A stretch of 64,000 nucleotides of DNA from Oceanispirochaeta crateris (lineage in GTDB: Bacteria; Spirochaetota; Spirochaetia; DSM-2461): the NCBI RefSeq assembly GCF_008329965.1, contig NZ_CP036150.1, positions 434,001 through 498,000 of the forward strand, written 5' to 3'. Position numbers and translations under genes: made by a program. The notes beneath the pieces are model-generated. The model worked only from the letters and a program-made list of their open reading frames with translations, was not told where the DNA came from and ran no database searches. Below are positions 1-64,000 of the stretch, in pieces; positions within the stretch are counted from its first letter, which is position 1; every line of letters begins with the position of its first letter.

Positions 1-1
1 A

Positions 2-688
2 AGAAGTTACCCTGCAAGAAAGCAGAATAAACCTCCTGAGTTGGCAGCTACAGGCCCCAATCAGGTTTGGAGTTGGGATATTACTTTTCTCAAAACAGAT
101 GTGAATGGAATCTTCCTTTACTGCTATATGATCGTTGATGTCTGGAGTCGTAAAATTGTTGGTTGGGAGATACACGAATCTGAATCATCGGAGCTAGCCG
201 AGCAAATGTTTAGAAGGTTAAAAATCATTCATAAACTGGAAGGAATCAGGCTGCATTCTGATAATGGGAATCCCATGAAAGGTGGTACCATGATTATGAC
301 ATTGTATGCATTAGGAGTGATCCCATCTTTTTCAAGACCCAGAGTCAGTGATGATAATCCCTATTCTGAATCTTTGTTCAAAACTTTAAAATATACGGCC
401 GGATACCCAAAGTATTTTAAGGATATACATCAAGCTCGTGTATGGATGGCAGATTTTGTGAATTGGTATAACAATGAGCATAAACATTCAGGAATCTCAT
501 ATATTTCTCCAGCCCAAAGACACTGTGGCGATGGTTCAGAAATAATGGAGAAAAGGAATAAGGTCATAAGAAAAGCAATTAGCAAAACTCCTGAAAGGTG
601 GAGTTCTGATCAAAAGATATGGGAGGATCAGAAACATGTGTATCTGAACCCATCTTTAGAGACTAAGAAGCAACTGATTTCAGCATAA
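2..688 (+). CDS. IS3-family transposase (OrfB), 5' end outside window
   Basis: DDE integrase-core transposase of the IS3 OrfB type, which catalyses cut/copy-and-paste movement of its insertion sequence. The frame is open to the left window edge, so the true start is outside. Catalytic signs visible are WSWDIT (first Asp), HSDNG (second Asp) and DDNPYSESLFKTLK (Glu), followed by the usual FVNWYNNEHKHSGI and SPAQRH C-terminal motifs. All three acidic positions are present, so it may be intact, but the upstream OrfA and the IS end cannot be seen. A second, different IS3 fragment follows directly. Confident on family. Confidence 0.9.
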   Translation, partial: RSYPARKQNKPPELAATGPNQVWSWDITFLKTDVNGIFLYCYMIVDVWSRKIVGWEIHESESSELAEQMFRRLKIIHKLEGIRLHSDNGNPMKGGTMIMTLYALGVIPSFSRPRVSDDNPYSESLFKTLKYTAGYPKYFKDIHQARVWMADFVNWYNNEHKHSGISYISPAQRHCGDGSEIMEKRNKVIRKAISKTPERWSSDQKIWEDQKHVYLNPSLETKKQLISA

Positions 689-727
689 AAAAATCAAAAG
701 TTGTGACAACTATGTTGAAACATTCCG

Positions 728-1096
728 ATGGATACGGCTTTTGTTATGGAAGCTCTGATGCAGGCCATGGTGAGGTACGGTTTACCGGAAATCTTCAATA
801 CCGATCAGGGCAGTCTGTTTACCAGCAACGAGTTCTCATCTCTTCTTAAAGGAGAAATGGTGCGGTTCAGCATGGACGGGAAAGGCCGCGTTCTGGACAA
901 TATTTACATTGAAAGATTCTGGAAAACTCTGAAGTCTGAAGACATTTATCTCTACCGGTATGATACTCTAAACACTCTCCGAAAGGGAATGATGAAATAC
1001 TTCAGATTTTACAATTCAGTCAGGCCTCACCAGAGTCTGAATGGGAACTCTCCGGATGAGATATATTTCCGGGAGTCTAACTTAAAAGTGGCATAA
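728..1096 (+). pseudogene. IS3-family transposase, C-terminal fragment
   Basis: About 120 residues matching the C-terminal half of an IS3/IS150-type OrfB: NTDQGSLFTS carries the second catalytic Asp, DNIYIERFWKTLKSEDIYL the Glu, and FYNSVRPHQSLNGNSPDEIYF the usual end. The first Asp region is missing and an in-frame stop lies just upstream of 728, so the gene is truncated at its 5' end, probably by the insertion that brought the neighbouring transposase. It is not closely similar to the 2-688 protein, so these are remnants of two different elements. Confidence 0.85.
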
Positions 1097-1180
1097 AGCT
1101 GTTTGACTTGAAGGTGCACTATGTTAAATAACATAAAATTATAATAATTTTTGAAACAGTTAGATTTTTGTATTCACAAA

Positions 1181-1219
1181 TAGGACTCCAATCATACGGA
1201 ATTAGTCCTGTATTTTTTT
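1181..1219 (+). terminator. Probable rho-independent terminator
   Basis: The arms AGGACT and AGTCCT, separated by about 16 nt, are followed within four bases by a run of seven T. The stem is short, so strength is uncertain. The rest of 1,097-1,260 is AT-rich and shows no gene. Confidence 0.45.
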
Positions 1220-1264
1220 AGTAGCGTATTATTACACAGATTTTTAATTGTCTTCTCCTTTTTT

Positions 1265-1388
1265 CCAACGTCTAATGAAGATCCTTATCAGACCATCAGG
1301 AACCCGTAAAGGCCTGTGCCCCTTAGGGGTGCCTTCGGCAGCCTTTACTGAACCCTGTTGGCCTGATGAAGGTGGGGTAAGCCGTTGG
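1265..1388. other. Highly structured element (nested stems), possible ncRNA or attC-like site
   Basis: Nested inverted repeats fold the segment onto itself. The outer stem is CCAACG (1265-1270) with CGTTGG (1383-1388). Next comes CATCAGG (1294-1300) with CCTGATG (1362-1368), then GTAAAGGC (1306-1313) with GCCTTTAC (1341-1348). That stem encloses two small hairpins, CCCC-TTA-GGGG and TGCC-TTC-GGCA. All pairings are perfect complements. The boundaries resemble integron R boxes (AAC...GTT) but do not fit the GTTRRRY form used by the array to the right. No coding frame runs through it. It could be a structured RNA leading into the ORF at 1448, a divergent attC, or a mobile-element end. Confidence 0.5.
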
Positions 1389-1447
1389 CAAAAGGGGAGA
1401 GATTCTCTCTCCGGATGATGTTATTTCTTTTTTTATTGGAGGGTTCT

Positions 1448-1681
1448 ATGGATAAGAAAGTGTATACGCCTCAGATTCATGTGGATTCTGCTTTTCTGCT
1501 ACGTCGTGTGGCTTGGGCAGCTGAGAAGCCTATGACATACACATTAGATGAGTGTATCAGGGGGTTGGTGAATCAGGTAGACAGGCAAAAGTTATGTGGA
1601 GCCTGCCGGGATCACCGCTGTTTGGAGTGTCCAGTTAGCCAGTATTATGGCAAATCTGGTCTAGATTCAATCCTACGTTGA
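1448..1681 (+). CDS. Small Cys-rich hypothetical protein (77 aa)
   Basis: The start is the ATG preceded by GGAGGG, eight bases upstream; an earlier in-frame start at 1385 lacks a ribosome site. The protein is basic in its first half and then carries CGACRDHRCLECP, a C-x2-C-x4-C-x2-C arrangement that suggests a bound metal. I do not recognise the family. It reads rightward, opposite to the phage-like element that begins just beyond it, and is followed by a strong hairpin at 1691-1716. It may be a resident or cassette gene rather than part of that element. Confidence 0.55.
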   Translation: MDKKVYTPQIHVDSAFLLRRVAWAAEKPMTYTLDECIRGLVNQVDRQKLCGACRDHRCLECPVSQYYGKSGLDSILR

Positions 1682-1690
1682 TCCTGTATT

Positions 1691-1716
1691 CAGGGCTTAC
1701 CCTTTAGTAAGCCCTG
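1691..1716. terminator. Hairpin between convergent genes
   Basis: A 10-bp perfect stem, CAGGGCTTAC with GTAAGCCCTG, closes a 6-nt loop between the convergent genes ending at 1681 and 1724. There is no long T run on either side, so this is a terminator-like hairpin. It also roughly marks the left end of the phage-like element. Confidence 0.55.
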
Positions 1717-1723
1717 GCAATTC

Positions 1724-1837
1724 CTAGTCTTTCTGATGCTGATCGATTTGTTCATTCAAAATAGCGATATGATTCGTTAACTGATGAATGACATCTTCTA
1801 ATCTTTCAATTTCCTTTTGATAATCCTTCTCTGTCAT
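1724..1837 (-). CDS. Small coiled-coil protein (37 aa)
   Basis: The start is set by AAAGGAGT seven bases before an ATG at 1837; the longer frame to 1951 overlaps the preceding gene and has no ribosome site. The product is a short heptad-rich helix (KEIERLEDVIHQLTNHIAIL) with no membrane segment. It is the last gene of the leftward head operon. A small accessory or lysis-related protein is possible, but nothing in the sequence shows this. Confidence 0.5.
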   Translation of the reverse strand: MTEKDYQKEIERLEDVIHQLTNHIAILNEQIDQHQKD

Positions 1838-1929
1838 AACCTTGACTCCTTTAAAATTGATTCTGTAAGAATCACAGACAGAAAGAAGCTGGTGCTTCAA
1901 AGTATTGAAATGTTTTTGATTTTTTCTTC

Positions 1930-2550
1930 TCAGCCGACCAGATAAGCCCATTTCTCGTTGGAGTCTTTTGTGGGCTTGAAAATGGTCTTGGCTTTCTCAA
2001 TGGCAATGGGGATATTGTTTCCCTTGTGGCTTCTGTAGCCGGTCATATAGTCGCCATAGGGATCATCTATCAAGAGATATGAGATAAGCTTGTTGTGGAC
2101 CATATAACCTGCTAGGGAGACCATATGGTTGATGTGTCCATTGATGTAGTGGGGGAATCGACCTGAGAGGACGGCTCCGCCTCCGTTATCTATATGGGCG
2201 ATAATCTTTTTCAGGGATGTTGCTGTGCTAAAGCGAACTACTTCCTTACCTAATAAAGTGTTTACTGCCCATTCCATCAAGCAGTGAAGTTCATGGGGCG
2301 GGATCAATGGTTGCATGGTTTCTGTGTCGACCAGATCGGGGGCCAGGAGGGCCATTTTTGCTATGGCCTGTTTGGAGTTAAGGAAATGAGTCAGATAATC
2401 CTCGGGCTGCATGTATGAGGGGAAGGGGAGCCTCACTCCTGCCTGCTTCAAGGCCATGATCATGCTGGTGCTGTTGCAGGAAGAGTGAGGGATCAGCTTA
2501 TTATTCCTTTGGGTATGATAATCGATGTCCCTGGAATAATTGACGACCAT
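1930..2550 (-). CDS. C39-like papain-fold cysteine peptidase, possible phage lysin
   Basis: The chosen ATG at 2550 follows AGCAGG and lies 4 nt after the previous stop; a longer frame to 2601 overlaps that gene. The protein (about 206 aa) has the order of a C39/peptidase_C39_2 domain: a Cys near residue 25 (HSSCNSTSMIMALKQAG), then GGGAVLSGRFPHYINGHINHM with the likely catalytic His, then LLIDDPYGDYMTGY with an Asp. There is no signal peptide. In phage contexts such domains often cleave peptidoglycan crosslinks, so an endolysin or virion-associated lysin is the best guess. Its place after the capsid genes fits. Confidence 0.6.
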   Translation of the reverse strand: MVVNYSRDIDYHTQRNNKLIPHSSCNSTSMIMALKQAGVRLPFPSYMQPEDYLTHFLNSKQAIAKMALLAPDLVDTETMQPLIPPHELHCLMEWAVNTLLGKEVVRFSTATSLKKIIAHIDNGGGAVLSGRFPHYINGHINHMVSLAGYMVHNKLISYLLIDDPYGDYMTGYRSHKGNNIPIAIEKAKTIFKPTKDSNEKWAYLVG

Positions 2551-2554
2551 GGGG

Positions 2555-3121
2555 TTACCTGCTGATGTAGATAACAGTGGCGCCGTTAAACTGGACGGCA
2601 CTGGTTTCGTTGCTTATAGAGAGGATCACAGGGTAGCAGAAGTCACAGGCAATGAGTCTGCCGGGGCTGTCATCGGCTATCAGGGTTTCGGCTCCAGCTT
2701 CCAGGGGGACTCTCTGGTTCAGTTCACTGTTTTCTTCGGCGATGATAAGAAAGCGGCCGTCTACCTTTACTTCGCTGATGTCTCCGGTAAAGGTATGGAT
2801 CTTGGCAACGGAGGCGGAGACGGCCAGGAAGATCCACCCGCCGTCTTTGGTCTCTAGGGCTATCAGTCGGTCCGTCAGATCCGTTTCTGTATCTTCTACG
2901 GCGACGGTCTTGGCGTCGATGTCCAGGGCCACAATCGCGTCCTGGGTTTCCACCTGGCGAAGGGTGAGAACCTGGGCATCAGCGCCGCAGCTGACCGACA
3001 GTTGGGGGATGGTGATCCTCATACCGTCCATACCTTGGATGGGGATCAGGAGATTCTCGCCGATGGTGCCGGCCTTCTGGCCTATGGGCTCTACCCGTTC
3101 GGGATAGAAATTAAAACTCAT
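2555..3121 (-). CDS. Head-operon protein of unknown function (188 aa)
   Basis: Immediately downstream of the capsid gene in a tight leftward operon. The sequence is beta-rich, acidic and without Cys-rich or membrane segments apart from a late CDFCYPV. The N-terminus (MSFNFYPERVEPIGQ) and overall make-up suit a structural protein, for example a head decoration or head-closure factor, but I do not recognise a family. In HK97-type gene order this slot usually holds head-tail connector or decoration proteins, which is the only basis for that guess. Confidence 0.6.
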   Translation of the reverse strand: MSFNFYPERVEPIGQKAGTIGENLLIPIQGMDGMRITIPQLSVSCGADAQVLTLRQVETQDAIVALDIDAKTVAVEDTETDLTDRLIALETKDGGWIFLAVSASVAKIHTFTGDISEVKVDGRFLIIAEENSELNQRVPLEAGAETLIADDSPGRLIACDFCYPVILSISNETSAVQFNGATVIYISR

Positions 3122-3154
3122 AATCTATACTCCTTGTACTATTGGATTTCGGTA

Positions 3155-4456
3155 TCAGCCCTTACAGCGCAGGGTGACCATGTTCTTCTCTGGTCTGGTG
3201 ACCAGAAAACCATCTCTCTTACGGAAGCGGAGAAAGATCTCTCCGTATTGCAGACTCTCTGTTGTGCCGTCAAACCTTTTTAGTTCCAAGCCCTTGCGGT
3301 TGCCATGCTGGATGCGCTTGGGGTTCATAAAGACTGCGAAGGGTTCACTCTTCTTTACTTCTCCCGCCTGGGGTAGAAGATCGCACTCCTGATAAGGGTA
3401 CCCGTCTACAAGGCCGGGTTTACCGTCTGAAGGGCCTCTCCACACGGGGCGGCCGTCAGAGTCCTGGATACTGGTAACCCGGGAGAGGACAGACTCATGG
3501 AGGAACCAGCGGCAATGGCGCCTTTCTTCAGCAGGGACCTTGAGGACCGCTTCTCTGAAGTCCAGGTAGGTCAAACCGTAGGGGGAGGCGCTTTTGATGT
3601 AGTGAGACAGGGGTCCCTTGATGGACAAGACTCCCGTAAAGGGTGACTCATTGGCGGTCAGGCACTGGCGGTCAAACTCTTGGCCATAGGCATCTGTAAA
3701 CTCCTCTATAAACATCTGGCCCAGCTCGGCGTAGATATCCTCTTCAAACTCATCGTACCAGGGGATAAAGCCTGCCAGGGTATAGGCTTTCAGTTCCACA
3801 CGCTTTCCCATCTGAGGTTTGCTGTCGGTGATCTGCTGGCCATAGCTTGTGAGCCAGTTCAGAATCACCCCGCCTCTGTCCCTCTGGGGGAGGAAAAGGG
3901 AGGGGCCTGTCATGGGACGATTGGAGACCAGACTCATCATGACGCTGGTCTTGCGGGCGTCACTCATGATCTGGGTCTCGTAGATGGGATTGATCAGATA
4001 CTGATCATTGCTTGTCATATCCCCCATGGGGGTACCCACTGAGTCTTTACTGACCCAGCCCTTGCCGGCAACCCAGTTCATGTCCCTGGGATTCACCCAG
4101 CTCTCACCCTTAATATTGGGGATGGCCTTGAGTTCGCCCAAAGAGGCTTGATTATTCCGCCAGACACCGGCGATGGTTTTACCAAGGTTATAGCAGAACT
4201 CCTCTCGGCTTAGGACTTTGGCCGATGAGGTTGTGGTTTTGAGAGAGTCCTTCAAGGCAGATATGGTGCTCTTCATTGCCTGCAGTTCCCGGCTGTTTTC
4301 CTCATCCATCTTGGAAAGGGCTTCGGCCATGGATTCCAGGATTTCTTCTTTCTCCTGGAAATACTGCTTAGCCAGCTTTTCATCTGGAAAGCCCTCCGAC
4401 TCGATCCGCTTCATGGATTTCAGAAGCTCCGTCAGTTTCTTTAAGATCTCATTCAT
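3155..4456 (-). CDS. HK97-type major capsid protein with N-terminal scaffold domain
   Basis: 433 aa. Residues 1-85 form a charged coiled coil rich in Glu/Lys, as in the delta (scaffold) domain that HK97-type capsid proteins carry at the N-terminus and the prohead protease removes. The remainder has the length and late-domain features of the HK97 fold (AYTLAGFIPWYDEFEED, HCRWFLHESVLSRV, YPYQECDLLP, FAVFMNPKRIQ). It follows the protease gene with a short overlap. This is the shell protein of the particle. The C-terminal RFRKRDGFLVTRPEKNMVTL is also typical. Confidence 0.85.
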   Translation of the reverse strand: MNEILKKLTELLKSMKRIESEGFPDEKLAKQYFQEKEEILESMAEALSKMDEENSRELQAMKSTISALKDSLKTTTSSAKVLSREEFCYNLGKTIAGVWRNNQASLGELKAIPNIKGESWVNPRDMNWVAGKGWVSKDSVGTPMGDMTSNDQYLINPIYETQIMSDARKTSVMMSLVSNRPMTGPSLFLPQRDRGGVILNWLTSYGQQITDSKPQMGKRVELKAYTLAGFIPWYDEFEEDIYAELGQMFIEEFTDAYGQEFDRQCLTANESPFTGVLSIKGPLSHYIKSASPYGLTYLDFREAVLKVPAEERRHCRWFLHESVLSRVTSIQDSDGRPVWRGPSDGKPGLVDGYPYQECDLLPQAGEVKKSEPFAVFMNPKRIQHGNRKGLELKRFDGTTESLQYGEIFLRFRKRDGFLVTRPEKNMVTLRCKG

Positions 4457-5117
4457 AATGTCCTCCGTGTGATTTGATTATTCCTTTCCAGAAGGACGGG
4501 ATGGTCTCTTCTGATACAAGGCTGAGTTCTTCTGGGGGGATAAAGTCGCGGTTCAGGGCCATGGGGTTGCTGGGGATGTTGCAGATGGAGAACTCCAGGA
4601 GCTCCTGGCTGCGGAATATAAGGGTGGACTCGCCATCCACCTCAGCGATCTCTACTTCCCTGACCATAAATCCTACGCTTCCAGCTCTAATCACACCGGC
4701 AGCCACGCGGCGGCCTATGCCCCAGCCAAAGGGATCAATCTCTTGAGAATTGAATAGGATATTACCGCCCAAAATTCTATCTTTTACGGCTGTATCCTGT
4801 GAGAATCCTATGGCAGGGATTCGGCTGTCGTGGGCCCAGAGGATAACTGGATTCTTGAGATAGTGCTTCAGGTCCCATCCGGCGGGATCAATACGCTCGT
4901 CGTCCCGGTCCAGGTCGAAGGTACTGAAAACCCAGGGAAAAAGTTCTTCCTTTGGATCATTGGATTTCCTGAAAAATGCTCCCCCCATAAAGACTTTGAA
5001 TTCCTCTTTGAGAACGCCTTTGGGGCTGACAAGGTCTCCCTCTTTAAAGATTTGAGCCAAAGCGTTGAAGTTCCTGATTTCCTTTCCTGTTTCCAGTGCC
5101 TTGCAGTCTATGAACAT
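4449..5117 (-). CDS. HK97-type prohead protease (S78 family)
   Basis: Serine protease that matures the prohead by cutting the scaffold domain of the capsid protein. Visible signs are DRDDERIDPAGWDLKHYLKN and VILWAHD (catalytic His), the GSVGFMVREVEI segment, and SQELLEFSICNIPSNPMAL with the nucleophilic Ser in EFSICNIPSN. Length (222 aa) fits the family. It overlaps the capsid gene by a few bases downstream and follows the response-regulator gene with a 10-bp overlap, so all are translated from one message. Confidence 0.88.
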   Translation of the reverse strand: MFIDCKALETGKEIRNFNALAQIFKEGDLVSPKGVLKEEFKVFMGGAFFRKSNDPKEELFPWVFSTFDLDRDDERIDPAGWDLKHYLKNPVILWAHDSRIPAIGFSQDTAVKDRILGGNILFNSQEIDPFGWGIGRRVAAGVIRAGSVGFMVREVEIAEVDGESTLIFRSQELLEFSICNIPSNPMALNRDFIPPEELSLVSEETIPSFWKGIIKSHGGHYE

Positions 5118-5764
5118 ATACTTTCCTCCCTTTCGATAATGCCATTGCGAATGGCAAAGTGGATCAGCTGGTCTACACTGGATAGTCCGTACTTAATCCT
5201 TACAGTGTGCTTGTGTTTCTCTACAGTCTTTATATTCAAATGGAGCATTTCGGAGATCTCAATATTTGTGTAACTCCTGGCTGAAAGTTCCAGGATCTGA
5301 GCCTGACGAACAGTAACGTCGGTGTATTTCTGGAAGTACTTTTCATAGTCGTTATCCCTTAAAAGCTCCCATACTTCTTCGGGGTATATCTTTTGCCCCC
5401 AAGAGACCCGCTCCAGGCAGTCATAAGCCTGTTCATAGGTAGCCGAGTAGTCGATCAGACCTGTGGCTCCTTGCTTGGCGCATTTGACGCCTATCATCTT
5501 GTTCAGCTTCCGGCAGTAAGCCAGGATAAGAGGGTGGTAATCTCTGGATTGGATACTTTTAAGAATCGAAAGGCCGTTCATGCCAGGCAGGAACAAATCG
5601 AGGATTATTAAATTGGGGCGCATCTCTTCAATACATCTGAGCGCTTCAGGTCCCCGGGAACAATAGGCACAGATTGTACCCAGCTGACTTTGTTCCACCG
5701 TATGTGTGATGATGGAACCGATGAAGGCATCCTTCCCGGAGACCATGATTTCCTTGGTCTTCAC
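5108..5764 (-). CDS. LuxR/NarL-type response regulator embedded in the phage head operon
   Basis: 218 aa: an N-terminal receiver (about 4-125) and a LuxR HTH (about 148-210, TVRQAQILELSARSYTNIEISEML with KTVEKHKHTV). The phospho-acceptor Asp56 is present (ILDLFLPGMNG), but the acidic pair expected near residues 8-11 is absent (MVSGKD). The conserved Thr/Ser and Lys positions are also replaced (LILAYC, GLIDYS), so it may work without phosphorylation. It overlaps the portal stop by 4 bp and the protease start by 10 bp, so it is a true operon member. A response regulator at this position is unusual. It may bind the dyads at 7076 and 11682, whose 7-2-7 spacing resembles NarL-family sites (inference). 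Confidence 0.85.
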   Translation of the reverse strand: MKTKEIMVSGKDAFIGSIITHTVEQSQLGTICAYCSRGPEALRCIEEMRPNLIILDLFLPGMNGLSILKSIQSRDYHPLILAYCRKLNKMIGVKCAKQGATGLIDYSATYEQAYDCLERVSWGQKIYPEEVWELLRDNDYEKYFQKYTDVTVRQAQILELSARSYTNIEISEMLHLNIKTVEKHKHTVRIKYGLSSVDQLIHFAIRNGIIEREESICS

Positions 5765-7041
5765 AGAATGTCCTCAGTGAACTGTTGTTCATTAGACGGG
5801 CACTTACCGCCCCATTTTCCCTTGAACTGTGGATTTTGATCTTTTGATTCAAAAGAATCTGCATTTTTTTTATTTTTTTGAGGATTCTGGTGCCATTTAT
5901 CTCCCCAGGGCTTGGGAGGGAGACCTCTTTCAGCGAGAACATCATTGATAGTCTTCAGTCCCGCTTCTATTTCCCGGATATCTCTTTGGCTCTTTTCGTC
6001 CGCTGATTCCTGCAGTTCAGGAATGCTGCTGAGATCAAAAGATCCACGTTCCTTAAGGCCAAAACGGACAAAGAACTGTGTCTCTAAAATCTGTTCAAAG
6101 TTTTTGAGTAAGGGGATGATAGTATACTTCCAAAAAGCGCTGTGCTGACTGGCGGTATCGCTGCCGCTAAGAGAGCTCTTTGAGTCCTGGATATTGGCTA
6201 CCCGGGGAGGTATCCCGTAACGGGAGAGAAGGGTATAGAGATTCCATCGTTTCAGGTCGAAGGACTTGAGGGCTGCGGGTGTAACGGTCAGAGACTGGAA
6301 GGAGGTTCCTTTACCTAGGACGGCAATGGACCGAGCCTTCCGGTTACGGCCATAGCTGGACTCCCAGCGCTTCTCCAAGCGATCAGCCTCTTCTTCTCTG
6401 AGGATCTGGTCGGTCTTGAGTATTCCTTCAGGAACAGCATTATTTTTTAATAGCTTGCTGATACTCTTGTTGGATCGAATATCTTGCAGAATCTCATCCG
6501 ATAGGGCTATGAGAGGTGTTACTCCGCGGTGAGGATTCCAGGGATTCCAGTCCCGAAAGTGAATCAGTTCATCGGGGAGAATGGGTATCTCACCCTGATC
6601 CGTGGCATAGAACCATCGAATGACCTTGCCATATTCCACCCAGGCCCGCATCTTACGGGGATTGAGAACGTAGATTTCCCGGGGTATTCCAGCGCTATAT
6701 TCGTCACCGAAAAACCAGAAGGCTTCGCCTTCTAGAAACCACCAGGCTGCCGTCTCTTTCCATAGATCACAGCGGTTCATACCGGGGTTAACATCGCGGA
6801 ACAGATTGAAAATTAGCCCGGAGGAGACTTCCTTACCGTTCATGGTGATAAGAAAAGGGGCCCTGCCGATATTTCGTATCAGAATACTGATGCAGATATT
6901 GACCCAAGAGTGAGACCGGTAGGGATCTGTAACTGTCTCAGAGGGCTCCCGTTCAAAAGGATTATCAAGACCCATAAACTCGGAAAATGAGAGCACTTTG
7001 AATATTTTTCTGAGGTTACGACCCCACCGGCTTCCACTCAT
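5761..7041 (-). CDS. HK97-type portal protein
   Basis: 426 aa portal subunit, which forms the dodecameric DNA entry ring of the head. Recognisable family signs are NICISILIRNIGRAPF near residue 50, WWFLEGEAFWFFG, IPREIYVLNPRKM, ELIHFRDWNPWNPHRGVTPL, and the C-terminal RYGIPPRVANI plus FEQILETQFFVRFG. The C-terminal 40 residues are charged and low-complexity. It is the first gene of the second leftward unit; a dyad operator lies 35 bp upstream of its start. Downstream it overlaps the response regulator by 4 bp. Confidence 0.88.
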   Translation of the reverse strand: MSGSRWGRNLRKIFKVLSFSEFMGLDNPFEREPSETVTDPYRSHSWVNICISILIRNIGRAPFLITMNGKEVSSGLIFNLFRDVNPGMNRCDLWKETAAWWFLEGEAFWFFGDEYSAGIPREIYVLNPRKMRAWVEYGKVIRWFYATDQGEIPILPDELIHFRDWNPWNPHRGVTPLIALSDEILQDIRSNKSISKLLKNNAVPEGILKTDQILREEEADRLEKRWESSYGRNRKARSIAVLGKGTSFQSLTVTPAALKSFDLKRWNLYTLLSRYGIPPRVANIQDSKSSLSGSDTASQHSAFWKYTIIPLLKNFEQILETQFFVRFGLKERGSFDLSSIPELQESADEKSQRDIREIEAGLKTINDVLAERGLPPKPWGDKWHQNPQKNKKNADSFESKDQNPQFKGKWGGKCPSNEQQFTEDIL

Positions 7042-7075
7042 AAGGCCAGTGTAGAAAGAAATAAAGTGATCTGGG

Positions 7076-7093
7076 GGTAGGGTTTACCCTACC
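7076..7093 (-). promoter_or_regulatory. Dyad operator, copy 1, before portal
   Basis: A perfect dyad with arms GGTAGGGT and ACCCTACC around TT, preceded on the minus strand by A5. The 2-nt centre is too tight for an RNA hairpin, so a protein-binding site is more likely than a terminator. The same dyad occurs at 11682-11697 before the xis-terL unit, the only other copy I found. Confidence 0.65.
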
Positions 7094-7341
7094 TTTTTAG
7101 GAATATTCTGTTCTTGTTTTAGTGACTCTTACCCCCTGGGTGTTCTTTTATTCTTATGACACGAGTCATTACTAAACATTGAATGAAAAAATAAGAATGA
7201 AGTAAACAAATGATAAGTATTAAGGCTAAAGATAGGATTTTTTCACAATAGATAGAAAAACAATTGATTTTTATATTTGGAGAACCAAAGTATTATTTAC
7301 CCAATATTTAAAAATTCAAATCATCAGGATCTTTTAGTTGA
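7094..7341. other. AT-rich intergenic region, left junction of inserted cargo
   Basis: No coding frame is convincing here. Composition drops sharply from the GC-richer phage genes to AT-rich DNA, which suggests that the HD-GYP segment entered between the dyad before portal and the end of terL. No direct repeat was recognised at the two borders. Confidence 0.4.
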
Positions 7342-9150
7342 ATGAAAAATAAAATACTCCTCATAACCTCTTATCTGTTTCTTTCAATCATGCAGATTCA
7401 GGCTGCAGATCATGTTCGAGATCGTTTTCTAGTAATCCATACATTCTCTCATAATTTTGAATGGACAAAAAATATCCAACAGGGAATACAGGAAGTTCTA
7501 GACAAAGAGTATCCAAACGCTCTTATCAACACCGAGTATATGGATATTAAAACTCTGGATATTACTGACTTTGATATGACTTTTAAAGAGTACCTGAAGC
7601 GAAAATATGGGCATACCAATATTACGGGAATCATTATTTGTGACGATCCGGGACTCCAGTCTTTTATAAAATATAAGGATGAGATATTTCCCGATATTCC
7701 TGTTGTCGCCTGTGGTATCAATAGGCTGACCGACGAGTATAAGCTTAGCTCCATAGACTCATTCATCTTTGAAAGAGCGGATATCATTGGCAGCTACAGA
7801 GGACTTCTTCAATTGAATCCTCAGTTGAATTCCATCCATGTTGTCTACAATTCATTAAATGTAACGTATGAAATATTTACAAGCTATCGCGATTCTCAAA
7901 CTTTTGTAGGAGATAGGCTTAACGTAAATTACTATGATAATTACTTTGACAGCGATTTGCAGTTAAAGTTCTCCACGCTCGGCAAAAATGAAGTCATTTA
8001 CCTAATCCCATCTTCTGGTAAAGATAGGATTGATTCTTTTCATTTCTGCTATTTGGAAAGAGAGCTGTCACTCAACAGCAATGTCCCTATTATTGTGGGA
8101 TGGGATTATCAAGTTGGTAATGGAGTTCTGGGTGGATCTGTTATCGACTCGATTCAAATGGGGAGGCAGTCCATGAAAACCCTTCTTCATTTGACACGAG
8201 GGGAAAAGCCAAAAAGGTTCATTTACAAATATGATGGGATGTACAAACATCTCTATGATTATCAGGTGATGAAGCGATTCGGAATAGAAGAAAAACAGCT
8301 ACCAGAGGGTTCTCAGCTTATCAACCGTCCACCCTCATATTTTGAATCACATCCCATGTTTGTATCTATTGTCTCCTTTTCTTTTTTTGTTCTAATCATA
8401 GTTTTTATAAGTTATTACAGGCAATTAAAGAAGCAAAAGATCATTGTTTCTCAAAAACAGAAAATCCTTACGCTGAGAGAAGGCTATCTTGATTCCCAGG
8501 TGGAAATGATAGAAACACTGGGTGAACTTATAGAAAAGCGTTCCCATGAGACTAGTTCTCATGTCAAACGTGTTGCTTATTTAGCTGCCCTCCTGGCTGA
8601 AAAAAGCGGGATTTCAGAAAAAGAGGCAAAGATTCTGGAACTTGCTTCTCCCATGCATGATATTGGGAAGATTGCCGTTCCTGATCATATCCTTCAGAAA
8701 AAGGGTGCTCTGACAAAGGAAGAATTCGAGATTATCAAGAATCATACAGTACAAGGATTTGAGATCTTGAATAATTCCAACCATCGGCTTTTTGAAGTTG
8801 CCCGGACCATAGCCTATTCCCATCATGAAAATTGGGATGGAACAGGCTATCCTTTAGGTTTAAAGGGAGAGGAAATCCCCATAGAAGCCAGAATCACACG
8901 TGTTGTTGATGTCTTTGATGCTTTGTTGAGCAAAAGACCCTATAAAAAAGCCTGGCATTTTGATGATGTCATGGTTTATATGAAGAAAGAACGGGGAAGT
9001 CTTTTTGATCCTACCCTCCTAGATCTTTTTGTGGCAAATATCTCCGAGATTATTGAGACTTACTGGGGCTTGGAAGATCCTGAATATTATGAAGCTCTTG
9101 TTCTACAAAGAAAGGTTAAAAATATTAATCCGGTGATAGATCTGATATAG
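7342..9150 (+). CDS. Membrane sensor with periplasmic ABC-type binding domain and HD-GYP c-di-GMP phosphodiesterase
   Basis: 602 aa. A signal peptide (about 1-21) leads into a periplasmic region of about 310 residues resembling ABC substrate-binding-like sensors (VIHTFSHNFEWTKNIQQGI). One membrane segment lies at about 338-358, then a short coiled coil and an HD-GYP domain: HDIGKIAVPDHIL near 438, HTVQGFEIL, and HHENWDGTGYPLGLKG near 500. HD-GYP domains hydrolyse c-di-GMP, here under control of an outside ligand. It reads rightward, against the phage genes that flank it, and is much AT-richer, so it is later cargo or a remnant of host DNA between terL and portal. Confidence 0.9.
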   Translation: MKNKILLITSYLFLSIMQIQAADHVRDRFLVIHTFSHNFEWTKNIQQGIQEVLDKEYPNALINTEYMDIKTLDITDFDMTFKEYLKRKYGHTNITGIIICDDPGLQSFIKYKDEIFPDIPVVACGINRLTDEYKLSSIDSFIFERADIIGSYRGLLQLNPQLNSIHVVYNSLNVTYEIFTSYRDSQTFVGDRLNVNYYDNYFDSDLQLKFSTLGKNEVIYLIPSSGKDRIDSFHFCYLERELSLNSNVPIIVGWDYQVGNGVLGGSVIDSIQMGRQSMKTLLHLTRGEKPKRFIYKYDGMYKHLYDYQVMKRFGIEEKQLPEGSQLINRPPSYFESHPMFVSIVSFSFFVLIIVFISYYRQLKKQKIIVSQKQKILTLREGYLDSQVEMIETLGELIEKRSHETSSHVKRVAYLAALLAEKSGISEKEAKILELASPMHDIGKIAVPDHILQKKGALTKEEFEIIKNHTVQGFEILNNSNHRLFEVARTIAYSHHENWDGTGYPLGLKGEEIPIEARITRVVDVFDALLSKRPYKKAWHFDDVMVYMKKERGSLFDPTLLDLFVANISEIIETYWGLEDPEYYEALVLQRKVKNINPVIDLI

Positions 9151-9180
9151 GAAATCAATTTTAAAAAATGAATAACATTT

Positions 9181-9436
9181 ATTTACAGAACTTAGGAAAA
9201 AGCCACAATGAAGGCATCGATGGTATTATCTCCCTTGATAAATTTGGATTGGAAAAGGTCTATGTACAAACGAAACGATGGAAAAACCAGGTTTGCAGCT
9301 CCAAAGTTCAGATATCTATGGGAATCTTTTCCTAATAAACGGTCCCAAGCTTACTTCATTGATGATTGAATTTGGAGTAGGAAATCAGCATCGTATTATC
9401 AAAATTGCAAAAGTTGATCAGGATTATTTCGAATAA
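9181..9436 (+). pseudogene. Remnant of an Mrr-type restriction endonuclease
   Basis: Two in-frame stretches match the Mrr_cat fold. LGKSHNEGIDGIISLDKFGL and EKVYVQTKRWKN correspond to the catalytic G-x-D-G and Q-x-K region. After a stop and an apparent internal deletion, LINGPKLTSLMIEFGVG and KIAKVDQDYFE match the family's C-terminal strand-helix. No start codon or intact frame remains. Mrr proteins cut methylated DNA, so a defence gene once sat here, beside terL of the phage-like element. Confidence 0.7.
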
Positions 9437-9531
9437 TTGAAAATTAAGCCTTAACAAATGCATACTATACTTTCTATTTCGATGGTGAATTGTTATTTGA
9501 AAAGAGAAAATTGAATGCAGTGTCATTACCT

Positions 9532-10740
9532 TTAACTAAACACAATACCGTTTTGAATTCTGGAGAATATCCCGTACCTCATGGCATCCATGTAATGGTC
9601 GTTAATCTTGATAATGCGGTCCTCTTCGTCTCGGGCATAGTCCCAAATCTCGGACAGGACACCGGTGCAGGATGAGCAGACGTAAAAGAGGTTTCGCTCT
9701 ATCAGGCTGTTGATATAATCGATTCCCGGTTCTACGGCGTTATTGGCCTTCTGACCTCCTGTGATCTCCTGGATACGTTCTCCTCCTGCTGGGTCGCAGT
9801 AGACAGGTAGATCTTCGAGGAACCAGCCCTGGTCTTTCAGTTGGTCATTAAAGCTTCTTGTGGTGATATTGTGACCACCATGATCTTTCACTATATAGAC
9901 CCTCTCACCAGAATAGCCAATCTTTACATTAGTAATATTCAATCCGAAATCCTGACCGGCAGTGTAGTAATCCATTTCCGGGAGCTCTTCTGGCGGGATG
10001 ATCATGGACTCTTCAAAGCGTTCATAGATGCAGCCTTCGCCCTTTACCCAGAGCCCTTTGAGGAAGCGATCTTTCTGTTTCTCGGGGAGATTATCCAGTA
10101 CATCGTCGATATAGCCTGAGTCCAGGTGGTCAAGATTGTCCTTTGGATTGATAAGCAGGGAGGTATAGAGCCCTGGCTTATTCAAAGGATCCTCTGTCTT
10201 GAAGTCAATCTTCCGGACGAAGATCTTATATGTCCAATGGAGAGGGGAGCCCGGGTTGCAGTCATAAAGGAAAAGGTTCCGGCATCCCGGGGTCTTCATG
10301 GCCAGGCGGGAATAGGCCGTGGTGACGGCGTGATAGGAGAGCTGAGAGACTTCGTTAAAGTAAATGGTGTTGTATTCATGGCCGAGTATACGATCGACCT
10401 GTTCCCTGTCTCCCAGGCCGCCAATCCAGATCTCACTTCCGTTGTACAAAGCAATGTAGTTTTCGTGTTTAATAAAGTGGTAACGATCAGGACCAATGGT
10501 CTTGTCCAGCCAGGGCAGAAGGGTTTCGTGAAGGACGGAGCTTCGGGCGTCCTTCAGGCGGAGCCGGCAGATCAAATGACGGCTCCCGGCATACTGGATG
10601 GCCCTGTAAATCAGAACCATCACCAGTAGGGTGGTCTTCCCGCTCCTGGACCCGCCGTAGAGCAGGATGTGTTTGGCTTTACTTTTGACGAGAGAGAGAG
10701 CCTTCCTCTGGGCAGAGGTCGGCAGAAACTTGATTCTCAT
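9532..10740 (-). CDS. Terminase large subunit
   Basis: 402 aa ATPase-nuclease that cuts and pumps DNA into the head. The Walker A motif is LLYGGSRSGKTTLL near residue 30; the Walker B-like segment is YNTIYFNEVSQLSY. The RNase H-like nuclease half has Asp residues in YYTAGQDFGLNI and HYMDAMRYG. Its start overlaps terS by 4 bp. The C-terminus ends shortly after the last nuclease motif and abuts the inserted AT-rich cargo, so a few residues may have been replaced. Close to PBSX-type terminases. Confidence 0.88.
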   Translation of the reverse strand: MRIKFLPTSAQRKALSLVKSKAKHILLYGGSRSGKTTLLVMVLIYRAIQYAGSRHLICRLRLKDARSSVLHETLLPWLDKTIGPDRYHFIKHENYIALYNGSEIWIGGLGDREQVDRILGHEYNTIYFNEVSQLSYHAVTTAYSRLAMKTPGCRNLFLYDCNPGSPLHWTYKIFVRKIDFKTEDPLNKPGLYTSLLINPKDNLDHLDSGYIDDVLDNLPEKQKDRFLKGLWVKGEGCIYERFEESMIIPPEELPEMDYYTAGQDFGLNITNVKIGYSGERVYIVKDHGGHNITTRSFNDQLKDQGWFLEDLPVYCDPAGGERIQEITGGQKANNAVEPGIDYINSLIERNLFYVCSSCTGVLSEIWDYARDEEDRIIKINDHYMDAMRYGIFSRIQNGIVFS

Positions 10741-11240
10741 ACACCCTTGAAGTCTTCAAAGAAGGAGATCTCCAGTTGCTTCAGGGTGCCTTTCTCCTTC
10801 TCTTCGTCTTTCAGGATATCCGTCTCGATCTGGCTGCAGTTCTTCATCCAGTCAAGGATAGTTCCCTGAGACAGCTCATCCGGATCCAGCTTGTCCAAAC
10901 GCTTATCAACCAGGTCGAGCATCTTCTTGGACAGTTCAAGGTGCTTTGCCTGCCGTTGTCGGAGGGCTTTCTCATTCTCCTCCAGGCGGATTTTGTCCAG
11001 GTGGGCATCATACTTCTCGGCGCGGAGTACCCAAGCATAGCGCTGGGACCAGGCTAACCAGATACCGCTTCGGCTGGATGGGAGCTCCTGATCCTTTAGC
11101 ACCTTTCTGACGCTACGGCTCCCGCCGTAGTCCCGGTAGAGGCAGAAGGCGGTATAAGCCGCACCAGTCTCTCCGGGCTGACGGAGCCAGCATTCCTCTT
11201 CAATAAAAGTTCCTGACTCAATGATACTCGTTGATGCCAT
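10737..11240 (-). CDS. Terminase small subunit-like protein
   Basis: 167 aa. An N-terminal region with GAAYTAFCLYRDYGGSRSVRKVL reads as a helix-turn-helix, followed by IWLAWSQRYAWVLRAEKYDAHLDK and a long charged helical tail, the make-up of terminase small subunits that recognise the packaging site. It directly precedes terL with a 4-bp overlap, which supports the call. In satellites this protein often redirects packaging to the element's own DNA. Confidence 0.8.
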   Translation of the reverse strand: MASTSIIESGTFIEEECWLRQPGETGAAYTAFCLYRDYGGSRSVRKVLKDQELPSSRSGIWLAWSQRYAWVLRAEKYDAHLDKIRLEENEKALRQRQAKHLELSKKMLDLVDKRLDKLDPDELSQGTILDWMKNCSQIETDILKDEEKEKGTLKQLEISFFEDFKGV

Positions 11241-11242
11241 GG

Positions 11243-11401
11243 TCAGCGGCTCCTGGCCGAAAGCTCTTCGATAACCTTCAAGCAGTTTTCGAACTCAGCC
11301 TCCCAATCTTTCTTCTTCACAGTCTTGGCATGTTCCTGTCTCTTCTTAAGAAACGAAAAAGCTTGCCTGATAGTGGCTTCGGTAAGATAGGGCTTCTTCA
11401 T
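11243..11401 (-). CDS. Small hypothetical protein (52 aa) between xis and terS
   Basis: The start at 11401 overlaps the excisionase stop (ATGA-type coupling) and is preceded by a GGCGGAAAAG ribosome site. The product is basic and helical (ATIRQAFSFLKKRQEHAKTV, DWEAEFENCLKVIEEL). No family recognised. Tight spacing on both sides makes it a real operon member; a small DNA-binding or packaging helper is possible. Confidence 0.55.
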   Translation of the reverse strand: MKKPYLTEATIRQAFSFLKKRQEHAKTVKKKDWEAEFENCLKVIEELSARSR

Positions 11402-11589
11402 TTCTTTTCCGCCTCTCCGGCCGGAACTGCATTTCCTATGATCCACTTTTTGAGCTGGATTTGGTCAAACAGGAGACGACTCCCCAATTTGATATGGGGA
11501 ATCCGCTTCTGTGACGCATAGGTGTACAGGGTCTTAGTGCTGAGTCTGGTGAAGTCAGCGGCTTCTTCTACAGTTAACAGTCCTTCCAT
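11398..11589 (-). CDS. Excisionase-like helix-turn-helix protein
   Basis: 63 aa from the ATG at 11589, which follows GGAGGTAAAAAG; a longer frame to 11634 lacks a ribosome site. LTVEEAADFTRLSTKTLYTY with IPHIKLGSRLLFDQIQLKKW is the MerR-like/excisionase wHTH seen in Xis and AlpA-type proteins. It sits just downstream of the integrase and first in the xis-orf-terS-terL unit, so it could both direct excision and regulate that unit. Confidence 0.8.
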   Translation of the reverse strand: MEGLLTVEEAADFTRLSTKTLYTYASQKRIPHIKLGSRLLFDQIQLKKWIIGNAVPAGEAEKK

Positions 11590-11681
11590 CTTTTTACCTC
11601 CGATAGATTGATATAGGGTGACAACGAATCCCACAATCTTCTCTTTGGTAATACGGTAAATCCTTTTCTACAGTCAGGAGG

Positions 11682-11697
11682 GTAGGGTTTACCCTAC
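11682..11697 (-). promoter_or_regulatory. Dyad operator, copy 2, before xis-terL unit
   Basis: The arms GTAGGGT and ACCCTAC around TT repeat the dyad at 7076-7093, including the A5 tract on its upstream side. It lies about 93 bp before the excisionase start and just after the integrase stop. Together the two copies mark the fronts of both late units, suggesting one shared regulator. Confidence 0.65.
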
Positions 11698-11701
11698 TTT
11701 T

Positions 11702-12868
11702 TCATACAACTTTGTGAAATGAGAGGATCTTGGATTGAACATCCCCTATCTCTTTTAAATCTTCAGCAGCATAATGTGTATAGTGGTCGGTCATGACAGA
11801 TGATTGGTGTCCGGTCATACTTCGAAGCTTACTGTCTGAAATATTGTTGCTTCTCATTACAGTATTGAAGTAATGCCGCCAGCTATGAAAGGTTATGTTC
11901 TTTGCCTTGATTTCTTCAGCTTTCATACCGGACTTAACCAGGGCTGTTGTAAAGGCTCGTGAAATGGAAGTAGGGTGCATGGGATCACCATGATTATGAG
12001 TAGAAGCTAGAATATAATCTTCGTCAGATCTTCTGTCTAAATTCAACAGTTCATCGATCAACGATTGTGGTAGAGGCACCTCTCTGGATTTATGGTTCTT
12101 CGTATCGGTAACACCAAATTTTGCATGATATTGCCTGGAAATTGAAACTATCCCTATGCCAAGGTCTGAGTACTTTAATCCGCGGACTTCACCGATTCTC
12201 ATTCCTGTACAGGCTGCTATTAAGCTGGCATAGTAGCATTTTTTATTGGGCCAGTACTCCATGATATTAGATTGGTCAAATATTTTTCGAACAGTCTCAT
12301 GGGATAGTATCCCTCTAGTGAATTCAGTCTTTTTGAGCTGAAGAACTTTTCGGCTAACATCTTCTTTCAATATGTCTCGGCGGATTGCCTCGGTCATCAT
12401 GATCCTGAGAAACCTCAGATAGTGATTAGCAGAAGTATTAGACTGGCCGCTGTCCACCAAAGATTGCAACCACTGTTCGATATCATAAATTCTGATGTCA
12501 GCCAACCTCATATCCTTAAAGTAGGGCATGATATGATTCTTTAAAATAAGTCGTCCTGTACTGGCATAGCTTTTTGAGATGTTTCGCCTGGTGCGTTTAT
12601 ACTTAAGGTATTCGCATTTATCCCAATCCCACCAATTCTTGGCATAATCCCTGAATGTTATTCTTCCCACCGTATCGGGCAAAAGCTTTCCCTCACGTAG
12701 GAGTTTCTGGCAGATATGACGGGCTGCAGACTTAGATGTCTGGCCTGTAGAATAAGCGCTTGTTCTTTTTCCAGAATCGTCATAGGTTTGATAGTACCAG
12801 ATGACTTTTCCAGATCTCATTTTTCTTGGGTATACTGTAAATGGCTCTCTGTATCTCACTGTTTCCAT
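11702..12868 (-). CDS. int: Phage-type tyrosine recombinase (integrase)
   Basis: 388 aa. There is an N-terminal AP2-like/arm-binding part, a SAM-like core-binding domain (about 80-180) and a catalytic domain: AACTGMRIGEVRGLKYSDL carries the first Arg, FHSWRHYFNT the H-x-x-R, GHQSSVMTDHYTHY the late His and the Tyr nucleophile. It integrates and excises the phage-like element. It lacks the extra helix region typical of integron IntI proteins between the second and third catalytic boxes, so it is not the integrase of the cassette array 140 bp away. The likely attachment site lies between its start and 13,017, where a half attC is found. Confidence 0.92.
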   Translation of the reverse strand: METVRYREPFTVYPRKMRSGKVIWYYQTYDDSGKRTSAYSTGQTSKSAARHICQKLLREGKLLPDTVGRITFRDYAKNWWDWDKCEYLKYKRTRRNISKSYASTGRLILKNHIMPYFKDMRLADIRIYDIEQWLQSLVDSGQSNTSANHYLRFLRIMMTEAIRRDILKEDVSRKVLQLKKTEFTRGILSHETVRKIFDQSNIMEYWPNKKCYYASLIAACTGMRIGEVRGLKYSDLGIGIVSISRQYHAKFGVTDTKNHKSREVPLPQSLIDELLNLDRRSDEDYILASTHNHGDPMHPTSISRAFTTALVKSGMKAEEIKAKNITFHSWRHYFNTVMRSNNISDSKLRSMTGHQSSVMTDHYTHYAAEDLKEIGDVQSKILSFHKVV

Positions 12869-12993
12869 CCTTTATGGGTGCCTTCAGAACTGCCGACACA
12901 CCATGAATTGGTAATGTAGAGAAAACAGTAGGATGTTTAGTAAATCGTTGTCAGGTAAAGAATAAATCTATGTGTTTCTTTTGTCAACTTTTA

Positions 12994-13017
12994 CTTACGC
13001 TTAATTGGATGTTATAT
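12994..13017 (+). repeat. Half attC site (3' arm only) at element/array junction
   Basis: CTTAATTGGATGTTATAT matches the 3' arm of the complete site at 21247-21355 almost base for base and ends in GTTATAT, the exact partner of the ATATAAC that closes the first cassette. The 5' arm is absent; phage-like element DNA lies there instead. It marks the left end of the cassette array and a possible attR. Confidence 0.7.
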
Positions 13018-13066
13018 CGCAAAACGGTTAGCTAAAAATATGATATATTGGATAAGGAGAAAAGAT

Positions 13067-14161
13067 ATGGGATTGAATCAAGAATTAGAGAAAGAAGAAA
13101 CAAAAATAAAAACTGATAATTATCCGATGTCAATTGGTGAAATAATCAATTTATACTCTGATAAAGATATAAATCTAACACCTGCTTTTCAAAGGTTGTA
13201 TCGTTGGAGTGAAGCTCAGAAAACAAGATTTATAGAATCTATTTTACTTGGAATTCCTATTCCACCAATATTTGTTTCTCAAAAGGATAATGGGAAATGG
13301 GATGTAGTAGACGGAGTTCAGCGATTATCTACCATTCTTCAATTTGCAGGTGAACTAAAAGATTATGACCCATTGAAATTAGATAAAGGTAAATTACTCC
13401 CATCTCTTAATGGGATGACATGGGAAAAAATAGATGCAGATATTAGACGAAAATTTAAAAGAAGAAAACTGGGTATTAATATTCTTTTGACAGGAAATAA
13501 TACTAAATCTCAATATGAACTATTCCAACGATTAAATACAGGTGGTACTGATTTATCTGGTCAAGAAGTACGGAATTGTTTACTGATTATGCTTAAAAAA
13601 GATCTTTTTGAACAAATAAATAATCTTAAAATTTATAATTCTTTTGAAACATGTGTTCCGCTTACAGATAAAGCTAAAAGTGAAGAATATCATATGGAAT
13701 TAATAGTCCGGTATTTTATTTCAACACTCAATGAATTAAATGTTAACGAATATAAACCTTTTGGAAGTATTGATTTTTCAGAATTTTTGGATATGGAAAT
13801 CATAAAAAGTATTGATAACACCCAAATAAATTGGAGTAATGAATACATTAAGTTTAAACAGGTTTTTGATTTTCTAAAAGATTTATTAGGAGAAGGAATA
13901 TTCAAAAAAGCATTTGAAGTAGATGGAGAAATAAAATTTCAAGGTCCATTTACTCTTACTTCTTTTGAAGTATTAATTCCTGGAATATATAAAAATCTTG
14001 ATCAGATAAAATTAAAAGAAAAGGAAGATATAAAAAGCCAAATTATAAAAATATACAAACATTCTGAATTTAAGAAAAATATGCGTGTTGGTAGAAATTC
14101 AATACAAAGATTTATTTGCTTAAAAGAATTGTCAATAGAGATATTTGATGAGTTCGTATGA
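13067..14161 (+). CDS. DUF262 (GmrSD-N/ParB-like) protein, cassette 1
   Basis: The start is the ATG after AAGGAGAAAAG; an upstream start at 13040 lacks a ribosome site. About 364 aa. LTPAFQRLYRWSEAQKTRFI, LLGIPIPPIFV and VVDGVQRLSTI (DGxQR motif near residue 82) define DUF262, a ParB/Srx-fold nucleotidase domain used in GmrSD-like and Brex-linked defence enzymes. FQRLNTGGTDLSGQEVRNCLL is the second family motif. The C-terminal HNH half of full GmrS-D is absent. Its stop overlaps the start of the HEPN partner by 4 bp, so the two are one operon and probably one system. Confidence 0.85.
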   Translation: MGLNQELEKEETKIKTDNYPMSIGEIINLYSDKDINLTPAFQRLYRWSEAQKTRFIESILLGIPIPPIFVSQKDNGKWDVVDGVQRLSTILQFAGELKDYDPLKLDKGKLLPSLNGMTWEKIDADIRRKFKRRKLGINILLTGNNTKSQYELFQRLNTGGTDLSGQEVRNCLLIMLKKDLFEQINNLKIYNSFETCVPLTDKAKSEEYHMELIVRYFISTLNELNVNEYKPFGSIDFSEFLDMEIIKSIDNTQINWSNEYIKFKQVFDFLKDLLGEGIFKKAFEVDGEIKFQGPFTLTSFEVLIPGIYKNLDQIKLKEKEDIKSQIIKIYKHSEFKKNMRVGRNSIQRFICLKELSIEIFDEFV

Positions 14162-14859
14162 TAGATCCAATAGAAAAGTTTGAAGATTCATTAGTAAAAG
14201 ATCTCGCATGGAGAAAAAAAGAACTTCAAATTCTTAAAATGGCAATTATTGATACTGAAAATATCATTTATATCAAATCCTATTTATTGTTGTTATATTC
14301 GCACTGGGAAGGTTTTGTAAAAAAATCCGCATTGAGTTATCTAAATTTTATTAACTCTAGAAAAATTAAGCTCCATAAACTAAATGACAATTTTCTTTAT
14401 CTAAAAATAAAAAAAGATATTAATGATTGTAGTCTTTCATTAAATAATCCAAGTATAGGTAATGAATTAAAACTAATCCGGAAAATTGATAAAGCTAAAA
14501 ATGAAATATTTAAGATAAAGATTAGTAATAATGACAAACTCAAATTTATTGATACAGAATCAAATTTATCTTCTTCTGTTTTTGAAAAAATTCTAAATAT
14601 ACTCGGTATTGAAATACCAGTTGATTTTTCAGAGTTGATAATCGATAAAACAAATAGTTATAGATATAAAGCAAGAATACATCTTATTGATTTTTTACTA
14701 CAGGAAAGAAATTCTATAGCACATGGAGATGTAATATTAGAAGATGATATAAATGACATCTTAGATAGGTCAGTAAAAATTGTTGAACTATTGGATTTAT
14801 TTATAATCACTTTAGTAGAAAATATTCGAGTAAAGAATTATTTGAAAAGTGTATCATGA
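14158..14859 (+). CDS. MAE_28990/MAE_18760-like HEPN protein, cassette 1
   Basis: 233 aa. SYLLLLYSHWEGFVKKSALSYL is the hallmark of the MAE_28990/MAE_18760-type HEPN family, and RNSIAHGD (about residues 183-190) is the catalytic R-x4-H motif of HEPN ribonucleases. The gene overlaps the DUF262 stop by 4 bp. HEPN proteins of this kind often neighbour DUF262 genes, suggesting a toxin or defence pair in which the HEPN part cuts RNA. Very AT-rich, unlike the phage genes to the left. Confidence 0.82.
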   Translation: MIDPIEKFEDSLVKDLAWRKKELQILKMAIIDTENIIYIKSYLLLLYSHWEGFVKKSALSYLNFINSRKIKLHKLNDNFLYLKIKKDINDCSLSLNNPSIGNELKLIRKIDKAKNEIFKIKISNNDKLKFIDTESNLSSSVFEKILNILGIEIPVDFSELIIDKTNSYRYKARIHLIDFLLQERNSIAHGDVILEDDINDILDRSVKIVELLDLFIITLVENIRVKNYLKSVS

Positions 14860-14869
14860 AATGATTGCG

Positions 14870-14976
14870 ATATAACAAAAAAATGGAGCAGACAATATTT
14901 TTGTCACCGTCTTTGCATGCGCAAAGCCAGCGCCAACCCTACGGGACAATCTTGCTGCTCATTTAGGGCGTTATAT
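14870..14976 (+). repeat. attC site 1
   Basis: ATATAAC opens and GTTATAT closes a 107-bp imperfect palindrome (GGAGCAGACAAT pairs with the ATCTTGCTGCTC end). The crossover point is after G14970. The GTTATAT box matches the end of cassette 2. Confidence 0.9.
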
Positions 14977-14994
14977 AGATTAAAGAGGTTAGTG

Positions 14995-16488
14995 TTGGAT
15001 TATAAAAAAATGATATTTCAATTTGGTGTTTTAATTGATACCTTCTCTGACTCTTGTGATGATAAAAACTTATCAAAATTAATTTCAGAAATAGAAATAT
15101 TTGTAGAAAAGGAAAAAATAGAAAAAAAACTAAGTGCAATATTGTTCTATTATCTTGGTAATGCGTGGTCGTCACTAGATAATATAAGAAATAGAAATGA
15201 TTCAAATATTTGGTTATTGAATAGAGATGAATTTGATCAATCAATCATAAACTATAGAAAAGCAATTAATCAAATAGATGATAATGGAGAAAATAGCAAT
15301 CTTAGTTGTTCTCTTTTTACTAATCTAGCAAATGCATATAGTCAAATAGGAAGGCCAATAAGTGCTATTGCATTATGGAATAAATCTCTATTGATTAACA
15401 AAAATTTTCAGATGGCTATAGGAAATAAGGGTCAAGGACTATTTGAATATTCAAAGATGATGTATGACCCAAGTCATAGAGATCTCATAGGTCGTGAATC
15501 ATTTTTTTTACTATCAAAATTAGATTATAAAAAGCTTCATTATACGGCATCTGAAATATTTAAAAACATTAAAGAAAAACTAGGTTCATATTTTAGTGAT
15601 GAATATCTTAGAAAAGAATTTGATACTGAAAAATATGAGTTGGGAAGCAGACAAAATGAAATAGATTATTGGAATTGGGTTTTAAACACATCCCTTTTTC
15701 TTAATCCTTTAAATGATATCAATAAATCAAATACAGTAGCACACGATATTTTATCTCTTCCATCTATGATTGTACCAAAAGAATTAAAGCATGATGAACC
15801 TATATTCCATAGGCTGTTTAATGAAATTAAACAAGAATTTATAAGTTTAAGATATTTTTACTATAAGTATTTAATTTCTCAAGAAGATTTAATTCATTTT
15901 TCTGATAGTAACAGAAATTTAATTAATACTCTTGATTATTCTCAGCTAGGATTAAAATATGAATATTTGAAAATATCATTCAGAATGGCATATTCAATAT
16001 TTGATAAAATATCATATTTTCTGAATAAATATTTAGTTTTAAATATTCCAGATCATAAGGTTTCTTTTAAAAACATTTGGAGGGAGTATGATACTGGAAA
16101 GAACAAATTTACAAAAGAATTATGTATACACATTATAGACTTAAAAAACAAACCCCTAAGAGGATTATATTTTATTAGCAGAGATTTTTATGAGCTTGAT
16201 GAATCATTAAGTTTAGTATTAGATCCTGATGCAAAAAATATTGCAAAGATTAGGAATTATATAGAGCATAAGAGTTTTATTATCCATTGGGATATTGCAG
16301 GCTGGACTGAAAAAGAATCGTACAGTTATCATATAGCAGAGAAAGATTTCTCTAATAAGTGTTTCTTTCTAATTGAAAAGGTTAGAGAAGCAATTATTTA
16401 TTTATCTTTATCAGTTCATTCAGAAGAAGAAAAATCGGAGAATGATGATATAACTATTCCAATAATAATGCCTAGTTATGATTACTAG
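14995..16488 (+). CDS. LA2681-like HEPN protein with TPR-like N-terminus, cassette 2
   Basis: About 497 aa from a TTG at 14995 preceded by AAAGAGG; the ATG at 14917 lies inside attC and is unlikely. The first 200 residues have TPR-like helical repeats (FTNLANAYSQIGRPISAIAL, ALWNKSLLINKNFQMAIGN). The C-terminal third resembles the LA2681-type HEPN domain first noted in Leptospira; IRNYIEHKSF near residue 419 gives the R-x4-H ribonuclease motif. It is followed after 18 bp by a SIR2-like gene in the same cassette, so the two probably act together, perhaps as sensor/RNase and NAD-consuming effector. Confidence 0.78.
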   Translation: MDYKKMIFQFGVLIDTFSDSCDDKNLSKLISEIEIFVEKEKIEKKLSAILFYYLGNAWSSLDNIRNRNDSNIWLLNRDEFDQSIINYRKAINQIDDNGENSNLSCSLFTNLANAYSQIGRPISAIALWNKSLLINKNFQMAIGNKGQGLFEYSKMMYDPSHRDLIGRESFFLLSKLDYKKLHYTASEIFKNIKEKLGSYFSDEYLRKEFDTEKYELGSRQNEIDYWNWVLNTSLFLNPLNDINKSNTVAHDILSLPSMIVPKELKHDEPIFHRLFNEIKQEFISLRYFYYKYLISQEDLIHFSDSNRNLINTLDYSQLGLKYEYLKISFRMAYSIFDKISYFLNKYLVLNIPDHKVSFKNIWREYDTGKNKFTKELCIHIIDLKNKPLRGLYFISRDFYELDESLSLVLDPDAKNIAKIRNYIEHKSFIIHWDIAGWTEKESYSYHIAEKDFSNKCFFLIEKVREAIIYLSLSVHSEEEKSENDDITIPIIMPSYDY

Positions 16489-16506
16489 TAATAAATAAGG
16501 ATAACT

Positions 16507-17526
16507 ATGAGTATACCAAAAGAGTATAGCGAGTTAAAGCTTAGTGAATTACCTCATGTTGTTATATTAGGAGCTGGCTCAAGTTGTGCAGCAAATCCCA
16601 ATGGTGATAAAAATAATAAAAAACTACCGATGATGAACCAAATACCAGACGTTATTAGGTTATCTGATATTTTAAGTGATGAAGAAATTGAATCAGCAAA
16701 AGATAATTTTGAACTTTTTTTTGATGAACTCGTTCAATCAAAAAAAACAGAAATAACTGAAGAAATTGAGTCACGGTTATATAATTATTTTGACTCACTA
16801 GAACTATCAGATGAATTAACTTTATATGACAGACTAATATTTTCTCTTAGAAGAAAAGATTTAATTGCTACTTTTAATTGGGACCCACTTCTTTCTTATT
16901 CTTACAGAAGGAATAGCTCTCTTAAAACATTACCTCACTTAGTATTCTTACATGGAAATGTATTACAAGGTGTTTGTAATGAAGACAAGATACTTGGTTG
17001 GAAGGATGATGTTTGTAATATTTGTAAAAAATCCTTTTCACCAACAAAACTTCTATATCCTGTTTCTAATAAAATATATGATATTGATGATGTCATTAAT
17101 GAGCAATGGAAAATTCTTGAAGATTATATTTCAAATGCCTATTACATTACGATCTTCGGTTACAGTGCTCCGTTTACAGATATTAATGCAAGAGAAAGGA
17201 TTATTAATCACATAAAAGAAAACAAAAGAAAAAGATTCTTGCAATTGGAAATCATAGATATTAATGCTGAATCACTGGTTGCTAGTAACCTTAAAGATAT
17301 CATTGTAGATACTCACTACTCATTATTAAATTCATTTGATAAAAGTTGGTTAGTTCTGCACCCTCGTTTTACATGTGAAGCATTATTTGAAGCAACAATG
17401 CAGCTAAAACCTCTTACTCCAATTCCTTTTCCAGATGGGTCATTACAAGAATATCAATCATGGGTTTATGAATTAAATGAAGCCTTTAGTGGATTTGAGA
17501 AAGAAGGGAATGAAAAGCAAGGCTGA
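16507..17526 (+). CDS. SIR2-like NAD-binding protein, cassette 2
   Basis: 339 aa. VVILGAGSSCAANPNG (about 18-33) is the nucleotide-binding GAG(A/S)S motif; DLIATFNWDPLL, LVFLHGNV with a likely catalytic His near residue 149, and ITIFGYSAPFTDINARE near 216 follow in the order of SIR2_2-type domains. CNICKKSF may be part of a metal site. Defence-associated SIR2 enzymes deplete NAD when phage is sensed. Ribosome site AAGG precedes the ATG. Paired with an LA2681-HEPN gene 18 bp upstream. Confidence 0.8.
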   Translation: MSIPKEYSELKLSELPHVVILGAGSSCAANPNGDKNNKKLPMMNQIPDVIRLSDILSDEEIESAKDNFELFFDELVQSKKTEITEEIESRLYNYFDSLELSDELTLYDRLIFSLRRKDLIATFNWDPLLSYSYRRNSSLKTLPHLVFLHGNVLQGVCNEDKILGWKDDVCNICKKSFSPTKLLYPVSNKIYDIDDVINEQWKILEDYISNAYYITIFGYSAPFTDINARERIINHIKENKRKRFLQLEIIDINAESLVASNLKDIIVDTHYSLLNSFDKSWLVLHPRFTCEALFEATMQLKPLTPIPFPDGSLQEYQSWVYELNEAFSGFEKEGNEKQG

Positions 17527-17529
17527 AAT

Positions 17530-17639
17530 ATATAACGAGCTTTTGAAGCTGTCAGTTCTACTGTCATATTCTGTGCTGGTCTGCTACGCAGGCACAGAAA
17601 ACGCCAGCTTACGAGCTGCAGCTTAAAAGATAGTTATGT
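17530..17639 (+). repeat. attC site 2
   Basis: ATATAAC and GTTATGT bound a 110-bp palindrome with arms GAGCTTTTGAAGCTG / CAGCTTAAAAG. The opening box matches cassette 2's first bases and the closing box starts cassette 3. Confidence 0.9.
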
Positions 17640-17718
17640 ACACACAATGAACATGATAACTAAAACGTGTTCATAAAAGTGCAATATATGCACACGATGA
17701 CATTGACATGTACTAAAA

Positions 17719-18816
17719 ATGGCTTACAATGGACATGATATGTGTAAAATAGCGAATAATAATTTACCTGAATTACCTCCAAAACAAGAAATTGAGACTA
17801 AGAATGTTTTAAAACATGCTATTTCTTCTAACCGAGAGCTAGCAAGGTTAAAGGGATACTGTTCTCTCTTACCAAATGATTCAATATTACTAAGTTCTAT
17901 AATCTTGAAGGAAGCTTCAGCCAGTTCAGAGATAGAAAATATCATAACAACCCAAGACGCTCTATATAGGGCTATAGTTGCAAAGGAAAGAATAAATGAT
18001 CCGGCAACAAAAGAGGTTTTAAGCTACAGATCAGCTTTGTGGCTTGGATATAATGAAATAAAGAAAAGCGACATTTTATGTGTAAATACAATACTCTCAA
18101 TTCAAGAAGAGCTTGAACAAAATTCGGCTGGTATAAGAAAATTACCTGGAACAAGTTTAGTCAATGATACAACCGGTGCAGTACTTTATACTCCCCCTGA
18201 TGATGAAGAAGTAATCAATAATCTTCTTACAAATCTTGAGAAATACATAAATTCAGATGATGAAATTGACTCCTTGATAAAGATGGCTGTCATCCATTAT
18301 CAATTTGAATCAATACATCCATTCTATGATGGTAATGGTAGAACAGGTAGAATAATAAATGTCCTTTATCTTGTTTTAAAAGGGTTATTAGATACACCAG
18401 TTCTTTTTCTTAGTTCATATATAATTAAAAATAAAACACAATATTATAGGCTACTTCAACAAATGCATAAGTCCGAAAATTGGGAAGATTGGATAGTATA
18501 TATGTTAAAAGCTGTAGAAGAGACAGCAAAGGACACATATAAAATCATTTCAGACATTATGGAATTATTAGAAACGACAATTGAAGTCTGTAAGAGTAGA
18601 CTTCCCAAAAACATTTATTCAAAAGAGCTAGTTGAATTATTATTTGTTCAGCCGTATACAAAAATTGCTTTTCTTGTGGAGGCAGGTATTGCTGAAAGAC
18701 GAACTGCAAGTAAATACCTAAAAGAACTAGAGCTGATAGGAGTATTAGAATCATTTAGATTAGGAAAAGAAACAATATTTGTTAATCGTCCTCTATATGA
18801 TTTACTGCGGAAATAA
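17719..18816 (+). CDS. Fic family protein with Fic_N domain, cassette 3
   Basis: 365 aa (an alternative start is the ATG at 17740). HPFYDGNGRTGR near residue 199 is the complete Fic catalytic motif, including the His and both glycine-rich ATP-binding parts, so AMP transfer to a protein target is likely. ASSEIEN (Ser69, Glu73, Asn74) fits the inhibitory S-x3-E-(G/N) helix, so it is a class II self-inhibited Fic. The C-terminal 80 residues look like a winged helix (IAERRTASKYLKELELIGVL). Alone in its cassette, with no separate antitoxin. Confidence 0.88.
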   Translation: MAYNGHDMCKIANNNLPELPPKQEIETKNVLKHAISSNRELARLKGYCSLLPNDSILLSSIILKEASASSEIENIITTQDALYRAIVAKERINDPATKEVLSYRSALWLGYNEIKKSDILCVNTILSIQEELEQNSAGIRKLPGTSLVNDTTGAVLYTPPDDEEVINNLLTNLEKYINSDDEIDSLIKMAVIHYQFESIHPFYDGNGRTGRIINVLYLVLKGLLDTPVLFLSSYIIKNKTQYYRLLQQMHKSENWEDWIVYMLKAVEETAKDTYKIISDIMELLETTIEVCKSRLPKNIYSKELVELLFVQPYTKIAFLVEAGIAERRTASKYLKELELIGVLESFRLGKETIFVNRPLYDLLRK

Positions 18817-18823
18817 TAGTGGT

Positions 18824-18922
18824 ACATAACAAGCTTTTGAAGCAGACAGTCGGGATGTCATGATCCTTGCATTCGCAACGATCCCGCCATCTTTCCTCCT
18901 GCTGCTTAAAAGAATGTTATGT
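18824..18922 (+). repeat. attC site 3
   Basis: ACATAAC and GTTATGT bound a 99-bp palindrome. Nearly identical to attC site 9, with about three differences, so these two cassettes share a recent attC source. Confidence 0.92.
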
Positions 18923-18937
18923 GGATAAAGGAAGAAA

Positions 18938-20101
18938 ATGAAAATTCTATTAAGAACATTTATATTACTTTTAATAATAAGCTGTAACTCAAAAGAAGAG
19001 ACTGTAAAACAAGAGCTGGTAAAAGAAATTGTTGATAATGAAAACATATTAGCTGATCAACAGAAAGATCATAAACCTACAGAACTTAAAAGCAACATGA
19101 TTATTGGAAATTCAACCATAAACTCATTAAGAATAAGATCCATTCCAGACATCAATTATGGTGAAATACTAGGTAAGGTTGATTTAAATGAAGAAGTAGA
19201 AATTATTAGCAGAACCCAATGGAACACTTACACAGACAATATTACGGATAGATGGTTAAACATAAAAACAAATAACGGAATCAATGGATGGGTATTTGAA
19301 GGATATTTAGAATATGATACAAAAATTAGAATACCAGAATCAGAAGATGAATTTGAAATTGAAAAATCTTTTATAGTAGATAAGATTGAAGAAATTATTT
19401 CTAATAAAACAAGTGAGATTGTATTCCCATCAGAATTTGATGATAAGCATCAGATAATTCCAACAGGATATGTTGAATATAATGGAATACTACTATGGAC
19501 ACATGGTTCGAGCTTATGGGCCTTTAATGGGAATAAAATAGCACCGATTTTCAATATTAATATTTTGTCCAAAGATAATAAATATATGATTGGACCTATC
19601 TATAAATTCAATGAAAATAAAATATTTATTACCACTGCCTATGGAAAATTCGGAGGATTTTCAATTCATCCATATTTTATTTTTGATCTGAAGACTTGTA
19701 TGATTGAGAAAGACCTTGATGAAAAATTTAATGAATTGATCAAAAACGAAGATATTTATCCATATCGCAATAATTGTAATCTTTTATACGAAGGATATAA
19801 AAAAGTTTTCAATGGTAATCTATATGGGGTTTTTCGAAATAATGACAAAACATCAATATTTATATTTGATAAAACCGAAATGAAAAAATTGAAAAGCATT
19901 CCAGAAGAATACTATGGATATGCTATGAAATTGATATCAGAAAGTGAATTAATTATTTATCAGCCAAAAAATGGGTGGTATGATGAAGATACAGTAGGGC
20001 CATATATAACAATAAAATTCGATTATATTAATGGTATAATTGTTGAAAAATCGCTAATAAGTGAAGATATTATTTGGGATTATCTTAAGCAATTTGATTA
20101 A
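18938..20101 (+). CDS. Lipoprotein with bacterial SH3 domain, cassette 4
   Basis: 387 aa. The N-terminus MKILLRTFILLLIISCNSKE is a lipoprotein signal with Cys as the acylation site. Residues about 65-130 (NSLRIRSIPDINYGEILGKV through WVFEGYLEYD) form a bacterial SH3 (SH3b) domain that commonly binds cell-wall or protein ligands. The remaining 250 residues are beta-rich without a recognised family. Ribosome site AAAGGAAG precedes the ATG. A surface or periplasmic protein is unlike the toxin and defence cargo around it. Confidence 0.75.
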   Translation: MKILLRTFILLLIISCNSKEETVKQELVKEIVDNENILADQQKDHKPTELKSNMIIGNSTINSLRIRSIPDINYGEILGKVDLNEEVEIISRTQWNTYTDNITDRWLNIKTNNGINGWVFEGYLEYDTKIRIPESEDEFEIEKSFIVDKIEEIISNKTSEIVFPSEFDDKHQIIPTGYVEYNGILLWTHGSSLWAFNGNKIAPIFNINILSKDNKYMIGPIYKFNENKIFITTAYGKFGGFSIHPYFIFDLKTCMIEKDLDEKFNELIKNEDIYPYRNNCNLLYEGYKKVFNGNLYGVFRNNDKTSIFIFDKTEMKKLKSIPEEYYGYAMKLISESELIIYQPKNGWYDEDTVGPYITIKFDYINGIIVEKSLISEDIIWDYLKQFD

Positions 20102-20112
20102 ACAGATTTACC

Positions 20113-20222
20113 ACATAACATAGATTTGAAATTGTCATTCCGGCTGTCATATTCTGTGCAATTCTGCTTCGCAGGCACAGAATTCGCCAGCTTTCGGTAT
20201 GCAATTTAAATCGGCGTTATCC
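20113..20222 (+). repeat. attC site 4
   Basis: ACATAAC and GTTATCC bound a 110-bp palindrome (AGATTTGAAATTG pairs with CAATTTAAATC). The ACATAAC box matches the GTTATGT that opened cassette 4. Confidence 0.9.
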
Positions 20223-20255
20223 AGCCTTCGGCCAAAAAAATATTAAAAGGATTGC

Positions 20256-20279
20256 TGATAGTATCATATGATACTATCA
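20256..20279. promoter_or_regulatory. 24-bp perfect palindrome before fic (copy A)
   Basis: Arms TGATAGTATCAT and ATGATACTATCA meet with no spacer, 7 bp before the Fic start. This is a clear operator. The Fic protein's own C-terminal winged helix may bind it (autoregulation, inferred). It is repeated at 27879-27902. Confidence 0.75.
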
Positions 20280-20286
20280 TTGAAGT

Positions 20287-21252
20287 ATGAAACCACCGTA
20301 TGATATTACGAAAACAATATTGGATTTATATGGGCAAATAACAGAAGCATTGGGTATCTGCCAAAGCTTTATGCTTGTTAAACCAGAAGCACGACTACGC
20401 CGTCAAAACCGAATTAAAACAATCCAATCATCTCTTTCAATAGAAGGTAATACACTCAATATTGAGAATGTAACAGCATTATTAGATAATCAAAGAATTA
20501 TTGGTCCAAAAAAAGACATCATCGAAGTACAGAATGCTATCAAAGCATATGATCAGTTGAATGAATTGAGGCCATTCAATAAAAATGATTTTCTTTCAGC
20601 ACATGGAATACTAATGAAAGATTTAGTAAAAGCACCTGGAGAATATAGAAAATCACAAGTAGGAATTATGAAGGGGAAGGAAGTAACACATATTGCCCCC
20701 ACATCAGAAATGGTTCCTGGCCTAATGAATGACTTATTCAAATACCTTAAAGAAGATACAGATTTAGAAATTATCAAAAGCTGTGTCTTTCACTATGAGA
20801 TGGAATTCATTCATCCCTTTGAAGACGGAAACGGAAGAATGGGGAGATATTGGCAAACACGCATATTGATGAAAGTAAATCCAATATTTGAATTTGTACC
20901 AATTGAAAAGCTAATTAAAGATCATCAGAAAGAGTATTATCAGGCCTTATCAATTTCAGATAATACCGGAAAATCAACTGTATTTATTGAATTCATGCTA
21001 AACATCATAAATCAAGCATTACGTGATACGATTAATGAATCAAAGCCAGCAAGCCCAGATTATCAAAAACGCACAGAAGTTGCTCTCTCTCAGCTGGATA
21101 GCTGGTTTGATAGAAAAGAATATATGAAAGTATGTAAAGGAATCTCTAGTGCTACAGCTAGTAGAGATTTAAAACAGTTAATTGAAGAAAACAGGATTGA
21201 GTCTACAGGTAAAGGTAGAATGACAAAATATAGAATGGAAAAGAGTGGATAA
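20287..21252 (+). CDS. Fic family protein with C-terminal winged helix, cassette 5
   Basis: 321 aa. IHPFEDGNGRMGRYW near residue 175 is the intact Fic motif for AMP transfer. SSLSIEGNTL contains the self-inhibitory S-x3-E-G helix (Ser49, Glu53, Gly54). The C-terminus (YMKVCKGISSATASRDLKQL, IESTGKGRMTKYRM) is a DeoR/MarR-like winged helix, so the protein may bind DNA, plausibly the palindrome just upstream. The stop codon lies inside the attC R box. The protein is identical in sequence to the copy at 27910. Confidence 0.9.
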   Translation: MKPPYDITKTILDLYGQITEALGICQSFMLVKPEARLRRQNRIKTIQSSLSIEGNTLNIENVTALLDNQRIIGPKKDIIEVQNAIKAYDQLNELRPFNKNDFLSAHGILMKDLVKAPGEYRKSQVGIMKGKEVTHIAPTSEMVPGLMNDLFKYLKEDTDLEIIKSCVFHYEMEFIHPFEDGNGRMGRYWQTRILMKVNPIFEFVPIEKLIKDHQKEYYQALSISDNTGKSTVFIEFMLNIINQALRDTINESKPASPDYQKRTEVALSQLDSWFDRKEYMKVCKGISSATASRDLKQLIEENRIESTGKGRMTKYRMEKSG

Positions 21253-21355
21253 CAAACAATTGAAGTAGAATTACCTACTGTCATGGATCAAGCTATCTAC
21301 TACGTAGGCATGATCCACGCCAGCTGACGGCAATCTACTTAATTGGATGTTATCT
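21247..21355 (+). repeat. attC site 5
   Basis: GGATAAC and GTTATCT bound a 109-bp palindrome (AATTGAAGTAGAATT pairs with AATCTACTTAATT). Its 3' arm is the best match to the half site at 12994-13017. Confidence 0.92.
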
Positions 21356-21406
21356 AGAAATAAGAAATGATATAAAGTCAAATATGTAGTAAAATAGGAG
21401 TAATCT

Positions 21407-22420
21407 ATGAATTATCAACCGATTTTTAACAAACTGACAAGAGAATCTCTATACAAATTTATTAAAGCTAATGAATTAAAAGTAAAAAAAAGTGGTTCTA
21501 AAGAGGAAATAGAAAAAAACTTAGTTGACCACTTTGAGAAGAATACTACAGATAAAGAAAAATTTGATAAGTATTATATTGATACAGAAAGTGCAGGTAG
21601 GAAACACTTCTATTTATATAGGTTCAAATTTAGTGACGGATTAATTCAAGATATTACAAAAAAATGTAATATGTACCACTTAGAAAATGATAGAACATTT
21701 AATCCTTTAAAAGATGATAATAAAATTTACTATGTTAATGAGAATAACTGTATAACGATCAAGAAAATCCAGATTAAAAAAGTATATACTTTACTTGATG
21801 AAGGTGAAAATGATGATAAGCTTATAAAAGAATATCAAATTACTCATATTCATTTTGTTGAGTTTCTATATTTTGATTTTAACCATAATAGAATAATTTG
21901 TGGGTATGATACTTATGGTGATATTCTTGAAAAAAGAAACCTCGATAAGAGTTTGTTTGAGTTTTTAGAAGATTTTATACCTTCATATGAAGGCAGTCTG
22001 GAACAATTAATAACATCAGACAGTTTAGAGAAACTTCGATATCTTCCAAACTGCCTTGTTTTTTCCATACATAATCAGGCAAATAGATATGATTCTGCAG
22101 TGTTCAAGAAAGAAAGAGCAGATGTTGAAGACATACTTAGGGATTTAAAACAGGGTAAGTATAAAATATCAGAAATAAAGGAAAATAACCCTGACTTTGA
22201 CGTACAAACAAATATGTTATTTGAGGCTGGTCAATCAGTAGCAATAGATTCCGATATTGATTTATTTAATAAAAAGATTGATTTCTATTATTTTACCGAA
22301 AGAGGTGGTATTGTATCTACGTTTAGATTGAGAATGGATTCAATAAAAAGCCAGATAATTACATTTTCAGAATCAGTTACGAAACAGGAGCTTTGGGATG
22401 TATTCAATAGAATTAATTAA
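21407..22420 (+). CDS. Unknown protein with SAP-like N-terminus, cassette 6
   Basis: 337 aa, ribosome site TAGGAG before the ATG. The first 40 residues (TRESLYKFIKANELKVKKSG, then SKEEIEKNL) read like a SAP/HeH nucleic-acid-binding motif. The rest is charged, mixed alpha/beta and without membrane segments; no family recognised. The stop overlaps the start of the cyclase-like gene by 23 bp, which suggests coupled translation and joint action. It could be the sensor or effector partner of that protein. Confidence 0.6.
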   Translation: MNYQPIFNKLTRESLYKFIKANELKVKKSGSKEEIEKNLVDHFEKNTTDKEKFDKYYIDTESAGRKHFYLYRFKFSDGLIQDITKKCNMYHLENDRTFNPLKDDNKIYYVNENNCITIKKIQIKKVYTLLDEGENDDKLIKEYQITHIHFVEFLYFDFNHNRIICGYDTYGDILEKRNLDKSLFEFLEDFIPSYEGSLEQLITSDSLEKLRYLPNCLVFSIHNQANRYDSAVFKKERADVEDILRDLKQGKYKISEIKENNPDFDVQTNMLFEAGQSVAIDSDIDLFNKKIDFYYFTERGGIVSTFRLRMDSIKSQIITFSESVTKQELWDVFNRIN

Positions 22421-23420
22421 TATATTAAAAGCAATTCCTGAGTTGTCACACCAAAACTTTTCAAAGATTGATAATTTGTTGGGTAGTGTTGGTACTGGTG
22501 GTATTTTCAGGAAATCTGAATTACTCCGAGTTGTTAGTCAGAAATCTTTGATATCAAAAATAGAAGCATTTTTAATTCAAAATACAATAATTCAACCATA
22601 CAAAAAAAATTGTCCTACATGTGGCAATGAGTACGCAAAAGAAGTTGATAAGTGTGACTATTGCGATACTGATTTAACTAATCCAACAAATATAAGTTAT
22701 TTTAAAATAGTTGCAGAAATACAATTATCAAATGATGAAAAGAAAGTTATTTCTCAAAAAAAGATGAACTTAGATATTTCAGCTTTTAAACTATTAATAC
22801 GAAAAATTGAACGAATTAAAAGAACGCAACGCAACGGATATTTAGTATTATTTGACTTAGCAAATTCTACAGAGATTCGTAAGGAAAATATGTATTTTCA
22901 TTCATTGTTATGCAAGCAATTTAATTCTTTTATTAAAGAATTTGTAAGGCCCTATTTTTTGAAATCAAATGCAATTGTTGTGAAATCAGAAGGTGATTCA
23001 GCGTTTGTTTTTTTTACTAACCAAGATGATCTTGAGTCATTTATAATGGATTATCATGAAAACATAAAGTTTCAAGATTTTTATAATAAGATGATTGAAT
23101 TCAATGAAGACAATAAAGTTAAATCGTATATAAAAACATATATTTCCGCATCTGATGTATCTGAATATCACCAAACAGATATGTTAAGTCTCGATTTTGA
23201 AAGTATGGAAGCTTTTACATTTATTAATCGAATAGAAAAGATTGGTAAATCTAAACTCGTTGAGTCTTATGGGGAAAATGACTTAATACCATATTTTATT
23301 TTAAGTAGAACTGAAATATTTCCAAGTAAAGAGTTCATGTTAAGTAATGTGCAGAATTATGGAAATGTAAATGTTTATTTATCTCTATCAAAAGACATAG
23401 ATTCAACAATCTCTAGATAA
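22398..23420 (+). CDS. Zinc-ribbon protein with class III nucleotidyl cyclase-like domain, cassette 6
   Basis: 340 aa. CPTCGNEYAKEVDKCDYC (Cys72, 75, 86, 89) is a zinc ribbon. YLVLFDLANSTEI gives the first metal-binding Asp (153) and VVKSEGDSAFVFF the second (200), in the order and spacing of class III adenylate/guanylate cyclases; FTFINRIEKIG sits where the N-x3-R catalytic pair is expected, with the Asn apparently changed. Class III cyclases in defence (Pycsar) make cCMP or cUMP, but the usual TIR or membrane effector is absent here. The pairing with a SAP-like protein looks uncommon. Confidence 0.7.
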   Translation: MYSIELINILKAIPELSHQNFSKIDNLLGSVGTGGIFRKSELLRVVSQKSLISKIEAFLIQNTIIQPYKKNCPTCGNEYAKEVDKCDYCDTDLTNPTNISYFKIVAEIQLSNDEKKVISQKKMNLDISAFKLLIRKIERIKRTQRNGYLVLFDLANSTEIRKENMYFHSLLCKQFNSFIKEFVRPYFLKSNAIVVKSEGDSAFVFFTNQDDLESFIMDYHENIKFQDFYNKMIEFNEDNKVKSYIKTYISASDVSEYHQTDMLSLDFESMEAFTFINRIEKIGKSKLVESYGENDLIPYFILSRTEIFPSKEFMLSNVQNYGNVNVYLSLSKDIDSTISR

Positions 23421-23524
23421 CAAACATTTGAACGTTGACAGCCCTACTGTCACAAATGCTGCTTTTCGCTTCGCGGCAGCATTTCCGCCAGCTTAACGGT
23501 CTGCAAGTTAAATGGGCGTTATGC
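23415..23524 (+). repeat. attC site 6
   Basis: AGATAAC and GTTATGC bound a 110-bp palindrome. The stop codon of the cyclase-like gene lies within the opening box. Confidence 0.9.
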
Positions 23525-23633
23525 CGATCAAAAGACATAAGTTCCTATTGTAAAAGGATTAATTAAAAACATAGGCATTGCTGCATCTAAAAAGGAAATC
23601 TCCGATGGTAGCTTATGCTTCGAAGAGAAATCC
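23518..23633 (+). repeat. 116-bp cassette leader, copy A
   Basis: Identical by eye to 25751-25866. Both copies open cassettes that carry toxin-antitoxin genes of different families (VapBC and HigBA). No annotated gene lies in it; a possible 21-codon frame starts MVAYASKRNPDQG near 23605. It may hold a shared promoter. Confidence 0.85.
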
Positions 23634-23755
23634 AGACCAAGGTGAGGATGAAGAGAATATCAAACCATAAGAAGTGTCTAATGAGCAATAGTATAAAATA
23701 GACCTACACAATAGAATGTGTTATGCTTTACACTAACTTGTATTTGGAGGTTGTT

Positions 23756-23956
23756 ATGGCAACTAATTTAGCAATAGATGATCAATTACTGGTGTTAGCG
23801 CAAAATGTCGCTGGTATAAAGACTAAAAAAGAAACAGTAAATCAGGCTCTTAAAGAATTTGTTCAAAGAAGACAGCAAGAAGATATTATCGATCTCTTTG
23901 GAGAAATTGATTATGACGATGATTATGATTACAAAAAACTGAGAGATAGAAATTGA
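23756..23956 (+). CDS. vapB: VapB-type antitoxin, cassette 7
   Basis: 66 aa from the ATG after TTGGAGG (an upstream frame to 23723 lacks a ribosome site). TNLAIDDQLLVLAQNVAG and KKETVNQALKEFVQRR is the VapB ribbon-helix-helix pattern; the acidic C-terminus (YDDDYDYKKLRDRN) would block the VapC active site. Overlaps the VapC start by 4 bp. Confidence 0.88.
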   Translation: MATNLAIDDQLLVLAQNVAGIKTKKETVNQALKEFVQRRQQEDIIDLFGEIDYDDDYDYKKLRDRN

Positions 23957-24372
23957 AAGTACTTGTGGATACATCTGTTTGGTCTCTCGCATTTAGGAAA
24001 AAGAGCCCAACAGAAGATGAGAAGAGAATAATTAATGAACTCAAAGAGCTGATACGTGAGTTACGTGTAGTGCTAATTGGCCCAATTAGACAAGAATTAC
24101 TATCGGGAATCTCAAATGAGATAAAATTCCAGTCATTAAAAGACAAAATGAGGGCATTTGATGATCTGGTTATTACAACACAGGATTATGAATATGCAGC
24201 TAAAATTTATAATGATTGCCGAAAGAATGGAATACAAGGTTCTCAAGTTGACTATTTGATTTGCAGTGTTGCTAGATCAAATAACATCAGTGTATTCTCA
24301 ACTGATAAGGATTTTACCAATTACAATCAAGTAATTGAGCTTAAGCTGCATCAGGTGAGAAAAGAGATATAA
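23953..24372 (+). CDS. vapC: VapC-type PIN-domain toxin, cassette 7
   Basis: 139 aa, TTG start overlapping the antitoxin stop. VLVDTSVWSLAF supplies the first Asp, GPIRQELLSGI the Glu, DYLICSVARSNN and VFSTDKDFTNY the later Asps of a PIN-domain ribonuclease. VapC toxins cleave tRNA or rRNA when freed from VapB. All catalytic acidic residues appear present, so it should be active. Confidence 0.9.
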   Translation: MKVLVDTSVWSLAFRKKSPTEDEKRIINELKELIRELRVVLIGPIRQELLSGISNEIKFQSLKDKMRAFDDLVITTQDYEYAAKIYNDCRKNGIQGSQVDYLICSVARSNNISVFSTDKDFTNYNQVIELKLHQVRKEI

Positions 24373-24378
24373 GAGACG

Positions 24379-24552
24379 GCATAACAAGCTAATGCACCTG
24401 ACATTCCTATTGTCACACCTTCTTGCTCAAGATCTATTCAATAATAAATAATTGCTTTTCAATATAGTGTTGATGATTTACCATATTGGCAAGAAGTGGG
24501 CCAATACCTGTCCTGCGGCCAGGCCGGAATGCACGTGATCAGGATGTTGTGC
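24379..24552 (+). repeat. attC site 7 (long type, 174 bp)
   Basis: GCATAAC and GTTGTGC bound a longer palindrome (TTCTTGC / GCAAGAAG and TGCACCTGA / GTGATCAGG stems). It belongs to a family with sites 8 and 10, which share most of their sequence. Confidence 0.85.
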
Positions 24553-24765
24553 AGGCAAAAATGCTAGGATTCAGATTTCTGATATTTTCTCATGAAATAT
24601 TTAGGGATTTTCCTTCTCTTGTTGGTATCTGTCTGTCATGGATAAATGTAGCAACCTTGTCGGCTGCGGCTGGCAGAAGTACAAATATAGTGGAATTCGC
24701 CTGCGCCTTATTCAACTGTTTTAAAATTGACCCAGTTCTGGCCGTTGAATTCTGAAGTGGGGGTG
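24547..24765. other. Cassette 8, no convincing gene
   Basis: 219 bp between the crossover points of sites 7 and 8, with matching GTTGTGC and GCACAAC ends, so it is a true cassette. Open frames on either strand run into the flanking attC sites and have no ribosome site. It may carry a small RNA, a promoter or only gene debris. Confidence 0.6.
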
Positions 24766-24937
24766 CACAACAAACTAATGCACCTGACATTCCTTTTGTC
24801 ACACCTTCTTGCTTAAAGTCTTTTCAATAATAAATATTGCTTCTCAATATAGTGTTGATGATTTACCATAATGGCAAGAAGTGCGCCAATACCTGTCCTT
24901 TGGCCAGGCCGGAATGCACGTGATCAGGATGTTCTAC
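24765..24937 (+). repeat. attC site 8 (long type, 173 bp)
   Basis: GCACAAC and GTTCTAC bound a palindrome about 95% alike to site 7 by eye. Confidence 0.85.
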
Positions 24938-25119
24938 AGATTTAAGAATTAATAAGTCTTTAAATCAAAAGAAATAATATAAATTTTAGTAAAATAAGAG
25001 AAATAAATCAAACTCCAGTGGAAGCTCAGCTTTGGAGTAATAAACCTCCGGTGGAAGATTATTATGTTAGAATGAATGATCAGGAAATGGACTAAGTACG
25101 AGATTAGATGTATATTGAA

Positions 25120-25137
25120 CGTACGGATAACCGTACG
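25120..25137. promoter_or_regulatory. Operator dyad before yefM
   Basis: Arms CGTACGG and CCGTACG flank ATAA, and the second arm runs into the GGAGG ribosome site of the antitoxin. A binding site here would block translation start or transcription; YefM-YoeB complexes are known to repress their own promoter at short palindromes. Confidence 0.65.
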
Positions 25138-25146
25138 GAGGATGCC

Positions 25147-25389
25147 ATGAGTTCAATTAATGTAACAAATGCAAGGAAAGATCTGTATAAAATTGTTGAA
25201 ACTGTCAATTTATCTCATGAACCTGTACATATAACAGGAAAAAACAGCTCTGCTGTTTTAATAGGAGAGGATGACTGGAAGAGCATTGAAGAAACGCTTC
25301 ATCTCATGTCCATACCAGGCATGAGAGAATCTATCATTAAAGGAATGAATACTCCAATAGATGAATTAGATGATTCTTTGGATTGGTAA
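25147..25389 (+). CDS. yefM: YefM/Phd-type antitoxin, cassette 9
   Basis: 80 aa; the ATG at 25147 follows CGGAGG, so the frame's earlier start at 25108 (inside the operator) is rejected. INVTNARKDLYKIVETVNLS, EPVHITGKNSSAVLIGEDDW is the Phd/YefM DNA-binding fold. The C-terminus (SIPGMRESIIKGMNTPIDEL) is the toxin-binding helix seen in YefM. It precedes a YoeB gene with no gap. Confidence 0.9.
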   Translation: MSSINVTNARKDLYKIVETVNLSHEPVHITGKNSSAVLIGEDDWKSIEETLHLMSIPGMRESIIKGMNTPIDELDDSLDW

Positions 25390-25650
25390 ATGTTCAAATT
25401 ACTCTATACAAAACAAGCAAAAAAAGATGCAAGAAAGCTATCTGAAAGTAGTCTAAAAAAGAAAGCTCAGCAGATATTAGAAATAATAGAAGTCAATCCA
25501 TTCCAGAATCCACCCCCATATGAAAAACTGATTGGAGATTTAACAGGGGCTTACTCAAGAAGAATAAATATTCAACATCGTATTGTATATCAAGTACTTG
25601 AAAAAGAACAAATAGTTAAAATATTAAGAATGTGGACACACTATGAATAA
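25390..25650 (+). CDS. yoeB: YoeB-type mRNA interferase toxin, cassette 9
   Basis: 86 aa RelE-superfamily toxin. NPFQNPPPYEKLIGDLTGAY, SRRINIQHRIVYQV and ILRMWTHYE are the YoeB signature; the conserved Glu, Arg, His and Tyr of the active site are all present. YoeB cuts ribosome-bound mRNA. It directly follows the antitoxin stop. Confidence 0.92.
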   Translation: MFKLLYTKQAKKDARKLSESSLKKKAQQILEIIEVNPFQNPPPYEKLIGDLTGAYSRRINIQHRIVYQVLEKEQIVKILRMWTHYE

Positions 25651-25658
25651 AGAGAACT

Positions 25659-25757
25659 GTAGAACAAGCTTTTGAAGTAGTCAGTCGGGATGTCATGATC
25701 CTTGCATTCGCAACGATCCCGCCATCTTTCCTCCTGCTGCTTAAAAGAATGTTATGC
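25659..25757 (+). repeat. attC site 9
   Basis: GTAGAAC and GTTATGC bound a 99-bp palindrome almost identical to site 3. The opening box pairs with the GTTCTAC that started cassette 9. Confidence 0.92.
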
Positions 25758-25866
25758 CGATCAAAAGACATAAGTTCCTATTGTAAAAGGATTAATTAAA
25801 AACATAGGCATTGCTGCATCTAAAAAGGAAATCTCCGATGGTAGCTTATGCTTCGAAGAGAAATCC
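25751..25866 (+). repeat. 116-bp cassette leader, copy B
   Basis: Same sequence as 23518-23633, here leading into the HigBA cassette. Identity ends abruptly after AAATCC in both copies. Confidence 0.85.
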
Positions 25867-25978
25867 TGACAAAGTCAGGATGGATACATGCATTTTATAT
25901 CACAAAAAGATTTTATATCATCCAATTAGAATATTATCAAATTGATAAAACATATCAAATGTGGTATAATCCATTGAG

Positions 25979-26320
25979 ATGAATGAAGTATTGATTCTTG
26001 AACCTGCAAAGGAATTTATTGATTCTCTTAGTATTAAAATGCAGGCATAAACATTTAGAACAATTGATTTGTTGCAGGAATTTGGATTCTCATTAGCAAT
26101 GCCACACTCAAAAAAGCTTACTGGTTATGATCTATATGAACTGAGAGTGAAATTTGCATCAGATATTGTTCGCATGTTTTATTATGTCCACAATGGAAAG
26201 ATATTCATTATTTCATCTGGATATATAAAAAAGACAAACAAGACCAGTAAAAATGAAATTGAAAAAGCTATATCGTTAATAAATAGATACTTACAGGAGG
26301 TTGAAGATGAAAGCATATAA
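25979..26320 (+). pseudogene. higB: HigB/Gp49-type toxin with in-frame stop, cassette 10
   Basis: The frame from the ATG at 25979 reads MNEVLILEPAKEFIDSLS..., meets TAA at 26048-26050 after 23 codons, and then continues in the same frame with FGFSLAMPHSKKLTGYDLYE, RMFYYVHNGKIFIISSGYIK and KKTNKTSKNEIEKAISLI, the Gp49/HigB family pattern. One base change (AAA to TAA) would explain the break. A TTG at 26069 could restart translation, but the lost N-terminal strand and helix make toxicity doubtful. The antitoxin gene overlaps its end. Confidence 0.85.
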
Positions 26321-26600
26321 TTATGAAGAATTTAAGAAAGAGCGACTATCTGATCCCCATTTAAAAGCAGAATATGATTTCTTAGAAGAAGAATTCACAT
26401 TATCAAAAGAAATAATTCAACTAAGGAAAGACAAAAACTTAACCCAGAAAGAACTTGCTCATGAAATAGGAAGCTCACAACCAGCAATAGCGAGGCTTGA
26501 ATCAGGGAATTACAGAAATTTATCACTTTCCTTCTTAAGAAAAGTTGCTACAGCTTTAGATGCAGTACCAGAAGTACATCTAAAAAGAAAGGCAAATTAA
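26307..26600 (+). CDS. higA: HigA-type XRE antitoxin, cassette 10
   Basis: About 97 aa. ACAGGAGG at 26294-26301 sets the start at the ATG at 26307, with one at 26301 possible. LRKDKNLTQKELAHEIGSSQ, PAIARLESGNYRNLSLSFLR is an XRE helix-turn-helix in the C-terminal half, with an N-terminal toxin-binding region. It seems intact although its toxin gene carries a stop. Confidence 0.88.
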   Translation: MKAYNYEEFKKERLSDPHLKAEYDFLEEEFTLSKEIIQLRKDKNLTQKELAHEIGSSQPAIARLESGNYRNLSLSFLRKVATALDAVPEVHLKRKAN

Positions 26601-26607
26601 GAACGAG

Positions 26608-26781
26608 GCATAACAAGCTAATGCACCTGACATTCCTATTGTCACACCTTCTTGCTCAAGATCCATTCAATAATAAATAATTGCTTTTCAATATAGTTTT
26701 GATGATTTACCATATTGGCAAGAAGTGCGCCAATACCTGTCCTGCGGCCAGGCCGGAATGCACGTGATCAGGGTGTTATGC
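26608..26781 (+). repeat. attC site 10 (long type, 174 bp)
   Basis: GCATAAC and GTTATGC bound a copy of the long attC type, very close to site 7. Confidence 0.85.
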
Positions 26782-26815
26782 TGAAGAAAGTCTGATTTGC
26801 ACAGAAGGAAGTTTT

Positions 26816-27628
26816 ATGAGTGAATATTCTAAGAAAATATTTCCACAATTACGGATAGCAATTAAACGAGATTTAAATATCGATGATATATTCAAGCAAT
26901 CAAATTTCTTTCAAAATGCACAAAAATATGAAATAGAATTTGGAAAAGTAATACTTGATAATGCTTTTCCTATCCATAAGTATCACATAGCTCTATATAA
27001 CATTTTTCCATTAAAAAATAAGAGATTTGAGTTCAGATTAGCTATTATATATGGAAATAGAGAACTTAGTAAAAATTATAGTTCGAAATATAATGAAAAA
27101 AAAGAATATGAAATAAGAACAGGTTGTATATTACATGGAAAAGGAAGAGAATCCAATAATAATCTAGAAATATTATATAATGACTTCGAAATATTAGAAT
27201 GGAATACTAATGTTTCATATCAGACTTTGAAAGATAAAGTTGGTTGGATTGCGAAACCTGTGTCTCATTCTTTAACAGATGAATTTTTTAAAGAATATAA
27301 AATAGATGATTCACAAAAGATATTTGTTAGCAATCATGGAAAAGTACAAGACGAAAATAGAAAAGATATTGAACCGATATATGATAAAATATGTAAACTT
27401 TTATATGTGAAAAATAAAATTTATATTCACCAATTAGTTGCTTCCCTTTTTTCAATCAATAGGAATAAAACTCTATGTACTCAAGTTCACCATATTGATA
27501 ATAATGGATATAACAACTCTGTAGAAAATTTATTATACGTTTCAGCAGAACAACATGCTTGCATACATACATTTATGTGGGATAAGTATTATTTAAAAGA
27601 TTACATTTTGAATTTTTATAGGCTTTGA
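26816..27628 (+). CDS. HNH endonuclease-like protein, cassette 11
   Basis: 270 aa, ribosome site AGAAGGAAG before the ATG. The C-terminus carries TQVHHIDNNGYNNSVENLLY followed by VSAEQHACIH, an HNH_3/homing-type motif with the His pair near residue 226, the Asn and the last His in place. The first 150 residues are beta-rich and unrecognised and may bind DNA or another target. No partner gene shares the cassette. It could be a defence nuclease, a toxin or a homing-type enzyme. Confidence 0.72.
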   Translation: MSEYSKKIFPQLRIAIKRDLNIDDIFKQSNFFQNAQKYEIEFGKVILDNAFPIHKYHIALYNIFPLKNKRFEFRLAIIYGNRELSKNYSSKYNEKKEYEIRTGCILHGKGRESNNNLEILYNDFEILEWNTNVSYQTLKDKVGWIAKPVSHSLTDEFFKEYKIDDSQKIFVSNHGKVQDENRKDIEPIYDKICKLLYVKNKIYIHQLVASLFSINRNKTLCTQVHHIDNNGYNNSVENLLYVSAEQHACIHTFMWDKYYLKDYILNFYRL

Positions 27629-27737
27629 TTGGGCTAAACCTTAAATATTTATTTGTTTAAAGAAATTACATGATTTACTATGTAAATAGGAAAAAACAAA
27701 TAATGCAATAATGAAAACTAAACAATAGGAAAATTCA

Positions 27738-27845
27738 GCATAACAAAGCCATGAACCAGATTTTCCTATGGCATACTTTCTGCTTTTCGGCTCCGCCGGC
27801 AGAAAATACGCCATCTACGGAAAACAGGTTATGGCGGCGTTATCC
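27738..27845 (+). repeat. attC site 11
   Basis: GCATAAC and GTTATCC bound a 108-bp palindrome (AGCCATGAACCAG / CAGGTTATGGCGG arms). Confidence 0.9.
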
Positions 27846-27878
27846 AGCCTTCGGCCAAAAAAATATTAAAAGGATTGC

Positions 27879-27902
27879 TGATAGTATCATATGATACTAT
27901 CA
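27879..27902. promoter_or_regulatory. 24-bp perfect palindrome before fic (copy B)
   Basis: Same palindrome as 20256-20279, again 7 bp before the Fic start. Confidence 0.75.
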
Positions 27903-27909
27903 TTGAAGT

Positions 27910-28875
27910 ATGAAACCACCGTATGATATTACGAAAACAATATTGGATTTATATGGGCAAATAACAGAAGCATTGGGTATCTGCCAAAGCTTTATGCTTG
28001 TTAAACCAGAAGCACGACTACGCCGTCAAAACCGAATTAAAACAATCCAATCATCTCTTTCAATAGAAGGTAATACACTCAATATTGAGAATGTAACAGC
28101 ATTATTAGATAATCAAAGAATTATTGGTCCAAAAAAAGACATCATCGAAGTACAGAATGCTATCAAAGCATATGATCAGTTGAATGAATTGAGGCCATTC
28201 AATAAAAATGATTTTCTTTCAGCACATGGAATACTAATGAAAGATTTAGTAAAAGCACCTGGAGAATATAGAAAATCACAAGTAGGAATTATGAAGGGGA
28301 AGGAAGTAACACATATTGCCCCCACATCAGAAATGGTTCCTGGCCTAATGAATGACTTATTCAAATACCTTAAAGAAGATACAGATTTAGAAATTATCAA
28401 AAGCTGTGTCTTTCACTATGAGATGGAATTCATTCATCCCTTTGAAGACGGAAACGGAAGAATGGGGAGATATTGGCAAACACGCATATTGATGAAAGTA
28501 AATCCAATATTTGAATTTGTACCAATTGAAAAGCTAATTAAAGATCATCAGAAAGAGTATTATCAGGCCTTATCAATTTCAGATAATACCGGAAAATCAA
28601 CTGTATTTATTGAATTCATGCTAAACATCATAAATCAAGCATTACGTGATACGATTAATGAATCAAAGCCAGCAAGCCCAGATTATCAAAAACGCACAGA
28701 AGTTGCTCTCTCTCAGCTGGATAGCTGGTTTGATAGAAAAGAATATATGAAAGTATGTAAAGGAATCTCTAGTGCTACAGCTAGTAGAGATTTAAAACAG
28801 TTAATTGAAGAAAATAGGATTGAGTCTACAGGTAAAGGTAGAATGACAAAATATAGAATGGAAAAGAGTGGATAA
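27910..28875 (+). CDS. Fic family protein, identical copy, cassette 12
   Basis: Protein identical to that at 20287-21252, with Fic motif HPFEDGNGRMGR, inhibitory helix SIEGNT and C-terminal winged helix. Both copies keep the operator palindrome, so both should respond to one another's product. Confidence 0.9.
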   Translation: MKPPYDITKTILDLYGQITEALGICQSFMLVKPEARLRRQNRIKTIQSSLSIEGNTLNIENVTALLDNQRIIGPKKDIIEVQNAIKAYDQLNELRPFNKNDFLSAHGILMKDLVKAPGEYRKSQVGIMKGKEVTHIAPTSEMVPGLMNDLFKYLKEDTDLEIIKSCVFHYEMEFIHPFEDGNGRMGRYWQTRILMKVNPIFEFVPIEKLIKDHQKEYYQALSISDNTGKSTVFIEFMLNIINQALRDTINESKPASPDYQKRTEVALSQLDSWFDRKEYMKVCKGISSATASRDLKQLIEENRIESTGKGRMTKYRMEKSG

Positions 28876-28978
28876 CAAACAATTGAAGTAGAATTACCTA
28901 CTGTCATGGATCAAGCTATCTACTACGTAGGCATGATCCACGCCAGCTGACGGCAATCTACTTAATTGGATGTTCTAC
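28870..28978 (+). repeat. attC site 12
   Basis: GGATAAC and GTTCTAC. Identical to site 5 up to the crossover point, after which the next cassette's box (TTCTAC) takes over, exactly as the recombination model predicts. Confidence 0.92.
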
Positions 28979-29278
28979 GGACAATTTGAGACGGATTATT
29001 TATTATTCTGAACTGTTTCATTTTTCAAATTCTGAACAAATTAAAATCCTCCTCCGGAAGATCAAGAAATATGGACTATAAAAAATCAAATTGGAAAGAA
29101 CCAGAATGGAATAGGTGTTCTGAATTGATATATTGGTTCATTAATTAACAATATAAAATTAGAATTGGAAAGTATGAAATGAATTTCGGTGTTGTGATCA
29201 ATAATCTCTGTAGAAGATTATGTCTCGAAGAAGCAATTTTCATTGACTGGAAGTATAAACAAAGTATATATTATTAGT
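28979..29278. other. Cassette 13 leader, no gene seen
   Basis: About 300 bp of AT-rich DNA before mazE. A broken frame near 29060-29180 (EDQEIWTIKNQIGKNQNG) looks like coding debris, but I cannot assign it. Confidence 0.35.
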
Positions 29279-29509
29279 ATGGAAGCAAAAATTCAGAAAT
29301 GGGGCAATAGCCTAGGTATTCGTATTCCAATCAATATCATTCGTGATCTAGCACTGGAAAACGGCTCAACTGTTGATATCGAAGAAATTGAAGATCGGAT
29401 TATCATTAAACCAAAACGCAACCTCGAAGATTTATTAAGTTGTATTACAGAAGAGAATTTACATAATGAAATCGATTTTGGTATGCCTGAAGGGAATGAA
29501 TCCTGGTGA
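29279..29509 (+). CDS. mazE: MazE/AbrB-type antitoxin, cassette 13
   Basis: 76 aa from the ATG at 29279 (the frame extends to 29243 without support). MEAKIQKWGNSLGIRIPINI and VDIEEIEDRIIIKPK form the swapped-hairpin AbrB/MazE DNA-binding fold; the acidic C-terminus would wrap MazF. Its stop overlaps the MazF start. Confidence 0.9.
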   Translation: MEAKIQKWGNSLGIRIPINIIRDLALENGSTVDIEEIEDRIIIKPKRNLEDLLSCITEENLHNEIDFGMPEGNESW

Positions 29510-29841
29510 AAAAACAATATATACCTGAACGTGGAGACATAATCTGGCTAAATTTCACTCCTCAGGCCGGACATGAACAAGCAGGAAAAAGACCAGCAAT
29601 AGTTATTTCACCCTCTTCTTATAATTCTAAAACGGGGCTAATGATTGCTTGCCCAATTACGAGTAAAATAAAAAACTACCCCTTCGAAGTACCGGTTATT
29701 GGAAGAAAAATATCAGGTGTTGTTTTATCAGATCAGGTAAAAAACTTAGATTGGCGAGTTCGAGAAGCTGCATTTATTGAAAAAGCAACAGAAACTGCTT
29801 TTTCTGAAGTACAAGAAAAACTCGCATTATTGATAAAATAA
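29506..29841 (+). CDS. mazF: MazF/PemK-type mRNA interferase, cassette 13
   Basis: 111 aa, GTG start overlapping mazE by 4 bp. ERGDIIWLNFTPQAGHEQAG, KRPAIVISP, GLMIACPITSK and VVLSDQVKNLDWR are the MazF/PemK family blocks, with the catalytic Arg and Thr/Ser in place. It cleaves RNA at short sequences when MazE is lost. Confidence 0.92.
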   Translation: MKKQYIPERGDIIWLNFTPQAGHEQAGKRPAIVISPSSYNSKTGLMIACPITSKIKNYPFEVPVIGRKISGVVLSDQVKNLDWRVREAAFIEKATETAFSEVQEKLALLIK

Positions 29842-29885
29842 TAATACAATATTTTAAAATGAAAAATCCGGCATAAAAAGAGGCC

Positions 29886-30019
29886 GTAGAACAAGCAAAT
29901 GAACGAAGACAGAATTTTTTGTCAGGCTCTTTGCACTCACTTCGTTCGAATGCAAAGAGCCCGCCAAATCCTTGCGCTTCGCTCCAGGAACAATTCTGCT
30001 TGTTATTTGGATGTTATAT
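29886..30019 (+). repeat. attC site 13
   Basis: GTAGAAC and GTTATAT bound a 134-bp palindrome (AAGCAAATGAACGAAGACAG and CTGCTTGTTATTTGG arms). Confidence 0.88.
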
Positions 30020-30079
30020 TTGCATGAAACAAATTTATGTCTTACAATATCGGATAAATTATTATTTGAAGGAACCGAT

Positions 30080-31000
30080 ATGGACCCTAAGTTAATAAAG
30101 AGTATTGAAGGTAAAAAAAGAGAACTAGATTCAAATCGACCACTAAATACCTCCATAGTTAAGAAATTGAATGAACAATTCGCAGTAGAATGGATATATA
30201 ATTCAAATGCTATAGAGGGGAATACACTATCTCTTAATGAAACCGAGATTGTTCTGAATTCTGGTGTAACAATCGGTGGAAAAACAGTAAATGAGCACCT
30301 TGAGGTTATAAACCATCAGGAAGGTATTCAATATTTAGAATTACTCATATCCAAAAGAACTGATTTCACAGAAGATTCGATAAAAGAGCTCCATAGACTA
30401 ATTCTCAAAGGAATTGATGATCTTGAAGCAGGAATTTATCGTAGGCATAACGTAAGAATTGTCGGAGCAAGAATAATACCTCCCCAAGCAATAAAAGTAA
30501 AAAGCTTAATGTCAGAACTCATGTCCTGGTATTACGAAAATATGCTTAGTTTACCTATATCAGTATTAGCAGCACAGTTTCATTACAAATTTGTCTGCAT
30601 CCATCCCTTCATTGATGGGAATGGAAGGGTCGCCCGTTTGTTAATGAATCTAATACTAATGAAGAATGGGTTTCCCCCAACAGTTATATTGAAAGTGGAT
30701 AGAAAAAAATATTACAGAGTATTAAATGAAGCAAATATAGGAAACGAAGAGTCTTTTGAGAATTTTATTGGTCGCTCTATTGAAAGATCACTGATAATAT
30801 ATCTCAATAGTATCAAACCCAATACAACAGAAAAACAAGGTTTCATAAATCTCAGAGACGCAAGCAAATACTGTAATTACTCCCAGGAGTATCTTTCGTT
30901 ACTTGCTAGAAAGGGAAAGCTTTCAGCTGTTAAAATTAATAAAGAATGGGTTACAACTCGTGAAGCAATTGAAGATTACGTTAAAGAATTGAAAGAGTGA
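30080..31000 (+). CDS. Fic family protein (third type), cassette 14
   Basis: 306 aa; the ATG at 30080 follows GAAGGAACCG, while the longer frame begins inside attC. HPFIDGNGRVARLLMN near residue 173 is the Fic motif (the second Gly of GxxGR is Ala here: GNGRVAR). NSNAIEGNTL gives Ser42, Glu46, Gly47 of the inhibitory helix. The C-terminus (LRDASKYCNYSQEYLSLLAR, KINKEWVTTREAIEDYV) is a MerR/excisionase-like helix-turn-helix. It differs from the other Fic proteins here. Confidence 0.88.
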   Translation: MDPKLIKSIEGKKRELDSNRPLNTSIVKKLNEQFAVEWIYNSNAIEGNTLSLNETEIVLNSGVTIGGKTVNEHLEVINHQEGIQYLELLISKRTDFTEDSIKELHRLILKGIDDLEAGIYRRHNVRIVGARIIPPQAIKVKSLMSELMSWYYENMLSLPISVLAAQFHYKFVCIHPFIDGNGRVARLLMNLILMKNGFPPTVILKVDRKKYYRVLNEANIGNEESFENFIGRSIERSLIIYLNSIKPNTTEKQGFINLRDASKYCNYSQEYLSLLARKGKLSAVKINKEWVTTREAIEDYVKELKE

Positions 31001-31019
31001 ATACCATATCGAAATAAGG

Positions 31020-31190
31020 TGTCATAGATAGCAAAGATTTGAAATGGTCCTTCCTGCTTGCACAATTCTTGCGGAAACTGCAGATGGATGGAGATATTTT
31101 TATTCGGTGAAAAAGTTCCTAAGAAGCCTGGGAAGGCAAGAGGTGCGCCAAAACCTGTCTTGCAGTCAGGCTAGAATACACGAGATCCCT
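31020..31190 (+). repeat. Degenerate attC site 14, end of array
   Basis: GATAGCAAAGATTTGAAATGG resembles the 5' arm of site 4, and AAGAGGTGCGCCAAAACCTG with TTGCAGTCAGGCTAGAATAC resembles the 3' half of the long type. The boxes no longer fit (AGC in place of AAC; no clear GTT), so recombination is unlikely. Confidence 0.6.
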
Positions 31191-31199
31191 TTGTTTTTG

Positions 31200-31474
31200 T
31201 TAACATATTCGTTAAAAATACATTTTAAATAATACAATTATGCGATTATTAACGAATATTAATGCATATTAACGTCTTTTGAAGAGATTATTCGCTAATC
31301 TGGCGTGTAAAATTCCATAAAAACTAAATATTCCAAATAATAAATCCCATAATAAACCATTTTGAAAAAATAGTTACTAGACAGCTATGATCAATAGGTG
31401 TTTAATATTTATATCACCCTATGCGGTGAATAACATAAATAGCTAATAATAATATTATTAGGGAGGTATTTTTT
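31200..31474. promoter_or_regulatory. Regulatory region of cstA with repeated TTAACG motif
   Basis: ATATTCGTTAA (31205-31215) and TTAACGAATAT (31249-31259) form an 11-bp perfect inverted repeat, and a third ATATTAACG follows near 31266. A ribosome site AGGGAGG precedes the cstA start. The remainder up to 31,450 is AT-rich with no gene. Confidence 0.45.
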
Positions 31475-33214
31475 ATGAGCGCTGTACTTATCATGGTACT
31501 AGCCTTCGCAGGTTACATTATTGCGTACCGTTTGTATGGAGAATTTATTGGAAAGAAAATTTTTCAACTCTCCAACAAGAATCAGACCCCTGCAGAAGAG
31601 TTTGAAGACGGTGTAGACTATGTACCGACAAAAAAAGGCATTATCTTTGGTCATCACTTTACTTCTATTGCTGGTACCGGCCCCATTGTTGGTCCCGCAA
31701 TCGGTGTCATCTGGGGATGGCTGCCTGCTCTTATCTGGGTCGTTGTCGGTTCTATTGTTATGGGTGCCGTCCATGACTTTTCTGCACTGATTATGTCGCT
31801 GAGAACGCAGGGAAAATCCATATCGGAAATTGCATCACAGTATATAAGCAAACGTATCCGCGTTGCTTTCTTTCTGATTGTATTTATCGAATTGTGGCTT
31901 TTCCTTGCTATTCTCGGTATGATTATTGCTGTTATTTTCCATATGTACCCGGAAGCCGTATTTCCTGTATGGATGGAAATACCTATTGCCTTGGCATTGG
32001 GTTATGCCGTTTATAGAAAAAATGCACATGTTGTCAGAACTACCATTCTAGCAGTTATTGCCATGTATATTACCGTTGTCCTCGGTCATTTTATTCCGAT
32101 GGATATGCCTATGATAGGATCTATGCCTGCCACAGGTACATGGACCTTGATTCTTTTTGCGTATGCCTTTATTGCATCAACTCTTCCTGTAACAACACTT
32201 CTACAGCCTCGTGACTATATCAATGCCTGGGAACTCTTCATTGCTATGGGCTTGCTCATTGTTGGGATAATCGTCTCGGCTTTTAATGGATTGTCAGTTG
32301 TAGCTCCTGCAGTACAGTCCCATCCTGAAGGAGCGCCATCAATGTGGCCCTTCCTCTTTATTACAATTGCCTGTGGTGCTATTTCCGGTTTTCATGCTGT
32401 TGTTGCCTCTGGAACTACCGCTAAACAGGTTGCTCATGAAGATGACGCCATGTTTGTTGGGTATGGTTCGATGCTGATGGAAGGTGCTTTGGCTGTTCTG
32501 GTAATCATTGCAACGGTAGCAGGGATCGGTCTTGCCGCTAAGGGAGATGTGGGATCTGTTACCGGTTTGGCCAAATGGACAGAACACTATGCTTCCTGGG
32601 GATCTGCTGCGGGTCTCGGTGCTAAAGTGGGAGCCTTTGTAGAAGGTTCTGCCAATATGATTACTTTTCTAGGAATCCCTAAATATCTGGGTATTATTAT
32701 AATGGGTGTTTTTGTAGCTTCCTTTGCCGGAACCTCATTAGATACAACCACTCGTCTCCAACGTTATGTCATTCAAGAGCTTCTTGGTGCCAACCGTGTC
32801 GGTGCTACCGATTCAAAGAGTTTCTTTACCAATAAATATGGTGCTACCTTATTGGCATTGATTACTGCTGGTATTCTGGCCTTTTCATCCGGGGTTGATG
32901 GAAAGGGTGCCCTCACTCTGTGGCCTCTTTTCGGTGCCAATAACCAAACACTGGCGGCTCTTGCACTTTTTACAGCCTCAGTTTACTTGAAAAAACGTGG
33001 TGGAAAGGGATTCCTTGTGACCCTTCTTCCCGCTTGTTTTATGCTGTTTATGACAATGTGGGCATTGATCCTCAACCAAGCCAGCTATATGGCTGGTGGA
33101 CAAGTCATGCTGGGAGTCATAAACATTGTGATTATTGCTATCGTTGTTTTTGTAGCCATAGAAAGTATTTTGGCCCTTTCTAAGAAACAACCAGTTGTTG
33201 CCACTCAGGCTTGA
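31475..33214 (+). CDS. cstA: Carbon starvation protein CstA family transporter
   Basis: 579 aa with about 15 membrane segments. The N-terminal DGVDYVPTKKGIIFGHHFTS and IAGTGPIVGPAIGVIWGW are the CstA signature; DFSALIMSLRTQGKSI and the later LDTTTRLQRYVIQEL, GANNQTLAALALF also fit. CstA proteins import peptides or pyruvate at low carbon. It is shorter than the E. coli protein, as in many non-enteric members. First of a rightward group with two small genes and an ArsA-like ATPase. Confidence 0.93.
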   Translation: MSAVLIMVLAFAGYIIAYRLYGEFIGKKIFQLSNKNQTPAEEFEDGVDYVPTKKGIIFGHHFTSIAGTGPIVGPAIGVIWGWLPALIWVVVGSIVMGAVHDFSALIMSLRTQGKSISEIASQYISKRIRVAFFLIVFIELWLFLAILGMIIAVIFHMYPEAVFPVWMEIPIALALGYAVYRKNAHVVRTTILAVIAMYITVVLGHFIPMDMPMIGSMPATGTWTLILFAYAFIASTLPVTTLLQPRDYINAWELFIAMGLLIVGIIVSAFNGLSVVAPAVQSHPEGAPSMWPFLFITIACGAISGFHAVVASGTTAKQVAHEDDAMFVGYGSMLMEGALAVLVIIATVAGIGLAAKGDVGSVTGLAKWTEHYASWGSAAGLGAKVGAFVEGSANMITFLGIPKYLGIIIMGVFVASFAGTSLDTTTRLQRYVIQELLGANRVGATDSKSFFTNKYGATLLALITAGILAFSSGVDGKGALTLWPLFGANNQTLAALALFTASVYLKKRGGKGFLVTLLPACFMLFMTMWALILNQASYMAGGQVMLGVINIVIIAIVVFVAIESILALSKKQPVVATQA

Positions 33215-33227
33215 TATTTTTGTTTTG

Positions 33228-33259
33228 CGGTCTGTCTGATTTTTAATCGGTCAGACCGT
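33228..33259 (+). terminator. Hairpin after cstA
   Basis: CGGTCTGTCTGAT and ATCGGTCAGACCG pair around TTTTA with one mismatch. No T run follows, so it may stabilise the cstA message or partly stop transcription before the next gene. Confidence 0.45.
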
Positions 33260-33279
33260 ATTCTTATAAGGTGGGCATC

Positions 33280-33720
33280 ATGCTGGAGAAGGCATTAAAA
33301 AAAATAAATAGACTGACATGGATACACATTTCTGTAATCACAGTCCTTTTGATTACACTGACAATCTTTCAAAAAATCGAGGTTTCTTCATGGGGAGCAA
33401 ACCGGATTAATTCGGTGATTGGCCTTCTAGGAGCAGCCATCTTTTCTGTGGCTCTGCCGATTCTTATCAGAACTCTGGAATATCAGAGGAGTGTTAAGAA
33501 TGCCGGTATGAGTGTCAGTCGCTTCAGGAGGATGAAAACCCTATCTCTCTATTCTGTAGATTTGGGAGCTCTCTTCGCTTTGTTTTCCTGGTATATTCCG
33601 ATTTATCGATATCACATGTATCTGGCTATATTAATGGGGATATATGGAATCTACTCTGTTTTGCCTATCAAGGGTGGAAATAAACAGGATATCAGAGGCT
33701 TTGGAGTTTTAGATGAATAA
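33280..33720 (+). CDS. Four-helix membrane protein of unknown function
   Basis: 146 aa; the ATG at 33280 follows AAGGTGG. Four hydrophobic segments (ISVITVLLITLTIF; VIGLLGAAIFSVALPILI; LGALFALFSWYI; LAILMGIYGIYSVL) with short loops. No family recognised. Its end overlaps the next gene, and both follow cstA closely, so a helper role for CstA is possible. Confidence 0.65.
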   Translation: MLEKALKKINRLTWIHISVITVLLITLTIFQKIEVSSWGANRINSVIGLLGAAIFSVALPILIRTLEYQRSVKNAGMSVSRFRRMKTLSLYSVDLGALFALFSWYIPIYRYHMYLAILMGIYGIYSVLPIKGGNKQDIRGFGVLDE

Positions 33721-33997
33721 AACCAATTTTTTGGTATCCATAAAAGGCTTTCTGAACGGTTTTGCGCAGGCTATGAACCATAAAGCAACATCTCAGATTG
33801 CTTATGAGATCACTGAAATGGAACATTCTTTTGCTCTGATGTTGTATGGTAATTTTGTGGGTTTCCCGTCGCCGCCCATGGCCATTGCTTTAGAACTTCT
33901 TCCTGTAATGCAGGGAGATTTGGAAAAGATTCTTACCCGGGCTTCTCAGACAGGTAATGGATTGAGTGAACTGGCCAGTGTCATGGGGGAACCTTGA
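33713..33997 (+). CDS. Small protein of cstA-arsA neighbourhood (94 aa)
   Basis: Starts within the preceding gene and ends on the ArsA-like start (TGATG overlap). NHKATSQIAYEITEMEHSFA and LYGNFVGFPSPPMAIALELL are its most conserved-looking parts. Small genes with this look sit between cstA and an ArsA-type ATPase in other bacteria; from memory, NCBI names one such family cory-CC-star, which I cannot check here. Confidence 0.55.
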   Translation: MNKTNFLVSIKGFLNGFAQAMNHKATSQIAYEITEMEHSFALMLYGNFVGFPSPPMAIALELLPVMQGDLEKILTRASQTGNGLSELASVMGEP

Positions 33998-34890
33998 TGG
34001 GAAAAATTCAAATTTTTATTGGTAAGGGAGGAGTTGGTAAATCCACCAGCTCTTCACTTTTTGCGGTTCGTTCTAGTGAGGAGGGAACCATAACTTTGCT
34101 TGACTCATTTGACCCTGCTCATAATTTGCATGACATTTTTGAAACAAAGTTTTCAGGAAAAGAAAAAAAGGTTTTGAATAATCTTTTTGTGCGTGAAACT
34201 GATATGAATAAGATCAGTCAATCCTATATGAAGAGTGTTAAAAAAAATCTTAAAAGTTTATATCACTATCAGCAAGCTCTGAATATTGATAAGTATTTTA
34301 ATATTTTAAAGTTTGCTCCCGGAATGGAAGAGTATGCGGCATGGTTAGCACTGGAGGCATGCTATGACGATACACACTTCGATCATATTATTATTGACAC
34401 ACCCCCAACAGCGCTGACAATGAAAACTCTTGCTCTCAGTTCGGTAAATCTTCTTTGGTTGCGCCAGCTTGAGGCCATGCGTAAAGAAATTATTGAAAAA
34501 AAGAATTCTGTGGGAAGAATACGGAAGGAAAATCTGGATCAGTTGGATGATGATCCTGTTTATATTCGGCTGCAAAAGATGAAAACACGCTATGAAAAAA
34601 TGTTGAGGGAATTACAGGACAGAGAGAGAACCGAAATCGTTTTAATTCTAAATGAGGATGAATTAAGTTTTTCAGAATCCATTCAAATTAAGGAAGATTT
34701 AACAAAACTGGGAATTAGCATCGCTAGAGTTATTATTAATAAGGGCGAAATTAGTTCAATACGGACAAAAGCTATTGCCCGGGAATTTGTTGAGTCAGAG
34801 ATTGATATCATTGAAGACTATGGTCAGTCCATCACTGGTTTTGATGATCTAAAGGAGCACTCCCAGCAGATCCAAAGGGTTGAAAAGTAA
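33997..34890 (+). CDS. ArsA/GET3-like P-loop ATPase
   Basis: 297 aa; the start is ATG 33997, overlapping the previous stop. IFIGKGGVGKSTSSSL is the deviant Walker A of the ArsA/MinD class, LLDSFDPAHNL the switch region and HIIIDTPPTALTMKTL the switch II. The Cys residues that bind arsenite in true ArsA are not evident and no ars genes are near. Single-domain members of this class deliver membrane proteins or power partner proteins; here the partner may be CstA or the small genes before it. Confidence 0.85.
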   Translation: MGKIQIFIGKGGVGKSTSSSLFAVRSSEEGTITLLDSFDPAHNLHDIFETKFSGKEKKVLNNLFVRETDMNKISQSYMKSVKKNLKSLYHYQQALNIDKYFNILKFAPGMEEYAAWLALEACYDDTHFDHIIIDTPPTALTMKTLALSSVNLLWLRQLEAMRKEIIEKKNSVGRIRKENLDQLDDDPVYIRLQKMKTRYEKMLRELQDRERTEIVLILNEDELSFSESIQIKEDLTKLGISIARVIINKGEISSIRTKAIAREFVESEIDIIEDYGQSITGFDDLKEHSQQIQRVEK

Positions 34891-35119
34891 ATTCAGAGCG
34901 CAACGACCGGTGTGGGGATTATCTGAAATAAGGTTGATATATCCAAATATCTTTTTAGATCAAGACCAGAGGGAACATGAATAGACTCCTTTGGGGCAGC
35001 AGAACGCTAATCATCTTTTTCAAATAAAATATATAAAAATGTTCTATGTAGCATTAAACAAACTCATTTTAGAGTTTCGTTATTTTCTATGTAGATCTTC
35101 GCTATAAATAAAATAATAT

Positions 35120-35175
35120 ATAATATAAATTATATGTGACTGACGCATATATATGTTACATGCATCTTGAGGAGG
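35120..35175 (+). promoter_or_regulatory. Probable PadR operator/promoter region
   Basis: TATATGT, ATATATATG and ATGTTACATGCAT dyads cluster just before the PadR gene, which has a GAGGAGG ribosome site. PadR proteins bind ATGT...ACAT sites and commonly repress themselves. Confidence 0.45.
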
Positions 35176-35182
35176 GATTGGT

Positions 35183-35524
35183 ATGGGTGCATTTCAACAT
35201 GGCCATCATGCCCAGGCTTTTATTTTATTAGCGTTAACAGAAGGACCGTCTTACGGAGTGAAGCTGCATGAGCGCATTGAAAAGAAAATTCCGGGTAACA
35301 AGCTTGATAGGCCTTTCTTGTACCGGACTTTAAACCGTTTGGAAAGGGAAGGAAAGGTCAATCTTCATCTTGATGATTCACAGAGTGGACCAGTTAGAAA
35401 GTATTATAGTCTGACAGAAAGAGGGTGGAATGAATTGGCAGAATTTGAGAAAGATATTCGGTTCCGGGTTAAGACCCTTAGCTTTTTTCTGGATGAATAT
35501 GGAAGGATTATGAAGGGGAAATAA
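35183..35524 (+). CDS. PadR family transcriptional regulator
   Basis: 113 aa winged helix: AFILLALTEGPSYGVKLHER, LDRPFLYRTLNRLEREGKVN and GPVRKYYSLTERGWNEL are the PadR core. The usual C-terminal dimer helix is short. The stop overlaps the start of the first half-permease, so the regulator and transporter form one operon, probably autoregulated. Confidence 0.88.
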   Translation: MGAFQHGHHAQAFILLALTEGPSYGVKLHERIEKKIPGNKLDRPFLYRTLNRLEREGKVNLHLDDSQSGPVRKYYSLTERGWNELAEFEKDIRFRVKTLSFFLDEYGRIMKGK

Positions 35525-36012
35525 TGGAATCTATTCTTTACTATTTAGCGGCACTTGTTCTGCTGATAATCACCTTAGTGAAAGACAAAAATAAGGCTAG
35601 GATGGCTCTGCAGAAGTCTCTTAAGGTTTTTTTGCACCTGCTGCCTCAGATGTCATTTATAATGTTATTAATGGGCTTGAGTCTGGCTGTATTTTCTCCA
35701 GAAGCTATTTCAGGAATCATTGGTTCAGATTCGGGTGTAACAGGTGTTGCCATTGCTGTCTTGGTTGGTGCGGTGACTTTGATTCCCAGTTTTATAACCA
35801 TTCCCTTAGGAGCCACTCTTATTGAAAGTGGTGCGGGATTGGCCCAAGTTACCGGTTTTATATCTGCTTTGATGGGAATCGGATTTGTAACTTATCCAGT
35901 GGAAAAAAAGTATTTTGGCCGAAAATTTGCCCTTTACCGGAATATCGGAGCCTTTTTTATGACTGTTTTATTCGTAATAATTGTTTCAATCACTCTGGGT
36001 GATGCCTTATGA
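35524..36012 (+). CDS. Half-size permease, N-terminal partner (DUF318-like)
   Basis: 162 aa with about four to five membrane helices (LVLLIITLV; MSFIMLLMGLSLAVF; VTLIPSFITIPLGATLIE; MTVLFVIIVSITLG). It resembles predicted permeases of the YraQ/DUF318 type split in two genes. The start touches the PadR stop, and the end overlaps the second half by 4 bp. Substrate not evident; some family members are linked to metal or arsenic export. Confidence 0.65.
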   Translation: MESILYYLAALVLLIITLVKDKNKARMALQKSLKVFLHLLPQMSFIMLLMGLSLAVFSPEAISGIIGSDSGVTGVAIAVLVGAVTLIPSFITIPLGATLIESGAGLAQVTGFISALMGIGFVTYPVEKKYFGRKFALYRNIGAFFMTVLFVIIVSITLGDAL

Positions 36013-36539
36013 AAGGTCTAAAAGATTATGCTCTAACCCTATTGATGCTCATCATTTTAGGAGTCCTTTTCTTTATTAAAAAGGATACGGCTACTTCCGC
36101 CCTTCAGATCTCTTTATCCAGTGTGGGAAGCATGTTGAAGATTCTCCCTCCCATCTTGATTACCATGAATCTTCTGGATGTACTCATTCCTAAAGAGGTG
36201 GTAATAAGACACATGGGACATGACGCTGGGCTGAAAGGCTATCTCTGGGCTCTTATTTTGGCTACCTTTGCTGCGGGGCCACTGTATGCTGCATTTCCCA
36301 TTGCTGCCTTGTTGGGGAAGAAAGATGCCCGTTTATCCTATTTAATCTTTTTTCTGGGGATGTGGACCGTAACAAAGTTACCTGTATTTACTTATGAATT
36401 GGAATTTTTCGGTGTTCCTTTTACGAGTATTCATGTCGTAACAGGTATCATATTCTACTACTTTCTATCGATCATTCTAGAAAAGGTCTTTCTTAAAAAT
36501 GAGAAACAGCACATATACAGATCTTTGGCTGAAGTCTAA
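36009..36539 (+). CDS. Half-size permease, C-terminal partner (DUF318-like)
   Basis: 176 aa membrane protein with about five helices. ILPPILITMNLLDVLIPKEV, IRHMGHDAGLKGYLWALILA and TFAAGPLYAAFPIAALLGKK are typical of the DUF318 half that carries a conserved glycine-proline segment. It presumably forms a complex with the product of the overlapping gene before it. Confidence 0.65.
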   Translation: MKGLKDYALTLLMLIILGVLFFIKKDTATSALQISLSSVGSMLKILPPILITMNLLDVLIPKEVVIRHMGHDAGLKGYLWALILATFAAGPLYAAFPIAALLGKKDARLSYLIFFLGMWTVTKLPVFTYELEFFGVPFTSIHVVTGIIFYYFLSIILEKVFLKNEKQHIYRSLAEV

Positions 36540-36618
36540 ATCAAAAAAAGTCTGTAAGAGAGCTTTGTGTTTCATTTAAAAGGTTCTCCCACGAAGAGCT
36601 ATGGATTCGCTCCCTTTG

Positions 36619-37773
36619 TCAGTTGACAGGGGCTGTTGATCCTCTTTTTATCAGATGCACCGGTACTAATATCTTGAAATTATCATGAACATCCTTTCTT
36701 ATTTTATTATTAAGAATCCAGACGGCAGTTCTGCATATTGTTTCAATATTAGAATGAATTGTCGTGAGATCAGGATAAACATATTTAGCCTGAGAAATAT
36801 TGTCAAAGCCGATTAAACTTATATCGTCGGGAACGTTGTATCCTGATTCGTTGATAACCTTCATCGCACTAATCGCCATTTCATCGTTGAAGGCAAATAT
36901 AGCAGTGGGTAGATCTTTTTTATTCTTTTCAAGAAGATCCTGAGTTTGAAAAATCGCTTTATCTGCCAGCCAATTTGCGTTGCGGATATACTTTTTATCG
37001 ATTTGCAATTCTGATTCACCCAGGGCAATGGTAAATCCGGCTAAGCGCTGACGACAGGACATATCCTCCGTATTTCCTGTGATCAGTCCTATTTTACGAT
37101 GACCTAATTCAATTAGATGTTTTCCTGCAAGATAGCCCCCTGTATAGTTATCAGGAACAACAGAGACCGCCTCGGTATAATCATTATTTACTGTAATAAA
37201 AGGTATATTGTTTTCTGAAACATAGTGAAGATGTTTCTCTGAGACTCCGTAACTAGCAAAAATGATCCCCGCATAGGTCTGCTGTTTCAGTAAATCTTCA
37301 ATATTATCGTTTTCACTGATCGTTGAATAAATCGTCTTATAGCCATTCCTTTTCAGTTCATTTTCCAGATTAAAGAACATCAGGGAATAATATGGTTGGG
37401 TTAATCGATCCATATTTTCCTTTGTTTTAGGAAGAAAAAATAAGATCGTATCACTCTTTTTTAAATTGGAGCTGGCATTCTTCACTTTTTCAGTACTGAT
37501 AACCTTAGCTCCAAGGCCTTGGAACTTTTGGACAAAACCATCATCTACGAGTAATCCTAGAGCTTTTCTTACTGTGGTTCTTTCTACCGAATACATTCGA
37601 CCTATCTCTTTTTCAGAGGGGAGCATTTCATCCAGTGCAAATTCTCCTTTTGTGATCTTATTCACAAGATTTTCATAAACCTCTAGATAGCGATATTTTT
37701 TCTTGGATTTATTATCCACAGTTTTATAATTCCTTTGAATATTTAGATTTAAAATTACCAGTTCTTCAGTCAT
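36619..37773 (-). CDS. GntR-LacI hybrid regulator (AraR-like)
   Basis: 384 aa. Residues about 25-95 form a GntR winged helix (MLPSEKEIGRMYSVERTTVR, KALGLLVDDGFVQKF); residues 105-380 form a LacI/periplasmic-binding sugar-sensing domain (GIIFASYGVSEKHL; SLIGFDNISQAKYVYPDLTT). This layout is that of B. subtilis AraR. Divergent from the TRAP operon across 370 bp that holds repeated ACATG motifs, so it probably represses that operon until its sugar is present. Confidence 0.88.
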   Translation of the reverse strand: MTEELVILNLNIQRNYKTVDNKSKKKYRYLEVYENLVNKITKGEFALDEMLPSEKEIGRMYSVERTTVRKALGLLVDDGFVQKFQGLGAKVISTEKVKNASSNLKKSDTILFFLPKTKENMDRLTQPYYSLMFFNLENELKRNGYKTIYSTISENDNIEDLLKQQTYAGIIFASYGVSEKHLHYVSENNIPFITVNNDYTEAVSVVPDNYTGGYLAGKHLIELGHRKIGLITGNTEDMSCRQRLAGFTIALGESELQIDKKYIRNANWLADKAIFQTQDLLEKNKKDLPTAIFAFNDEMAISAMKVINESGYNVPDDISLIGFDNISQAKYVYPDLTTIHSNIETICRTAVWILNNKIRKDVHDNFKILVPVHLIKRGSTAPVN

Positions 37774-38142
37774 TGAGCAAATACAGAATTTTATTCTATC
37801 AACACATCCTCAATGGCTCAACAAGAAAATATCTTATTGGCTGAAGCAAAATAAAGCTCCCTGGTACCGAGGTGCCAACTAAAGCAATAGGGATACAATG
37901 TAAAATAGCACTCTCTGGTCTTCATATTAACATGCTAAAAAAGCCCATGTAAAAGATACATGTACTTAAATATAATGATACATGGTTCATGAAATGTCAA
38001 TTAAAATACGTTTAAATGCTTTTTCGTTTGAATATATATTCAGTTTATAAAAAAAAAGTTGCGTTCAGGTAAAACCTATGGTAGCGTAAATAGAACATGG
38101 TTTACAACATGTACCGTTGTATGAAAAAAATGGAGGATTCAG
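37774..38142. promoter_or_regulatory. Divergent regulator/TRAP control region with ACATG repeats
   Basis: ACATGTAC occurs at 37958-37965 and 38107-38114, and ACATGGTT at 37980-37987 and 38095-38102, giving one pair in each half of the region. Repeats at this spacing suit a dimeric AraR-like repressor that loops DNA. A ribosome site TGGAGG precedes the TRAP gene. Confidence 0.5.
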
Positions 38143-39141
38143 ATGAAGAAATTGATTTTAATGATGGTTCTTTTTGCAATGACCATTCCCGTTTTCTCAG
38201 AGGGAGCACAAGATTCGGGTACAGAAGCAAAAAAAGGTGAATACGTACTGAAAATGGCAACACCCAGCAACCCTGCAGACAACAATGTTAAAGCCTTTTA
38301 CTTTTTTGAAAAAAATGTTGAGGACGCTACCAATGGAATCATTGATGTACAGGTTTTTGACAGTGGACAACTGGGCGACCACGCTGACTATATTGCCGGA
38401 CTGCAGATTGGAAGCATACAGGGCGCAGAAATCAATACATCCTTCCTTAGCTCCATAGATCCAGCTTTTATGATCTTTGATCTTCCCTATATTGTCGAAG
38501 GAATGGACCATGAAAGAGCCGTTCTCGATGCAGGATTGGATGAAACTCTTTCCGCAATTCTTGAAAAGAAAGCAAATATAACGATCGGTGGATGGATGAT
38601 CAGAAGTCCTAGGAGTGTTTACAGTTCCAGAGGTCCCATAAACACAGCAGATGACTTTAAAGGCCTTAAAATCAGAGTTATGGATAGTCCCATTATGATC
38701 AGAACAATGGAACTATTAGAAGCTACACCTGTACCTGTTGCCGCTTCAGAAAGATATATGGCTCTGCAGACAAAGGTTGTTGATGCTGCCGAAAACTCTC
38801 CTGCCATTGTTGTTGCACAAAAAGAGTTTGAAGTTACACAGTATCTCTCTTTGACAGAGCATTTCTGTACACCCAATACTATTGTATTTGACAAAAACTT
38901 CCTGGACAGCCTTCCTGCTGAACTGAAAACTATTGTCCTCGACGAAGCAGCCAAGGCAGGTTTGTATGCACAGGATCTTGATCAAGAAGGACTTATGGAA
39001 ACATTGGCAACTCTTGAGAGCGCAGGAATGACCATAGTCTCTGATGTAGATAAGGCTTCCTTCAAAAAGAAACTGCAACCTCTTTACAACGACTATTCCG
39101 ATCAAATTGGAAGCGATATCATTGCAGCATTTTTAAAATAA
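38143..39141 (+). CDS. dctP: TRAP transporter substrate-binding protein (DctP)
   Basis: 332 aa exported protein: the signal peptide MKKLILMMVLFAMTIPVFSE is followed by a low-complexity EGAQDSGTEAKK linker common in spirochete binding proteins. Family signs are VQVFDSGQLGDHADYIAGLQ, FDLPYIVEGMDHERAVLDAG and FKGLKIRVMDSPIM with the ligand-binding Arg. It gives substrate to the DctQM permease encoded next. With FucU and SDR genes downstream, a sugar or sugar acid is the likely ligand. Confidence 0.92.
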   Translation: MKKLILMMVLFAMTIPVFSEGAQDSGTEAKKGEYVLKMATPSNPADNNVKAFYFFEKNVEDATNGIIDVQVFDSGQLGDHADYIAGLQIGSIQGAEINTSFLSSIDPAFMIFDLPYIVEGMDHERAVLDAGLDETLSAILEKKANITIGGWMIRSPRSVYSSRGPINTADDFKGLKIRVMDSPIMIRTMELLEATPVPVAASERYMALQTKVVDAAENSPAIVVAQKEFEVTQYLSLTEHFCTPNTIVFDKNFLDSLPAELKTIVLDEAAKAGLYAQDLDQEGLMETLATLESAGMTIVSDVDKASFKKKLQPLYNDYSDQIGSDIIAAFLK

Positions 39142-39160
39142 TCGAGAGGTATCAGGAGAC

Positions 39161-39643
39161 ATGAGAATGGATAAATTCATAGATATTCTATATGAAAAAA
39201 TTGTAGGTAATCTTATTAAGGTCATAGGACTCATTATGACACTTTCAATTCTAATACAAATTTTTTCCAGAGCCTTTATGAAGGTTCCATTCTCATGGAC
39301 CGAAGAGCTTTCCCGTATCATGTTCATGTGGTTTTGCTTCCTTGGAAGTGGTCTTGCGTTGAAGAAAAAAGCACATTTAGGTATCGACTTCTTTGTAAAT
39401 AAATATGGCCAGAACTTTAAGTATGTTAACCAAATTATCATCAATCTCCTGGTTGGATTCTTTGGTTTTTTCATGGCTTTTTATGGATTCAAAATCGCCA
39501 GGGTAATGCATAAGCAGGTTTCCTCAGTCATGAGAATTCCTATGTCCTATTATTATGCGGTCATCCCGGTCACGGGCATTTTGCTTCTTATATTGTCAAT
39601 TTATTATTTAATCCAAAACTTTAAAAAAGAGAACAGGAGTTAA
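39161..39643 (+). CDS. dctQ: TRAP transporter small permease (DctQ)
   Basis: 160 aa, four membrane helices. PFSWTEELSRIMFMWFCFLG, SGLALKKKAHLGIDFFVNKY are the conserved DctQ motifs. ATG 39161 is near AGGAG; the in-frame ATG at 39167 has better spacing. One base separates it from dctM. Confidence 0.9.
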   Translation: MRMDKFIDILYEKIVGNLIKVIGLIMTLSILIQIFSRAFMKVPFSWTEELSRIMFMWFCFLGSGLALKKKAHLGIDFFVNKYGQNFKYVNQIIINLLVGFFGFFMAFYGFKIARVMHKQVSSVMRIPMSYYYAVIPVTGILLLILSIYYLIQNFKKENRS

Positions 39644-39644
39644 A

Positions 39645-40925
39645 ATGGTAACGATTATATCATTTGCAGTCATGATCGGATTGATGTTTATCAATGTTCC
39701 TATAGCTGTCTGCACGGGTCTGGCTGCAATCGCCGGTATATTTGTTACGGGTAGCGTTCCTTTAATGGTGAGTGTCCAGAGAATGTATGTTGGAATGGAC
39801 TCCTTTACGCTCATAGCCGTACCTTTGTTCATTCTTACAGGACGATTCATGGCTCTAGGTGGAATCACCACAGACCTCATCAACCTGTCTAAGGTCATGG
39901 TTGGTTTTTTAAGAGGAGGTTTAGCCTATATCAATATTGTTTCCAGTATGTTCTTTGCCGGAATCACAGGATCTGCTACATCCGATACTGCCTCTGTGGG
40001 CGGGATTTTAATCCCTGCTATGATTGACAAAGGGTATGATAAAGACTTCTCAGTCGCCGTTACGGCAACTTCATCTACAATTGGAGTTCTTATTCCCCCT
40101 AGTATACCCATGGTCGTGTACGGAGTTGCTTCAGGAGCTTCCATCGCCAAGCTCTTTCTTGGAGGAATGCTGCCGGGTATTTTAGTGGGGATCGCTCTTA
40201 TGATTGTCACTTTTTTTATAGCGGCAAAGAGAGATTACCCTGTCGATTCAAAGATTGAATTCAAGGAAGCGCTCATTATCATCATAAAGAGTATTCCCGC
40301 ACTTCTAACAATCATCATCATATTGGGAGGCATCATCACAGGTTTTTTCACGCCTACCGAAGCTGCAGGGATTGCCGCTCTCTACTCATTCTGTCTTGGT
40401 GTCTTTTATTACAAAGAACTGAAACTTTCCAACATAGGCGATATCTTCATCGAAGTTTCTATTACAACAGGAATGGTCGCCCTGATGATTGCCACAGCTA
40501 GTGCTTTAGGCTGGTTATTTGCCAGTCAGGGAGTTCCAGCTATGCTGGCAAATTTAATTCTGGGTATCACCGGCAATAAAATCATAATAATGCTTATGAT
40601 CAATCTCCTGCTGCTCTTTGTGGGTACTTGGCTTGATTTAAGCCCGGCAGTCATCATTTTTACTCCCATATTGCTTCCTGTCGTGACTGCTTTGGGAATC
40701 GATCCAGTTCATTTTGGCATCATCATGATTATGAACCTGGCTATTGGTCTGTTTACACCCCCTGTGGGAGTCTGTCTCTTTGTGTCCTGCGGAATAGCCG
40801 GTATTAGTATCTCTGACTCGATTAAGGCATTTATACCTTATTTCTTTGCGATGATTGTCATACTTTTACTCATTACCTATATCCCTGGTATTGTCATGTT
40901 AATACCAAATTTCTTTGGCCTGTGA
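39645..40925 (+). CDS. dctM: TRAP transporter large permease (DctM)
   Basis: 426 aa with about 12 helices: the sodium-coupled transport subunit. VPLFILTGRFMALGGITTDL, FFAGITGSATSDTASVGGIL, PPSIPMVVYGVASGASIAKL, and FTPTEAAGIAALYSF are DctM signatures. Confidence 0.93.
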   Translation: MVTIISFAVMIGLMFINVPIAVCTGLAAIAGIFVTGSVPLMVSVQRMYVGMDSFTLIAVPLFILTGRFMALGGITTDLINLSKVMVGFLRGGLAYINIVSSMFFAGITGSATSDTASVGGILIPAMIDKGYDKDFSVAVTATSSTIGVLIPPSIPMVVYGVASGASIAKLFLGGMLPGILVGIALMIVTFFIAAKRDYPVDSKIEFKEALIIIIKSIPALLTIIIILGGIITGFFTPTEAAGIAALYSFCLGVFYYKELKLSNIGDIFIEVSITTGMVALMIATASALGWLFASQGVPAMLANLILGITGNKIIIMLMINLLLLFVGTWLDLSPAVIIFTPILLPVVTALGIDPVHFGIIMIMNLAIGLFTPPVGVCLFVSCGIAGISISDSIKAFIPYFFAMIVILLLITYIPGIVMLIPNFFGL

Positions 40926-41001
40926 TGAACAGTTATCCTATGAAAAATTATATTGAACTCAGTACTTAAGATAAAATAAAGAATAAAAACTGGAGATCGT
41001 C

Positions 41002-41436
41002 ATGTTAAAAAATATACCCGAAACTCTCTCGCCCGAACTATTGAAGATTCTTATGGAAATGGGACATTTTGATGAAATTGTTATTGGAGATGCCAATTTT
41101 CCCGGAGCCTCTCGGGCTCGTCGTCTCGTAAGATTGGATGGATTAGGTATTACGCGGGTCTTGAACGATATCCTTCAGTTTTTTCCATTGGATGATATTG
41201 AAAAAACATGCGTCACAGTGATGAAAGTTTCGAGAGAAGGATATGGAGTTCCTTCTATTTGGGAAGAATATAAGGCTTTGATCGAAAAATGGGAAGGAAA
41301 AACAGACTGTATGGCCATTATCCCTAGAGCTGATTTTTATGAAAGGGCAGGCAAGGCTTATGCTGTTATCGCCACCAGTGAATCGGCATTATTTGGAAAC
41401 ATTATCCTCACCAAAGGAATCGTTAAAAAAGATTAA
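41002..41436 (+). CDS. RbsD/FucU family mutarotase
   Basis: 144 aa. LLKILMEMGHFDEIVIGDAN, FPGASRARRLVRLDGLG and the C-terminal ERAGKAYAVIATSESALFGN, IILTKGI are the RbsD/FucU fold. These enzymes interconvert sugar anomers; length and motif order are nearer FucU (L-fucose). It lies between the TRAP transporter and an SDR, fitting uptake, anomer conversion and oxidation of one aldose. Confidence 0.88.
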   Translation: MLKNIPETLSPELLKILMEMGHFDEIVIGDANFPGASRARRLVRLDGLGITRVLNDILQFFPLDDIEKTCVTVMKVSREGYGVPSIWEEYKALIEKWEGKTDCMAIIPRADFYERAGKAYAVIATSESALFGNIILTKGIVKKD

Positions 41437-41460
41437 ACCGTAAAGATTAAGGAGATATTA

Positions 41461-42225
41461 ATGGGAAATTTAAAAGATAAAAATGTATTAGTGACGGCAG
41501 GCTGTCAGGGAATAGGATTTGCTATTTGTGAACAACTCATCAGAGCCGGAGTCAATGTTGCCACAACATATTTAACAAGCAGCAAAGGAGCTGATCTCCT
41601 CAATAAATTAGCTTCCGAAGAAGGGGTCAAATTCTTAGCCATTCAAGCTGACCTGACAACAAGAGAAACCTGCCAGAAAGTCGTCGATGAAGCCTGCACC
41701 AAAATAGGTCCCCTCCACAGTGTGGTCAATAATGCAGGATCATTGATAGAAAGACGGGGAATTGAAGAACTGGATACGGACTTTATGACACGAATCATGG
41801 ATCTGAATCTCTCCAGTACCATCTGGATCACCCAGGCTGCCGCGCCAATCCTGGCCAAACACAAAGAAGGAAGCTCCATCGTTAATTTGGCCTCTCTGGC
41901 GGGAAGGAAAGGCGGTCACCGCGGCTCAATTGCCTACTCAACATCCAAAGGGGCCATCATTACCTGGACCAGACATTCATCAACGGAGTTAGGAGACAGG
42001 GGCATCCGGGTCAACTGTGTTGCTCCCGGTTTAATACTGGGCACATCCTTTCATGCCACTCATACATCCAAAGAATCGGCAGACAAAACAATTGAGTCGA
42101 TCCCTTTGAAGCAGGCAGGATCTCCCAATGATGTGGCCAGAGCCGTATTGTTTCTTGTAGGAGAATACGATGGATTTATATCAGGTATAACCCTGGATAT
42201 AAACGGTGGTGCTTACGTAGCGTAA
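41461..42225 (+). CDS. Short-chain dehydrogenase/reductase, possible sugar dehydrogenase
   Basis: 254 aa classical SDR. VLVTAGCQGIGFAICEQL is the NAD(P)-binding TGxxxGIG (with AGCQGIG); NNAGSL follows; IVNLASLAGRKGG and AYSTSKGAIITWTR give the Ser, Tyr-x3-Lys catalytic set; INGG ends the fold. Ribosome site AAGGAG. Given the FucU-like neighbour, oxidation of an aldose such as L-fucose is the best guess. Confidence 0.85.
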   Translation: MGNLKDKNVLVTAGCQGIGFAICEQLIRAGVNVATTYLTSSKGADLLNKLASEEGVKFLAIQADLTTRETCQKVVDEACTKIGPLHSVVNNAGSLIERRGIEELDTDFMTRIMDLNLSSTIWITQAAAPILAKHKEGSSIVNLASLAGRKGGHRGSIAYSTSKGAIITWTRHSSTELGDRGIRVNCVAPGLILGTSFHATHTSKESADKTIESIPLKQAGSPNDVARAVLFLVGEYDGFISGITLDINGGAYVA

Positions 42226-42581
42226 TAGAGAATCTTTAATTAAGCGTATACATCGAAGTGGTAAAACTTGATTCAGATCCTAAGAGCTGTACTCTTTCTT
42301 CAAATCAGTCTTTTTTGGGGGCCTTTCTACCATGCGGTTCGAGTTCTATAATCATGTAATCTTCAATTGACAGGAGGAAATAATCCTTAGAAATGGAATT
42401 TCCTACTGATTATTTCTTCTGTTTAAGATAACCGTTATCAATAATTTTTCAGGTAAAAAATGTAACATTTTATGTGTCTAGAAAATGGAGGACCCTCTAT
42501 GCAGCATCAATCTAATTTAGGGGCAGAGCCTTATAATACTATAGACATATATATGTAAAAACATAATAATCTGCATATGAT
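42226..42581. other. Non-coding region with hairpin
   Basis: No gene. A nested hairpin near 42,375-42,420 (GAAATAATC with GATTATTTC, enclosing GAAATGGAATTTC) is visible. No c-di-GMP riboswitch motif was recognised before the GGDEF gene. Confidence 0.35.
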
Positions 42582-43697
42582 ATGAAAGAGTTTATTGCAA
42601 AAATATTTAACACCGATTTTACGGATTCTTCTGGCATCGAAGATGGTGAACAAATACGTAAACTCACAATGCTTTTTTTCCTCATGGTTCTTGGAATCCT
42701 CATGCTTATCGTAATGGGATTTCTCCTCTTCAGGGAAAAAAATTATTTTTATTCGTCCCTTAATTTTATTGTTTCAATATTAATCGTAGGACTGATTTTT
42801 CTTCTTCGTTCCGGAATAGGACTGATGTTCTGCAGTATCCTGAGTATTCTGCTTTTACAGTTTTTCTTCATGTTTCTATTTCATTCCGGTGTAAGCAATC
42901 AAATGGCCTTTGTGTGGTACTACCTTTTTCCACTTGTGGCTCTGTTCCTTCTGGGTACAGGATTAGGCTCTTTCTTTACCCTCTTAATGATATGCTTGTC
43001 TATTTTACTCAACTTTTTTGCAGGAGAGTTCTCATTCATTGTGCCATTCTCCTCCCCGTTCATGATCCGCCTGGTTTTGAGCTATTTAGGGGTCTTTCTT
43101 TTTGCCTTCGTATTTGAGCAAACAAGAATGTCGACACATAAGAAACTTAATATTGCCATGGATAAAATGAATGAACTGGCAATCAGAGACGGCTTAACGG
43201 GGCTATACAATCGTCGTTATTTGGACATTGTGGTCAAAAACATTATACAGCAGTTCAACCGTTCCGGTATCTCGGTCGGATTTATAATGGCCGATCTGGA
43301 TTATTTTAAAAAATACAATGACAGTTACGGCCATCAGGCTGGTGATAGACTATTGCAGAATTTCTCCGAAATGCTCAAATCTATGGTGCAGCGCAAGTCA
43401 GACTACATATTCCGTTATGGAGGTGAGGAATTTGCTTTTCTACTGCCATCAGCCAATCTTGAAACAACAAAAAGAATGGCTGCCAGTATCGTTGAGAATA
43501 CTCGCGCCCTTAATATACCGCAATCCTCACATCCAATGGGGCATGTTACTGTCTCTGTAGGTGTCTCCTTTATCGATTCTGATCATAATAATTCAAAGCG
43601 AAAGAAAGGCATTGAAGAGCTTGTGGAAACAGCAGACAAGGCACTGTACATGGCCAAGAATGCCGGCCGAGATCGTTATGTGGTGAAAGATCTTTAA
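42582..43697 (+). CDS. Membrane diguanylate cyclase
   Basis: 371 aa. Six membrane segments in residues about 25-190, then a short coil (KLNIAMDKMNELA) and a GGDEF domain (205-371): DGLTGLYNRRYLD, ADLDYFKKYNDSYGHQAGD and YGGEEFAFLLP with an intact GGEEF active site. RKSD five residues before it is the RxxD inhibitory I-site, so the enzyme should make c-di-GMP and be product-inhibited. Stands alone. Confidence 0.92.
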   Translation: MKEFIAKIFNTDFTDSSGIEDGEQIRKLTMLFFLMVLGILMLIVMGFLLFREKNYFYSSLNFIVSILIVGLIFLLRSGIGLMFCSILSILLLQFFFMFLFHSGVSNQMAFVWYYLFPLVALFLLGTGLGSFFTLLMICLSILLNFFAGEFSFIVPFSSPFMIRLVLSYLGVFLFAFVFEQTRMSTHKKLNIAMDKMNELAIRDGLTGLYNRRYLDIVVKNIIQQFNRSGISVGFIMADLDYFKKYNDSYGHQAGDRLLQNFSEMLKSMVQRKSDYIFRYGGEEFAFLLPSANLETTKRMAASIVENTRALNIPQSSHPMGHVTVSVGVSFIDSDHNNSKRKKGIEELVETADKALYMAKNAGRDRYVVKDL

Positions 43698-43851
43698 CCG
43701 GGGACTCTGTGCAGGTGACATAGAAGCCCATCTGGGTTCAGTCATAATTTTCTTTTCATAACCAAGCTGTTCTATACAGTATTTACAAACAATCTTTGAC
43801 GAACCCTGCAGGCTCTAATGCAATAAAAGTGAAAATAAAATGGAGGCGAAG

Positions 43852-44193
43852 ATGCAAATGAAAGTCGTATTTCACATAGATGAGAATGATAAATGGAACT
43901 TGCTTCTTTCAAATGTAAAAAACTTAATAAATGAATTATCAGACAAAACATTTGAGATAGAAATTGTGGCTAATTCAGTGGCAGTTAAGGAATATTTAAT
44001 AAAAAATAGTCTTTTTTCTAAGGAACTTAAAGATCTTTCAGAAAAAGGGATTCATATCTGTGCTTGTCTTAATTCATTGAAGGGAATGCAAATAGAACAA
44101 GATGATATCTTTGAGTTTATTACAATTGTACCCGCCGGAGTGAAAGAATTGATAGATAAACAACTCTGTGGGTATGCTTATATTAAACCATAG
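43852..44193 (+). CDS. DsrE/DsrF-like family protein
   Basis: 113 aa; GGAGG at 43842-43846 sets the ATG at 43852. VVFHIDENDKWNLLLSNVKN, EIEIVANSVAVKEYL, IHICACLNSLKGMQIEQDDI and FITIVPAGVKELIDKQLCGY match small DsrE-fold proteins of the YchN/COG1416 type. A Cys pair (CACLNS) sits where sulphur-relay members have a reactive Cys. Role unknown. Confidence 0.75.
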   Translation: MQMKVVFHIDENDKWNLLLSNVKNLINELSDKTFEIEIVANSVAVKEYLIKNSLFSKELKDLSEKGIHICACLNSLKGMQIEQDDIFEFITIVPAGVKELIDKQLCGYAYIKP

Positions 44194-44213
44194 ATTGTAT
44201 TTTTAAACTTTTT

Positions 44214-45629
44214 TTAAAGAAGAATGAGAGATAAAATGAATACAACTGTCATGGTGACCAATCCTTGAATCAAGGTGGCCACCGTGAGTGATTTGTAGGC
44301 TGTTTTAACATCCATACCGGTAAACTGGGCAACAACCCAAAAGTAGGAGTCGTTAGCATGTGAGACCACCATGGCTCCGGCACCGATGCTCATAACCGTT
44401 AGAATGGAGCCTATGGGACTATTCAGCCCTAAAGTACCGAGAAGGGGAGCTATCAAAGCCGATGTTGTCACAAGAGCTGTTGTCGATGAACCCTGGGCAG
44501 TTTTCAGAGCGGCAGCGACGCAAAAGGGCACTAAAATACCAAGACTCCATCCACTCATGGATGCCCCCAGGAAAGAGGCGATGGATGTTGCCTTGATAAT
44601 AGCACCGAAGGCTCCACCAGCTCCTGTAATCAATATAAAGGGACCGGCTGTTCTGATGCCTTCGCCCACCCACCTCATAAGCACATCTTCATTCATCTTT
44701 GGTGCCAGTCTTAATGCAAATAGAAATCCTATGAGAAGGGCAGTCACAGGTTTCCCTATGAAAGATATAAAATTAATCAATACTTCTGTTCCCACTGTGA
44801 GCTGCGGGACTTTACCGGAAAGAGAGCTTATTCTCGGGATTGAAGCTATTGTTCCCAATGTAATCAGGAAAATTGGAATGATAATGGGAGAAAATGACAT
44901 AAATGTGCTAGGTAGTTTGCCATACATGGATTCAATGGTTTTCTCTTCTGTTTCCAGATCATAAATGAGGGCTTCTTCATTGTCCCGGTCTTCCTGAAGC
45001 TCCACTCTTTTACCTATATACCCAGCCCAAAGTATTCCTGCAGTTAAAGGAAAAATAGAAATTAAGAGCCCATAGAGGATGAGCAGACCAAGATTTTTTT
45101 CAAGTCCCAAATTTGCGGCTGCTGCAATAGGACCCGGAGTTGGGGGAACCAGGGTATGAGACGCATAGAGTCCAGTGGCCAGGGCTATGCTCATCATCGC
45201 TGCAGACACATGGGCTTTTTTTGTCACCGATTTTCTCAAGGCTGATAGGATGATGTATCCCGAATCACAAAATACTGGAATTGAAACAAACCATCCGATG
45301 ATGCTCATGGCCAATTCCGGCCTCTTGGGGCCCGTTGCCCTTATGATCGCATCCCCGATTTTTATGGCAGCTCCTGATTTTTCCAGAAATACCCCAATGA
45401 TTGTTCCAAGAGCGATGACTATACCGATGTTGGCAAGAATTTTTCCAAAACCGTTATTGATGGTGGGGATTATATTTATCAATTCAAACTGTCCTAAGAC
45501 AGAAGCTCCGAGCCCAACGAAGAGAGAGGAAAAAATTAAAGCAATAAAAGGGTGTATATTGTAAACTGATGTCGCAACAACGATCAGTATGATTGATGAA
45601 GTAAATAACAATATCATTATCAGGTCCAT
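44214..45629 (-). CDS. GntP family permease (copy 1)
   Basis: 471 aa, about 12-14 helices. FIALIFSSLFVGLGASVLGQ, GIVIALGTIIGVFLEKSGAA, SIPVFCDSGYIILSAL and GLYASHTLVPPTPGPIAAAA are GntP signatures for gluconate or similar hydroxy-acid uptake. Clearly a paralogue of the next gene upstream (45779-47164). Confidence 0.92.
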   Translation of the reverse strand: MDLIMILLFTSSIILIVVATSVYNIHPFIALIFSSLFVGLGASVLGQFELINIIPTINNGFGKILANIGIVIALGTIIGVFLEKSGAAIKIGDAIIRATGPKRPELAMSIIGWFVSIPVFCDSGYIILSALRKSVTKKAHVSAAMMSIALATGLYASHTLVPPTPGPIAAAANLGLEKNLGLLILYGLLISIFPLTAGILWAGYIGKRVELQEDRDNEEALIYDLETEEKTIESMYGKLPSTFMSFSPIIIPIFLITLGTIASIPRISSLSGKVPQLTVGTEVLINFISFIGKPVTALLIGFLFALRLAPKMNEDVLMRWVGEGIRTAGPFILITGAGGAFGAIIKATSIASFLGASMSGWSLGILVPFCVAAALKTAQGSSTTALVTTSALIAPLLGTLGLNSPIGSILTVMSIGAGAMVVSHANDSYFWVVAQFTGMDVKTAYKSLTVATLIQGLVTMTVVFILSLILL

Positions 45630-45720
45630 ATGAATGTCTCCTTCAAGCCCACTTCGGTTGTAATTTTATCATACTCTGATCAATTGATATAAAAAAAATT
45701 GTCTTTAGAATCGGAGAAAG

Positions 45721-45757
45721 AAAAAGGAGAGCAAAATTTTTGCTCTCCCTTTTTCAT
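45721..45757 (-). terminator. Rho-independent terminator after gntP copy 2
   Basis: GGAGAGCAAAA and TTTTTGCTCTCC form a strong stem; T runs on both sides make it work in either direction, but it closely follows the leftward gene ending at 45779. Confidence 0.8.
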
Positions 45758-45778
45758 TGTGAAAAATACGTTTATATT

Positions 45779-47164
45779 TTACAAAAGAAATAAAGAAAGA
45801 ATAAAGACAACAATAATACCAACAACTCCCTGTATCAAGGTGGCCACGGTTTGTGACTTGTAGGCCGTTTTAACATCCATTCCGGTAAATTCCGCTACGA
45901 CCCAGAAATAAGAGTCATTAGCGTGAGACACAGTCATGGCTCCGGCACCGATACTCATTACAGTGAGGACAGCCCCCATGGTAGAATCGAGACCAAGTGA
46001 AACCAGGAGAGGCGCCATCAACGCGGAAGTCGTTACCAGAGCTGTTGTTGAGGAACCTTGAGCAGTTTTCAGAGCCGCGGCAATGAAAAATGGTACAAGG
46101 ATACCAACGCTCCAACCACTCATGGACTGGCCAAGAAAATCGGCTACTGGAGTCGCTTTGATGATCGCTCCGAAAGCACCACCGGCACCGGTGATTAAAA
46201 TGATGGGCCCGGCGATTTTTACACCTTCTCCAATCCACTTCATCAGAACTTCTTCATTCAATTTAGGAGCGAGGCCAAGAGCAAATAGGAGACCCACAAG
46301 AAGTGCCATCACTGGTTTTCCAAAAAACTTAAAAAGATTAGATATAAAGCCAGTTCCCATCAGATCTCCTGGAAAAGAGGCAATGGTTCCCATGGCAATA
46401 AAGAAAATAGGAATAAGGATTGGAGCAAAGGACATAAAGGTGGAAGGCAGTTTGCCGTATGTCTTTTCTATTAGATCTTCTTCGACTTCAAATCCGTTTT
46501 TGAAGAATTCTTCATTGTCGCGATCTTCCTGAATCGTAATTTTTCCACCAATGTATTTTGCCCAGATAAAACCGGCTATCATTGTGAAAAGAGAGACAAA
46601 AATACCGACAAGAATAACAAGACCGAGGCTGTCTTCAAGACCCAGGTTTCCAGCTGCGGCAATAGGTCCTGGAGTGGGAGGTACCAGAGTATGAGAGGCG
46701 TACAAACCTGTTGCCAGGGCAACACTCATCATGGTGGCAGAAACTTTTGCCTTTCTTGTCACAGATTTCCGCAGGGCGGAAAGGATGACATACCCTGAGT
46801 CACAGAATACAGGTATTGAAACAAACCAACCGATAAAACTCATGGCAAGGCCTGGTCTTTTGGGACCTACGAGTTTCAGGATTGTATCTGCCATTTTAAC
46901 AGCCGCTCCTGATTTTTCAAGAAACACCCCTATGATCGTTCCCAGAACAATGACGATTCCAATGTAAGCCAGAATCCCACCGAACCCGTTTCTTAAGGTC
47001 GTTTCTACTGCCATTACATCAAACTGACCCAGAGCGGATGCTCCCAGCCCCACAAACAGTGCCGCAAAAATTAGGGCAATAAAAGGGTGTAATTTAAAGA
47101 GTGATGTTGCCAATACCATGAGAACGATTGACACAACCAGTAATAAAACCATGATCAAACCCAT
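45779..47164 (-). CDS. GntP family permease (copy 2)
   Basis: 461 aa from the ATG at 47164, which follows GGAGG; the frame continues to 47242 but crosses an operator-like site and has no ribosome site. The same signatures as copy 1 (SIPVFCDSGYVILSALRKSV, SHTLVPPTPGPIAAAGNLGL, GGAFGAIIKATPVADFL). It follows the FadR-type regulator in the same direction, which likely controls it. Confidence 0.92.
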   Translation of the reverse strand: MGLIMVLLLVVSIVLMVLATSLFKLHPFIALIFAALFVGLGASALGQFDVMAVETTLRNGFGGILAYIGIVIVLGTIIGVFLEKSGAAVKMADTILKLVGPKRPGLAMSFIGWFVSIPVFCDSGYVILSALRKSVTRKAKVSATMMSVALATGLYASHTLVPPTPGPIAAAGNLGLEDSLGLVILVGIFVSLFTMIAGFIWAKYIGGKITIQEDRDNEEFFKNGFEVEEDLIEKTYGKLPSTFMSFAPILIPIFFIAMGTIASFPGDLMGTGFISNLFKFFGKPVMALLVGLLFALGLAPKLNEEVLMKWIGEGVKIAGPIILITGAGGAFGAIIKATPVADFLGQSMSGWSVGILVPFFIAAALKTAQGSSTTALVTTSALMAPLLVSLGLDSTMGAVLTVMSIGAGAMTVSHANDSYFWVVAEFTGMDVKTAYKSQTVATLIQGVVGIIVVFILSLFLL

Positions 47165-47191
47165 ATTGATTAAACCTCCATAATTTTTCAT

Positions 47192-47276
47192 CTGTAGTAC
47201 AGGTGCGTATGTTTCAATGCAATATTCCGCATAATAAGCCATATATACAAAGAAATAGTGTAATCTGTACTACAAG
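47192..47276. promoter_or_regulatory. Two GntR-type operator half-dyads before gntP copy 2
   Basis: CTGTAGTACAG (47192-47202, a perfect palindrome around one base) and CTGTACTACAAG (47265-47276) share TGTA-N-TACA. They are 72 bp apart, in the leader of gntP copy 2. FadR-family repressors bind such short dyads. Confidence 0.55.
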
Positions 47277-47417
47277 TTGATGGTATCATGGGTTTTTAAA
47301 TAATGCAAAAAATAAATTTCATTTTTTGCTTTCTCATGAGAAAATCATTTTAAAAGATATTTCGATCTGTAGAGAACTGTGTTTAAATTCTGAATATGTA
47401 GTAAAAAGAGTTAGAGG

Positions 47418-48137
47418 CTAGAGAGTGCTGGACAGCCAGGGATTCCAGCGTTTTTTGTCGGGAATCGGATCAGCTTTTTTGGACTCAGTATGAATAGGTC
47501 TTGTCAAATGTCTGACAGTATATAATGTGGCTAGTTCCAGATCATTTTCTTTGATGCTCTTATAGATTCGCTTATGTTGGGTTACTATCTCCTCTAAACT
47601 GAGGATATACAACTCATTTTTAGGAACATTATGCAGCAGATCCCAAATCAGCAAGTTTATCGTATGAAGCAGAAAATTCCCCGTTAGATGGGAAATAGCC
47701 GTATGGAATTCTCGATCAAGATAAAAAAAAGCCTCTTTGTTATGATTTTCCTTTACCATAGCTTTTATGGATCTATCCAGCTGATCATAATCGTTGTCTT
47801 TGTGGTTGTTAAGACAGAGTTCAAGGCTTAATTTTTCAAGAGCGCACCTAATGTCCTGAATCTCCTTTAAATTCCCTGTATGAAATTTTAGAGTGGGAAG
47901 TATGGTGTTGAGCAGTTTGTCCATACTCTGTTCTGCCACATAGGTTCCCCCACCTTTCTTTCTGAAAACCAGTCCAATGGCGGATAATTTTTCAAGGGCT
48001 GCTCGAACCGGACCGCGTGAGACGCTATATTTGTTACACAACTCTGATTCAGAGGGTAATTTATCACCAGGCTTGAGATCTCCCTTAACAATCTGCTTCT
48101 CAAGAAAGTCATAAATCACCGTGCTTTTTGATTCCAT
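47418..48137 (-). CDS. FadR-subfamily GntR regulator
   Basis: 239 aa from the MESKSTVIYD start; the frame runs on to 48326 with a 63-residue Cys-containing extension that is probably not translated. LKPGDKLPSESELCNKYSVS, RGPVRAALEKLSAIGLVFRK is the GntR winged helix; the FCD ligand domain (DREFHTAISHLTGNFLLHTI) follows with metal-binding His/Asp. Likely represses the GntP gene until a sugar acid binds. Confidence 0.85.
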   Translation of the reverse strand: MESKSTVIYDFLEKQIVKGDLKPGDKLPSESELCNKYSVSRGPVRAALEKLSAIGLVFRKKGGGTYVAEQSMDKLLNTILPTLKFHTGNLKEIQDIRCALEKLSLELCLNNHKDNDYDQLDRSIKAMVKENHNKEAFFYLDREFHTAISHLTGNFLLHTINLLIWDLLHNVPKNELYILSLEEIVTQHKRIYKSIKENDLELATLYTVRHLTRPIHTESKKADPIPDKKRWNPWLSSTL

Positions 48138-48302
48138 TACAGTTAAGATACATGGAATGAACTTCGATTGACAAGATCTGCAAAAAGCAGGTCGCTTTTG
48201 AAGTTCACTCATCTCTACCAGTGATTCTCGTCGTACATATTGATACAATAGTGAATATCTATCTTGATAGTAAAAATTTGCTGAGTCAAATTTACCGGAT
48301 TT

Positions 48303-49128
48303 GTGAAATGGAAGGTTCAGACTCATATTTTGATCCCTACTGGAATATTTTTAATCTTTCTAAATATTGATCACTTTTTGTCTCCATCAGTTCCACACGC
48401 TATTGTTGTTATAGGTTTGATTCTGGAACTGACAATTCTGCCGTTTGTAAAGAAGTCTATGAAATCGCCTCTTAAGTATATCATTGAATTTCTTGACCAA
48501 CATAAGCCAAGTTTTACTTTCTATCCTATTTTGTCTTTCCTGTTACTAACTAGTTTTACCTTTCATCGAACATTTTTCATGTCTTCATTTATTACCCTGA
48601 TATTGTCTACATTGCTGATTTTCTTCAGTTATTATCTGATTGCTACTTCCATATCAGGTGCTAGGCTGCATCAGGAACATGAACGGATCTCAATGACTGA
48701 TAGCCTGACTGGCCTATATAACAGACGGTATATGGAAAAACAAATTCAACAGGAATTTGACAGGTATAAAAAATGGTTGTGAGTTTGCACTGGTCAGAGC
48801 GGATATTGATATTTTAAAAATATCAACGATTTCTACGGACATGATTGTGGAGATTCGGTATTAATGTCCATCACGGAGAATATTCGTAAATCTATTAGAA
48901 TATGTGACACGATAGGCAGGCGAAGAGTTTTTACTCTTGTTGCCGGGAACTAGTAAAGAACATGCTTTGACATTGGCAGAACGCATCAGAAAGACTGTCG
49001 AAAAACACAGATATGAATTTGAAAGCGGTAAGCAAGCCGTGGCTGTGACAATAACTCTCGGAGTATCTGTTGTGAATCCACGGGGTATTATCAGGGAAAG
49101 GTTCATGCTTGAGATCCGAAGAATATAG
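48303..49128 (+). pseudogene. Decayed membrane diguanylate cyclase
   Basis: The frame from 48303 gives about five membrane helices and SMTDSLTGLYNRRYMEKQ, then stops at 48782. In other frames follow RADID-like text, YGHDCGDSVLMSI near 48835, then GRR-GEEF text near 48920 with lost bases, and LPGTSKEHALTLAERIRKTV with TITLGVSVVNPRGI. At least three frame breaks separate these parts. The GGDEF core is destroyed. Confidence 0.8.
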
Positions 49129-49561
49129 GTCAAAAAATCTTGGTTTTCTCAATCTTAGAAATCAATTTGTTAAGTGGAAAAATTGCAGGAATATTCCTCA
49201 TTGATGAAAATATAATACTAAAAAACTGGTATATAAAATATGGATTCCAAGAAGAAAATTAAAAAACTGACTATTTGTTTTTTTAAATTTGTTCAATGAA
49301 TTTCATAATCATTAAATTTTCAATAATTCTGAATTACCTGTGAACATAAAAATGTTCAAGACTCAAGTTTTCAATGAACAAGTATTGGAAATCAAATGAG
49401 TTGCTTATTTAGCTCTCAATTTTTGATATCTAAGAGAATCATTGTGTGTTAAAATTATTTTTTAGATTTTTAATTAAAGTATTCCTATGATGATAATAAA
49501 GAATTATATTTGTGTTAATTAAAATTCAATTTGTAAATGCCAAGAGCACAGGAAGGATACA
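49129..49561. other. AT-rich intergenic region before chemoreceptor
   Basis: No open frame or stable hairpin was recognised in 430 bp. ACAGGAAGG before 49562 is the ribosome site of the chemoreceptor. Confidence 0.4.
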
Positions 49562-51820
49562 ATGAAAATAATAACCAAGATTATGTTACCGGTGGCGATC
49601 GTTTTTTTAATAAGTTTTGTTTCATTGTATTTTATGACAAAAAAGAACCTGAATGAAAACTATACGGCTATGATTGAACTTCTTGTGAACGAAAAGCTCG
49701 ATGCTTATCATAATTTATTGGAAGGTTCTAGTGAAAATTTGAGGGCTTATGAAGAAGAAACATTAAGTGCGACTAAAGACCGATTGCTGAATGTGGTTCA
49801 ATTAGCAAAATCAGGAGTAGAGCATTTTTACAATCTGGAACAAAGTGGTCAGTTCAGTAGGAGTGAAGCTCAGTCTCTGGCAAGAGAGTATATTGCAAAT
49901 TTATCATTTGGCGCTGACAATTATTTATTTGCATTTCAGGATGATTACACGAATATCGTAACTCCCGTTGCTGCATTGCTAGGAAAGAATCTTGAGGATA
50001 GACTCGATGTTAAAGGTAATCCCTATGTTAAGCAATATGTGGATAATTGTGTTAAAGACGGTTATGCCTTTACAAAGTATTGGTTCGTAAAACCGGGAGA
50101 CACTGAGGCTTCAGAAAAAATCAGCGCTACTATATATTTCGAAGAATGGGGTTGGATTCTTGGCACGGGAGAATATATAGATAATATTCAAATCAGTCTG
50201 GATGAAAAAACAGCATCAGCTAATGAAATGTTAAGAGAGGCTATGTATGGTTCCTCCAATATTGATCTCAGCGGAAATCCTGAATTAGAAAAAATTTTAC
50301 TGGATGCCTATCCTTTTATTGTTAGCAGTGATGGTTCTTTTGTATATTACAAGGATAAAAGTCTGGAAGGAACAAAACCGGATTTAAGAGATTCTGAAAC
50401 AGGAGAGGAATTATTACCGCTCTTTCTTGAAATAAAAAATGGGAGAGTTGAGTATCATTTTACTAAAAATGGCGAAGGATCTTATAAAAAAACTTCATTA
50501 CTCAGGTATGTTGAAGAAGATGATGTCGTTATTTCTTTTTCCTACTATCAGGATGATGTTGATAACCTAATAACAACAGTATTTATTGGTATCTTTATAC
50601 CTCTGATTATAAGTATGATCGCAATCCTAGGAGTGATTATAGCATTCACATTGATGGTTGTGGGTAATATTAAAAAAACGAATAACATGCTGAAAAATAT
50701 TTCTCAGGGAGATGGAGACTTAACCCAGGTTCTTGAAGTCAAAACCAGAGACGAATTGTACGAAATGGCGGAAAGCTTCAATTATTTTGTCAATAATTTA
50801 CGCATCTTAATTGCCAATGTAAAAGAATCGATTGATGGTACCAATAGGGTTAAACAAGAAATAACCGCCGGAACAGAAGAGACTACAACGGCCATTGAGC
50901 AGATCAGTGCGACCCTTAATTCTATTGGAACGCAAATTGATACACTGGACAAGAATATAGGTGGAAATGCTGTTGCTATAGAGCAGGTTACTACTAACAT
51001 GGTCTCAATCGATGACCAGATAAATGACCAGGCGTCTATGGTAGAAGAGTCAACCGCAGCTATTACAGAAATGATTGCATCACTCAAAAATGTAGCAAAT
51101 ATTACAAGTGCAAAAAAAGAATCAACCACTGCATTATCTGAAATGGCTGATGAAGGGAAGAAGAAAATTGATGAAACATCTTCAGCTTTTAAAGTTGCAG
51201 TAGACCAAATTCAATCCATTCAGGTGATGGCTAATACAATCAATGCTATTGCATCTCAGACGAACCTTCTATCAATGAATGCCGCCATTGAAGCGGCTCA
51301 TGCTGGTGATGCCGGTAAGGGATTTGCTGTAGTTGCTGATGAAATCAGGAAACTGGCTGAGACCTCGGCCTTGTCATCTTCCAATATTACAAAGATGATA
51401 AAGGAGATCACTTCATCTGTAGATATTGCTGATAACAATGTTGATGCCACTTCTATGGTATTCGACTCAATTCTGAAAGAAATTGTTGATACGGTTAATG
51501 CGTTCTCAGAAATTGAGGCATCGGTTGCAGAATTGAATATTGGTGGGCAACAAGTTCTTGATGCATCAGGTCAAATTAATGATGTGACATCCCAGATTAA
51601 GGCAGGTAGTAATGAAATCAGCAATGGTGTTCAGTCAATGCTTAAATCCTCAGACATGATTAAAGAAGTCTCTCAAAAAGTAACTTCTGGCATGGCTGAA
51701 GCCCAGGCCGGTACTCAGGAAATTGTCAATTCAATGCAGTTTATGATTGAGCTTTCTCAGAAGCTGGACAATATCGTTCTAGAATTAAAAGACAAATTTG
51801 GTACTTTTAAGACTGAGTAG
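49562..51820 (+). CDS. Methyl-accepting chemotaxis protein with dCache sensor
   Basis: 752 aa. One membrane helix at about 6-26, a periplasmic double-Cache sensor (about 35-330; [36 protein letters not shown] repeated in kind), a second helix near 340-365, HAMP, then the signalling coil with the hairpin tip [38 protein letters not shown] near residue 560-600. Senses a small ligand and controls CheA. A stray receptor with no che genes beside it. Confidence 0.93.
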
Positions 51821-51913
51821 ATAATTCATCCTCCAGAGCTGTCTTTCCAAAAAAATCCCCTCTGAAAATAAGGGGCTTGGGTGGTATGCATCGTATAGTC
51901 CGATAATGGCTAG

Positions 51914-51950
51914 TAAACACCCCTTCTGTCTCTGACATAAGGGGTGTTTA
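51914..51950. terminator. Bidirectional terminator
   Basis: A 12-bp perfect stem, TAAACACCCCTT with AAGGGGTGTTTA, with a 13-nt loop, lies between the convergent chemoreceptor and mevalonate kinase genes. A second weaker hairpin (CCCCT/AGGGG) lies near 51858-51880. Confidence 0.7.
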
Positions 51951-51969
51951 CAGTTATTTTAGTGATGAT

Positions 51970-52941
51970 CTATTTTAAAATCTGAAAGGTCGTCTCATCT
52001 GTAGGCTTTCCACCGATGGTCGCCCTTATTGTGGCAATCCCCTCGGCTTCGAACGCTGATGCTACTTTTTCCTGAAGGTTTTTCCCGGGGGTCAACGCCA
52101 CCATATATCCTCCACGGCCTCCTCCTGTGACTTTGGCTCCTAAAGCACCAAGAGACAAAGCTTTATCGCACAATTCGATGAGTCTTTCGTGAGAAAGTCC
52201 CATCTCGATGAGGACCTTATGGTTTTCATTCATGATCTTTCCTGTCTCTTTCAAGTCTGCCTTGGATAATGCCTGTCCTAGGTCTTCAACCTGTGTTCTG
52301 ATGGTATTCAGTCTTGAATTGAATAGTTCCGGATCGGACTTTTCCTGTTCTTCTAGGAAGCCTTTTAAAGAGGCAGTGTTGGCGGTTACTCCGCTGTTAC
52401 CCAAAACAATTTCTATCGGATTTTCAAGTTGAATTCTTTCAAATTGTTTTATCCCATCTTTTATTCTGTACTTAATGACACCACCGTATGTTGATACTGT
52501 ATTATCCAGACCACTGGGTAGGCCGTGGTATCCGAATTCTCCTTCCCAGGCGACATGATTGATATCGAGTATGCTCATGTTCAGATTAAATTCTTTGTTG
52601 CAGGCCCGGGCAAAGGAGACACAAATAGCCGCACTGGCTCCAACACCACTGCCTGCTAGCAGATCTCCTTCTACGGTGATTTTGATTGGATTCTTTGCAA
52701 GATCCAGCTTCATAACTTCGATCATTCGATCAAAAGACACCTGGCAATCTTTTTCTTTTGCTTTTTTATACCCTGGTACTTCGATTCTTTTATCATCGAG
52801 AATCCATCCTGATCCTGAATTCAGTCTTTCCACAGTGCATTCCGTTTCAAAGGGAATCGCCGCAAGAATAGCCGGAATTTCCCAGAGGACAAACTGATCT
52901 CCAATTAAAATTGTCTTTCCAAAACCTTTACCTGTATTCAT
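51970..52941 (-). CDS. mvk: Mevalonate kinase (GHMP kinase)
   Basis: 323 aa. GKTILIGDQFVLWEIPAI is the N-terminal block, VEGDLLAGSGVGASAAICVS the ATP loop, GLPSGLDNTVSTYGG carries the catalytic Asp, and GALGAKVTGGGRGGYMVAL the C-terminal glycine loop. Phosphorylates mevalonate for isoprenoid synthesis. The usual GEH of the first block is GDQ here. Some spirochetes use the mevalonate route. Overlaps the DHH gene by 4 bp; no other mevalonate gene is in view. Confidence 0.85.
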   Translation of the reverse strand: MNTGKGFGKTILIGDQFVLWEIPAILAAIPFETECTVERLNSGSGWILDDKRIEVPGYKKAKEKDCQVSFDRMIEVMKLDLAKNPIKITVEGDLLAGSGVGASAAICVSFARACNKEFNLNMSILDINHVAWEGEFGYHGLPSGLDNTVSTYGGVIKYRIKDGIKQFERIQLENPIEIVLGNSGVTANTASLKGFLEEQEKSDPELFNSRLNTIRTQVEDLGQALSKADLKETGKIMNENHKVLIEMGLSHERLIELCDKALSLGALGAKVTGGGRGGYMVALTPGKNLQEKVASAFEAEGIATIRATIGGKPTDETTFQILK

Positions 52942-54167
52942 GATTTTCCATCCTTTTTATGAAGAACATTCTCCATTTCATTTATTAGCATTTCTTCTTG
53001 CCCTATTTTGACTGTTGTGGCGGCTGAAAGTCCGTGGCAGGCATCGGAGAAACCGCCAAGCCTCGTTGTGGCTTCGGGGAGGAAGGTATTTAAACCAGGG
53101 ATTTCTCCTTTTCTGATCTTTTCTGTCAATTCTTTTGAAACCCGCATTGATATCTTGGATGAATCGAAGTTGATTTCACCGAAACCTGGAACCATATCGG
53201 GAACATTTTGAAATCCTGCAAGATATTTAGTTGGATCGAGGAAAGGCTCATCTTTTATCTGTGTACAAAAGACCCCGATCATCTTTACTCCCATCGGCCT
53301 GAATCTATCCTCAACATTGAACCATTGTAGATGGTCAGTTGTTCTGATATTTTTCTGCAAATTCTGAATTTCCCTATCAAATATCAAATCTTTTTCTTCT
53401 AACAGTTGATTCATATAGGATGCAATATTGGGATTTAAGCCATTTTTACATATTTCAATGCCTAAGGAGGGACCGTCACTGTAGTATCCAACACCTCCAA
53501 TCGTATCTAAAATGGTGCAGATTTCCAGAGCCGCATACTCTGTATTTCCTAGTTTAATAAAGTATGTCTCTCCAGTTTCAGATTCTTCAACACGAATCAG
53601 ATTCTGTTCTCTTGCAATTTTTAAAATATCTCTGTTTACTCCGGAAAGACATCCTTTTACCAGAAATCCATCTCCAACAGCTCCAAGCACTCCAAGGTGT
53701 GGAGAGTAAGACTCTTTTGAGTCAAATCTTTGTAGCAGAGCCCGCGCAAAGAGGGTGCAGGTGGCCGATGCAGAGATATCACGGTCGCCTTTCAAGTCAT
53801 ATAACTCACCATCCATGTTGAATACAGATTCATCACTTACTCTCTCAGCCGGATGATGATCCAGAATGATGACTAGATTTCTTCCGGCGTTTAACCTGGA
53901 AATCAATGGGGCTATCTTACCAGCAAAATCAGTGAAAATAATGACTTGATTCTGTACGGTGAAGATCTTGTTCAAGACCTCAGGGTAGGGTTTTTCAAGC
54001 GAATAACGCGAGACTTCCCAGCCCATGCTTTCAAGAGCCTGCAGCAGGATCGTCCCCGCACACAGTCCGTCTGTATCATTGTGATGCAAAAGGGTCACTT
54101 TCCGGAACTTTGAATCAATCAAAGCAGAAATGGCCTGTTCCATTGCTTGTGTTAAATCTTCAACCAT
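52938..54167 (-). CDS. DHH-family phosphoesterase
   Basis: 409 aa from the ATG at 54167, which follows AAAGGGG; the frame to 54248 is not supported. LLHHNDTDGLCAGTILLQAL, FTDFAGKIAPL, IILDHHPAE are the DHH metal-binding motifs; the C-terminal DHHA1-like part has ATTRLGGFSDACHGLSAATT. This layout is that of RecJ-like nucleases and archaeal-type DHH proteins. Coupled with mevalonate kinase, for no reason I can see. Confidence 0.8.
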   Translation of the reverse strand: MVEDLTQAMEQAISALIDSKFRKVTLLHHNDTDGLCAGTILLQALESMGWEVSRYSLEKPYPEVLNKIFTVQNQVIIFTDFAGKIAPLISRLNAGRNLVIILDHHPAERVSDESVFNMDGELYDLKGDRDISASATCTLFARALLQRFDSKESYSPHLGVLGAVGDGFLVKGCLSGVNRDILKIAREQNLIRVEESETGETYFIKLGNTEYAALEICTILDTIGGVGYYSDGPSLGIEICKNGLNPNIASYMNQLLEEKDLIFDREIQNLQKNIRTTDHLQWFNVEDRFRPMGVKMIGVFCTQIKDEPFLDPTKYLAGFQNVPDMVPGFGEINFDSSKISMRVSKELTEKIRKGEIPGLNTFLPEATTRLGGFSDACHGLSAATTVKIGQEEMLINEMENVLHKKDGKS

Positions 54168-54305
54168 CAGTAACCCCTTTCTCGTCTTTCTAAATGGATA
54201 GAATGAATGATATCGAACATTATAGACCCGGTAAATGATCGAAATCAACCAAAGATTTCAAATATGTTTGTTGCTACAAGACCCTTCAGGGAATATAATA
54301 CGGTT

Positions 54306-55109
54306 ATGAAAGAGAATGATCAGGTAAGACAGCTCCAAAACCAGCCCAAGAGGCAAAAAAGGATTCTTGAGCTGATTCACAGGGATGGTCATGTCCGAGT
54401 CCCCGACTTGAGTAAATTACTGAATGTCTCGGAGATAACTATCCGGAGGGACCTCTCTATTCTCGAAAATAAGAATCTTCTGGAAAGGACCCATGGTGGT
54501 GCTATTTCCACAAAGAGAATCTATAAAGAGGTCCACTATAACAGCCGTTCCTACACAGAGATGGAAAATAAAGATGCCATAGCCAAACTGGCTGCCGGTT
54601 TTATCAACGATGGAGACACTTTGTTTATAAATGGAGGCTCCACAACTTTTCATATATTTCGATATATTAACAAAGAGAATGTGAAGGTTGTGACTACAAA
54701 TGCGGGTTCAATCGGGCAGATTGAGAATCCCGAAATCGAGCTAATACTGGCCGGAGGGCTCTATCACCCCATGTCAAACTCATTCTATGGCGGTTTTACA
54801 AATGACATCCTCAATCAGGTGAATGCCAATAAGGCTATTCTTGGTGTTCATGGAATCAGTTGCCGATATGGTTTGACTACGCCTATGCAGCATGCCGCTG
54901 AAACAAGCCGGCTCATGATGAACAGAACCAAGGGAGAAATTATTGTTGTGGCAGATCATAGGAAGATTGGTTTGGTTTCTGACTATGTTACGGCGCCTGT
55001 CAATAGAATCTCAACACTGATCACAGACTGGTTCCTTGATAAGGAGTACATTAAAGACTTCGAAGAGCAGGGAATCACTGTCATCCAGACTAATGCCCTA
55101 GAGGCTTAA
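54306..55109 (+). CDS. DeoR family transcriptional regulator
   Basis: 267 aa from ATG 54306 (frame open to 54207). RQKRILELIHRDGHVRVPDL, SKLLNVSEITIRRDLSILEN is the DeoR helix-turn-helix and ERTHGGAI the hinge. The C-terminal sugar-phosphate domain (FINGGSTTFHIF, VTTNAGSIGQ, IVVADHRKIGLVS) follows. Upstream of and likely controlling TRAP operon 2 through the dyad at 55258. Confidence 0.9.
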   Translation: MKENDQVRQLQNQPKRQKRILELIHRDGHVRVPDLSKLLNVSEITIRRDLSILENKNLLERTHGGAISTKRIYKEVHYNSRSYTEMENKDAIAKLAAGFINDGDTLFINGGSTTFHIFRYINKENVKVVTTNAGSIGQIENPEIELILAGGLYHPMSNSFYGGFTNDILNQVNANKAILGVHGISCRYGLTTPMQHAAETSRLMMNRTKGEIIVVADHRKIGLVSDYVTAPVNRISTLITDWFLDKEYIKDFEEQGITVIQTNALEA

Positions 55110-55223
55110 AAAATTCTATCCTATTCCCAACATACAATTCTTGGTTTTTGAATTTTAAAAGTGACACGATCCATGGAAAACCATCCAAATCGATTCAAAT
55201 TCCATCTTTCTAAAAATAATAAT

Positions 55224-55277
55224 TTGACAGTCTCAATTTATCGGGTTAATGTTTCTTAATGATCATAAACGATCATT
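55224..55277 (+). promoter_or_regulatory. Sigma-70-like promoter with overlapping dyad operator, TRAP operon 2
   Basis: TTGACA (55224-55229), 17 bp, then TAATGT (55247-55252). Just downstream, at the expected start of transcription, AATGATC (55258-55264) and GATCATT (55271-55277) form an inverted repeat. A repressor there, likely the DeoR protein encoded upstream, would block the promoter. Confidence 0.7.
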
Positions 55278-55345
55278 GGGGAGTGTGGTGAAATATCACA
55301 CTATCACTAACATTTTTGTATGACCTATACTAAAAGGAGTGTCAG

Positions 55346-56362
55346 ATGCAGAAAAAAGCTTTATTCATGGTCCTGAGTATTTTATTACTTGTTAATATGG
55401 CCATTTTTGCCGGTGGAGCAAAAGAAGCAGAGGGTGATCAGGATTATAAACTGGTCTTAAAACTCAGCCATGTGTTCAGTCCCGCTGAACAGCTCACAAT
55501 TTCTATGGACGCAGTTGCTGCCAGTATTCTTGAAAAAACGAATGGTGCAATTGAAATTCAGACTTTTCCACAGGCACAATTACCTGCCTATAAGGAAGGA
55601 GTGGAGCAGGTGGTCCGAGGGGCAGATTTCATTTCTGTAGAAGATCCCTCATTTATTGGCGATTATGTTCCCGATTTCAAGGCTCTTTACGCTCCCATGT
55701 TATATCAGAGTTTTGATGAATATGTTGAGCTGACAAAAAGAGACATTGTCAAAAATATGATTGCCGAAGCCGAAGAACAGGGAATCAAAATTCTGGCTCT
55801 TGATTATATCTATGGATTCAGGAATCTCATCACAACCAAAGTTATAAGAACTCCAGAAGATCTAAGTGGTATGAAAATTAGAACTCCCGGTTCTAAATCC
55901 TATATTGATACATTGACAGCCATGGGTGCCAATGCGACTCCTCTTCCATGGGGTGAAACTCTCTCTGCTGTTCAGCAGGGTGTTGTCGATGGTCTGGAAG
56001 GCTCCGAGTTTACAAACCTGGGAACTAAGGTGTATGAAGGGCCTACTAAAAATGTAGCCACTACACGCCATATTCTGGGTACCTGCGGGGTTTATATTTC
56101 CACTGATGTCTGGGCCTCAATTCCTGAGGAATACCAGAATATTATTCAAGAAGAGTTTACCAAAGGTGCGAACGATATGGTAAGCTTGCTTAAATCTCAG
56201 CACAGCGGTGTTGTTGAAGAGCTTGAATCCTATGGCGTCATGTTTAATGAAGTAGATGGTATGGCTTTTAGAGAAGCCTTGGCTCCCTTGTATGACGAGC
56301 AGCCTGGGATGACTCCCGGTGTTTTTGATTCAATATTTGCAGAATTAGATTCTATGAGATAA
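55346..56362 (+). CDS. dctP: TRAP transporter substrate-binding protein (DctP), second system
   Basis: 338 aa. Signal peptide, then AGGAKEAEGDQ linker. KLSHVFSPAEQLTISMDAVA, FPQAQLPAYKEGVEQVVRGA, EDLSGMKIRTPGSKSYIDTL with the ligand-binding Arg and LPWGETLSAVQQGVVDGLEG fit the DctP family. Ribosome site AAAGGAG. The ligand is unknown; no catabolic gene is adjacent. Confidence 0.92.
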   Translation: MQKKALFMVLSILLLVNMAIFAGGAKEAEGDQDYKLVLKLSHVFSPAEQLTISMDAVAASILEKTNGAIEIQTFPQAQLPAYKEGVEQVVRGADFISVEDPSFIGDYVPDFKALYAPMLYQSFDEYVELTKRDIVKNMIAEAEEQGIKILALDYIYGFRNLITTKVIRTPEDLSGMKIRTPGSKSYIDTLTAMGANATPLPWGETLSAVQQGVVDGLEGSEFTNLGTKVYEGPTKNVATTRHILGTCGVYISTDVWASIPEEYQNIIQEEFTKGANDMVSLLKSQHSGVVEELESYGVMFNEVDGMAFREALAPLYDEQPGMTPGVFDSIFAELDSMR

Positions 56363-56376
56363 TCATATGTAAATCA

Positions 56377-56412
56377 GGCGCAGGAACGAACCTCTCCTGC
56401 GCCTTTTTTTTA
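56377..56412 (+). terminator. Terminator/attenuator inside TRAP operon 2
   Basis: GGCGCAGGA and TCCTGCGCC form a 9-bp stem followed by eight T, between the binding-protein and DctQ genes. Partial stop here would give more binding protein than permease. Confidence 0.85.
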
Positions 56413-56421
56413 GGAAAAAAA

Positions 56422-56931
56422 ATGAGATCTTTTTTTAAAAAAATATTTCAGGATATTGAAGTATTTGTGAGCGGTTTATTTTTAACAATTACAGTCTCTA
56501 TAGTCATCTTGAACGTTATACTCAGATATCTTTTTCAGGGGGGACTCTACTGGGTTGAAGAAGTGTCTACTACCTGCTTTATCTGGAGTGTTTTTATTGG
56601 CGCGGCTGCGGCATATAAATACAAAATGCATATTGGGATAGACTTGATTACAGCCCTGTTCCCCGAAAAAATCAGAGAGCTTATTTCCATCATTATCAAC
56701 TTTCTTATGGTTGTGATTAATGGATATATTTTTTATCTCAGTACTCTGTTTATTCAGGCCAATAGTTTAAAACGGACTCCAGTGCTTGATGTTCCGGCAC
56801 TTTACGTCAATCTGGCCATTACTGTCGGGTTCGGTTTGATGACTATTCATGCGGCACAATTTTTGTACAGGGAAATACGTCTATTTTTTGGTTTTTCAAA
56901 ATTAGATTCACACATAAGCCAGGACGAATAG
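56422..56931 (+). CDS. dctQ: TRAP transporter small permease (DctQ), second system
   Basis: 169 aa, four helices. YWVEEVSTTCFIWSVFIGAA and AAYKYKMHIGIDLITALFPE are the DctQ motifs. Confidence 0.9.
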   Translation: MRSFFKKIFQDIEVFVSGLFLTITVSIVILNVILRYLFQGGLYWVEEVSTTCFIWSVFIGAAAAYKYKMHIGIDLITALFPEKIRELISIIINFLMVVINGYIFYLSTLFIQANSLKRTPVLDVPALYVNLAITVGFGLMTIHAAQFLYREIRLFFGFSKLDSHISQDE

Positions 56932-56944
56932 GGGAGAGAGCATT

Positions 56945-58225
56945 ATGTCCATTTTTCCAATTGTTATTGTCATGATCCTTTATTTTTCGAGTATTCCCAT
57001 TGCTTTTGCTCTATTGGCAGCCACTCTGGCGTATTTCACCTTTGGTGATACGGGAACACCCCCAGACTTGATTCTTCAGAAATTTATCACATCGGCATCA
57101 TCATTTCCTCTCCTCGCAGTTCCATTTTTTATTATGGTCGGGGAAATTATGAACTTTTCAGGTATCAGTTCGAGTCTGATGAAAATGGCCGACGTCTTAA
57201 CAGGCCATATGAAAGGGGGCCTGGCTCAAGTCAATGTTGTTCTTAGCACCATGATGGGCGGGATTTCCGGGTCTGCCAATGCCGATGCGGCTATGCAGTC
57301 CAAAATTCTGGTTCCTGAAATGGAGAAACGGGGGTATGACAGGGCGTTTTCTACGGCCATTACCGCAGCCTCTTCGGCCATCGCTCCGGTTATTCCACCT
57401 GGAATCAATCTGATCATTTATGCCCTTATTGCCCAGGCCTCTGTGGCGCAAATGTTTATTGGGGGCTATGTCCCCGGACTTTTGATGTGTATCGCTTTAA
57501 TGGTTACGGTGTACATTATTTCAAGGAAGAGGGGATATCTACCGACCCGTGAGAAGATGTCGCCTCCCAAGGATATTCTGATACAGTTGAGGGAGTCCAT
57601 TTGGGCTCTCCTGCTCCCTTTCGGGATTATTATGGGAATCCGGTTCGGAATATTCACACCCACCGAAGCGGGTGCCATTGCCGTCCTTTTTTGTACCATC
57701 GTGGGAGCCTTTTTTTACAAAGAACTGAAATGGAAACATTTTCCAATCATTCTAAAAAATACGGTTTACTCCACGAGTTCGGTTGTTCTTATCATTGTAG
57801 CTGCTTCTGTTTTTGGTCAGTATATGAGTTGGGAGCGTATACCGCACCAATTGACTCAATCTCTGATGACATTTTCAGGATCTCCCTGGCTTATGCTCGT
57901 TGTGATCAACCTCTTTTTACTCTTTCTAGGTATGTTTTTGGAAGGCGGAGCCGTTTTGATCATTGTCGCACCCTTGCTGGTTCCTGTCATACGAACCATG
58001 GGAATTGATGTTGTTCATTTTGGTCTGGTTCTTATTGTCAATATTATGATTGGAGGAATCACTCCTCCCTTTGGATCTATGATGTTTACCACTTGTTCTA
58101 TAACCAAGGTTTCAGTGGGTGATTTCATGAGGGAAATATGGCCCTTCATCATAGCTTTGATTTTGGTTCTTTTGGTGGTTACATACATTCCGGCTGTCGT
58201 GATGTTTTTGCCGAATCTGCTTTAA
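56945..58225 (+). CDS. dctM: TRAP transporter large permease (DctM), second system
   Basis: 426 aa. VPFFIMVGEIMNFSGISSSL, GGISGSANADAAMQSKILVP, APVIPPGINLIIYALIAQAS and FTPTEAGAIAVLF are DctM signatures. Ribosome site GGGGAGAG. Distinct from the first DctM (different substrate region), so the two systems take different ligands. Confidence 0.93.
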   Translation: MSIFPIVIVMILYFSSIPIAFALLAATLAYFTFGDTGTPPDLILQKFITSASSFPLLAVPFFIMVGEIMNFSGISSSLMKMADVLTGHMKGGLAQVNVVLSTMMGGISGSANADAAMQSKILVPEMEKRGYDRAFSTAITAASSAIAPVIPPGINLIIYALIAQASVAQMFIGGYVPGLLMCIALMVTVYIISRKRGYLPTREKMSPPKDILIQLRESIWALLLPFGIIMGIRFGIFTPTEAGAIAVLFCTIVGAFFYKELKWKHFPIILKNTVYSTSSVVLIIVAASVFGQYMSWERIPHQLTQSLMTFSGSPWLMLVVINLFLLFLGMFLEGGAVLIIVAPLLVPVIRTMGIDVVHFGLVLIVNIMIGGITPPFGSMMFTTCSITKVSVGDFMREIWPFIIALILVLLVVTYIPAVVMFLPNLL

Positions 58226-58231
58226 GCAGAA

Positions 58232-59134
58232 TCATCTTAGGAATGCAAGAATAAAGGGGAAAGCCATCCAGAGGCTGAAAAGGCTGAGAAAGAGAAAACT
58301 GCTTAATTCTAGATAGGCAGATATGCTTTCCAGCCTTTTTTCTTTCTTTTTGAATACATTAAATAGACCGGTTCTTCCAAAGTAGGCCAGATATGCAACC
58401 AGGGAGATGGTAAGGCCCATTCCCAAAGAGAGGGCTATGATTGAGAGTATTCCCAGTTTTAAAAGGCCCAGGGCAATTGAAAAACTGAGAATCATGATGA
58501 CACCTGGGCAGGGGAAAAAGCTGGAAATCAATAATGTGGAGTAAAGATTCTTATCTTTCTCCTTGGGTCCATGATGATGAGCTTCTTTTTTAATAAGCCT
58601 GATCACCACTTTGATTGAAAAGTAAAGACTCAGCACAAAAAGAAGGATAAAGCTGATCCCTTCCATGTACTGACTGATATTGTTGATCTGAACAGAGGCC
58701 ATTTTTTGGAATACATATTGAAAAAATAACACCAGAAACACGGCGGCTGATGCATGAGCACCAGCGGACATCATGGCCGCTGCCAGAGGTTCATACCATT
58801 TGGCTTTCCGTGATAAGAAGACGGAGAAAATGACCGTTTTTCTGTGACCTGGGCCTGCTGAATGGAGTATTCCATATAAAAATGCAAGGCCCAATATTCC
58901 TATTAAGAGAGCCGAATCATTTTTCTCCTGGGATTCCAGAAGCATGTTTCCGATGCGATCCCTAAACTCAAGTTGTTGTTCAATCAGAAATCCAGCATGT
59001 CCGGGAGGTCTCACCGAGGGTGTTTTCTTCCCTTCATTGTTTCCAAGAAAGGGATTGGCTTGGGCATACAGTCCGGCAATCATCATCAAAAAGATCAAAA
59101 CAGATCTTTTATCTCTTCTAAAATCAATAAACAA
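58232..59134 (-). CDS. NicO/RcnA-like nickel-cobalt (metal) transporter
   Basis: About 300 aa. The TTG start at 59134 follows GAGGAAA and overlaps the DUF1007 stop; the longer frame to 59221 is unsupported. A signal-like first helix, then six more. LHSAGPGHRKTVIFSVFLSR, and SSFFPCPGVIMILSFSIALG are the two NicO motifs; KKEAHHHGPKEKDK is a His-rich metal loop. Moves a divalent metal ion, with the DUF1007 protein as likely periplasmic partner. Confidence 0.85.
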   Translation of the reverse strand: MFIDFRRDKRSVLIFLMMIAGLYAQANPFLGNNEGKKTPSVRPPGHAGFLIEQQLEFRDRIGNMLLESQEKNDSALLIGILGLAFLYGILHSAGPGHRKTVIFSVFLSRKAKWYEPLAAAMMSAGAHASAAVFLVLFFQYVFQKMASVQINNISQYMEGISFILLFVLSLYFSIKVVIRLIKKEAHHHGPKEKDKNLYSTLLISSFFPCPGVIMILSFSIALGLLKLGILSIIALSLGMGLTISLVAYLAYFGRTGLFNVFKKKEKRLESISAYLELSSFLFLSLFSLWMAFPFILAFLR

Positions 59135-59759
59135 AGTGAATTTCCTCGGGGTAGGCAGTCTCAAGACCGGGGAACCAAAAATCATGGGTCGTATCATCAC
59201 CGACGGCTGCATAAGGATCATAATAGACAGGGTAGTCTTTATTTTCCTTCACAGAATAATCAAACTGAAAATCTTCATCACTGATGACCCTCACCGTGTC
59301 AGTTTCTTCGTATGTACAGGAACAGAAATAAGTAGGATCAAATACGGATAAAACAACTTGCCTTTCATCGCTGTCTTCAAGTTTCATAAAGAATCGGTAG
59401 CTTATATGATTGTCCTCATAAGAGAGGGAAAAGTCACTGACTTTCTGGGGAGAACTCCTTTTATCACCATCTCTTATGCTGATAAAAAAACCATAGTTTT
59501 CGAGGTTAATGAAGGCATTATTATATACTTCTAGGGTCTCTTCCGAATCAAAGATTTTATTTTGATCCAGGTCAAAAGATTGGAGTATGTCTATGGAGAA
59601 GTACTTGTCAAAACGATAGTCTACCCATACTCCTGTGAGTTCCATGTCTTCGAAAGTAAAGCTACAGCGGGTTGTTATGGACATGTGAGGATGAGCATGG
59701 ATTTGAAATTGGATTAGGAAAAGAAATACGATGAAGAGCATGAATTTTCTGGAAGTCAT
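59124..59759 (-). CDS. DUF1007 family periplasmic protein
   Basis: 211 aa with a signal peptide ending at HAHPHM. The mature N-terminal His-Pro-His motif and the following beta-rich domain (FEDMELTGVWVDYRFDKYFS; DLDQNKIFDSEETLEVYNNA, an EF-hand-like acid loop; SCTYEETDTV) are typical of DUF1007, encoded beside NicO transporters. Probably binds the metal. Confidence 0.85.
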   Translation of the reverse strand: MTSRKFMLFIVFLFLIQFQIHAHPHMSITTRCSFTFEDMELTGVWVDYRFDKYFSIDILQSFDLDQNKIFDSEETLEVYNNAFINLENYGFFISIRDGDKRSSPQKVSDFSLSYEDNHISYRFFMKLEDSDERQVVLSVFDPTYFCSCTYEETDTVRVISDEDFQFDYSVKENKDYPVYYDPYAAVGDDTTHDFWFPGLETAYPEEIHFVY

Positions 59760-59910
59760 ATAACTTTTTAGATTACTTATATTCTATTGTCAAGCTTTGG
59801 ATTTTGATTGGATTTTTAATCCATGGAAGATCCTGCTATTCATAATATAATAATTGACACATTCTTATTAAAACTGCAAATTGGTATGAATCGTAAAAGA
59901 GGAGATTCTA

Positions 59911-60825
59911 ATGGCAAGCAGACAAACACATCATCTTCGGGGATATCTCTTTGCCTTGTTTGCTACGGTTCTGTGGTCAGGAAACTTTATAATAGCAAGG
60001 GGACTCAGTGGCGATCTCTCTCCCATCAGTCTTTCTTTTTACAGATGGTCCGTCGCTGTTCTTGTTTTCCTTCCTTTTTCAATTAGACAGTTTATTGTTG
60101 ATTTTTCAACATTGATGAAACATAAACTCTACATTTGCATTAATGCCTTGTTGGGTATTTCAATTTTTAATACCTTGATCTATAGAGCAGGTCATACAAC
60201 GACAGCTCAAAATCTCTCCATGATTGCCATAATTTTTCCTGTTTTCATCGTCTTAATCTCCGTTATTTTCTTTAAGGAGAAAATATCTATTCGCAAAATT
60301 GCAGGGATCATTATTGTCTTTACCGGTGCTACTCTATTGGTGAATAAAGGGCAAATTTCCAATGTTTTAAACATGGATTTCGTTGTTGGAGATTTTTGGA
60401 TGCTCCTTGCATCTCTCATTTTTGCTATATACAGTATCCTGTTAAATTTCAGACCTGAAGGACTGAGGTTGATTCCCTTTCAGTTGAGTACCTATATTCT
60501 GGGACTGGTGTTTCTGACTCCCTTTTATCTGTATGAACAAATAAGTTCTCCCCAGATACCATTTGATTATGGCTCTCATGTTTTTATTGCTGTACTGTAT
60601 GCGGGGATCTTTGCATCTATGTCTGCCTTTGTTCTATGGAATAAGGCAATCAGCTATATAGGACCCGTAAAAACAGGGATGATGTATTATAGTCTTCCGG
60701 TTTTCAGTTTCATCGAAGCCTATTTTTTCCTGGATGAGACAATTCATCTTTATTCCATCCTCTGCCTGATCCTCATTGTAACGGGAATTTTATTGGCCGT
60801 AGTTCAATCAACAAGGAATACATAG
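59911..60825 (+). CDS. EamA/DMT-family transporter
   Basis: 304 aa, ten helices in two EamA repeats (ALFATVLWSGNFIIARGLSG; AVLYAGIFASMSAFVLWNKA, TGMMYYSLPVFSFIEAYFFL). RGYLFAL opening and the inside-positive C-terminus fit. Usually an exporter of amino acids or other small metabolites; substrate unknown. Ribosome site AGAGGAG. Confidence 0.88.
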   Translation: MASRQTHHLRGYLFALFATVLWSGNFIIARGLSGDLSPISLSFYRWSVAVLVFLPFSIRQFIVDFSTLMKHKLYICINALLGISIFNTLIYRAGHTTTAQNLSMIAIIFPVFIVLISVIFFKEKISIRKIAGIIIVFTGATLLVNKGQISNVLNMDFVVGDFWMLLASLIFAIYSILLNFRPEGLRLIPFQLSTYILGLVFLTPFYLYEQISSPQIPFDYGSHVFIAVLYAGIFASMSAFVLWNKAISYIGPVKTGMMYYSLPVFSFIEAYFFLDETIHLYSILCLILIVTGILLAVVQSTRNT

Positions 60826-61015
60826 TTTAAATAATTTTGATCAGTATTGTGAAGGAGTCTCTGTTGTTGTTTAGAATGTAAGTTCTGAGATCTATGTATG
60901 AGGATCTCCGGATATATTCTCAAAGTATATAGGCATAAGAGATAATCCATTTTTTTTATCATTCTATCTTCTTCTACTGGATCAATTTACCATATTCTAA
61001 TATGATCGTTGTTCA

Positions 61016-61693
61016 ATGCGAAACCAGCTTAATAATATATTCATCATTTTTATTTTCTTGTTTTCCCTTGTTTCTGTTTTCCCAGAGAGTAATAGTATAG
61101 GATACATTTCATCATTAACACTTCCCTGGTACAGCGGAGGAGGTTGGGATGATTTCTTAGAAGATTCTTCCCAGGAACTCTCACCCACAGCGGTTGAAAA
61201 TACCTCTCTCATTGGGTTTTCACTGGGGCTTATAGCTGTATCTCCAATTAACAGGTCTCTGTCTTTAAGATGTGAGGTCCTGCTTTCAGCTCAGGGCGGG
61301 GGATATACCTTTGAGTATCCAAATGGAGATTCTGATGCAAATCTGATCAGTGAAATCAATCTTGGTATTCCCTTCTCTTTAAAAGTGAATGTCCTCTCAG
61401 TTCAGAATAATGTGTTGTATTTAATTGGTGGGTTACAGATGAGTGCCCTCCTGAGCCAGGCTGAATATGCGCAACAGGGAGCTGTTTTCAATAAAACTAA
61501 ACTTGATCGAGATGATTTCTCAATCTTGAATTTCTCATGGATAGGCGGGATCGGGGTGGATGTTCCCCATAGAGATCATATCATTTTTTTAGAGCTCAGC
61601 TATTTAAGAGAAACAGATTCTACATTGATCATTTATGAAAATGTCCACCAGAATGTTTTGAAGATGTCCTGTGGCATCCGGTGGGTTTTATGA
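61016..61693 (+). CDS. Predicted outer-membrane beta-barrel protein
   Basis: 225 aa. Signal peptide (NIFIIFIFLFSLVSVFPES) and alternating beta strands ending in an aromatic-rich C-terminus (VLKMSCGIRWVL), as in PorT/OmpW-like barrels. No catalytic motif. Its end overlaps the DUF3943 gene by 13 bp, so the two are translated together. Confidence 0.65.
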   Translation: MRNQLNNIFIIFIFLFSLVSVFPESNSIGYISSLTLPWYSGGGWDDFLEDSSQELSPTAVENTSLIGFSLGLIAVSPINRSLSLRCEVLLSAQGGGYTFEYPNGDSDANLISEINLGIPFSLKVNVLSVQNNVLYLIGGLQMSALLSQAEYAQQGAVFNKTKLDRDDFSILNFSWIGGIGVDVPHRDHIIFLELSYLRETDSTLIIYENVHQNVLKMSCGIRWVL

Positions 61694-63081
61694 GAAAAGG
61701 ACATCTGCTTCCCTCTGTCTGTGTATTCCTATTCATAGTGTCTGCAGTTCCTGCTGTTTCTCAGGATTTCAAGAATTACAGTCTGGGCCTTTCTGAAACT
61801 ATTTTGAGCAATAATCTGTTATGGGGATTTAATCGATACATTCATCAAACTGATTATGGAATGATAACCATGGATTCTGTGCAGAAAAATGTGACAGGAC
61901 CCTGGGTTTGGGACCAGGATGAGTTTATAGTAAACCATCTGGGACACCCCTATCAGGGAGCTGTCTATTATAGCTCCGGACGATCTTCGGGTAATAGTTT
62001 CTGGAGTTCTGCCTCTTTGACCCTGTTGGGAAGTTTGTCCTGGGAACTTTTGATGGAGACGGAGACTCCCTCAAAAAATGATTTGATTATAACGACTTTT
62101 GGGGGAGTCACCTTCGGAGAGATGTTATTCCGAATTTCTGAATCTCTCCGCTACGGCGCGGAAGGGGATGAAAAGAGTCCGGGATTTTTCAGGAGATTAG
62201 GAGCCAATATCATAAGTCCATTTTCCGGGATCAACGACTATTTTGTACCAGGGAAGAAAGCCAGGACCGTTCACATTGGTGGATATCAATCTGTAGGAGT
62301 GGGACGGAGTTATTTTATTGTTCGGTTGAAACAAAGTCCGGAAGAAAGTTTTTCCAGTGATGGGGTAGACCTCATTTATCATTTAAACCTGATCTATGGA
62401 GAACCAGTTACCGGACATAACACAGACCCTTTTGATTTTTTTACAATATCAACCGAGATCAATCTCTCTTATGGCAATGAGTCATTTTTGAGTTTTTTTA
62501 CAGAAGGGCTGATCTATGACCGGGCCTTTTTTTCTGATGGAAATTTTAAACAAAGTTTGGGGCTCTACCTGAATTATGACTTTGTGAATAACAGAATTAT
62601 TAATCTGAGTGCAAATGGAGCGGGAATCGGGTGGATAAGTGAATCATCCATTGGATCGAGCTGGTCCTACAATTCCTCAATATACATAAATTATATTTTT
62701 ATGGGTGCCAGCAGCATCATATATCTAAAATACAATGACCTTTATCTGACAGCTCCTGAATATGAAAGGCGGAACTATAGCCTGAATACAGGATATAATG
62801 TCAAAACAAGTTTTTCTTTGAGTTGGAAGGAGTCATTATTTTTTGATGCGTATTATGCCTTATACAATCTCTTTATCATTGATTCTTCTGTCCCGGAAGA
62901 CGGTTCCAAAGGGAGTGAGTTTATAGGAATTATAGGTGCATCCTGTCGAAAAAAAATCTCTGATGACTTCTTTGTGGGAATTAAAGGTCAGATTTTTCAT
63001 AAAGAGAGTTTCTTTGAAAACCAAAAAGATGCGCATGAAATTGTTCCCGTTTATTCAATGTATTATGGCTTTGAATTTTAA
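61681..63081 (+). CDS. DUF3943 domain outer-membrane protein
   Basis: 466 aa. Signal peptide (about 1-27), then WDQDEFIVNHLGHPYQGAVY, YSSGRSSGNSFWSSASLTLL and NDLIITTFGGVTFGEMLFRI, which are the DUF3943 core, followed by a long beta-strand region ending in Phe (MYYGFEF), the outer-membrane sorting signal. Role unknown; probably a lipid-facing or barrel protein. Confidence 0.8.
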   Translation: MGFMRKGHLLPSVCVFLFIVSAVPAVSQDFKNYSLGLSETILSNNLLWGFNRYIHQTDYGMITMDSVQKNVTGPWVWDQDEFIVNHLGHPYQGAVYYSSGRSSGNSFWSSASLTLLGSLSWELLMETETPSKNDLIITTFGGVTFGEMLFRISESLRYGAEGDEKSPGFFRRLGANIISPFSGINDYFVPGKKARTVHIGGYQSVGVGRSYFIVRLKQSPEESFSSDGVDLIYHLNLIYGEPVTGHNTDPFDFFTISTEINLSYGNESFLSFFTEGLIYDRAFFSDGNFKQSLGLYLNYDFVNNRIINLSANGAGIGWISESSIGSSWSYNSSIYINYIFMGASSIIYLKYNDLYLTAPEYERRNYSLNTGYNVKTSFSLSWKESLFFDAYYALYNLFIIDSSVPEDGSKGSEFIGIIGASCRKKISDDFFVGIKGQIFHKESFFENQKDAHEIVPVYSMYYGFEF

Positions 63082-63224
63082 AATAATGTGGACGAATATC
63101 AGATCCTTTCATTGTATTTATTAGACCTTTCTCTGTGGGATTCCATTTTTAGAACTCCTATGTAAATTGCATTTGTTCTTCAAGTACTATAAGATGTACT
63201 ATCCTTTTTACGAAGTAGGATTGC

Positions 63225-64000
63225 ATGACCACTCTACCTTTCTATAATGTAAATTCTGAAGTCGGGAAGCTGGAATCTGTCCTCCTTCACAGACCGGGAA
63301 AAGAACTTGAACGATTAACACCTCAATCCCTAGAAGAACTTCTTTTTGATGATATACCATGGCTGGGACGGATGCAGGAAGAGCATGATATGTTCGCAGA
63401 TGTGCTAAGGAGTCGGGGCTGCCAGGTTTTCTACTATGACAGACTACTGGAGAAGATCCTGGAAGATGAGTCTGTTAAAAAAGAGATGGTAGAGGAGCTT
63501 TCTGTTTTAACTGGTTTTGGACGATTAAAAGAAAAGGATGCCATCTTAGAACACCTTCTATCCAGAACCCCGGCGGCATTGACTGAGATCCTGATTGCCG
63601 GTCTTCATAAAAGCGAAATTTCCTATAAAGAGGACCATAGAAGCCTCTCTTACTATATTGCCGACGAGTATCCTTTTTATATCAATCCCCTCCCCAATTT
63701 ATACTTTACTAGAGATCCAGGTGCAGTGATCGGAAATGGTATCTCAATCAATTCCATGAAAACATCAGCCCGGAATCGGGAAACCATGATCCTTTCCTAT
63801 ATCAATCGTCATCATGAAAAGATCAATTGCCATGAAGTACCACAGTGGTATGGATATCATCAGAATGAGCCCATTGAAGGGGGGGATATACTTGTTCTGA
63901 GTAAGTCTGTTCTCGCCATCGGTTGCAGTGCCCGATCTTCAGCGGTGGCCATTGAAAAACTGGCGGAGAATCTATTTAAATCTAACTCTTCTATTGAAGA
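63225..64000 (+). CDS. arcA: Arginine deiminase, 3' end outside window
   Basis: The first 258 residues. The ATG at 63225 follows GTAGGATT. NVNSEVGKLESVLLHRPGKE, ELERLTP, LLFDDIPWLGRMQEEHDMFA, LPNLYFTRDPGAVIGNGI (catalytic Asp) and EPIEGGDILVLS (Glu-Gly-Gly-Asp) are the family blocks. The His and Cys nucleophile regions lie beyond the edge. Converts arginine to citrulline and ammonia for fermentative ATP; arcB and arcC would be expected downstream. Confidence 0.95.
   Translation, partial: MTTLPFYNVNSEVGKLESVLLHRPGKELERLTPQSLEELLFDDIPWLGRMQEEHDMFADVLRSRGCQVFYYDRLLEKILEDESVKKEMVEELSVLTGFGRLKEKDAILEHLLSRTPAALTEILIAGLHKSEISYKEDHRSLSYYIADEYPFYINPLPNLYFTRDPGAVIGNGISINSMKTSARNRETMILSYINRHHEKINCHEVPQWYGYHQNEPIEGGDILVLSKSVLAIGCSARSSAVAIEKLAENLFKSNSSIE

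Follow-up and report, generated by a model that had tools for sequence, protein, structure and literature searches.

A pseudo-receiver/LuxR protein encoded in the head cassette of spirochaete proviruses is a probable late-gene activator

We propose that a response-regulator-like protein, encoded among the head genes of an integrated element, is probably a kinase-independent, dedicated late-gene activator of a family of spirochaete proviruses. The element lies in a 64,000-nucleotide stretch of DNA (hereafter, the window) that corresponds to positions 434001-498000 of a 4.01-Mb, one-contig genome (G000). The proposal is based on the state of the receiver domain, on the place of the gene in related elements, and on operator-like sites found at late promoters.

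Results

The element and its head cassette

The left 13 kb of the window is the right part of the integrated element, which is transcribed from the minus strand. The gene order is integrase, xis, TerS, TerL, an inverted HD-GYP cargo gene, portal, regulator, protease, capsid and three more genes. Upstream of the head genes on this strand are the tyrosine integrase (11702..12868; PF00589) and the small (10737..11240; phrog_6299) and large (9532..10740; PF04466, PF03237) terminase subunits. The regulator itself, which was recognized by Pfam, conservation and an AlphaFold2 model, is a 218-aa ORF with a GTG start that runs from 5764 to 5108 on the minus strand. Its start overlaps the portal gene (5761..7041, minus strand; PF04860, 5.4e-56; phrog_12) by 4 bp, and its end overlaps the start of the head maturation protease gene (4449..5117, minus strand; phrog_80, phrog_617, phrog_11321) by 10 bp. 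The HK97-type major capsid protein is encoded next (3155..4456, minus strand; PF05065, 9e-22). The ORF coordinates and the Pfam matches thus confirm the initial annotation, in which a receiver-LuxR protein was placed between portal and protease and overlapped both. Two further elements from the same genus (L010 and L011) show identical overlaps of 4 and 10 bp.

To the left of the window, the element continues with an insertion sequence and cargo, followed by genes for probable connectors, 286-aa, 503-aa and fibre-like proteins, and a D5-type primase. We had considered the small convergent ORF at 1385-1681 as the end of the element, and this was dropped given that continuation; a search for short direct repeats beside this ORF or beside the integrase gene, as att sites, found none. 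The ORF encodes 98 aa with a Cys-rich C-terminus and has no Pfam match, and homologues are similarly placed in 36 loci. The complete members in Treponema are bounded by tRNA-end repeats (37-80 bp in the clearest cases) that lie 22-42 kb apart, and a tail-less 9-kb satellite was therefore dropped as a description of the element. Head genes are present, no tape measure or tail tube was recognized in the complete Treponema members, no tail family was recognized in the element, and the core genes of 259, 500 and 431 aa are unassigned. The element may be either an autonomous phage or a satellite.

We also noted several features of the cargo. The HD-GYP protein (7342-9150) is encoded in the opposite orientation, by an insertion between TerL and the portal promoter, and other elements carry different cargo between their modules, with the downstream promoter intact. 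Module boundaries therefore look like cargo hot spots. Elsewhere in the window, two ORFs about 7.6 kb apart (20287-21252 and 27910-28875) have identical 321-aa Fic-like translations.

Loss of the receiver active site

The N-terminal domain of the regulator matched PF00072 (4.5e-12, residues 17-104), and the C-terminal domain matched PF00196 (GerE; 1.5e-7, residues 151-204). The AlphaFold2 model consists of a confident (beta-alpha)5 receiver and a four-helix GerE domain, with a mean pLDDT of 92.8, and its best PDB matches in Foldseek were RcsB, LiaR, VraR and EvgA. In other words, Pfam (above the cut-offs), AlphaFold2 and Foldseek agree on a NarL/FixJ-type response regulator fold, with a receiver and a GerE/LuxR HTH in one chain.

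Next, the residues of the phospho-switch were assigned by alignment to EvgA and to 160 homologues. The window regulator has Asp56, but Gly10 and Lys11 stand at the acidic-pair positions, Cys84 at that of the Thr and Tyr106 at that of the Lys, so that Asp56 alone remains of the NarL/FixJ switch. This is the pattern described in the initial annotation, and it was borne out by both alignments. The full residue set was found in none of the 151 distinct homologues; the acidic pair is likewise absent from all of them, and the receiver Lys occurs in few. Position 56 is Asp in 53 of these homologues, Glu in 48, Gly in 26 and Ser in 11. Because the receiver active site has been lost across the whole family, the regulator is likely to be independent of phosphorylation, as had also been suggested in the initial annotation. 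Judged from its residues, it is a pseudo-receiver by the definition given in PMC12632262. The GerE positions Thr151, Glu154, Gly164, Ile170, Thr180, Val181 and His184 are still those of a LuxR-type HTH, and Gly164, Ile170, Thr180 and Val181 are retained in about 80% of the homologues.

Conservation across the provirus family

The closest regulator homologues (50-55%) occupy the same place in elements of two other genomes (G004 and G002). A portal-based search of the phylum detected 20 further loci in the class Spirochaetia, each with an ORF of 212-247 aa in the portal-protease gap. We then compared a portal alignment with one genome per species (84,980 species) and with IMG/VR and obtained 160 loci; the relatives in named collections are almost all Spirochaetia. 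At every one of the 152 loci with both neighbours on the contig, a match to the family profile lies between portal and protease in the same orientation, with E values from 1e-10 to 1e-83, where about 20 of the 152 loci overlap the training set of the profile. The identity of these homologues falls as low as about 15%. The regulator was present in 148 of 152 non-redundant loci overall. According to the initial annotation, absence of the gene from related elements would point to a chance local insertion; given a homologue at 152 of 152 loci, we rejected such an insertion. The conserved position also supports the earlier idea that the regulator is made in step with the head proteins.

The regulator diverges much faster than its neighbouring genes, and its identity to the Treponema elements is 14-20%, as compared with 55-60% for the portal. 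The whole-gene dN/dS is 0.00-0.24, with purifying selection in the receiver and the HTH alike. A viral-contig search with the regulator alone gave no match, and regulator matches in phage records were without head-operon context in the four records examined.

Several loci deserve separate mention. A Syntrophomonadaceae MAG (L093) and a Fibrobacteria MAG (L131) contain the same element type with the regulator in bins labelled as non-spirochaete, which reflects either mis-binning or a wider host range. Remnants of decayed elements are found on a single contig, at L009:13799-14455 and L009:9379-9918 (G004:C6). They have lost portal, protease and capsid but still have the regulator gene: one copy is intact behind a dyad promoter, and the other contains a stop.

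Operator dyads at late promoters

Two dyads had been pointed out in the initial annotation, and both proved to be real: they are identical 16-bp inverted repeats of 7-2-7 form, and only 0.25 matches with up to 3 mismatches are expected by chance in the window. One copy of GTAGGGTAAACCCTAC (7077..7092, minus strand) precedes the portal-regulator-protease-capsid module, and the other (11682..11697, minus strand) precedes the xis-TerS-TerL module. A third lies just left of the window, at G000:C1:427598, before a connector/tail-like module. The 4.0-Mb genome thus contains three exact copies of GTAGGGTAAACCCTAC, one ahead of each element module, and the sole other near match, with 1 mismatch, is inside a host ORF.

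Each window dyad is followed after 23 nt by a -10 element on the same strand, namely TACACT (7048..7053), 6 nt before the portal ATG, and TACCGT (11653..11658) in front of xis. The dyad centre is 31 nt upstream of the -10 box. The same spacing of 23 nt to the start of the -10 element holds for all three promoters of the window element and for the portal promoters of seven relatives. Among 20 late promoters (those of the portal in the window clade and of the 259-aa gene in Treponema), 19 have TAnnnT exactly 6 nt before the ATG, which would place +1 on the A of the ATG or on a neighbouring nucleotide, as in a leaderless mRNA. Promoters of this kind include those at 7041-7053 of the window and in L049, L053, L104, L105 and L118, and leaderless late mRNAs are accordingly predicted as a conserved trait of the whole family. 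The -35 matches at the late promoters average 2.2 of 6, as against 2.6 for shuffled sequences, and are therefore no better than chance; L062 is the one exception, with 5 of 6. Late promoters of the element thus have a common cis site where the -35 is missing, and the element itself carries the regulator gene as a conserved component, as is expected of a late activator.

The Treponema elements have sequences unlike the window operator that recur in both the xis gap and the gap in front of the 259-aa gene. Some of these are dyads, such as TTGCAAAATGCCAA-N6-TTGGCACTTTGCAA, and several look like direct repeats rather than dyads. A scan for perfect palindromes across loci gave matches in 13 of 125 loci (0 of 125 shuffled); such a scan misses the many operators that are direct repeats or imperfect dyads, and given this low sensitivity a gap-to-gap comparison was used in its place. 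In 14 of 15 elements, the xis gap best matched the downstream module gap of the same element, and in the remaining one (L054) the own gap was the second-best match. The mean score of own gap pairs was 51, as compared with 18, and no permutation out of 10000 reached this result. When palindromy was averaged over 13 elements with unrelated operators, the peak (4.6 versus a mean of 3.05, sd 0.53) again fell 31 nt ahead of the -10, at the offset seen in the window clade. In genome G429, the exact half-site of the L104 type occurs at three places, all within the ~20 kb that holds the element, and two of these are known promoters.

Which protein reads the operators

The core of the Treponema elements contains two conserved predicted DNA-binding proteins, xis and the regulator. 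In the window, xis is a small excisionase/AlpA-like HTH protein (11398..11634, minus strand) and the only other conserved DNA-binding protein of the core. We therefore considered the possibility that xis or a host factor reads the dyads, and that the regulator does something else, such as binding head proteins or other DNA. One dyad is directly upstream of xis, and two elements, L120 and L122, have a common operator and a common xis but different regulators (~51% identical); the regulator of L120 is 77% identical to that of L105, yet the operator of L105 is different. In addition, the similarity of xis gaps correlates better with xis (matrix correlation, 0.17) than with the regulator HTH, for which a weak correlation (0.05) is left after correction for xis and portal. 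However, the xis gap is physically linked to xis, so that these matrix correlations are uninformative about the HTH.

A more direct comparison is provided by L118, L119 and L122. The xis of L118 is identical to those of L119 and L122 over the 75 residues compared, and most of the sequence downstream of the operator is conserved as well; the operators are nevertheless unrelated and the regulators only ~38% identical. Therefore, xis is not the factor that determines operator specificity. A single host factor is excluded by L118 and L105, whose operators differ although both elements are located in one genome (G426). The 7-2-7 form of the dyad and its position near -43 also suit a LuxR-type dimer. 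Taken together, we consider the reading by xis or a host factor rather unlikely, and the combination of identical xis, different regulators and unrelated sites points to the regulator as the putative operator reader. Cargo-encoded regulators that escaped detection may act as further readers.

The recognition-helix motif K[TA]V[ED][KW]HK coincides with operator type STAGGGTNNACCCTAS in eight of eight elements and in none of the 153 others. This association supports the regulator as the reader but is not phylogenetically independent, because these regulators (with the TAGGGT operator) form the clade closest to the window. As a separate observation, regulators appear to have been exchanged between otherwise close elements (L118 versus L119/L122; L120), and L186 and L201 have nearly identical regulators and xis gaps despite strongly diverged portals.

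Discussion

Based on these results, we infer a scheme of binding, dimerization, activation and feedback by the regulator. Owing to the overlapping genes, the regulator would be made together with portal and protease. It would dimerize without phosphorylation, and the dimer would bind the 7-2-7 dyad centred near -43, where it would replace the missing -35 contact and recruit a sigma-70-type RNA polymerase. Its predicted targets are the three modules xis-TerS-TerL, portal-regulator-protease-capsid and connectors-tail-like-primase. Since the regulator gene sits in an operon that it would itself activate, a positive-feedback latch may result, and this latch would keep the modules in step even with cargo genes inserted between them.

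Activation rather than repression is suggested by the missing -35 and by the position of the site. A repressor acting at the same operators, in the control of lysogeny or timing, was also considered: NarL-family proteins can repress, the site is placed where RNA polymerase could be blocked, and in L057, the smallest complete element, none of the genes was seen to encode a CI-type repressor. However, promoters whose -35 is no better than chance need an activator, and a repressor that is itself part of the head operon would not appear until those genes were already on. We therefore regard repression as quite unlikely. The dyads might instead be terminators for plus-strand transcription (antisense or cargo) and unrelated to the regulator. 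On the plus strand, the dyads at 7074-7090 and 11679-11695 are indeed followed by T runs, with weak terminator scores, but the dyads of L010, L061 and L064 have no such T runs, the dyad does not vary between its three sites or between species, its distance to the -10 is constant, and other elements have unrelated sites at the same offset, all of which makes this reading very improbable. The initial annotation had proposed either a late-gene or a host take-over regulator; the reprogramming of host genes would fit a domain type that is that of host regulators and signalling cargo such as HD-GYP, but we consider it scarcely credible because the exact sites are confined to the element (three of three in both G000 and G429), and the operator varies between elements, unlike a fixed host target. 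The late-gene part of that proposal is retained, because the position is conserved at 152 of 152 loci and private operators are found at late promoters.

It is also conceivable, albeit unlikely, that the pseudo-receiver is an assembly sensor. It would bind a head component, such as free portal or protease, in place of a phosphoryl group and couple late transcription to capsid assembly, and the fast divergence of the regulator would reflect co-evolution with private operators that insulate elements sharing one cell.

If the activator proposal is true, the whole family of these proviruses has a transcription activator derived from a response regulator whose receiver chemistry is lost, and in many elements its operators can already be read off the sequence. 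With operators that can be predicted for many of them, the ~150 naturally occurring viral variants would then provide a direct test bed for receiver function without phosphorylation and for specificity change in NarL-type recognition helices. The regulator would also serve as a hallmark gene for finding little-described spirochaete proviruses.

Comparison with known systems

The regulator resembles the NarL/FixJ regulators (RcsB, LiaR, VraR, EvgA and NarL) in domain order and predicted fold, and the 7-2-7 inverted repeat of the dyads resembles NarL sites. In contrast to these regulators, its receiver active site is destroyed, its gene is located in a viral head cassette, no kinase partner was seen, and its predicted regulon is limited to its own element. 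The role proposed here is that of P2 Ogr and P4 delta, which are late-gene activators and small zinc-binding proteins. The window protein differs from them in its receiver-LuxR fold and in an operator that changes from element to element, and it falls outside the Ogr/delta family, since receiver and GerE are its only Pfam domains. In the psu-delta-sid operon, P4 delta has capsid-directing genes as its neighbours, and it activates late genes (PMC8628076).

Pseudo-receivers are common, and their activation and inactivation were called a mystery in a 2025 review (PMC12632262), the main text of which does not mention phages. As in these atypical response regulators, Asp is missing from about two-thirds of the homologues studied here; unlike them, the present protein belongs to the hallmark genes of a provirus family. 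VqmA of VP882, a LuxR-family quorum receptor, is likewise a phage-encoded LuxR-family DNA-binding protein (PMC10274711). However, receptors of the VqmA type detect autoinducers (PMC10274711), whereas the protein described here has an N-terminal receiver fold and is encoded in a head operon.

In a 2024 survey of Treponema prophages, the terms 'response regulator' and 'LuxR' do not occur, and morphologies were assigned from sheath or tape-measure genes. The capsid-forming PICIs, which by definition have head and packaging genes of their own and lack tail genes (PMC10690885), share with the present element an integrase, a small HTH protein, TerS/TerL, portal, protease, capsid and probable connectors. 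In contrast to these PICIs, the elements described here span 22-42 kb between tRNA att repeats and also contain core genes for proteins of 259 and 500 aa, a fibre-like protein and a D5 primase, which may form a tail module.

Follow-up and report, generated by a model that had tools for sequence, protein, structure and literature searches.

An attI-headed array of attC cassettes in Oceanispirochaeta crateris, a candidate for service in trans by a distant integron integrase

Results

The window, that is, the whole stretch of 64,000 nucleotides that was analysed, contains the distal part of a ~58-kb array of attC-bounded cassettes, headed by an attI-like site at C1:406975-406998, 27 kb before the window. 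A docking site of its own at the start of the array suggests that several arrays in this genome share one integrase. Judged from the sequence, it is likely (a probability of roughly 0.65) that a single IntI would serve the attI-headed arrays of this genome, acting on the window array in trans. With two or more attC sites and the nearest intI ~1.6 Mb away, the array is a CALIN. The original prediction had placed a CALIN in a spirochaete, and the attC array without neighbouring intI agrees with it. The attI head at 406975, the intI, the canonical array, and the sharing of cassettes were missed, as all of them lie outside the window.

The attC sites

Thirteen complete attC sites, each 99-174 bases long, were found in the window at 14870-30019, together with the predicted half site and degenerate site. 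All complete sites were located directly and matched by a covariance model, and all but attC 7 and attC 8 were also folded.

13012..13018, +, R' box (GTTATAT) of a half attC; left boundary of the array within the window, opening cassette 1
14870..14976, +, attC 1
17530..17639, +, attC 2
18824..18922, +, attC 3
20113..20222, +, attC 4
21247..21355, +, attC 5
23415..23524, +, attC 6
24379..24552, +, attC 7, long type
24765..24937, +, attC 8, long type
25659..25757, +, attC 9
26608..26781, +, attC 10, long type
27738..27845, +, attC 11
28870..28978, +, attC 12
29886..30019, +, attC 13
~31020..31200 (edges approximate), +, degraded terminal attC, long type; end of the array

The half site has 17 bases in common with the attC at C1:410192. 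The degraded site shows 74% identity over 76 bases to the long attC type and was not matched by the covariance model.

In every one of the 13 successive cassettes of the window, the box that opens it (GTTNNNN) and the one that closes it (NNNNAAC) are reverse complements at 7/7 positions, as had been predicted from the same sequence. The two boxes inside one attC site agree fully in only three of the 13. When closing boxes were permuted, 2.1 matches were obtained on average, and 13 were reached in 0 of 200,000 permutations. Upstream of the window, the rule holds for 4/5 pairs of the same array, and for 5/6 in the intI-linked array described below; over both arrays it holds for 22 of 24 consecutive pairs (permutation mean 2.5; 22 reached in 0/200,000). 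The pairing in all 13 cassettes upholds the proposal that it is the trace of circular cassette insertion.

Bottom-strand folding, suggested as a check of the prediction, gave z-scores from -3.8 to -7.8 for the 11 folded sites, and none of 200 shuffles of each folded as well as the real site. These 11 combine AAC/GTT boxes with a bottom-strand hairpin carrying an unpaired base. The consensus fold consists of 30 pairs, 20 of which show at least one double compensatory change. No Rfam family scored above its gathering score on the attC sites. The covariance model, which was built from these same sites, was applied to 80 named loci with intI relatives. It gave nine matches above 40 bits, all in three spirochaete loci, and six weaker matches (26-31 bits) in five other loci; the spirochaete locus L020 had none. 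Genome-wide attC numbers are lower bounds, because only part of the first-look candidates was scored (150 of 1190 in this genome and 138 per genome in relatives).

A strict arm finder is incomplete: at threshold 9 it recovers 9/13 window sites. In its shuffled control, 12 matches occurred in 2.97 million strand-bases. Of the 85 spirochaete attC sites that pass the finder, 82 have a top-strand G as the extra base in the 5' arm. This base is C in Vibrio and some class 1 attC sites. The attC of a VIM-2 cassette on a plasmid, read by eye, also has G, so the unpaired G is not distinctive and was dropped as a spirochaete trait. Promoter and terminator scans yielded only chance-level matches.

Cassette cargo

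The genes of the window array are as follows.

13040..14161, +, cassette 1, protein with GmrSD N-terminal domain (Pfam; PADLOC NsnA, 200 bits)
14158..14859, +, cassette 1, HEPN protein (Pfam)
14917..16488, +, cassette 2, LA2681-like HEPN protein (Pfam)
16507..17526, +, cassette 2, AbiH-like protein (Pfam, 33.6 bits; cut-off 30.9)
17719..18816, +, cassette 3, SoFic-type Fic protein (Pfam); 97% copy in the intI-linked array
18938..20101, +, cassette 4, SH3-domain protein (Pfam)
20287..21252, +, cassette 5, Fic protein (Pfam); 98% duplicate of cassette 12
21407..23420, +, cassette 6, two proteins with no family assigned in Pfam, NCBIfam, or PDB sequences
23723..24372, +, cassette 7, VapBC-like pair; PIN (VapC) by Pfam, VapB-like a predicted small ORF at 23723-23956
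24547..24931, +, cassette 8, 385 bases without a convincing gene; near-identical copy in the intI-linked array
25108..25650, +, cassette 9, YefM-YoeB (Pfam)
26069..26600, +, cassette 10, Gp49-like toxin and HTH antitoxin, HigBA-like (Pfam)
26816..27628, +, cassette 11, protein with a weak HNH match (Pfam, 23.1 bits, below the cut-off of 24.8)
27910..28875, +, cassette 12, Fic protein, duplicate of cassette 5 (Pfam)
29243..29841, +, cassette 13, MazEF (MazE/PemK; Pfam)
29972..31000, +, terminal cassette, Fic protein (Pfam); no intact attC closes this cassette

The predicted cargo was thus largely recovered by Pfam: HEPN (three families across two proteins), Fic (one SoFic-type and three more), PIN (VapC), YefM-YoeB, HigBA-like, and MazEF. 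The array is, as predicted, rich in toxin-antitoxin-like and defence-like genes. For the SIR2-like gene, the one supporting match is that to AbiH, and this protein had no match in NCBIfam or PADLOC. The cyclase proposed for 22398-23420 has no support in Pfam, NCBIfam, or PDB sequences; NCBIfam gave one sub-threshold zinc-ribbon match and the PDB sequences one chance-level match. The first ATG of the cassette 2 HEPN frame lies within attC 1 and the first TTG of the terminal Fic frame within attC 13, so their true starts are probably later.

The larger array and its interruptions

The larger array is interrupted by ~18 kb with phage-like genes, and also by a satellite and IS. The box rule is broken at one boundary, 428924 to 431374. 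Parts of the array may therefore be inert. The satellite is in the window.

1930..12868, -, phage-satellite-like element with integrase, terminase, portal, and capsid genes; HD-domain cargo on the + strand

A similar element (G004:C56) has ORFs of similar size in the same order, with the integrases 59% identical. The tyrosine recombinase at 11702-12868 (-) has phage-integrase domains in Pfam. It is the sole TIGR02249 match in the window (28 bits; cut-off 265), so the claim that no integron integrase is in the window holds. The 3' half of attC occurs at identical spacing in two satellites; when both were examined for possible integrase targeting of attC, a 5' half was not found at their far ends.

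The integrase and the shared cassettes

A search for intI beyond the window, also suggested by the prediction, revealed a single integron integrase in the genome, at C1:2082618-2083826. Its reading frame is open, it scores 373.5 bits against TIGR02249 (372.7 in a repeat scan; cut-off 265), and its best match among PDB sequences is 2a3v, named site-specific recombinase IntI4 (E 1.9e-72). At least six attC sites were found near it in the genome-wide model search. The region C1:2.07-2.083 Mb is thus considered to be a complete chromosomal integron, with intI above the curated cut-off, attI, and an adjacent array. Its attI is at C1:2081261, and a UbiA gene stands between intI and this nearest attI, which makes a rearrangement plausible.

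The two arrays share cassettes. Cassette 8 is identical to its copy in the intI-linked array at 391 of 392 bases, implying recent exchange, and the SoFic cassette is 97% identical over 1384. The right edges of the shared cassettes are within 3 bases of G/TT in 3/3 copies; at the left end, homology extends into the preceding attC in 2/3. With edges near the recombination point and shuffled order, the cassettes appear to move as single units. Gene order conserved without shuffling, which would have spoken against the prediction, was not seen: relatives carry single cassettes in other orders, and window cassettes have relatives in other genera (at most seven candidates per genome were scored in the cassette DNA search). 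For example, the SoFic cassette is directly beside the terminal Fic gene in G001:C15, and ~11 kb from it here. Shared cassettes could also be captured twice from a common pool.

attI-like sites without an adjacent integrase

The site at C1:406975, 24 bases long, matches with 3 mismatches a pattern derived solely from the intI-linked attI of two congeners, G001 and G004. A perfect copy of GATTCARTATAAY precedes its GTT by 127 bases; the same motif is at -126 in G001 (1 mismatch) and at -127 in G004 (2 mismatches). A widened consensus at ≤2 mismatches gave seven matches in 26 family genomes, all in four of the six same-genus genomes. The reversed-consensus control gave one match; the consensus was drawn from six of the seven sites, with G004:C47 the independent one.

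Both attI-like sites of this genome stand at the head of an array, and in each case the box rule holds for the first cassette. The attI box pairs with the R'' box of the first attC at all ten heads compared (permutation mean 1.8; 1/200,000), and all ten first attC sites have covariance-model support. One of them, in G001:C7, is truncated where its contig ends (45.1 bits), and in G004:C47 the first attC is 7 kb from attI. For G008 and G029, the head analysis kept only finder matches with top-strand G as the extra base. A weaker candidate nearer to the second attI of G008 (box AAAGAAC) has no model support and was not counted as the first attC.

Four heads are without an adjacent intI: 406975, G004:C47, G008:C1:1678821, and G029:C1:1746999. 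The two attI copies of G008 and of G029 share only 26 and 33 bases, respectively, and diverge on both sides. The second attI of G029 is on the same strand, 55 kb past the intI-linked attI and behind the same attC run, which may make it an internal or tandem site and not a separate locus. Further attI-like sites without intI are in G001:C1 and G003:C246, where the contigs end; no model-supported attC was found behind those of G029:C1:1531531 and G017:C44. Matches at 3 mismatches in G026 and G028, with neither motif nor attC behind them, look like chance.

A second attI locus syntenic across the genus was considered and rejected, as no shared flank was found. A tblastn search with seven proteins of the 406975 locus (five of the left flank, two of cassettes) gave nothing at E ≤ 1e-5 in nine loci, including the attI-like sites without intI of G001 and G003. 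G004:C47 had no match to the left flank of 406975 in an all-against-all comparison at E ≤ 1e-20. The one shared feature is a UbiA gene next to attI, at the intI-linked attI of this genome and at G004:C47 (69% identity). In G003 and G001, a search next to UbiA at ≤5 mismatches gave no attI core, the G003 contig ending 565 bases away.

Discussion

Cassettes would enter as circles, and IntI would recombine attC, as a folded bottom strand, with attI or with an attC of an array, joining them at G/TT; such joining would produce the box pairing seen in the array. Both arrays most likely receive and reshuffle their cassettes through IntI, which is encoded near the second attI and may act at present on the 406975 attI and the window attC sites. 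Fragments of attI might reach new loci through IntI itself. The toxin-antitoxin-like and defence-like cassettes might stabilise the array and defend the cell.

It is less likely that the array is the essentially static relic of a second complete integron, with attI and attC left over after deletion of its own intI. The layout of 406975, with its -127 motif, is the same as at the intI-linked attI of two congeners, and the phage-like and IS insertions and the degraded terminal attC fit decay. However, no IntI remnant was found near 406975 or beside the sites without intI in G001, G003, G004, G008, and G029:C1:1746999; around 406975, the search gave only the recombinase of phage type (E 8.5e-5 to 9.7e-8) and matches at chance level (E 3.7, 5.0). 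The single difference between the copies of cassette 8 also argues against a static array, and the second attI of G008 and of G029 shares 26-33 bases with the intI-linked attI, not an integron flank.

Still less probable is an origin by off-target insertion at an ordinary site (attG), the likeness to attI being convergence on a preferred IntI target. PMC8618304 gives off-target insertion among the routes by which CALINs arise, a lone attC was found at C1:1042887 by the genome-wide covariance-model search, and attI-like matches at 3 mismatches without any attC exist in two genomes. Nevertheless, 24 bases with ≤3 mismatches and an upstream motif at the right distance go far beyond a G/TT site, as do the 26-33 shared bases in G008 and G029. 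Gain of the whole block by horizontal transfer, with the resident integrase not working on it, is very improbable: mobile elements in the array and cassette relatives in other genera would fit, but its attI resembles that of the same genus, and near-identical single cassettes, not blocks, are shared with the resident array.

Service of both arrays by one IntI is therefore preferred. A wider proposal has about even prospects: spirochaete integrons could be polycentric, with one integrase and several scattered attI of ~20-30 bases, each seeding its own array. If so, many CALINs in the phylum, and perhaps elsewhere, would be attI-headed daughter arrays and not debris. Maintenance of an attI-headed array in trans would in itself predict cassette turnover at more than one place per genome, and the inverted shared cassettes 1.6 Mb apart could be substrates for large chromosomal inversions.

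Comparison with known systems

Vibrio sedentary chromosomal integrons carry many toxin-antitoxin cassettes, with a resident integrase as the driver. The present system resembles them in its cassettes and probably in its driver but differs in its mixed attC lengths (99-174 bases) and in the distribution of cassettes over several loci.

The prediction that little is described in spirochaetes is only partly right. PMC3607928 reports Treponema chromosomal integrons, and in PMC8352920 there were enough attC sites from Spirochaetes to support a published covariance model. The Treponema integrons are likewise spirochaetal, with strain-specific cassettes and attC hairpins. Their intI is described there as pointing towards attI, in the same direction as the cassettes, whereas intI diverges from the array here and in G004, G008, G011, G012, and G029.

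Short attI fragments may be spread by IntI in a manner analogous to the delta-attI gene cassettes of mobile integrons (PMC12901181, as far as its accessible text goes), in which such fragments move with cassettes, and attI could spread in this way. In the mobile integrons, the fragment is at the end of a cassette within a single integron, whereas here attI copies head arrays.

CALINs are reported to be more numerous in bacteria than complete integrons (PMC9668308), and PMC8618304 has them arise through loss of intI, off-target insertion, or rearrangement, as proposed origins. The window array is like other CALINs in its tandem attC-bounded cassettes and the lack of a nearby intI, but it has an attI-like head, and the array of a complete-looking intI 1.6 Mb off shares its cassettes. 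According to PMC9024848, IntegronFinder 2.0 detects no attI other than that of class 1, so attI heads of CALINs are not normally looked for and attI-headed arrays served in trans could go unseen. Integrons in Spirochaetota and one attI-headed CALIN, in a Shewanella prophage, are already known. As the available part of that description has it, the prophage holds a complete integron and a second array, both headed by the same attI. Those two arrays are in one prophage, whereas the present ones are ~1.6 Mb apart on the chromosome and similar second attI heads are found in three related genomes. An attI-headed array kept in trans would, if true, be an additional route to CALINs.

attC Sites and the Integron Integrase

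The genome of Oceanispirochaeta crateris is a single contig (C1) of 4,012,482 bases, and the window corresponds to C1:434001-498000. Thirteen complete attC sites were delimited between 14870 and 30019 of the window. In 13 of 13 cassettes, the opening box (GTTNNNN) is reverse-complementary to the closing box (NNNNAAC) at 7 of 7 positions (the box rule). The two boxes within one attC site agree in only 3 of 13 sites, and none of 200,000 box permutations reached 13 matches. These results confirm the original observation of 13 complete sites with paired boxes. Bottom-strand folding, proposed as a check, was computed as DNA for 11 of the 13 sites: z-scores were -3.8 to -7.8, and at each site none of 200 shuffles was as stable. 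The attC alignment contains 30 pairs, 20 of which show compensatory double changes.

An attC covariance model was built from the 13 sites of the window. It recovers 13 of 13, which is circular because these are its own training sites. As an outside check, 80 named loci with integron integrase relatives were searched. The nine matches over 40 bits were confined to the spirochaete loci L018, L025, and L032, and six matches of 26-31 bits were in other loci. One spirochaete locus, L020, showed no match to the model in this check. An attC at 81-186 in the genome G011, which belongs to the GTDB family of O. crateris, scored 86.3 bits.

A search for intI beyond the window had been proposed, and TIGR02249 gave one match above the cut-off in the genome, at C1:2082894-2083823(+) (373.5 bits vs. 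a cut-off of 265). Its reading frame is 402 aa from ATG; among solved structures, the closest relative is 2a3v, which bears the name site-specific recombinase IntI4. At the same cut-off, an integrase is present in 18 of the 41 genomes searched, including this one. The covariance model found at least 25 attC sites in the genome, a lower bound with 150 of 1190 candidates scored.

attC matches and attI-like sites on C1
406975-406998 (+), attI-like site
408037, 408937, 410192, 428817, 431374 (same strand as the window array), attC upstream of the window
Window, 13 attC
1042887-1042997, lone attC
2079646 down to 2070336 (-), six attC beside intI
2081261-2081284 (-), attI

A 38-base attC half at C1:1037278-1037315 lies apart from the arrays.

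Two attI-like Sites Heading Two Arrays

The site GAACAANNAAGAAATTATGTTCTA is conserved upstream of intI in two congeners, G001 and G004. With up to 3 mismatches, this pattern was found at seven sites in 6 of 13 genomes, and the reversed control gave 0. Two of the seven, in G026 and G028, lack the GATTCARTATAAY motif, have no attC behind them, and look like chance matches. The site at 406975 matches the pattern; the array that passes through the window has its first attC ~1 kb beyond it. The other O. crateris site, at 2081261, heads the intI-linked array; it was found by reading the sequence and then recovered by a widened consensus. A UbiA prenyltransferase gene (17507-18439 of the extracted locus L010) lies between intI and this attI. 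In G004, its homolog (69%) directly precedes an attI without intI beside it.

The box GTTATAG of the 406975 site pairs exactly with CTATAAC in the first attC, and the next pairs of this array also match (GTTACAC/GTGTAAC, then GTTATAC/GTATAAC). The pair GTTATAT/ATATAAC matches across an ~18 kb phage-like insertion, and the following pair, GTTCGAT vs. ACATAAC, fails. Over both arrays, 22 of 24 tested pairs follow the box rule. The second failure comes at the end of the intI-linked array: a transposase gene separates the boxes of its last pair. The motif GATTCARTATAAY is 127 bases before the GTT at the 406975 site. It is at -126 in G001 and at -127 in G004 relative to the intI-linked attI; at the intI-linked attI of O. 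crateris, a form with two mismatches is at -52. No IntI remnant was found beside the 406975 site. The interpretation of the window as a cassette array without an integrase is partly supported and is extended; intI and an attI-like head are outside the window.

The widened consensus, with up to 2 mismatches, matches 4 of 26 family genomes, all within the genus (six genomes). The sites number two each in O. crateris, G001, and G004 and one in G003 (reversed control, 1); the consensus was drawn from six of these seven, which leaves G004:C47 as an independent match. Five chosen genomes were searched with a second pattern, based on the intI-linked attI of G008, G017, and G029 (reversed control, 2). 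G008, from another genus, has two identical attI copies 1.9 Mb apart. G029, from another family, has an identical pair on one strand, with 55 kb between the copies, and one weaker site. G017 has one intI-linked attI and one weaker site. Identity between the copies extends over 26 bases in G008 and 33 bases in G029, and both flanks then diverge.

The box of attI pairs with the first attC at 10 of 10 heads. Every first attC is model-supported, that of G001:C7 being cut by the contig end. Four heads have no adjacent intI: the 406975 site and, in three other genomes, G004:C47, G008:C1:1678821, and G029:C1:1746999. The G029 head may be a tandem site, because it follows the intI-linked attI at a distance of 55 kb and comes after the same run of attC. 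A third attI-like site of G029 (L172; G029:C1:1531531) has a truncated IntI/Xer-like fragment ~2 kb downstream and no model-supported attC behind it.

Probable Mobile Elements in the Larger Array

A phage-satellite-like element with integrase, terminase, portal, and capsid genes is present at 1930-13018 of the window and at 1850-14200 of L163 (G004:C56). In both species, its end consists of TTTTGTCAACTTTTA, 17 bases, and GTTATAT, an attC 3' half, with identical spacing. The cassette that this half opens follows the box rule; its closing attC in G004 has a score of only 19.9 bits. The attC 5' half was not found at the far end of either satellite. The two candidate readings are an integrase that targets attC and a docking point for cassettes at the satellite end. 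Among the closest matches, five other homologous integrases whose outer flank was read (G004:C23, G004:C3, G002:C44, G005:C52, and G021:C294) lack the attC half.

The ~18 kb segment C1:410365-428800 (L112, L113), between attC sites with matching boxes, encodes a D5-like primase and a P-type ATPase and has a sub-threshold head-completion match. A mobile element probably inserted into a cassette at this point.

Cassette Cargo, Exchange, and Duplication

As predicted, the cargo is rich in toxin-antitoxin- and defence-like genes: 14 cassettes include four toxin-antitoxin-like pairs, four Fic proteins, GmrSD with HEPN, a further HEPN, and an AbiH-like gene. In the usual view, toxin-antitoxin cassettes stabilise an array and arrays serve as stores of defence genes; the cargo would fit this view.

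Cassette 8 (window 24547-24931) is 385 bases long and contains no convincing gene. It recurs in the intI-linked array with 391 of 392 bases identical and is a candidate promoter or RNA cassette. The SoFic cassette has a 97% copy over 1384 bases in the intI-linked array. Cassettes 5 and 12 (Fic; window 20145-21351 and 27769-28974) duplicate each other at 98% identity over 1207 bases. On the right, all three homologies end no more than 3 bases from the G/TT exchange point, and at the left end, homology continues into the preceding attC in two of three. Cassettes 7 (VapBC-like) and 10 (HigBA-like) share a 133-base leader (97% identity; window 23518-23650 and 25751-25882) and have different genes; within the same array, the second cassette carries a related stretch of 42 bases (L112 8262-8303). 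The leader is possibly a shared promoter or a trace of cassette fusion.

In a DNA search with up to seven candidates scored per genome, 22 of 41 genomes, including this one, showed some match. The longer matches in relatives are single cassettes of 64-90% identity in other orders. In this comparison among relatives, the cassettes are shuffled.

Mechanism and Comparison with Known Integrons

IntI inserts circular cassettes by recombining the folded bottom strand of attC with attI or another attC. The best reading of these sequences is that a single IntI works both arrays. It would serve the intI-linked array nearby and the 406975 array, ~1.6 Mb away, in trans. In mobile integrons, some cassettes end in short attI fragments that are still recombinogenic (PMC12901181), and this analogy suggests that attI copies may be spread by IntI itself.

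Spirochaete integrons and attC have already been published (PMC3607928, PMC8352920, PMC9668308, PMC8618304). The intI-linked array here diverges from intI, in contrast to the Treponema integrons (PMC3607928). CALINs (clusters of attC sites lacking an integron integrase) in Xanthomonas are described at relatively conserved loci (PMC12444791). Detection of attI by IntegronFinder 2.0 is restricted to class 1 integrons (PMC9024848), so attI-headed arrays could be overlooked. No chromosomal case like the 406975 array was found in the portions of the open-access literature consulted. A testable general claim is that one IntI may serve several attI-headed arrays in a genome. An attI-headed CALIN is described in the Shewanella prophage M16-3 (PMC9892861); whereas that one is in a prophage, the attI-headed array of O. 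crateris is chromosomal.
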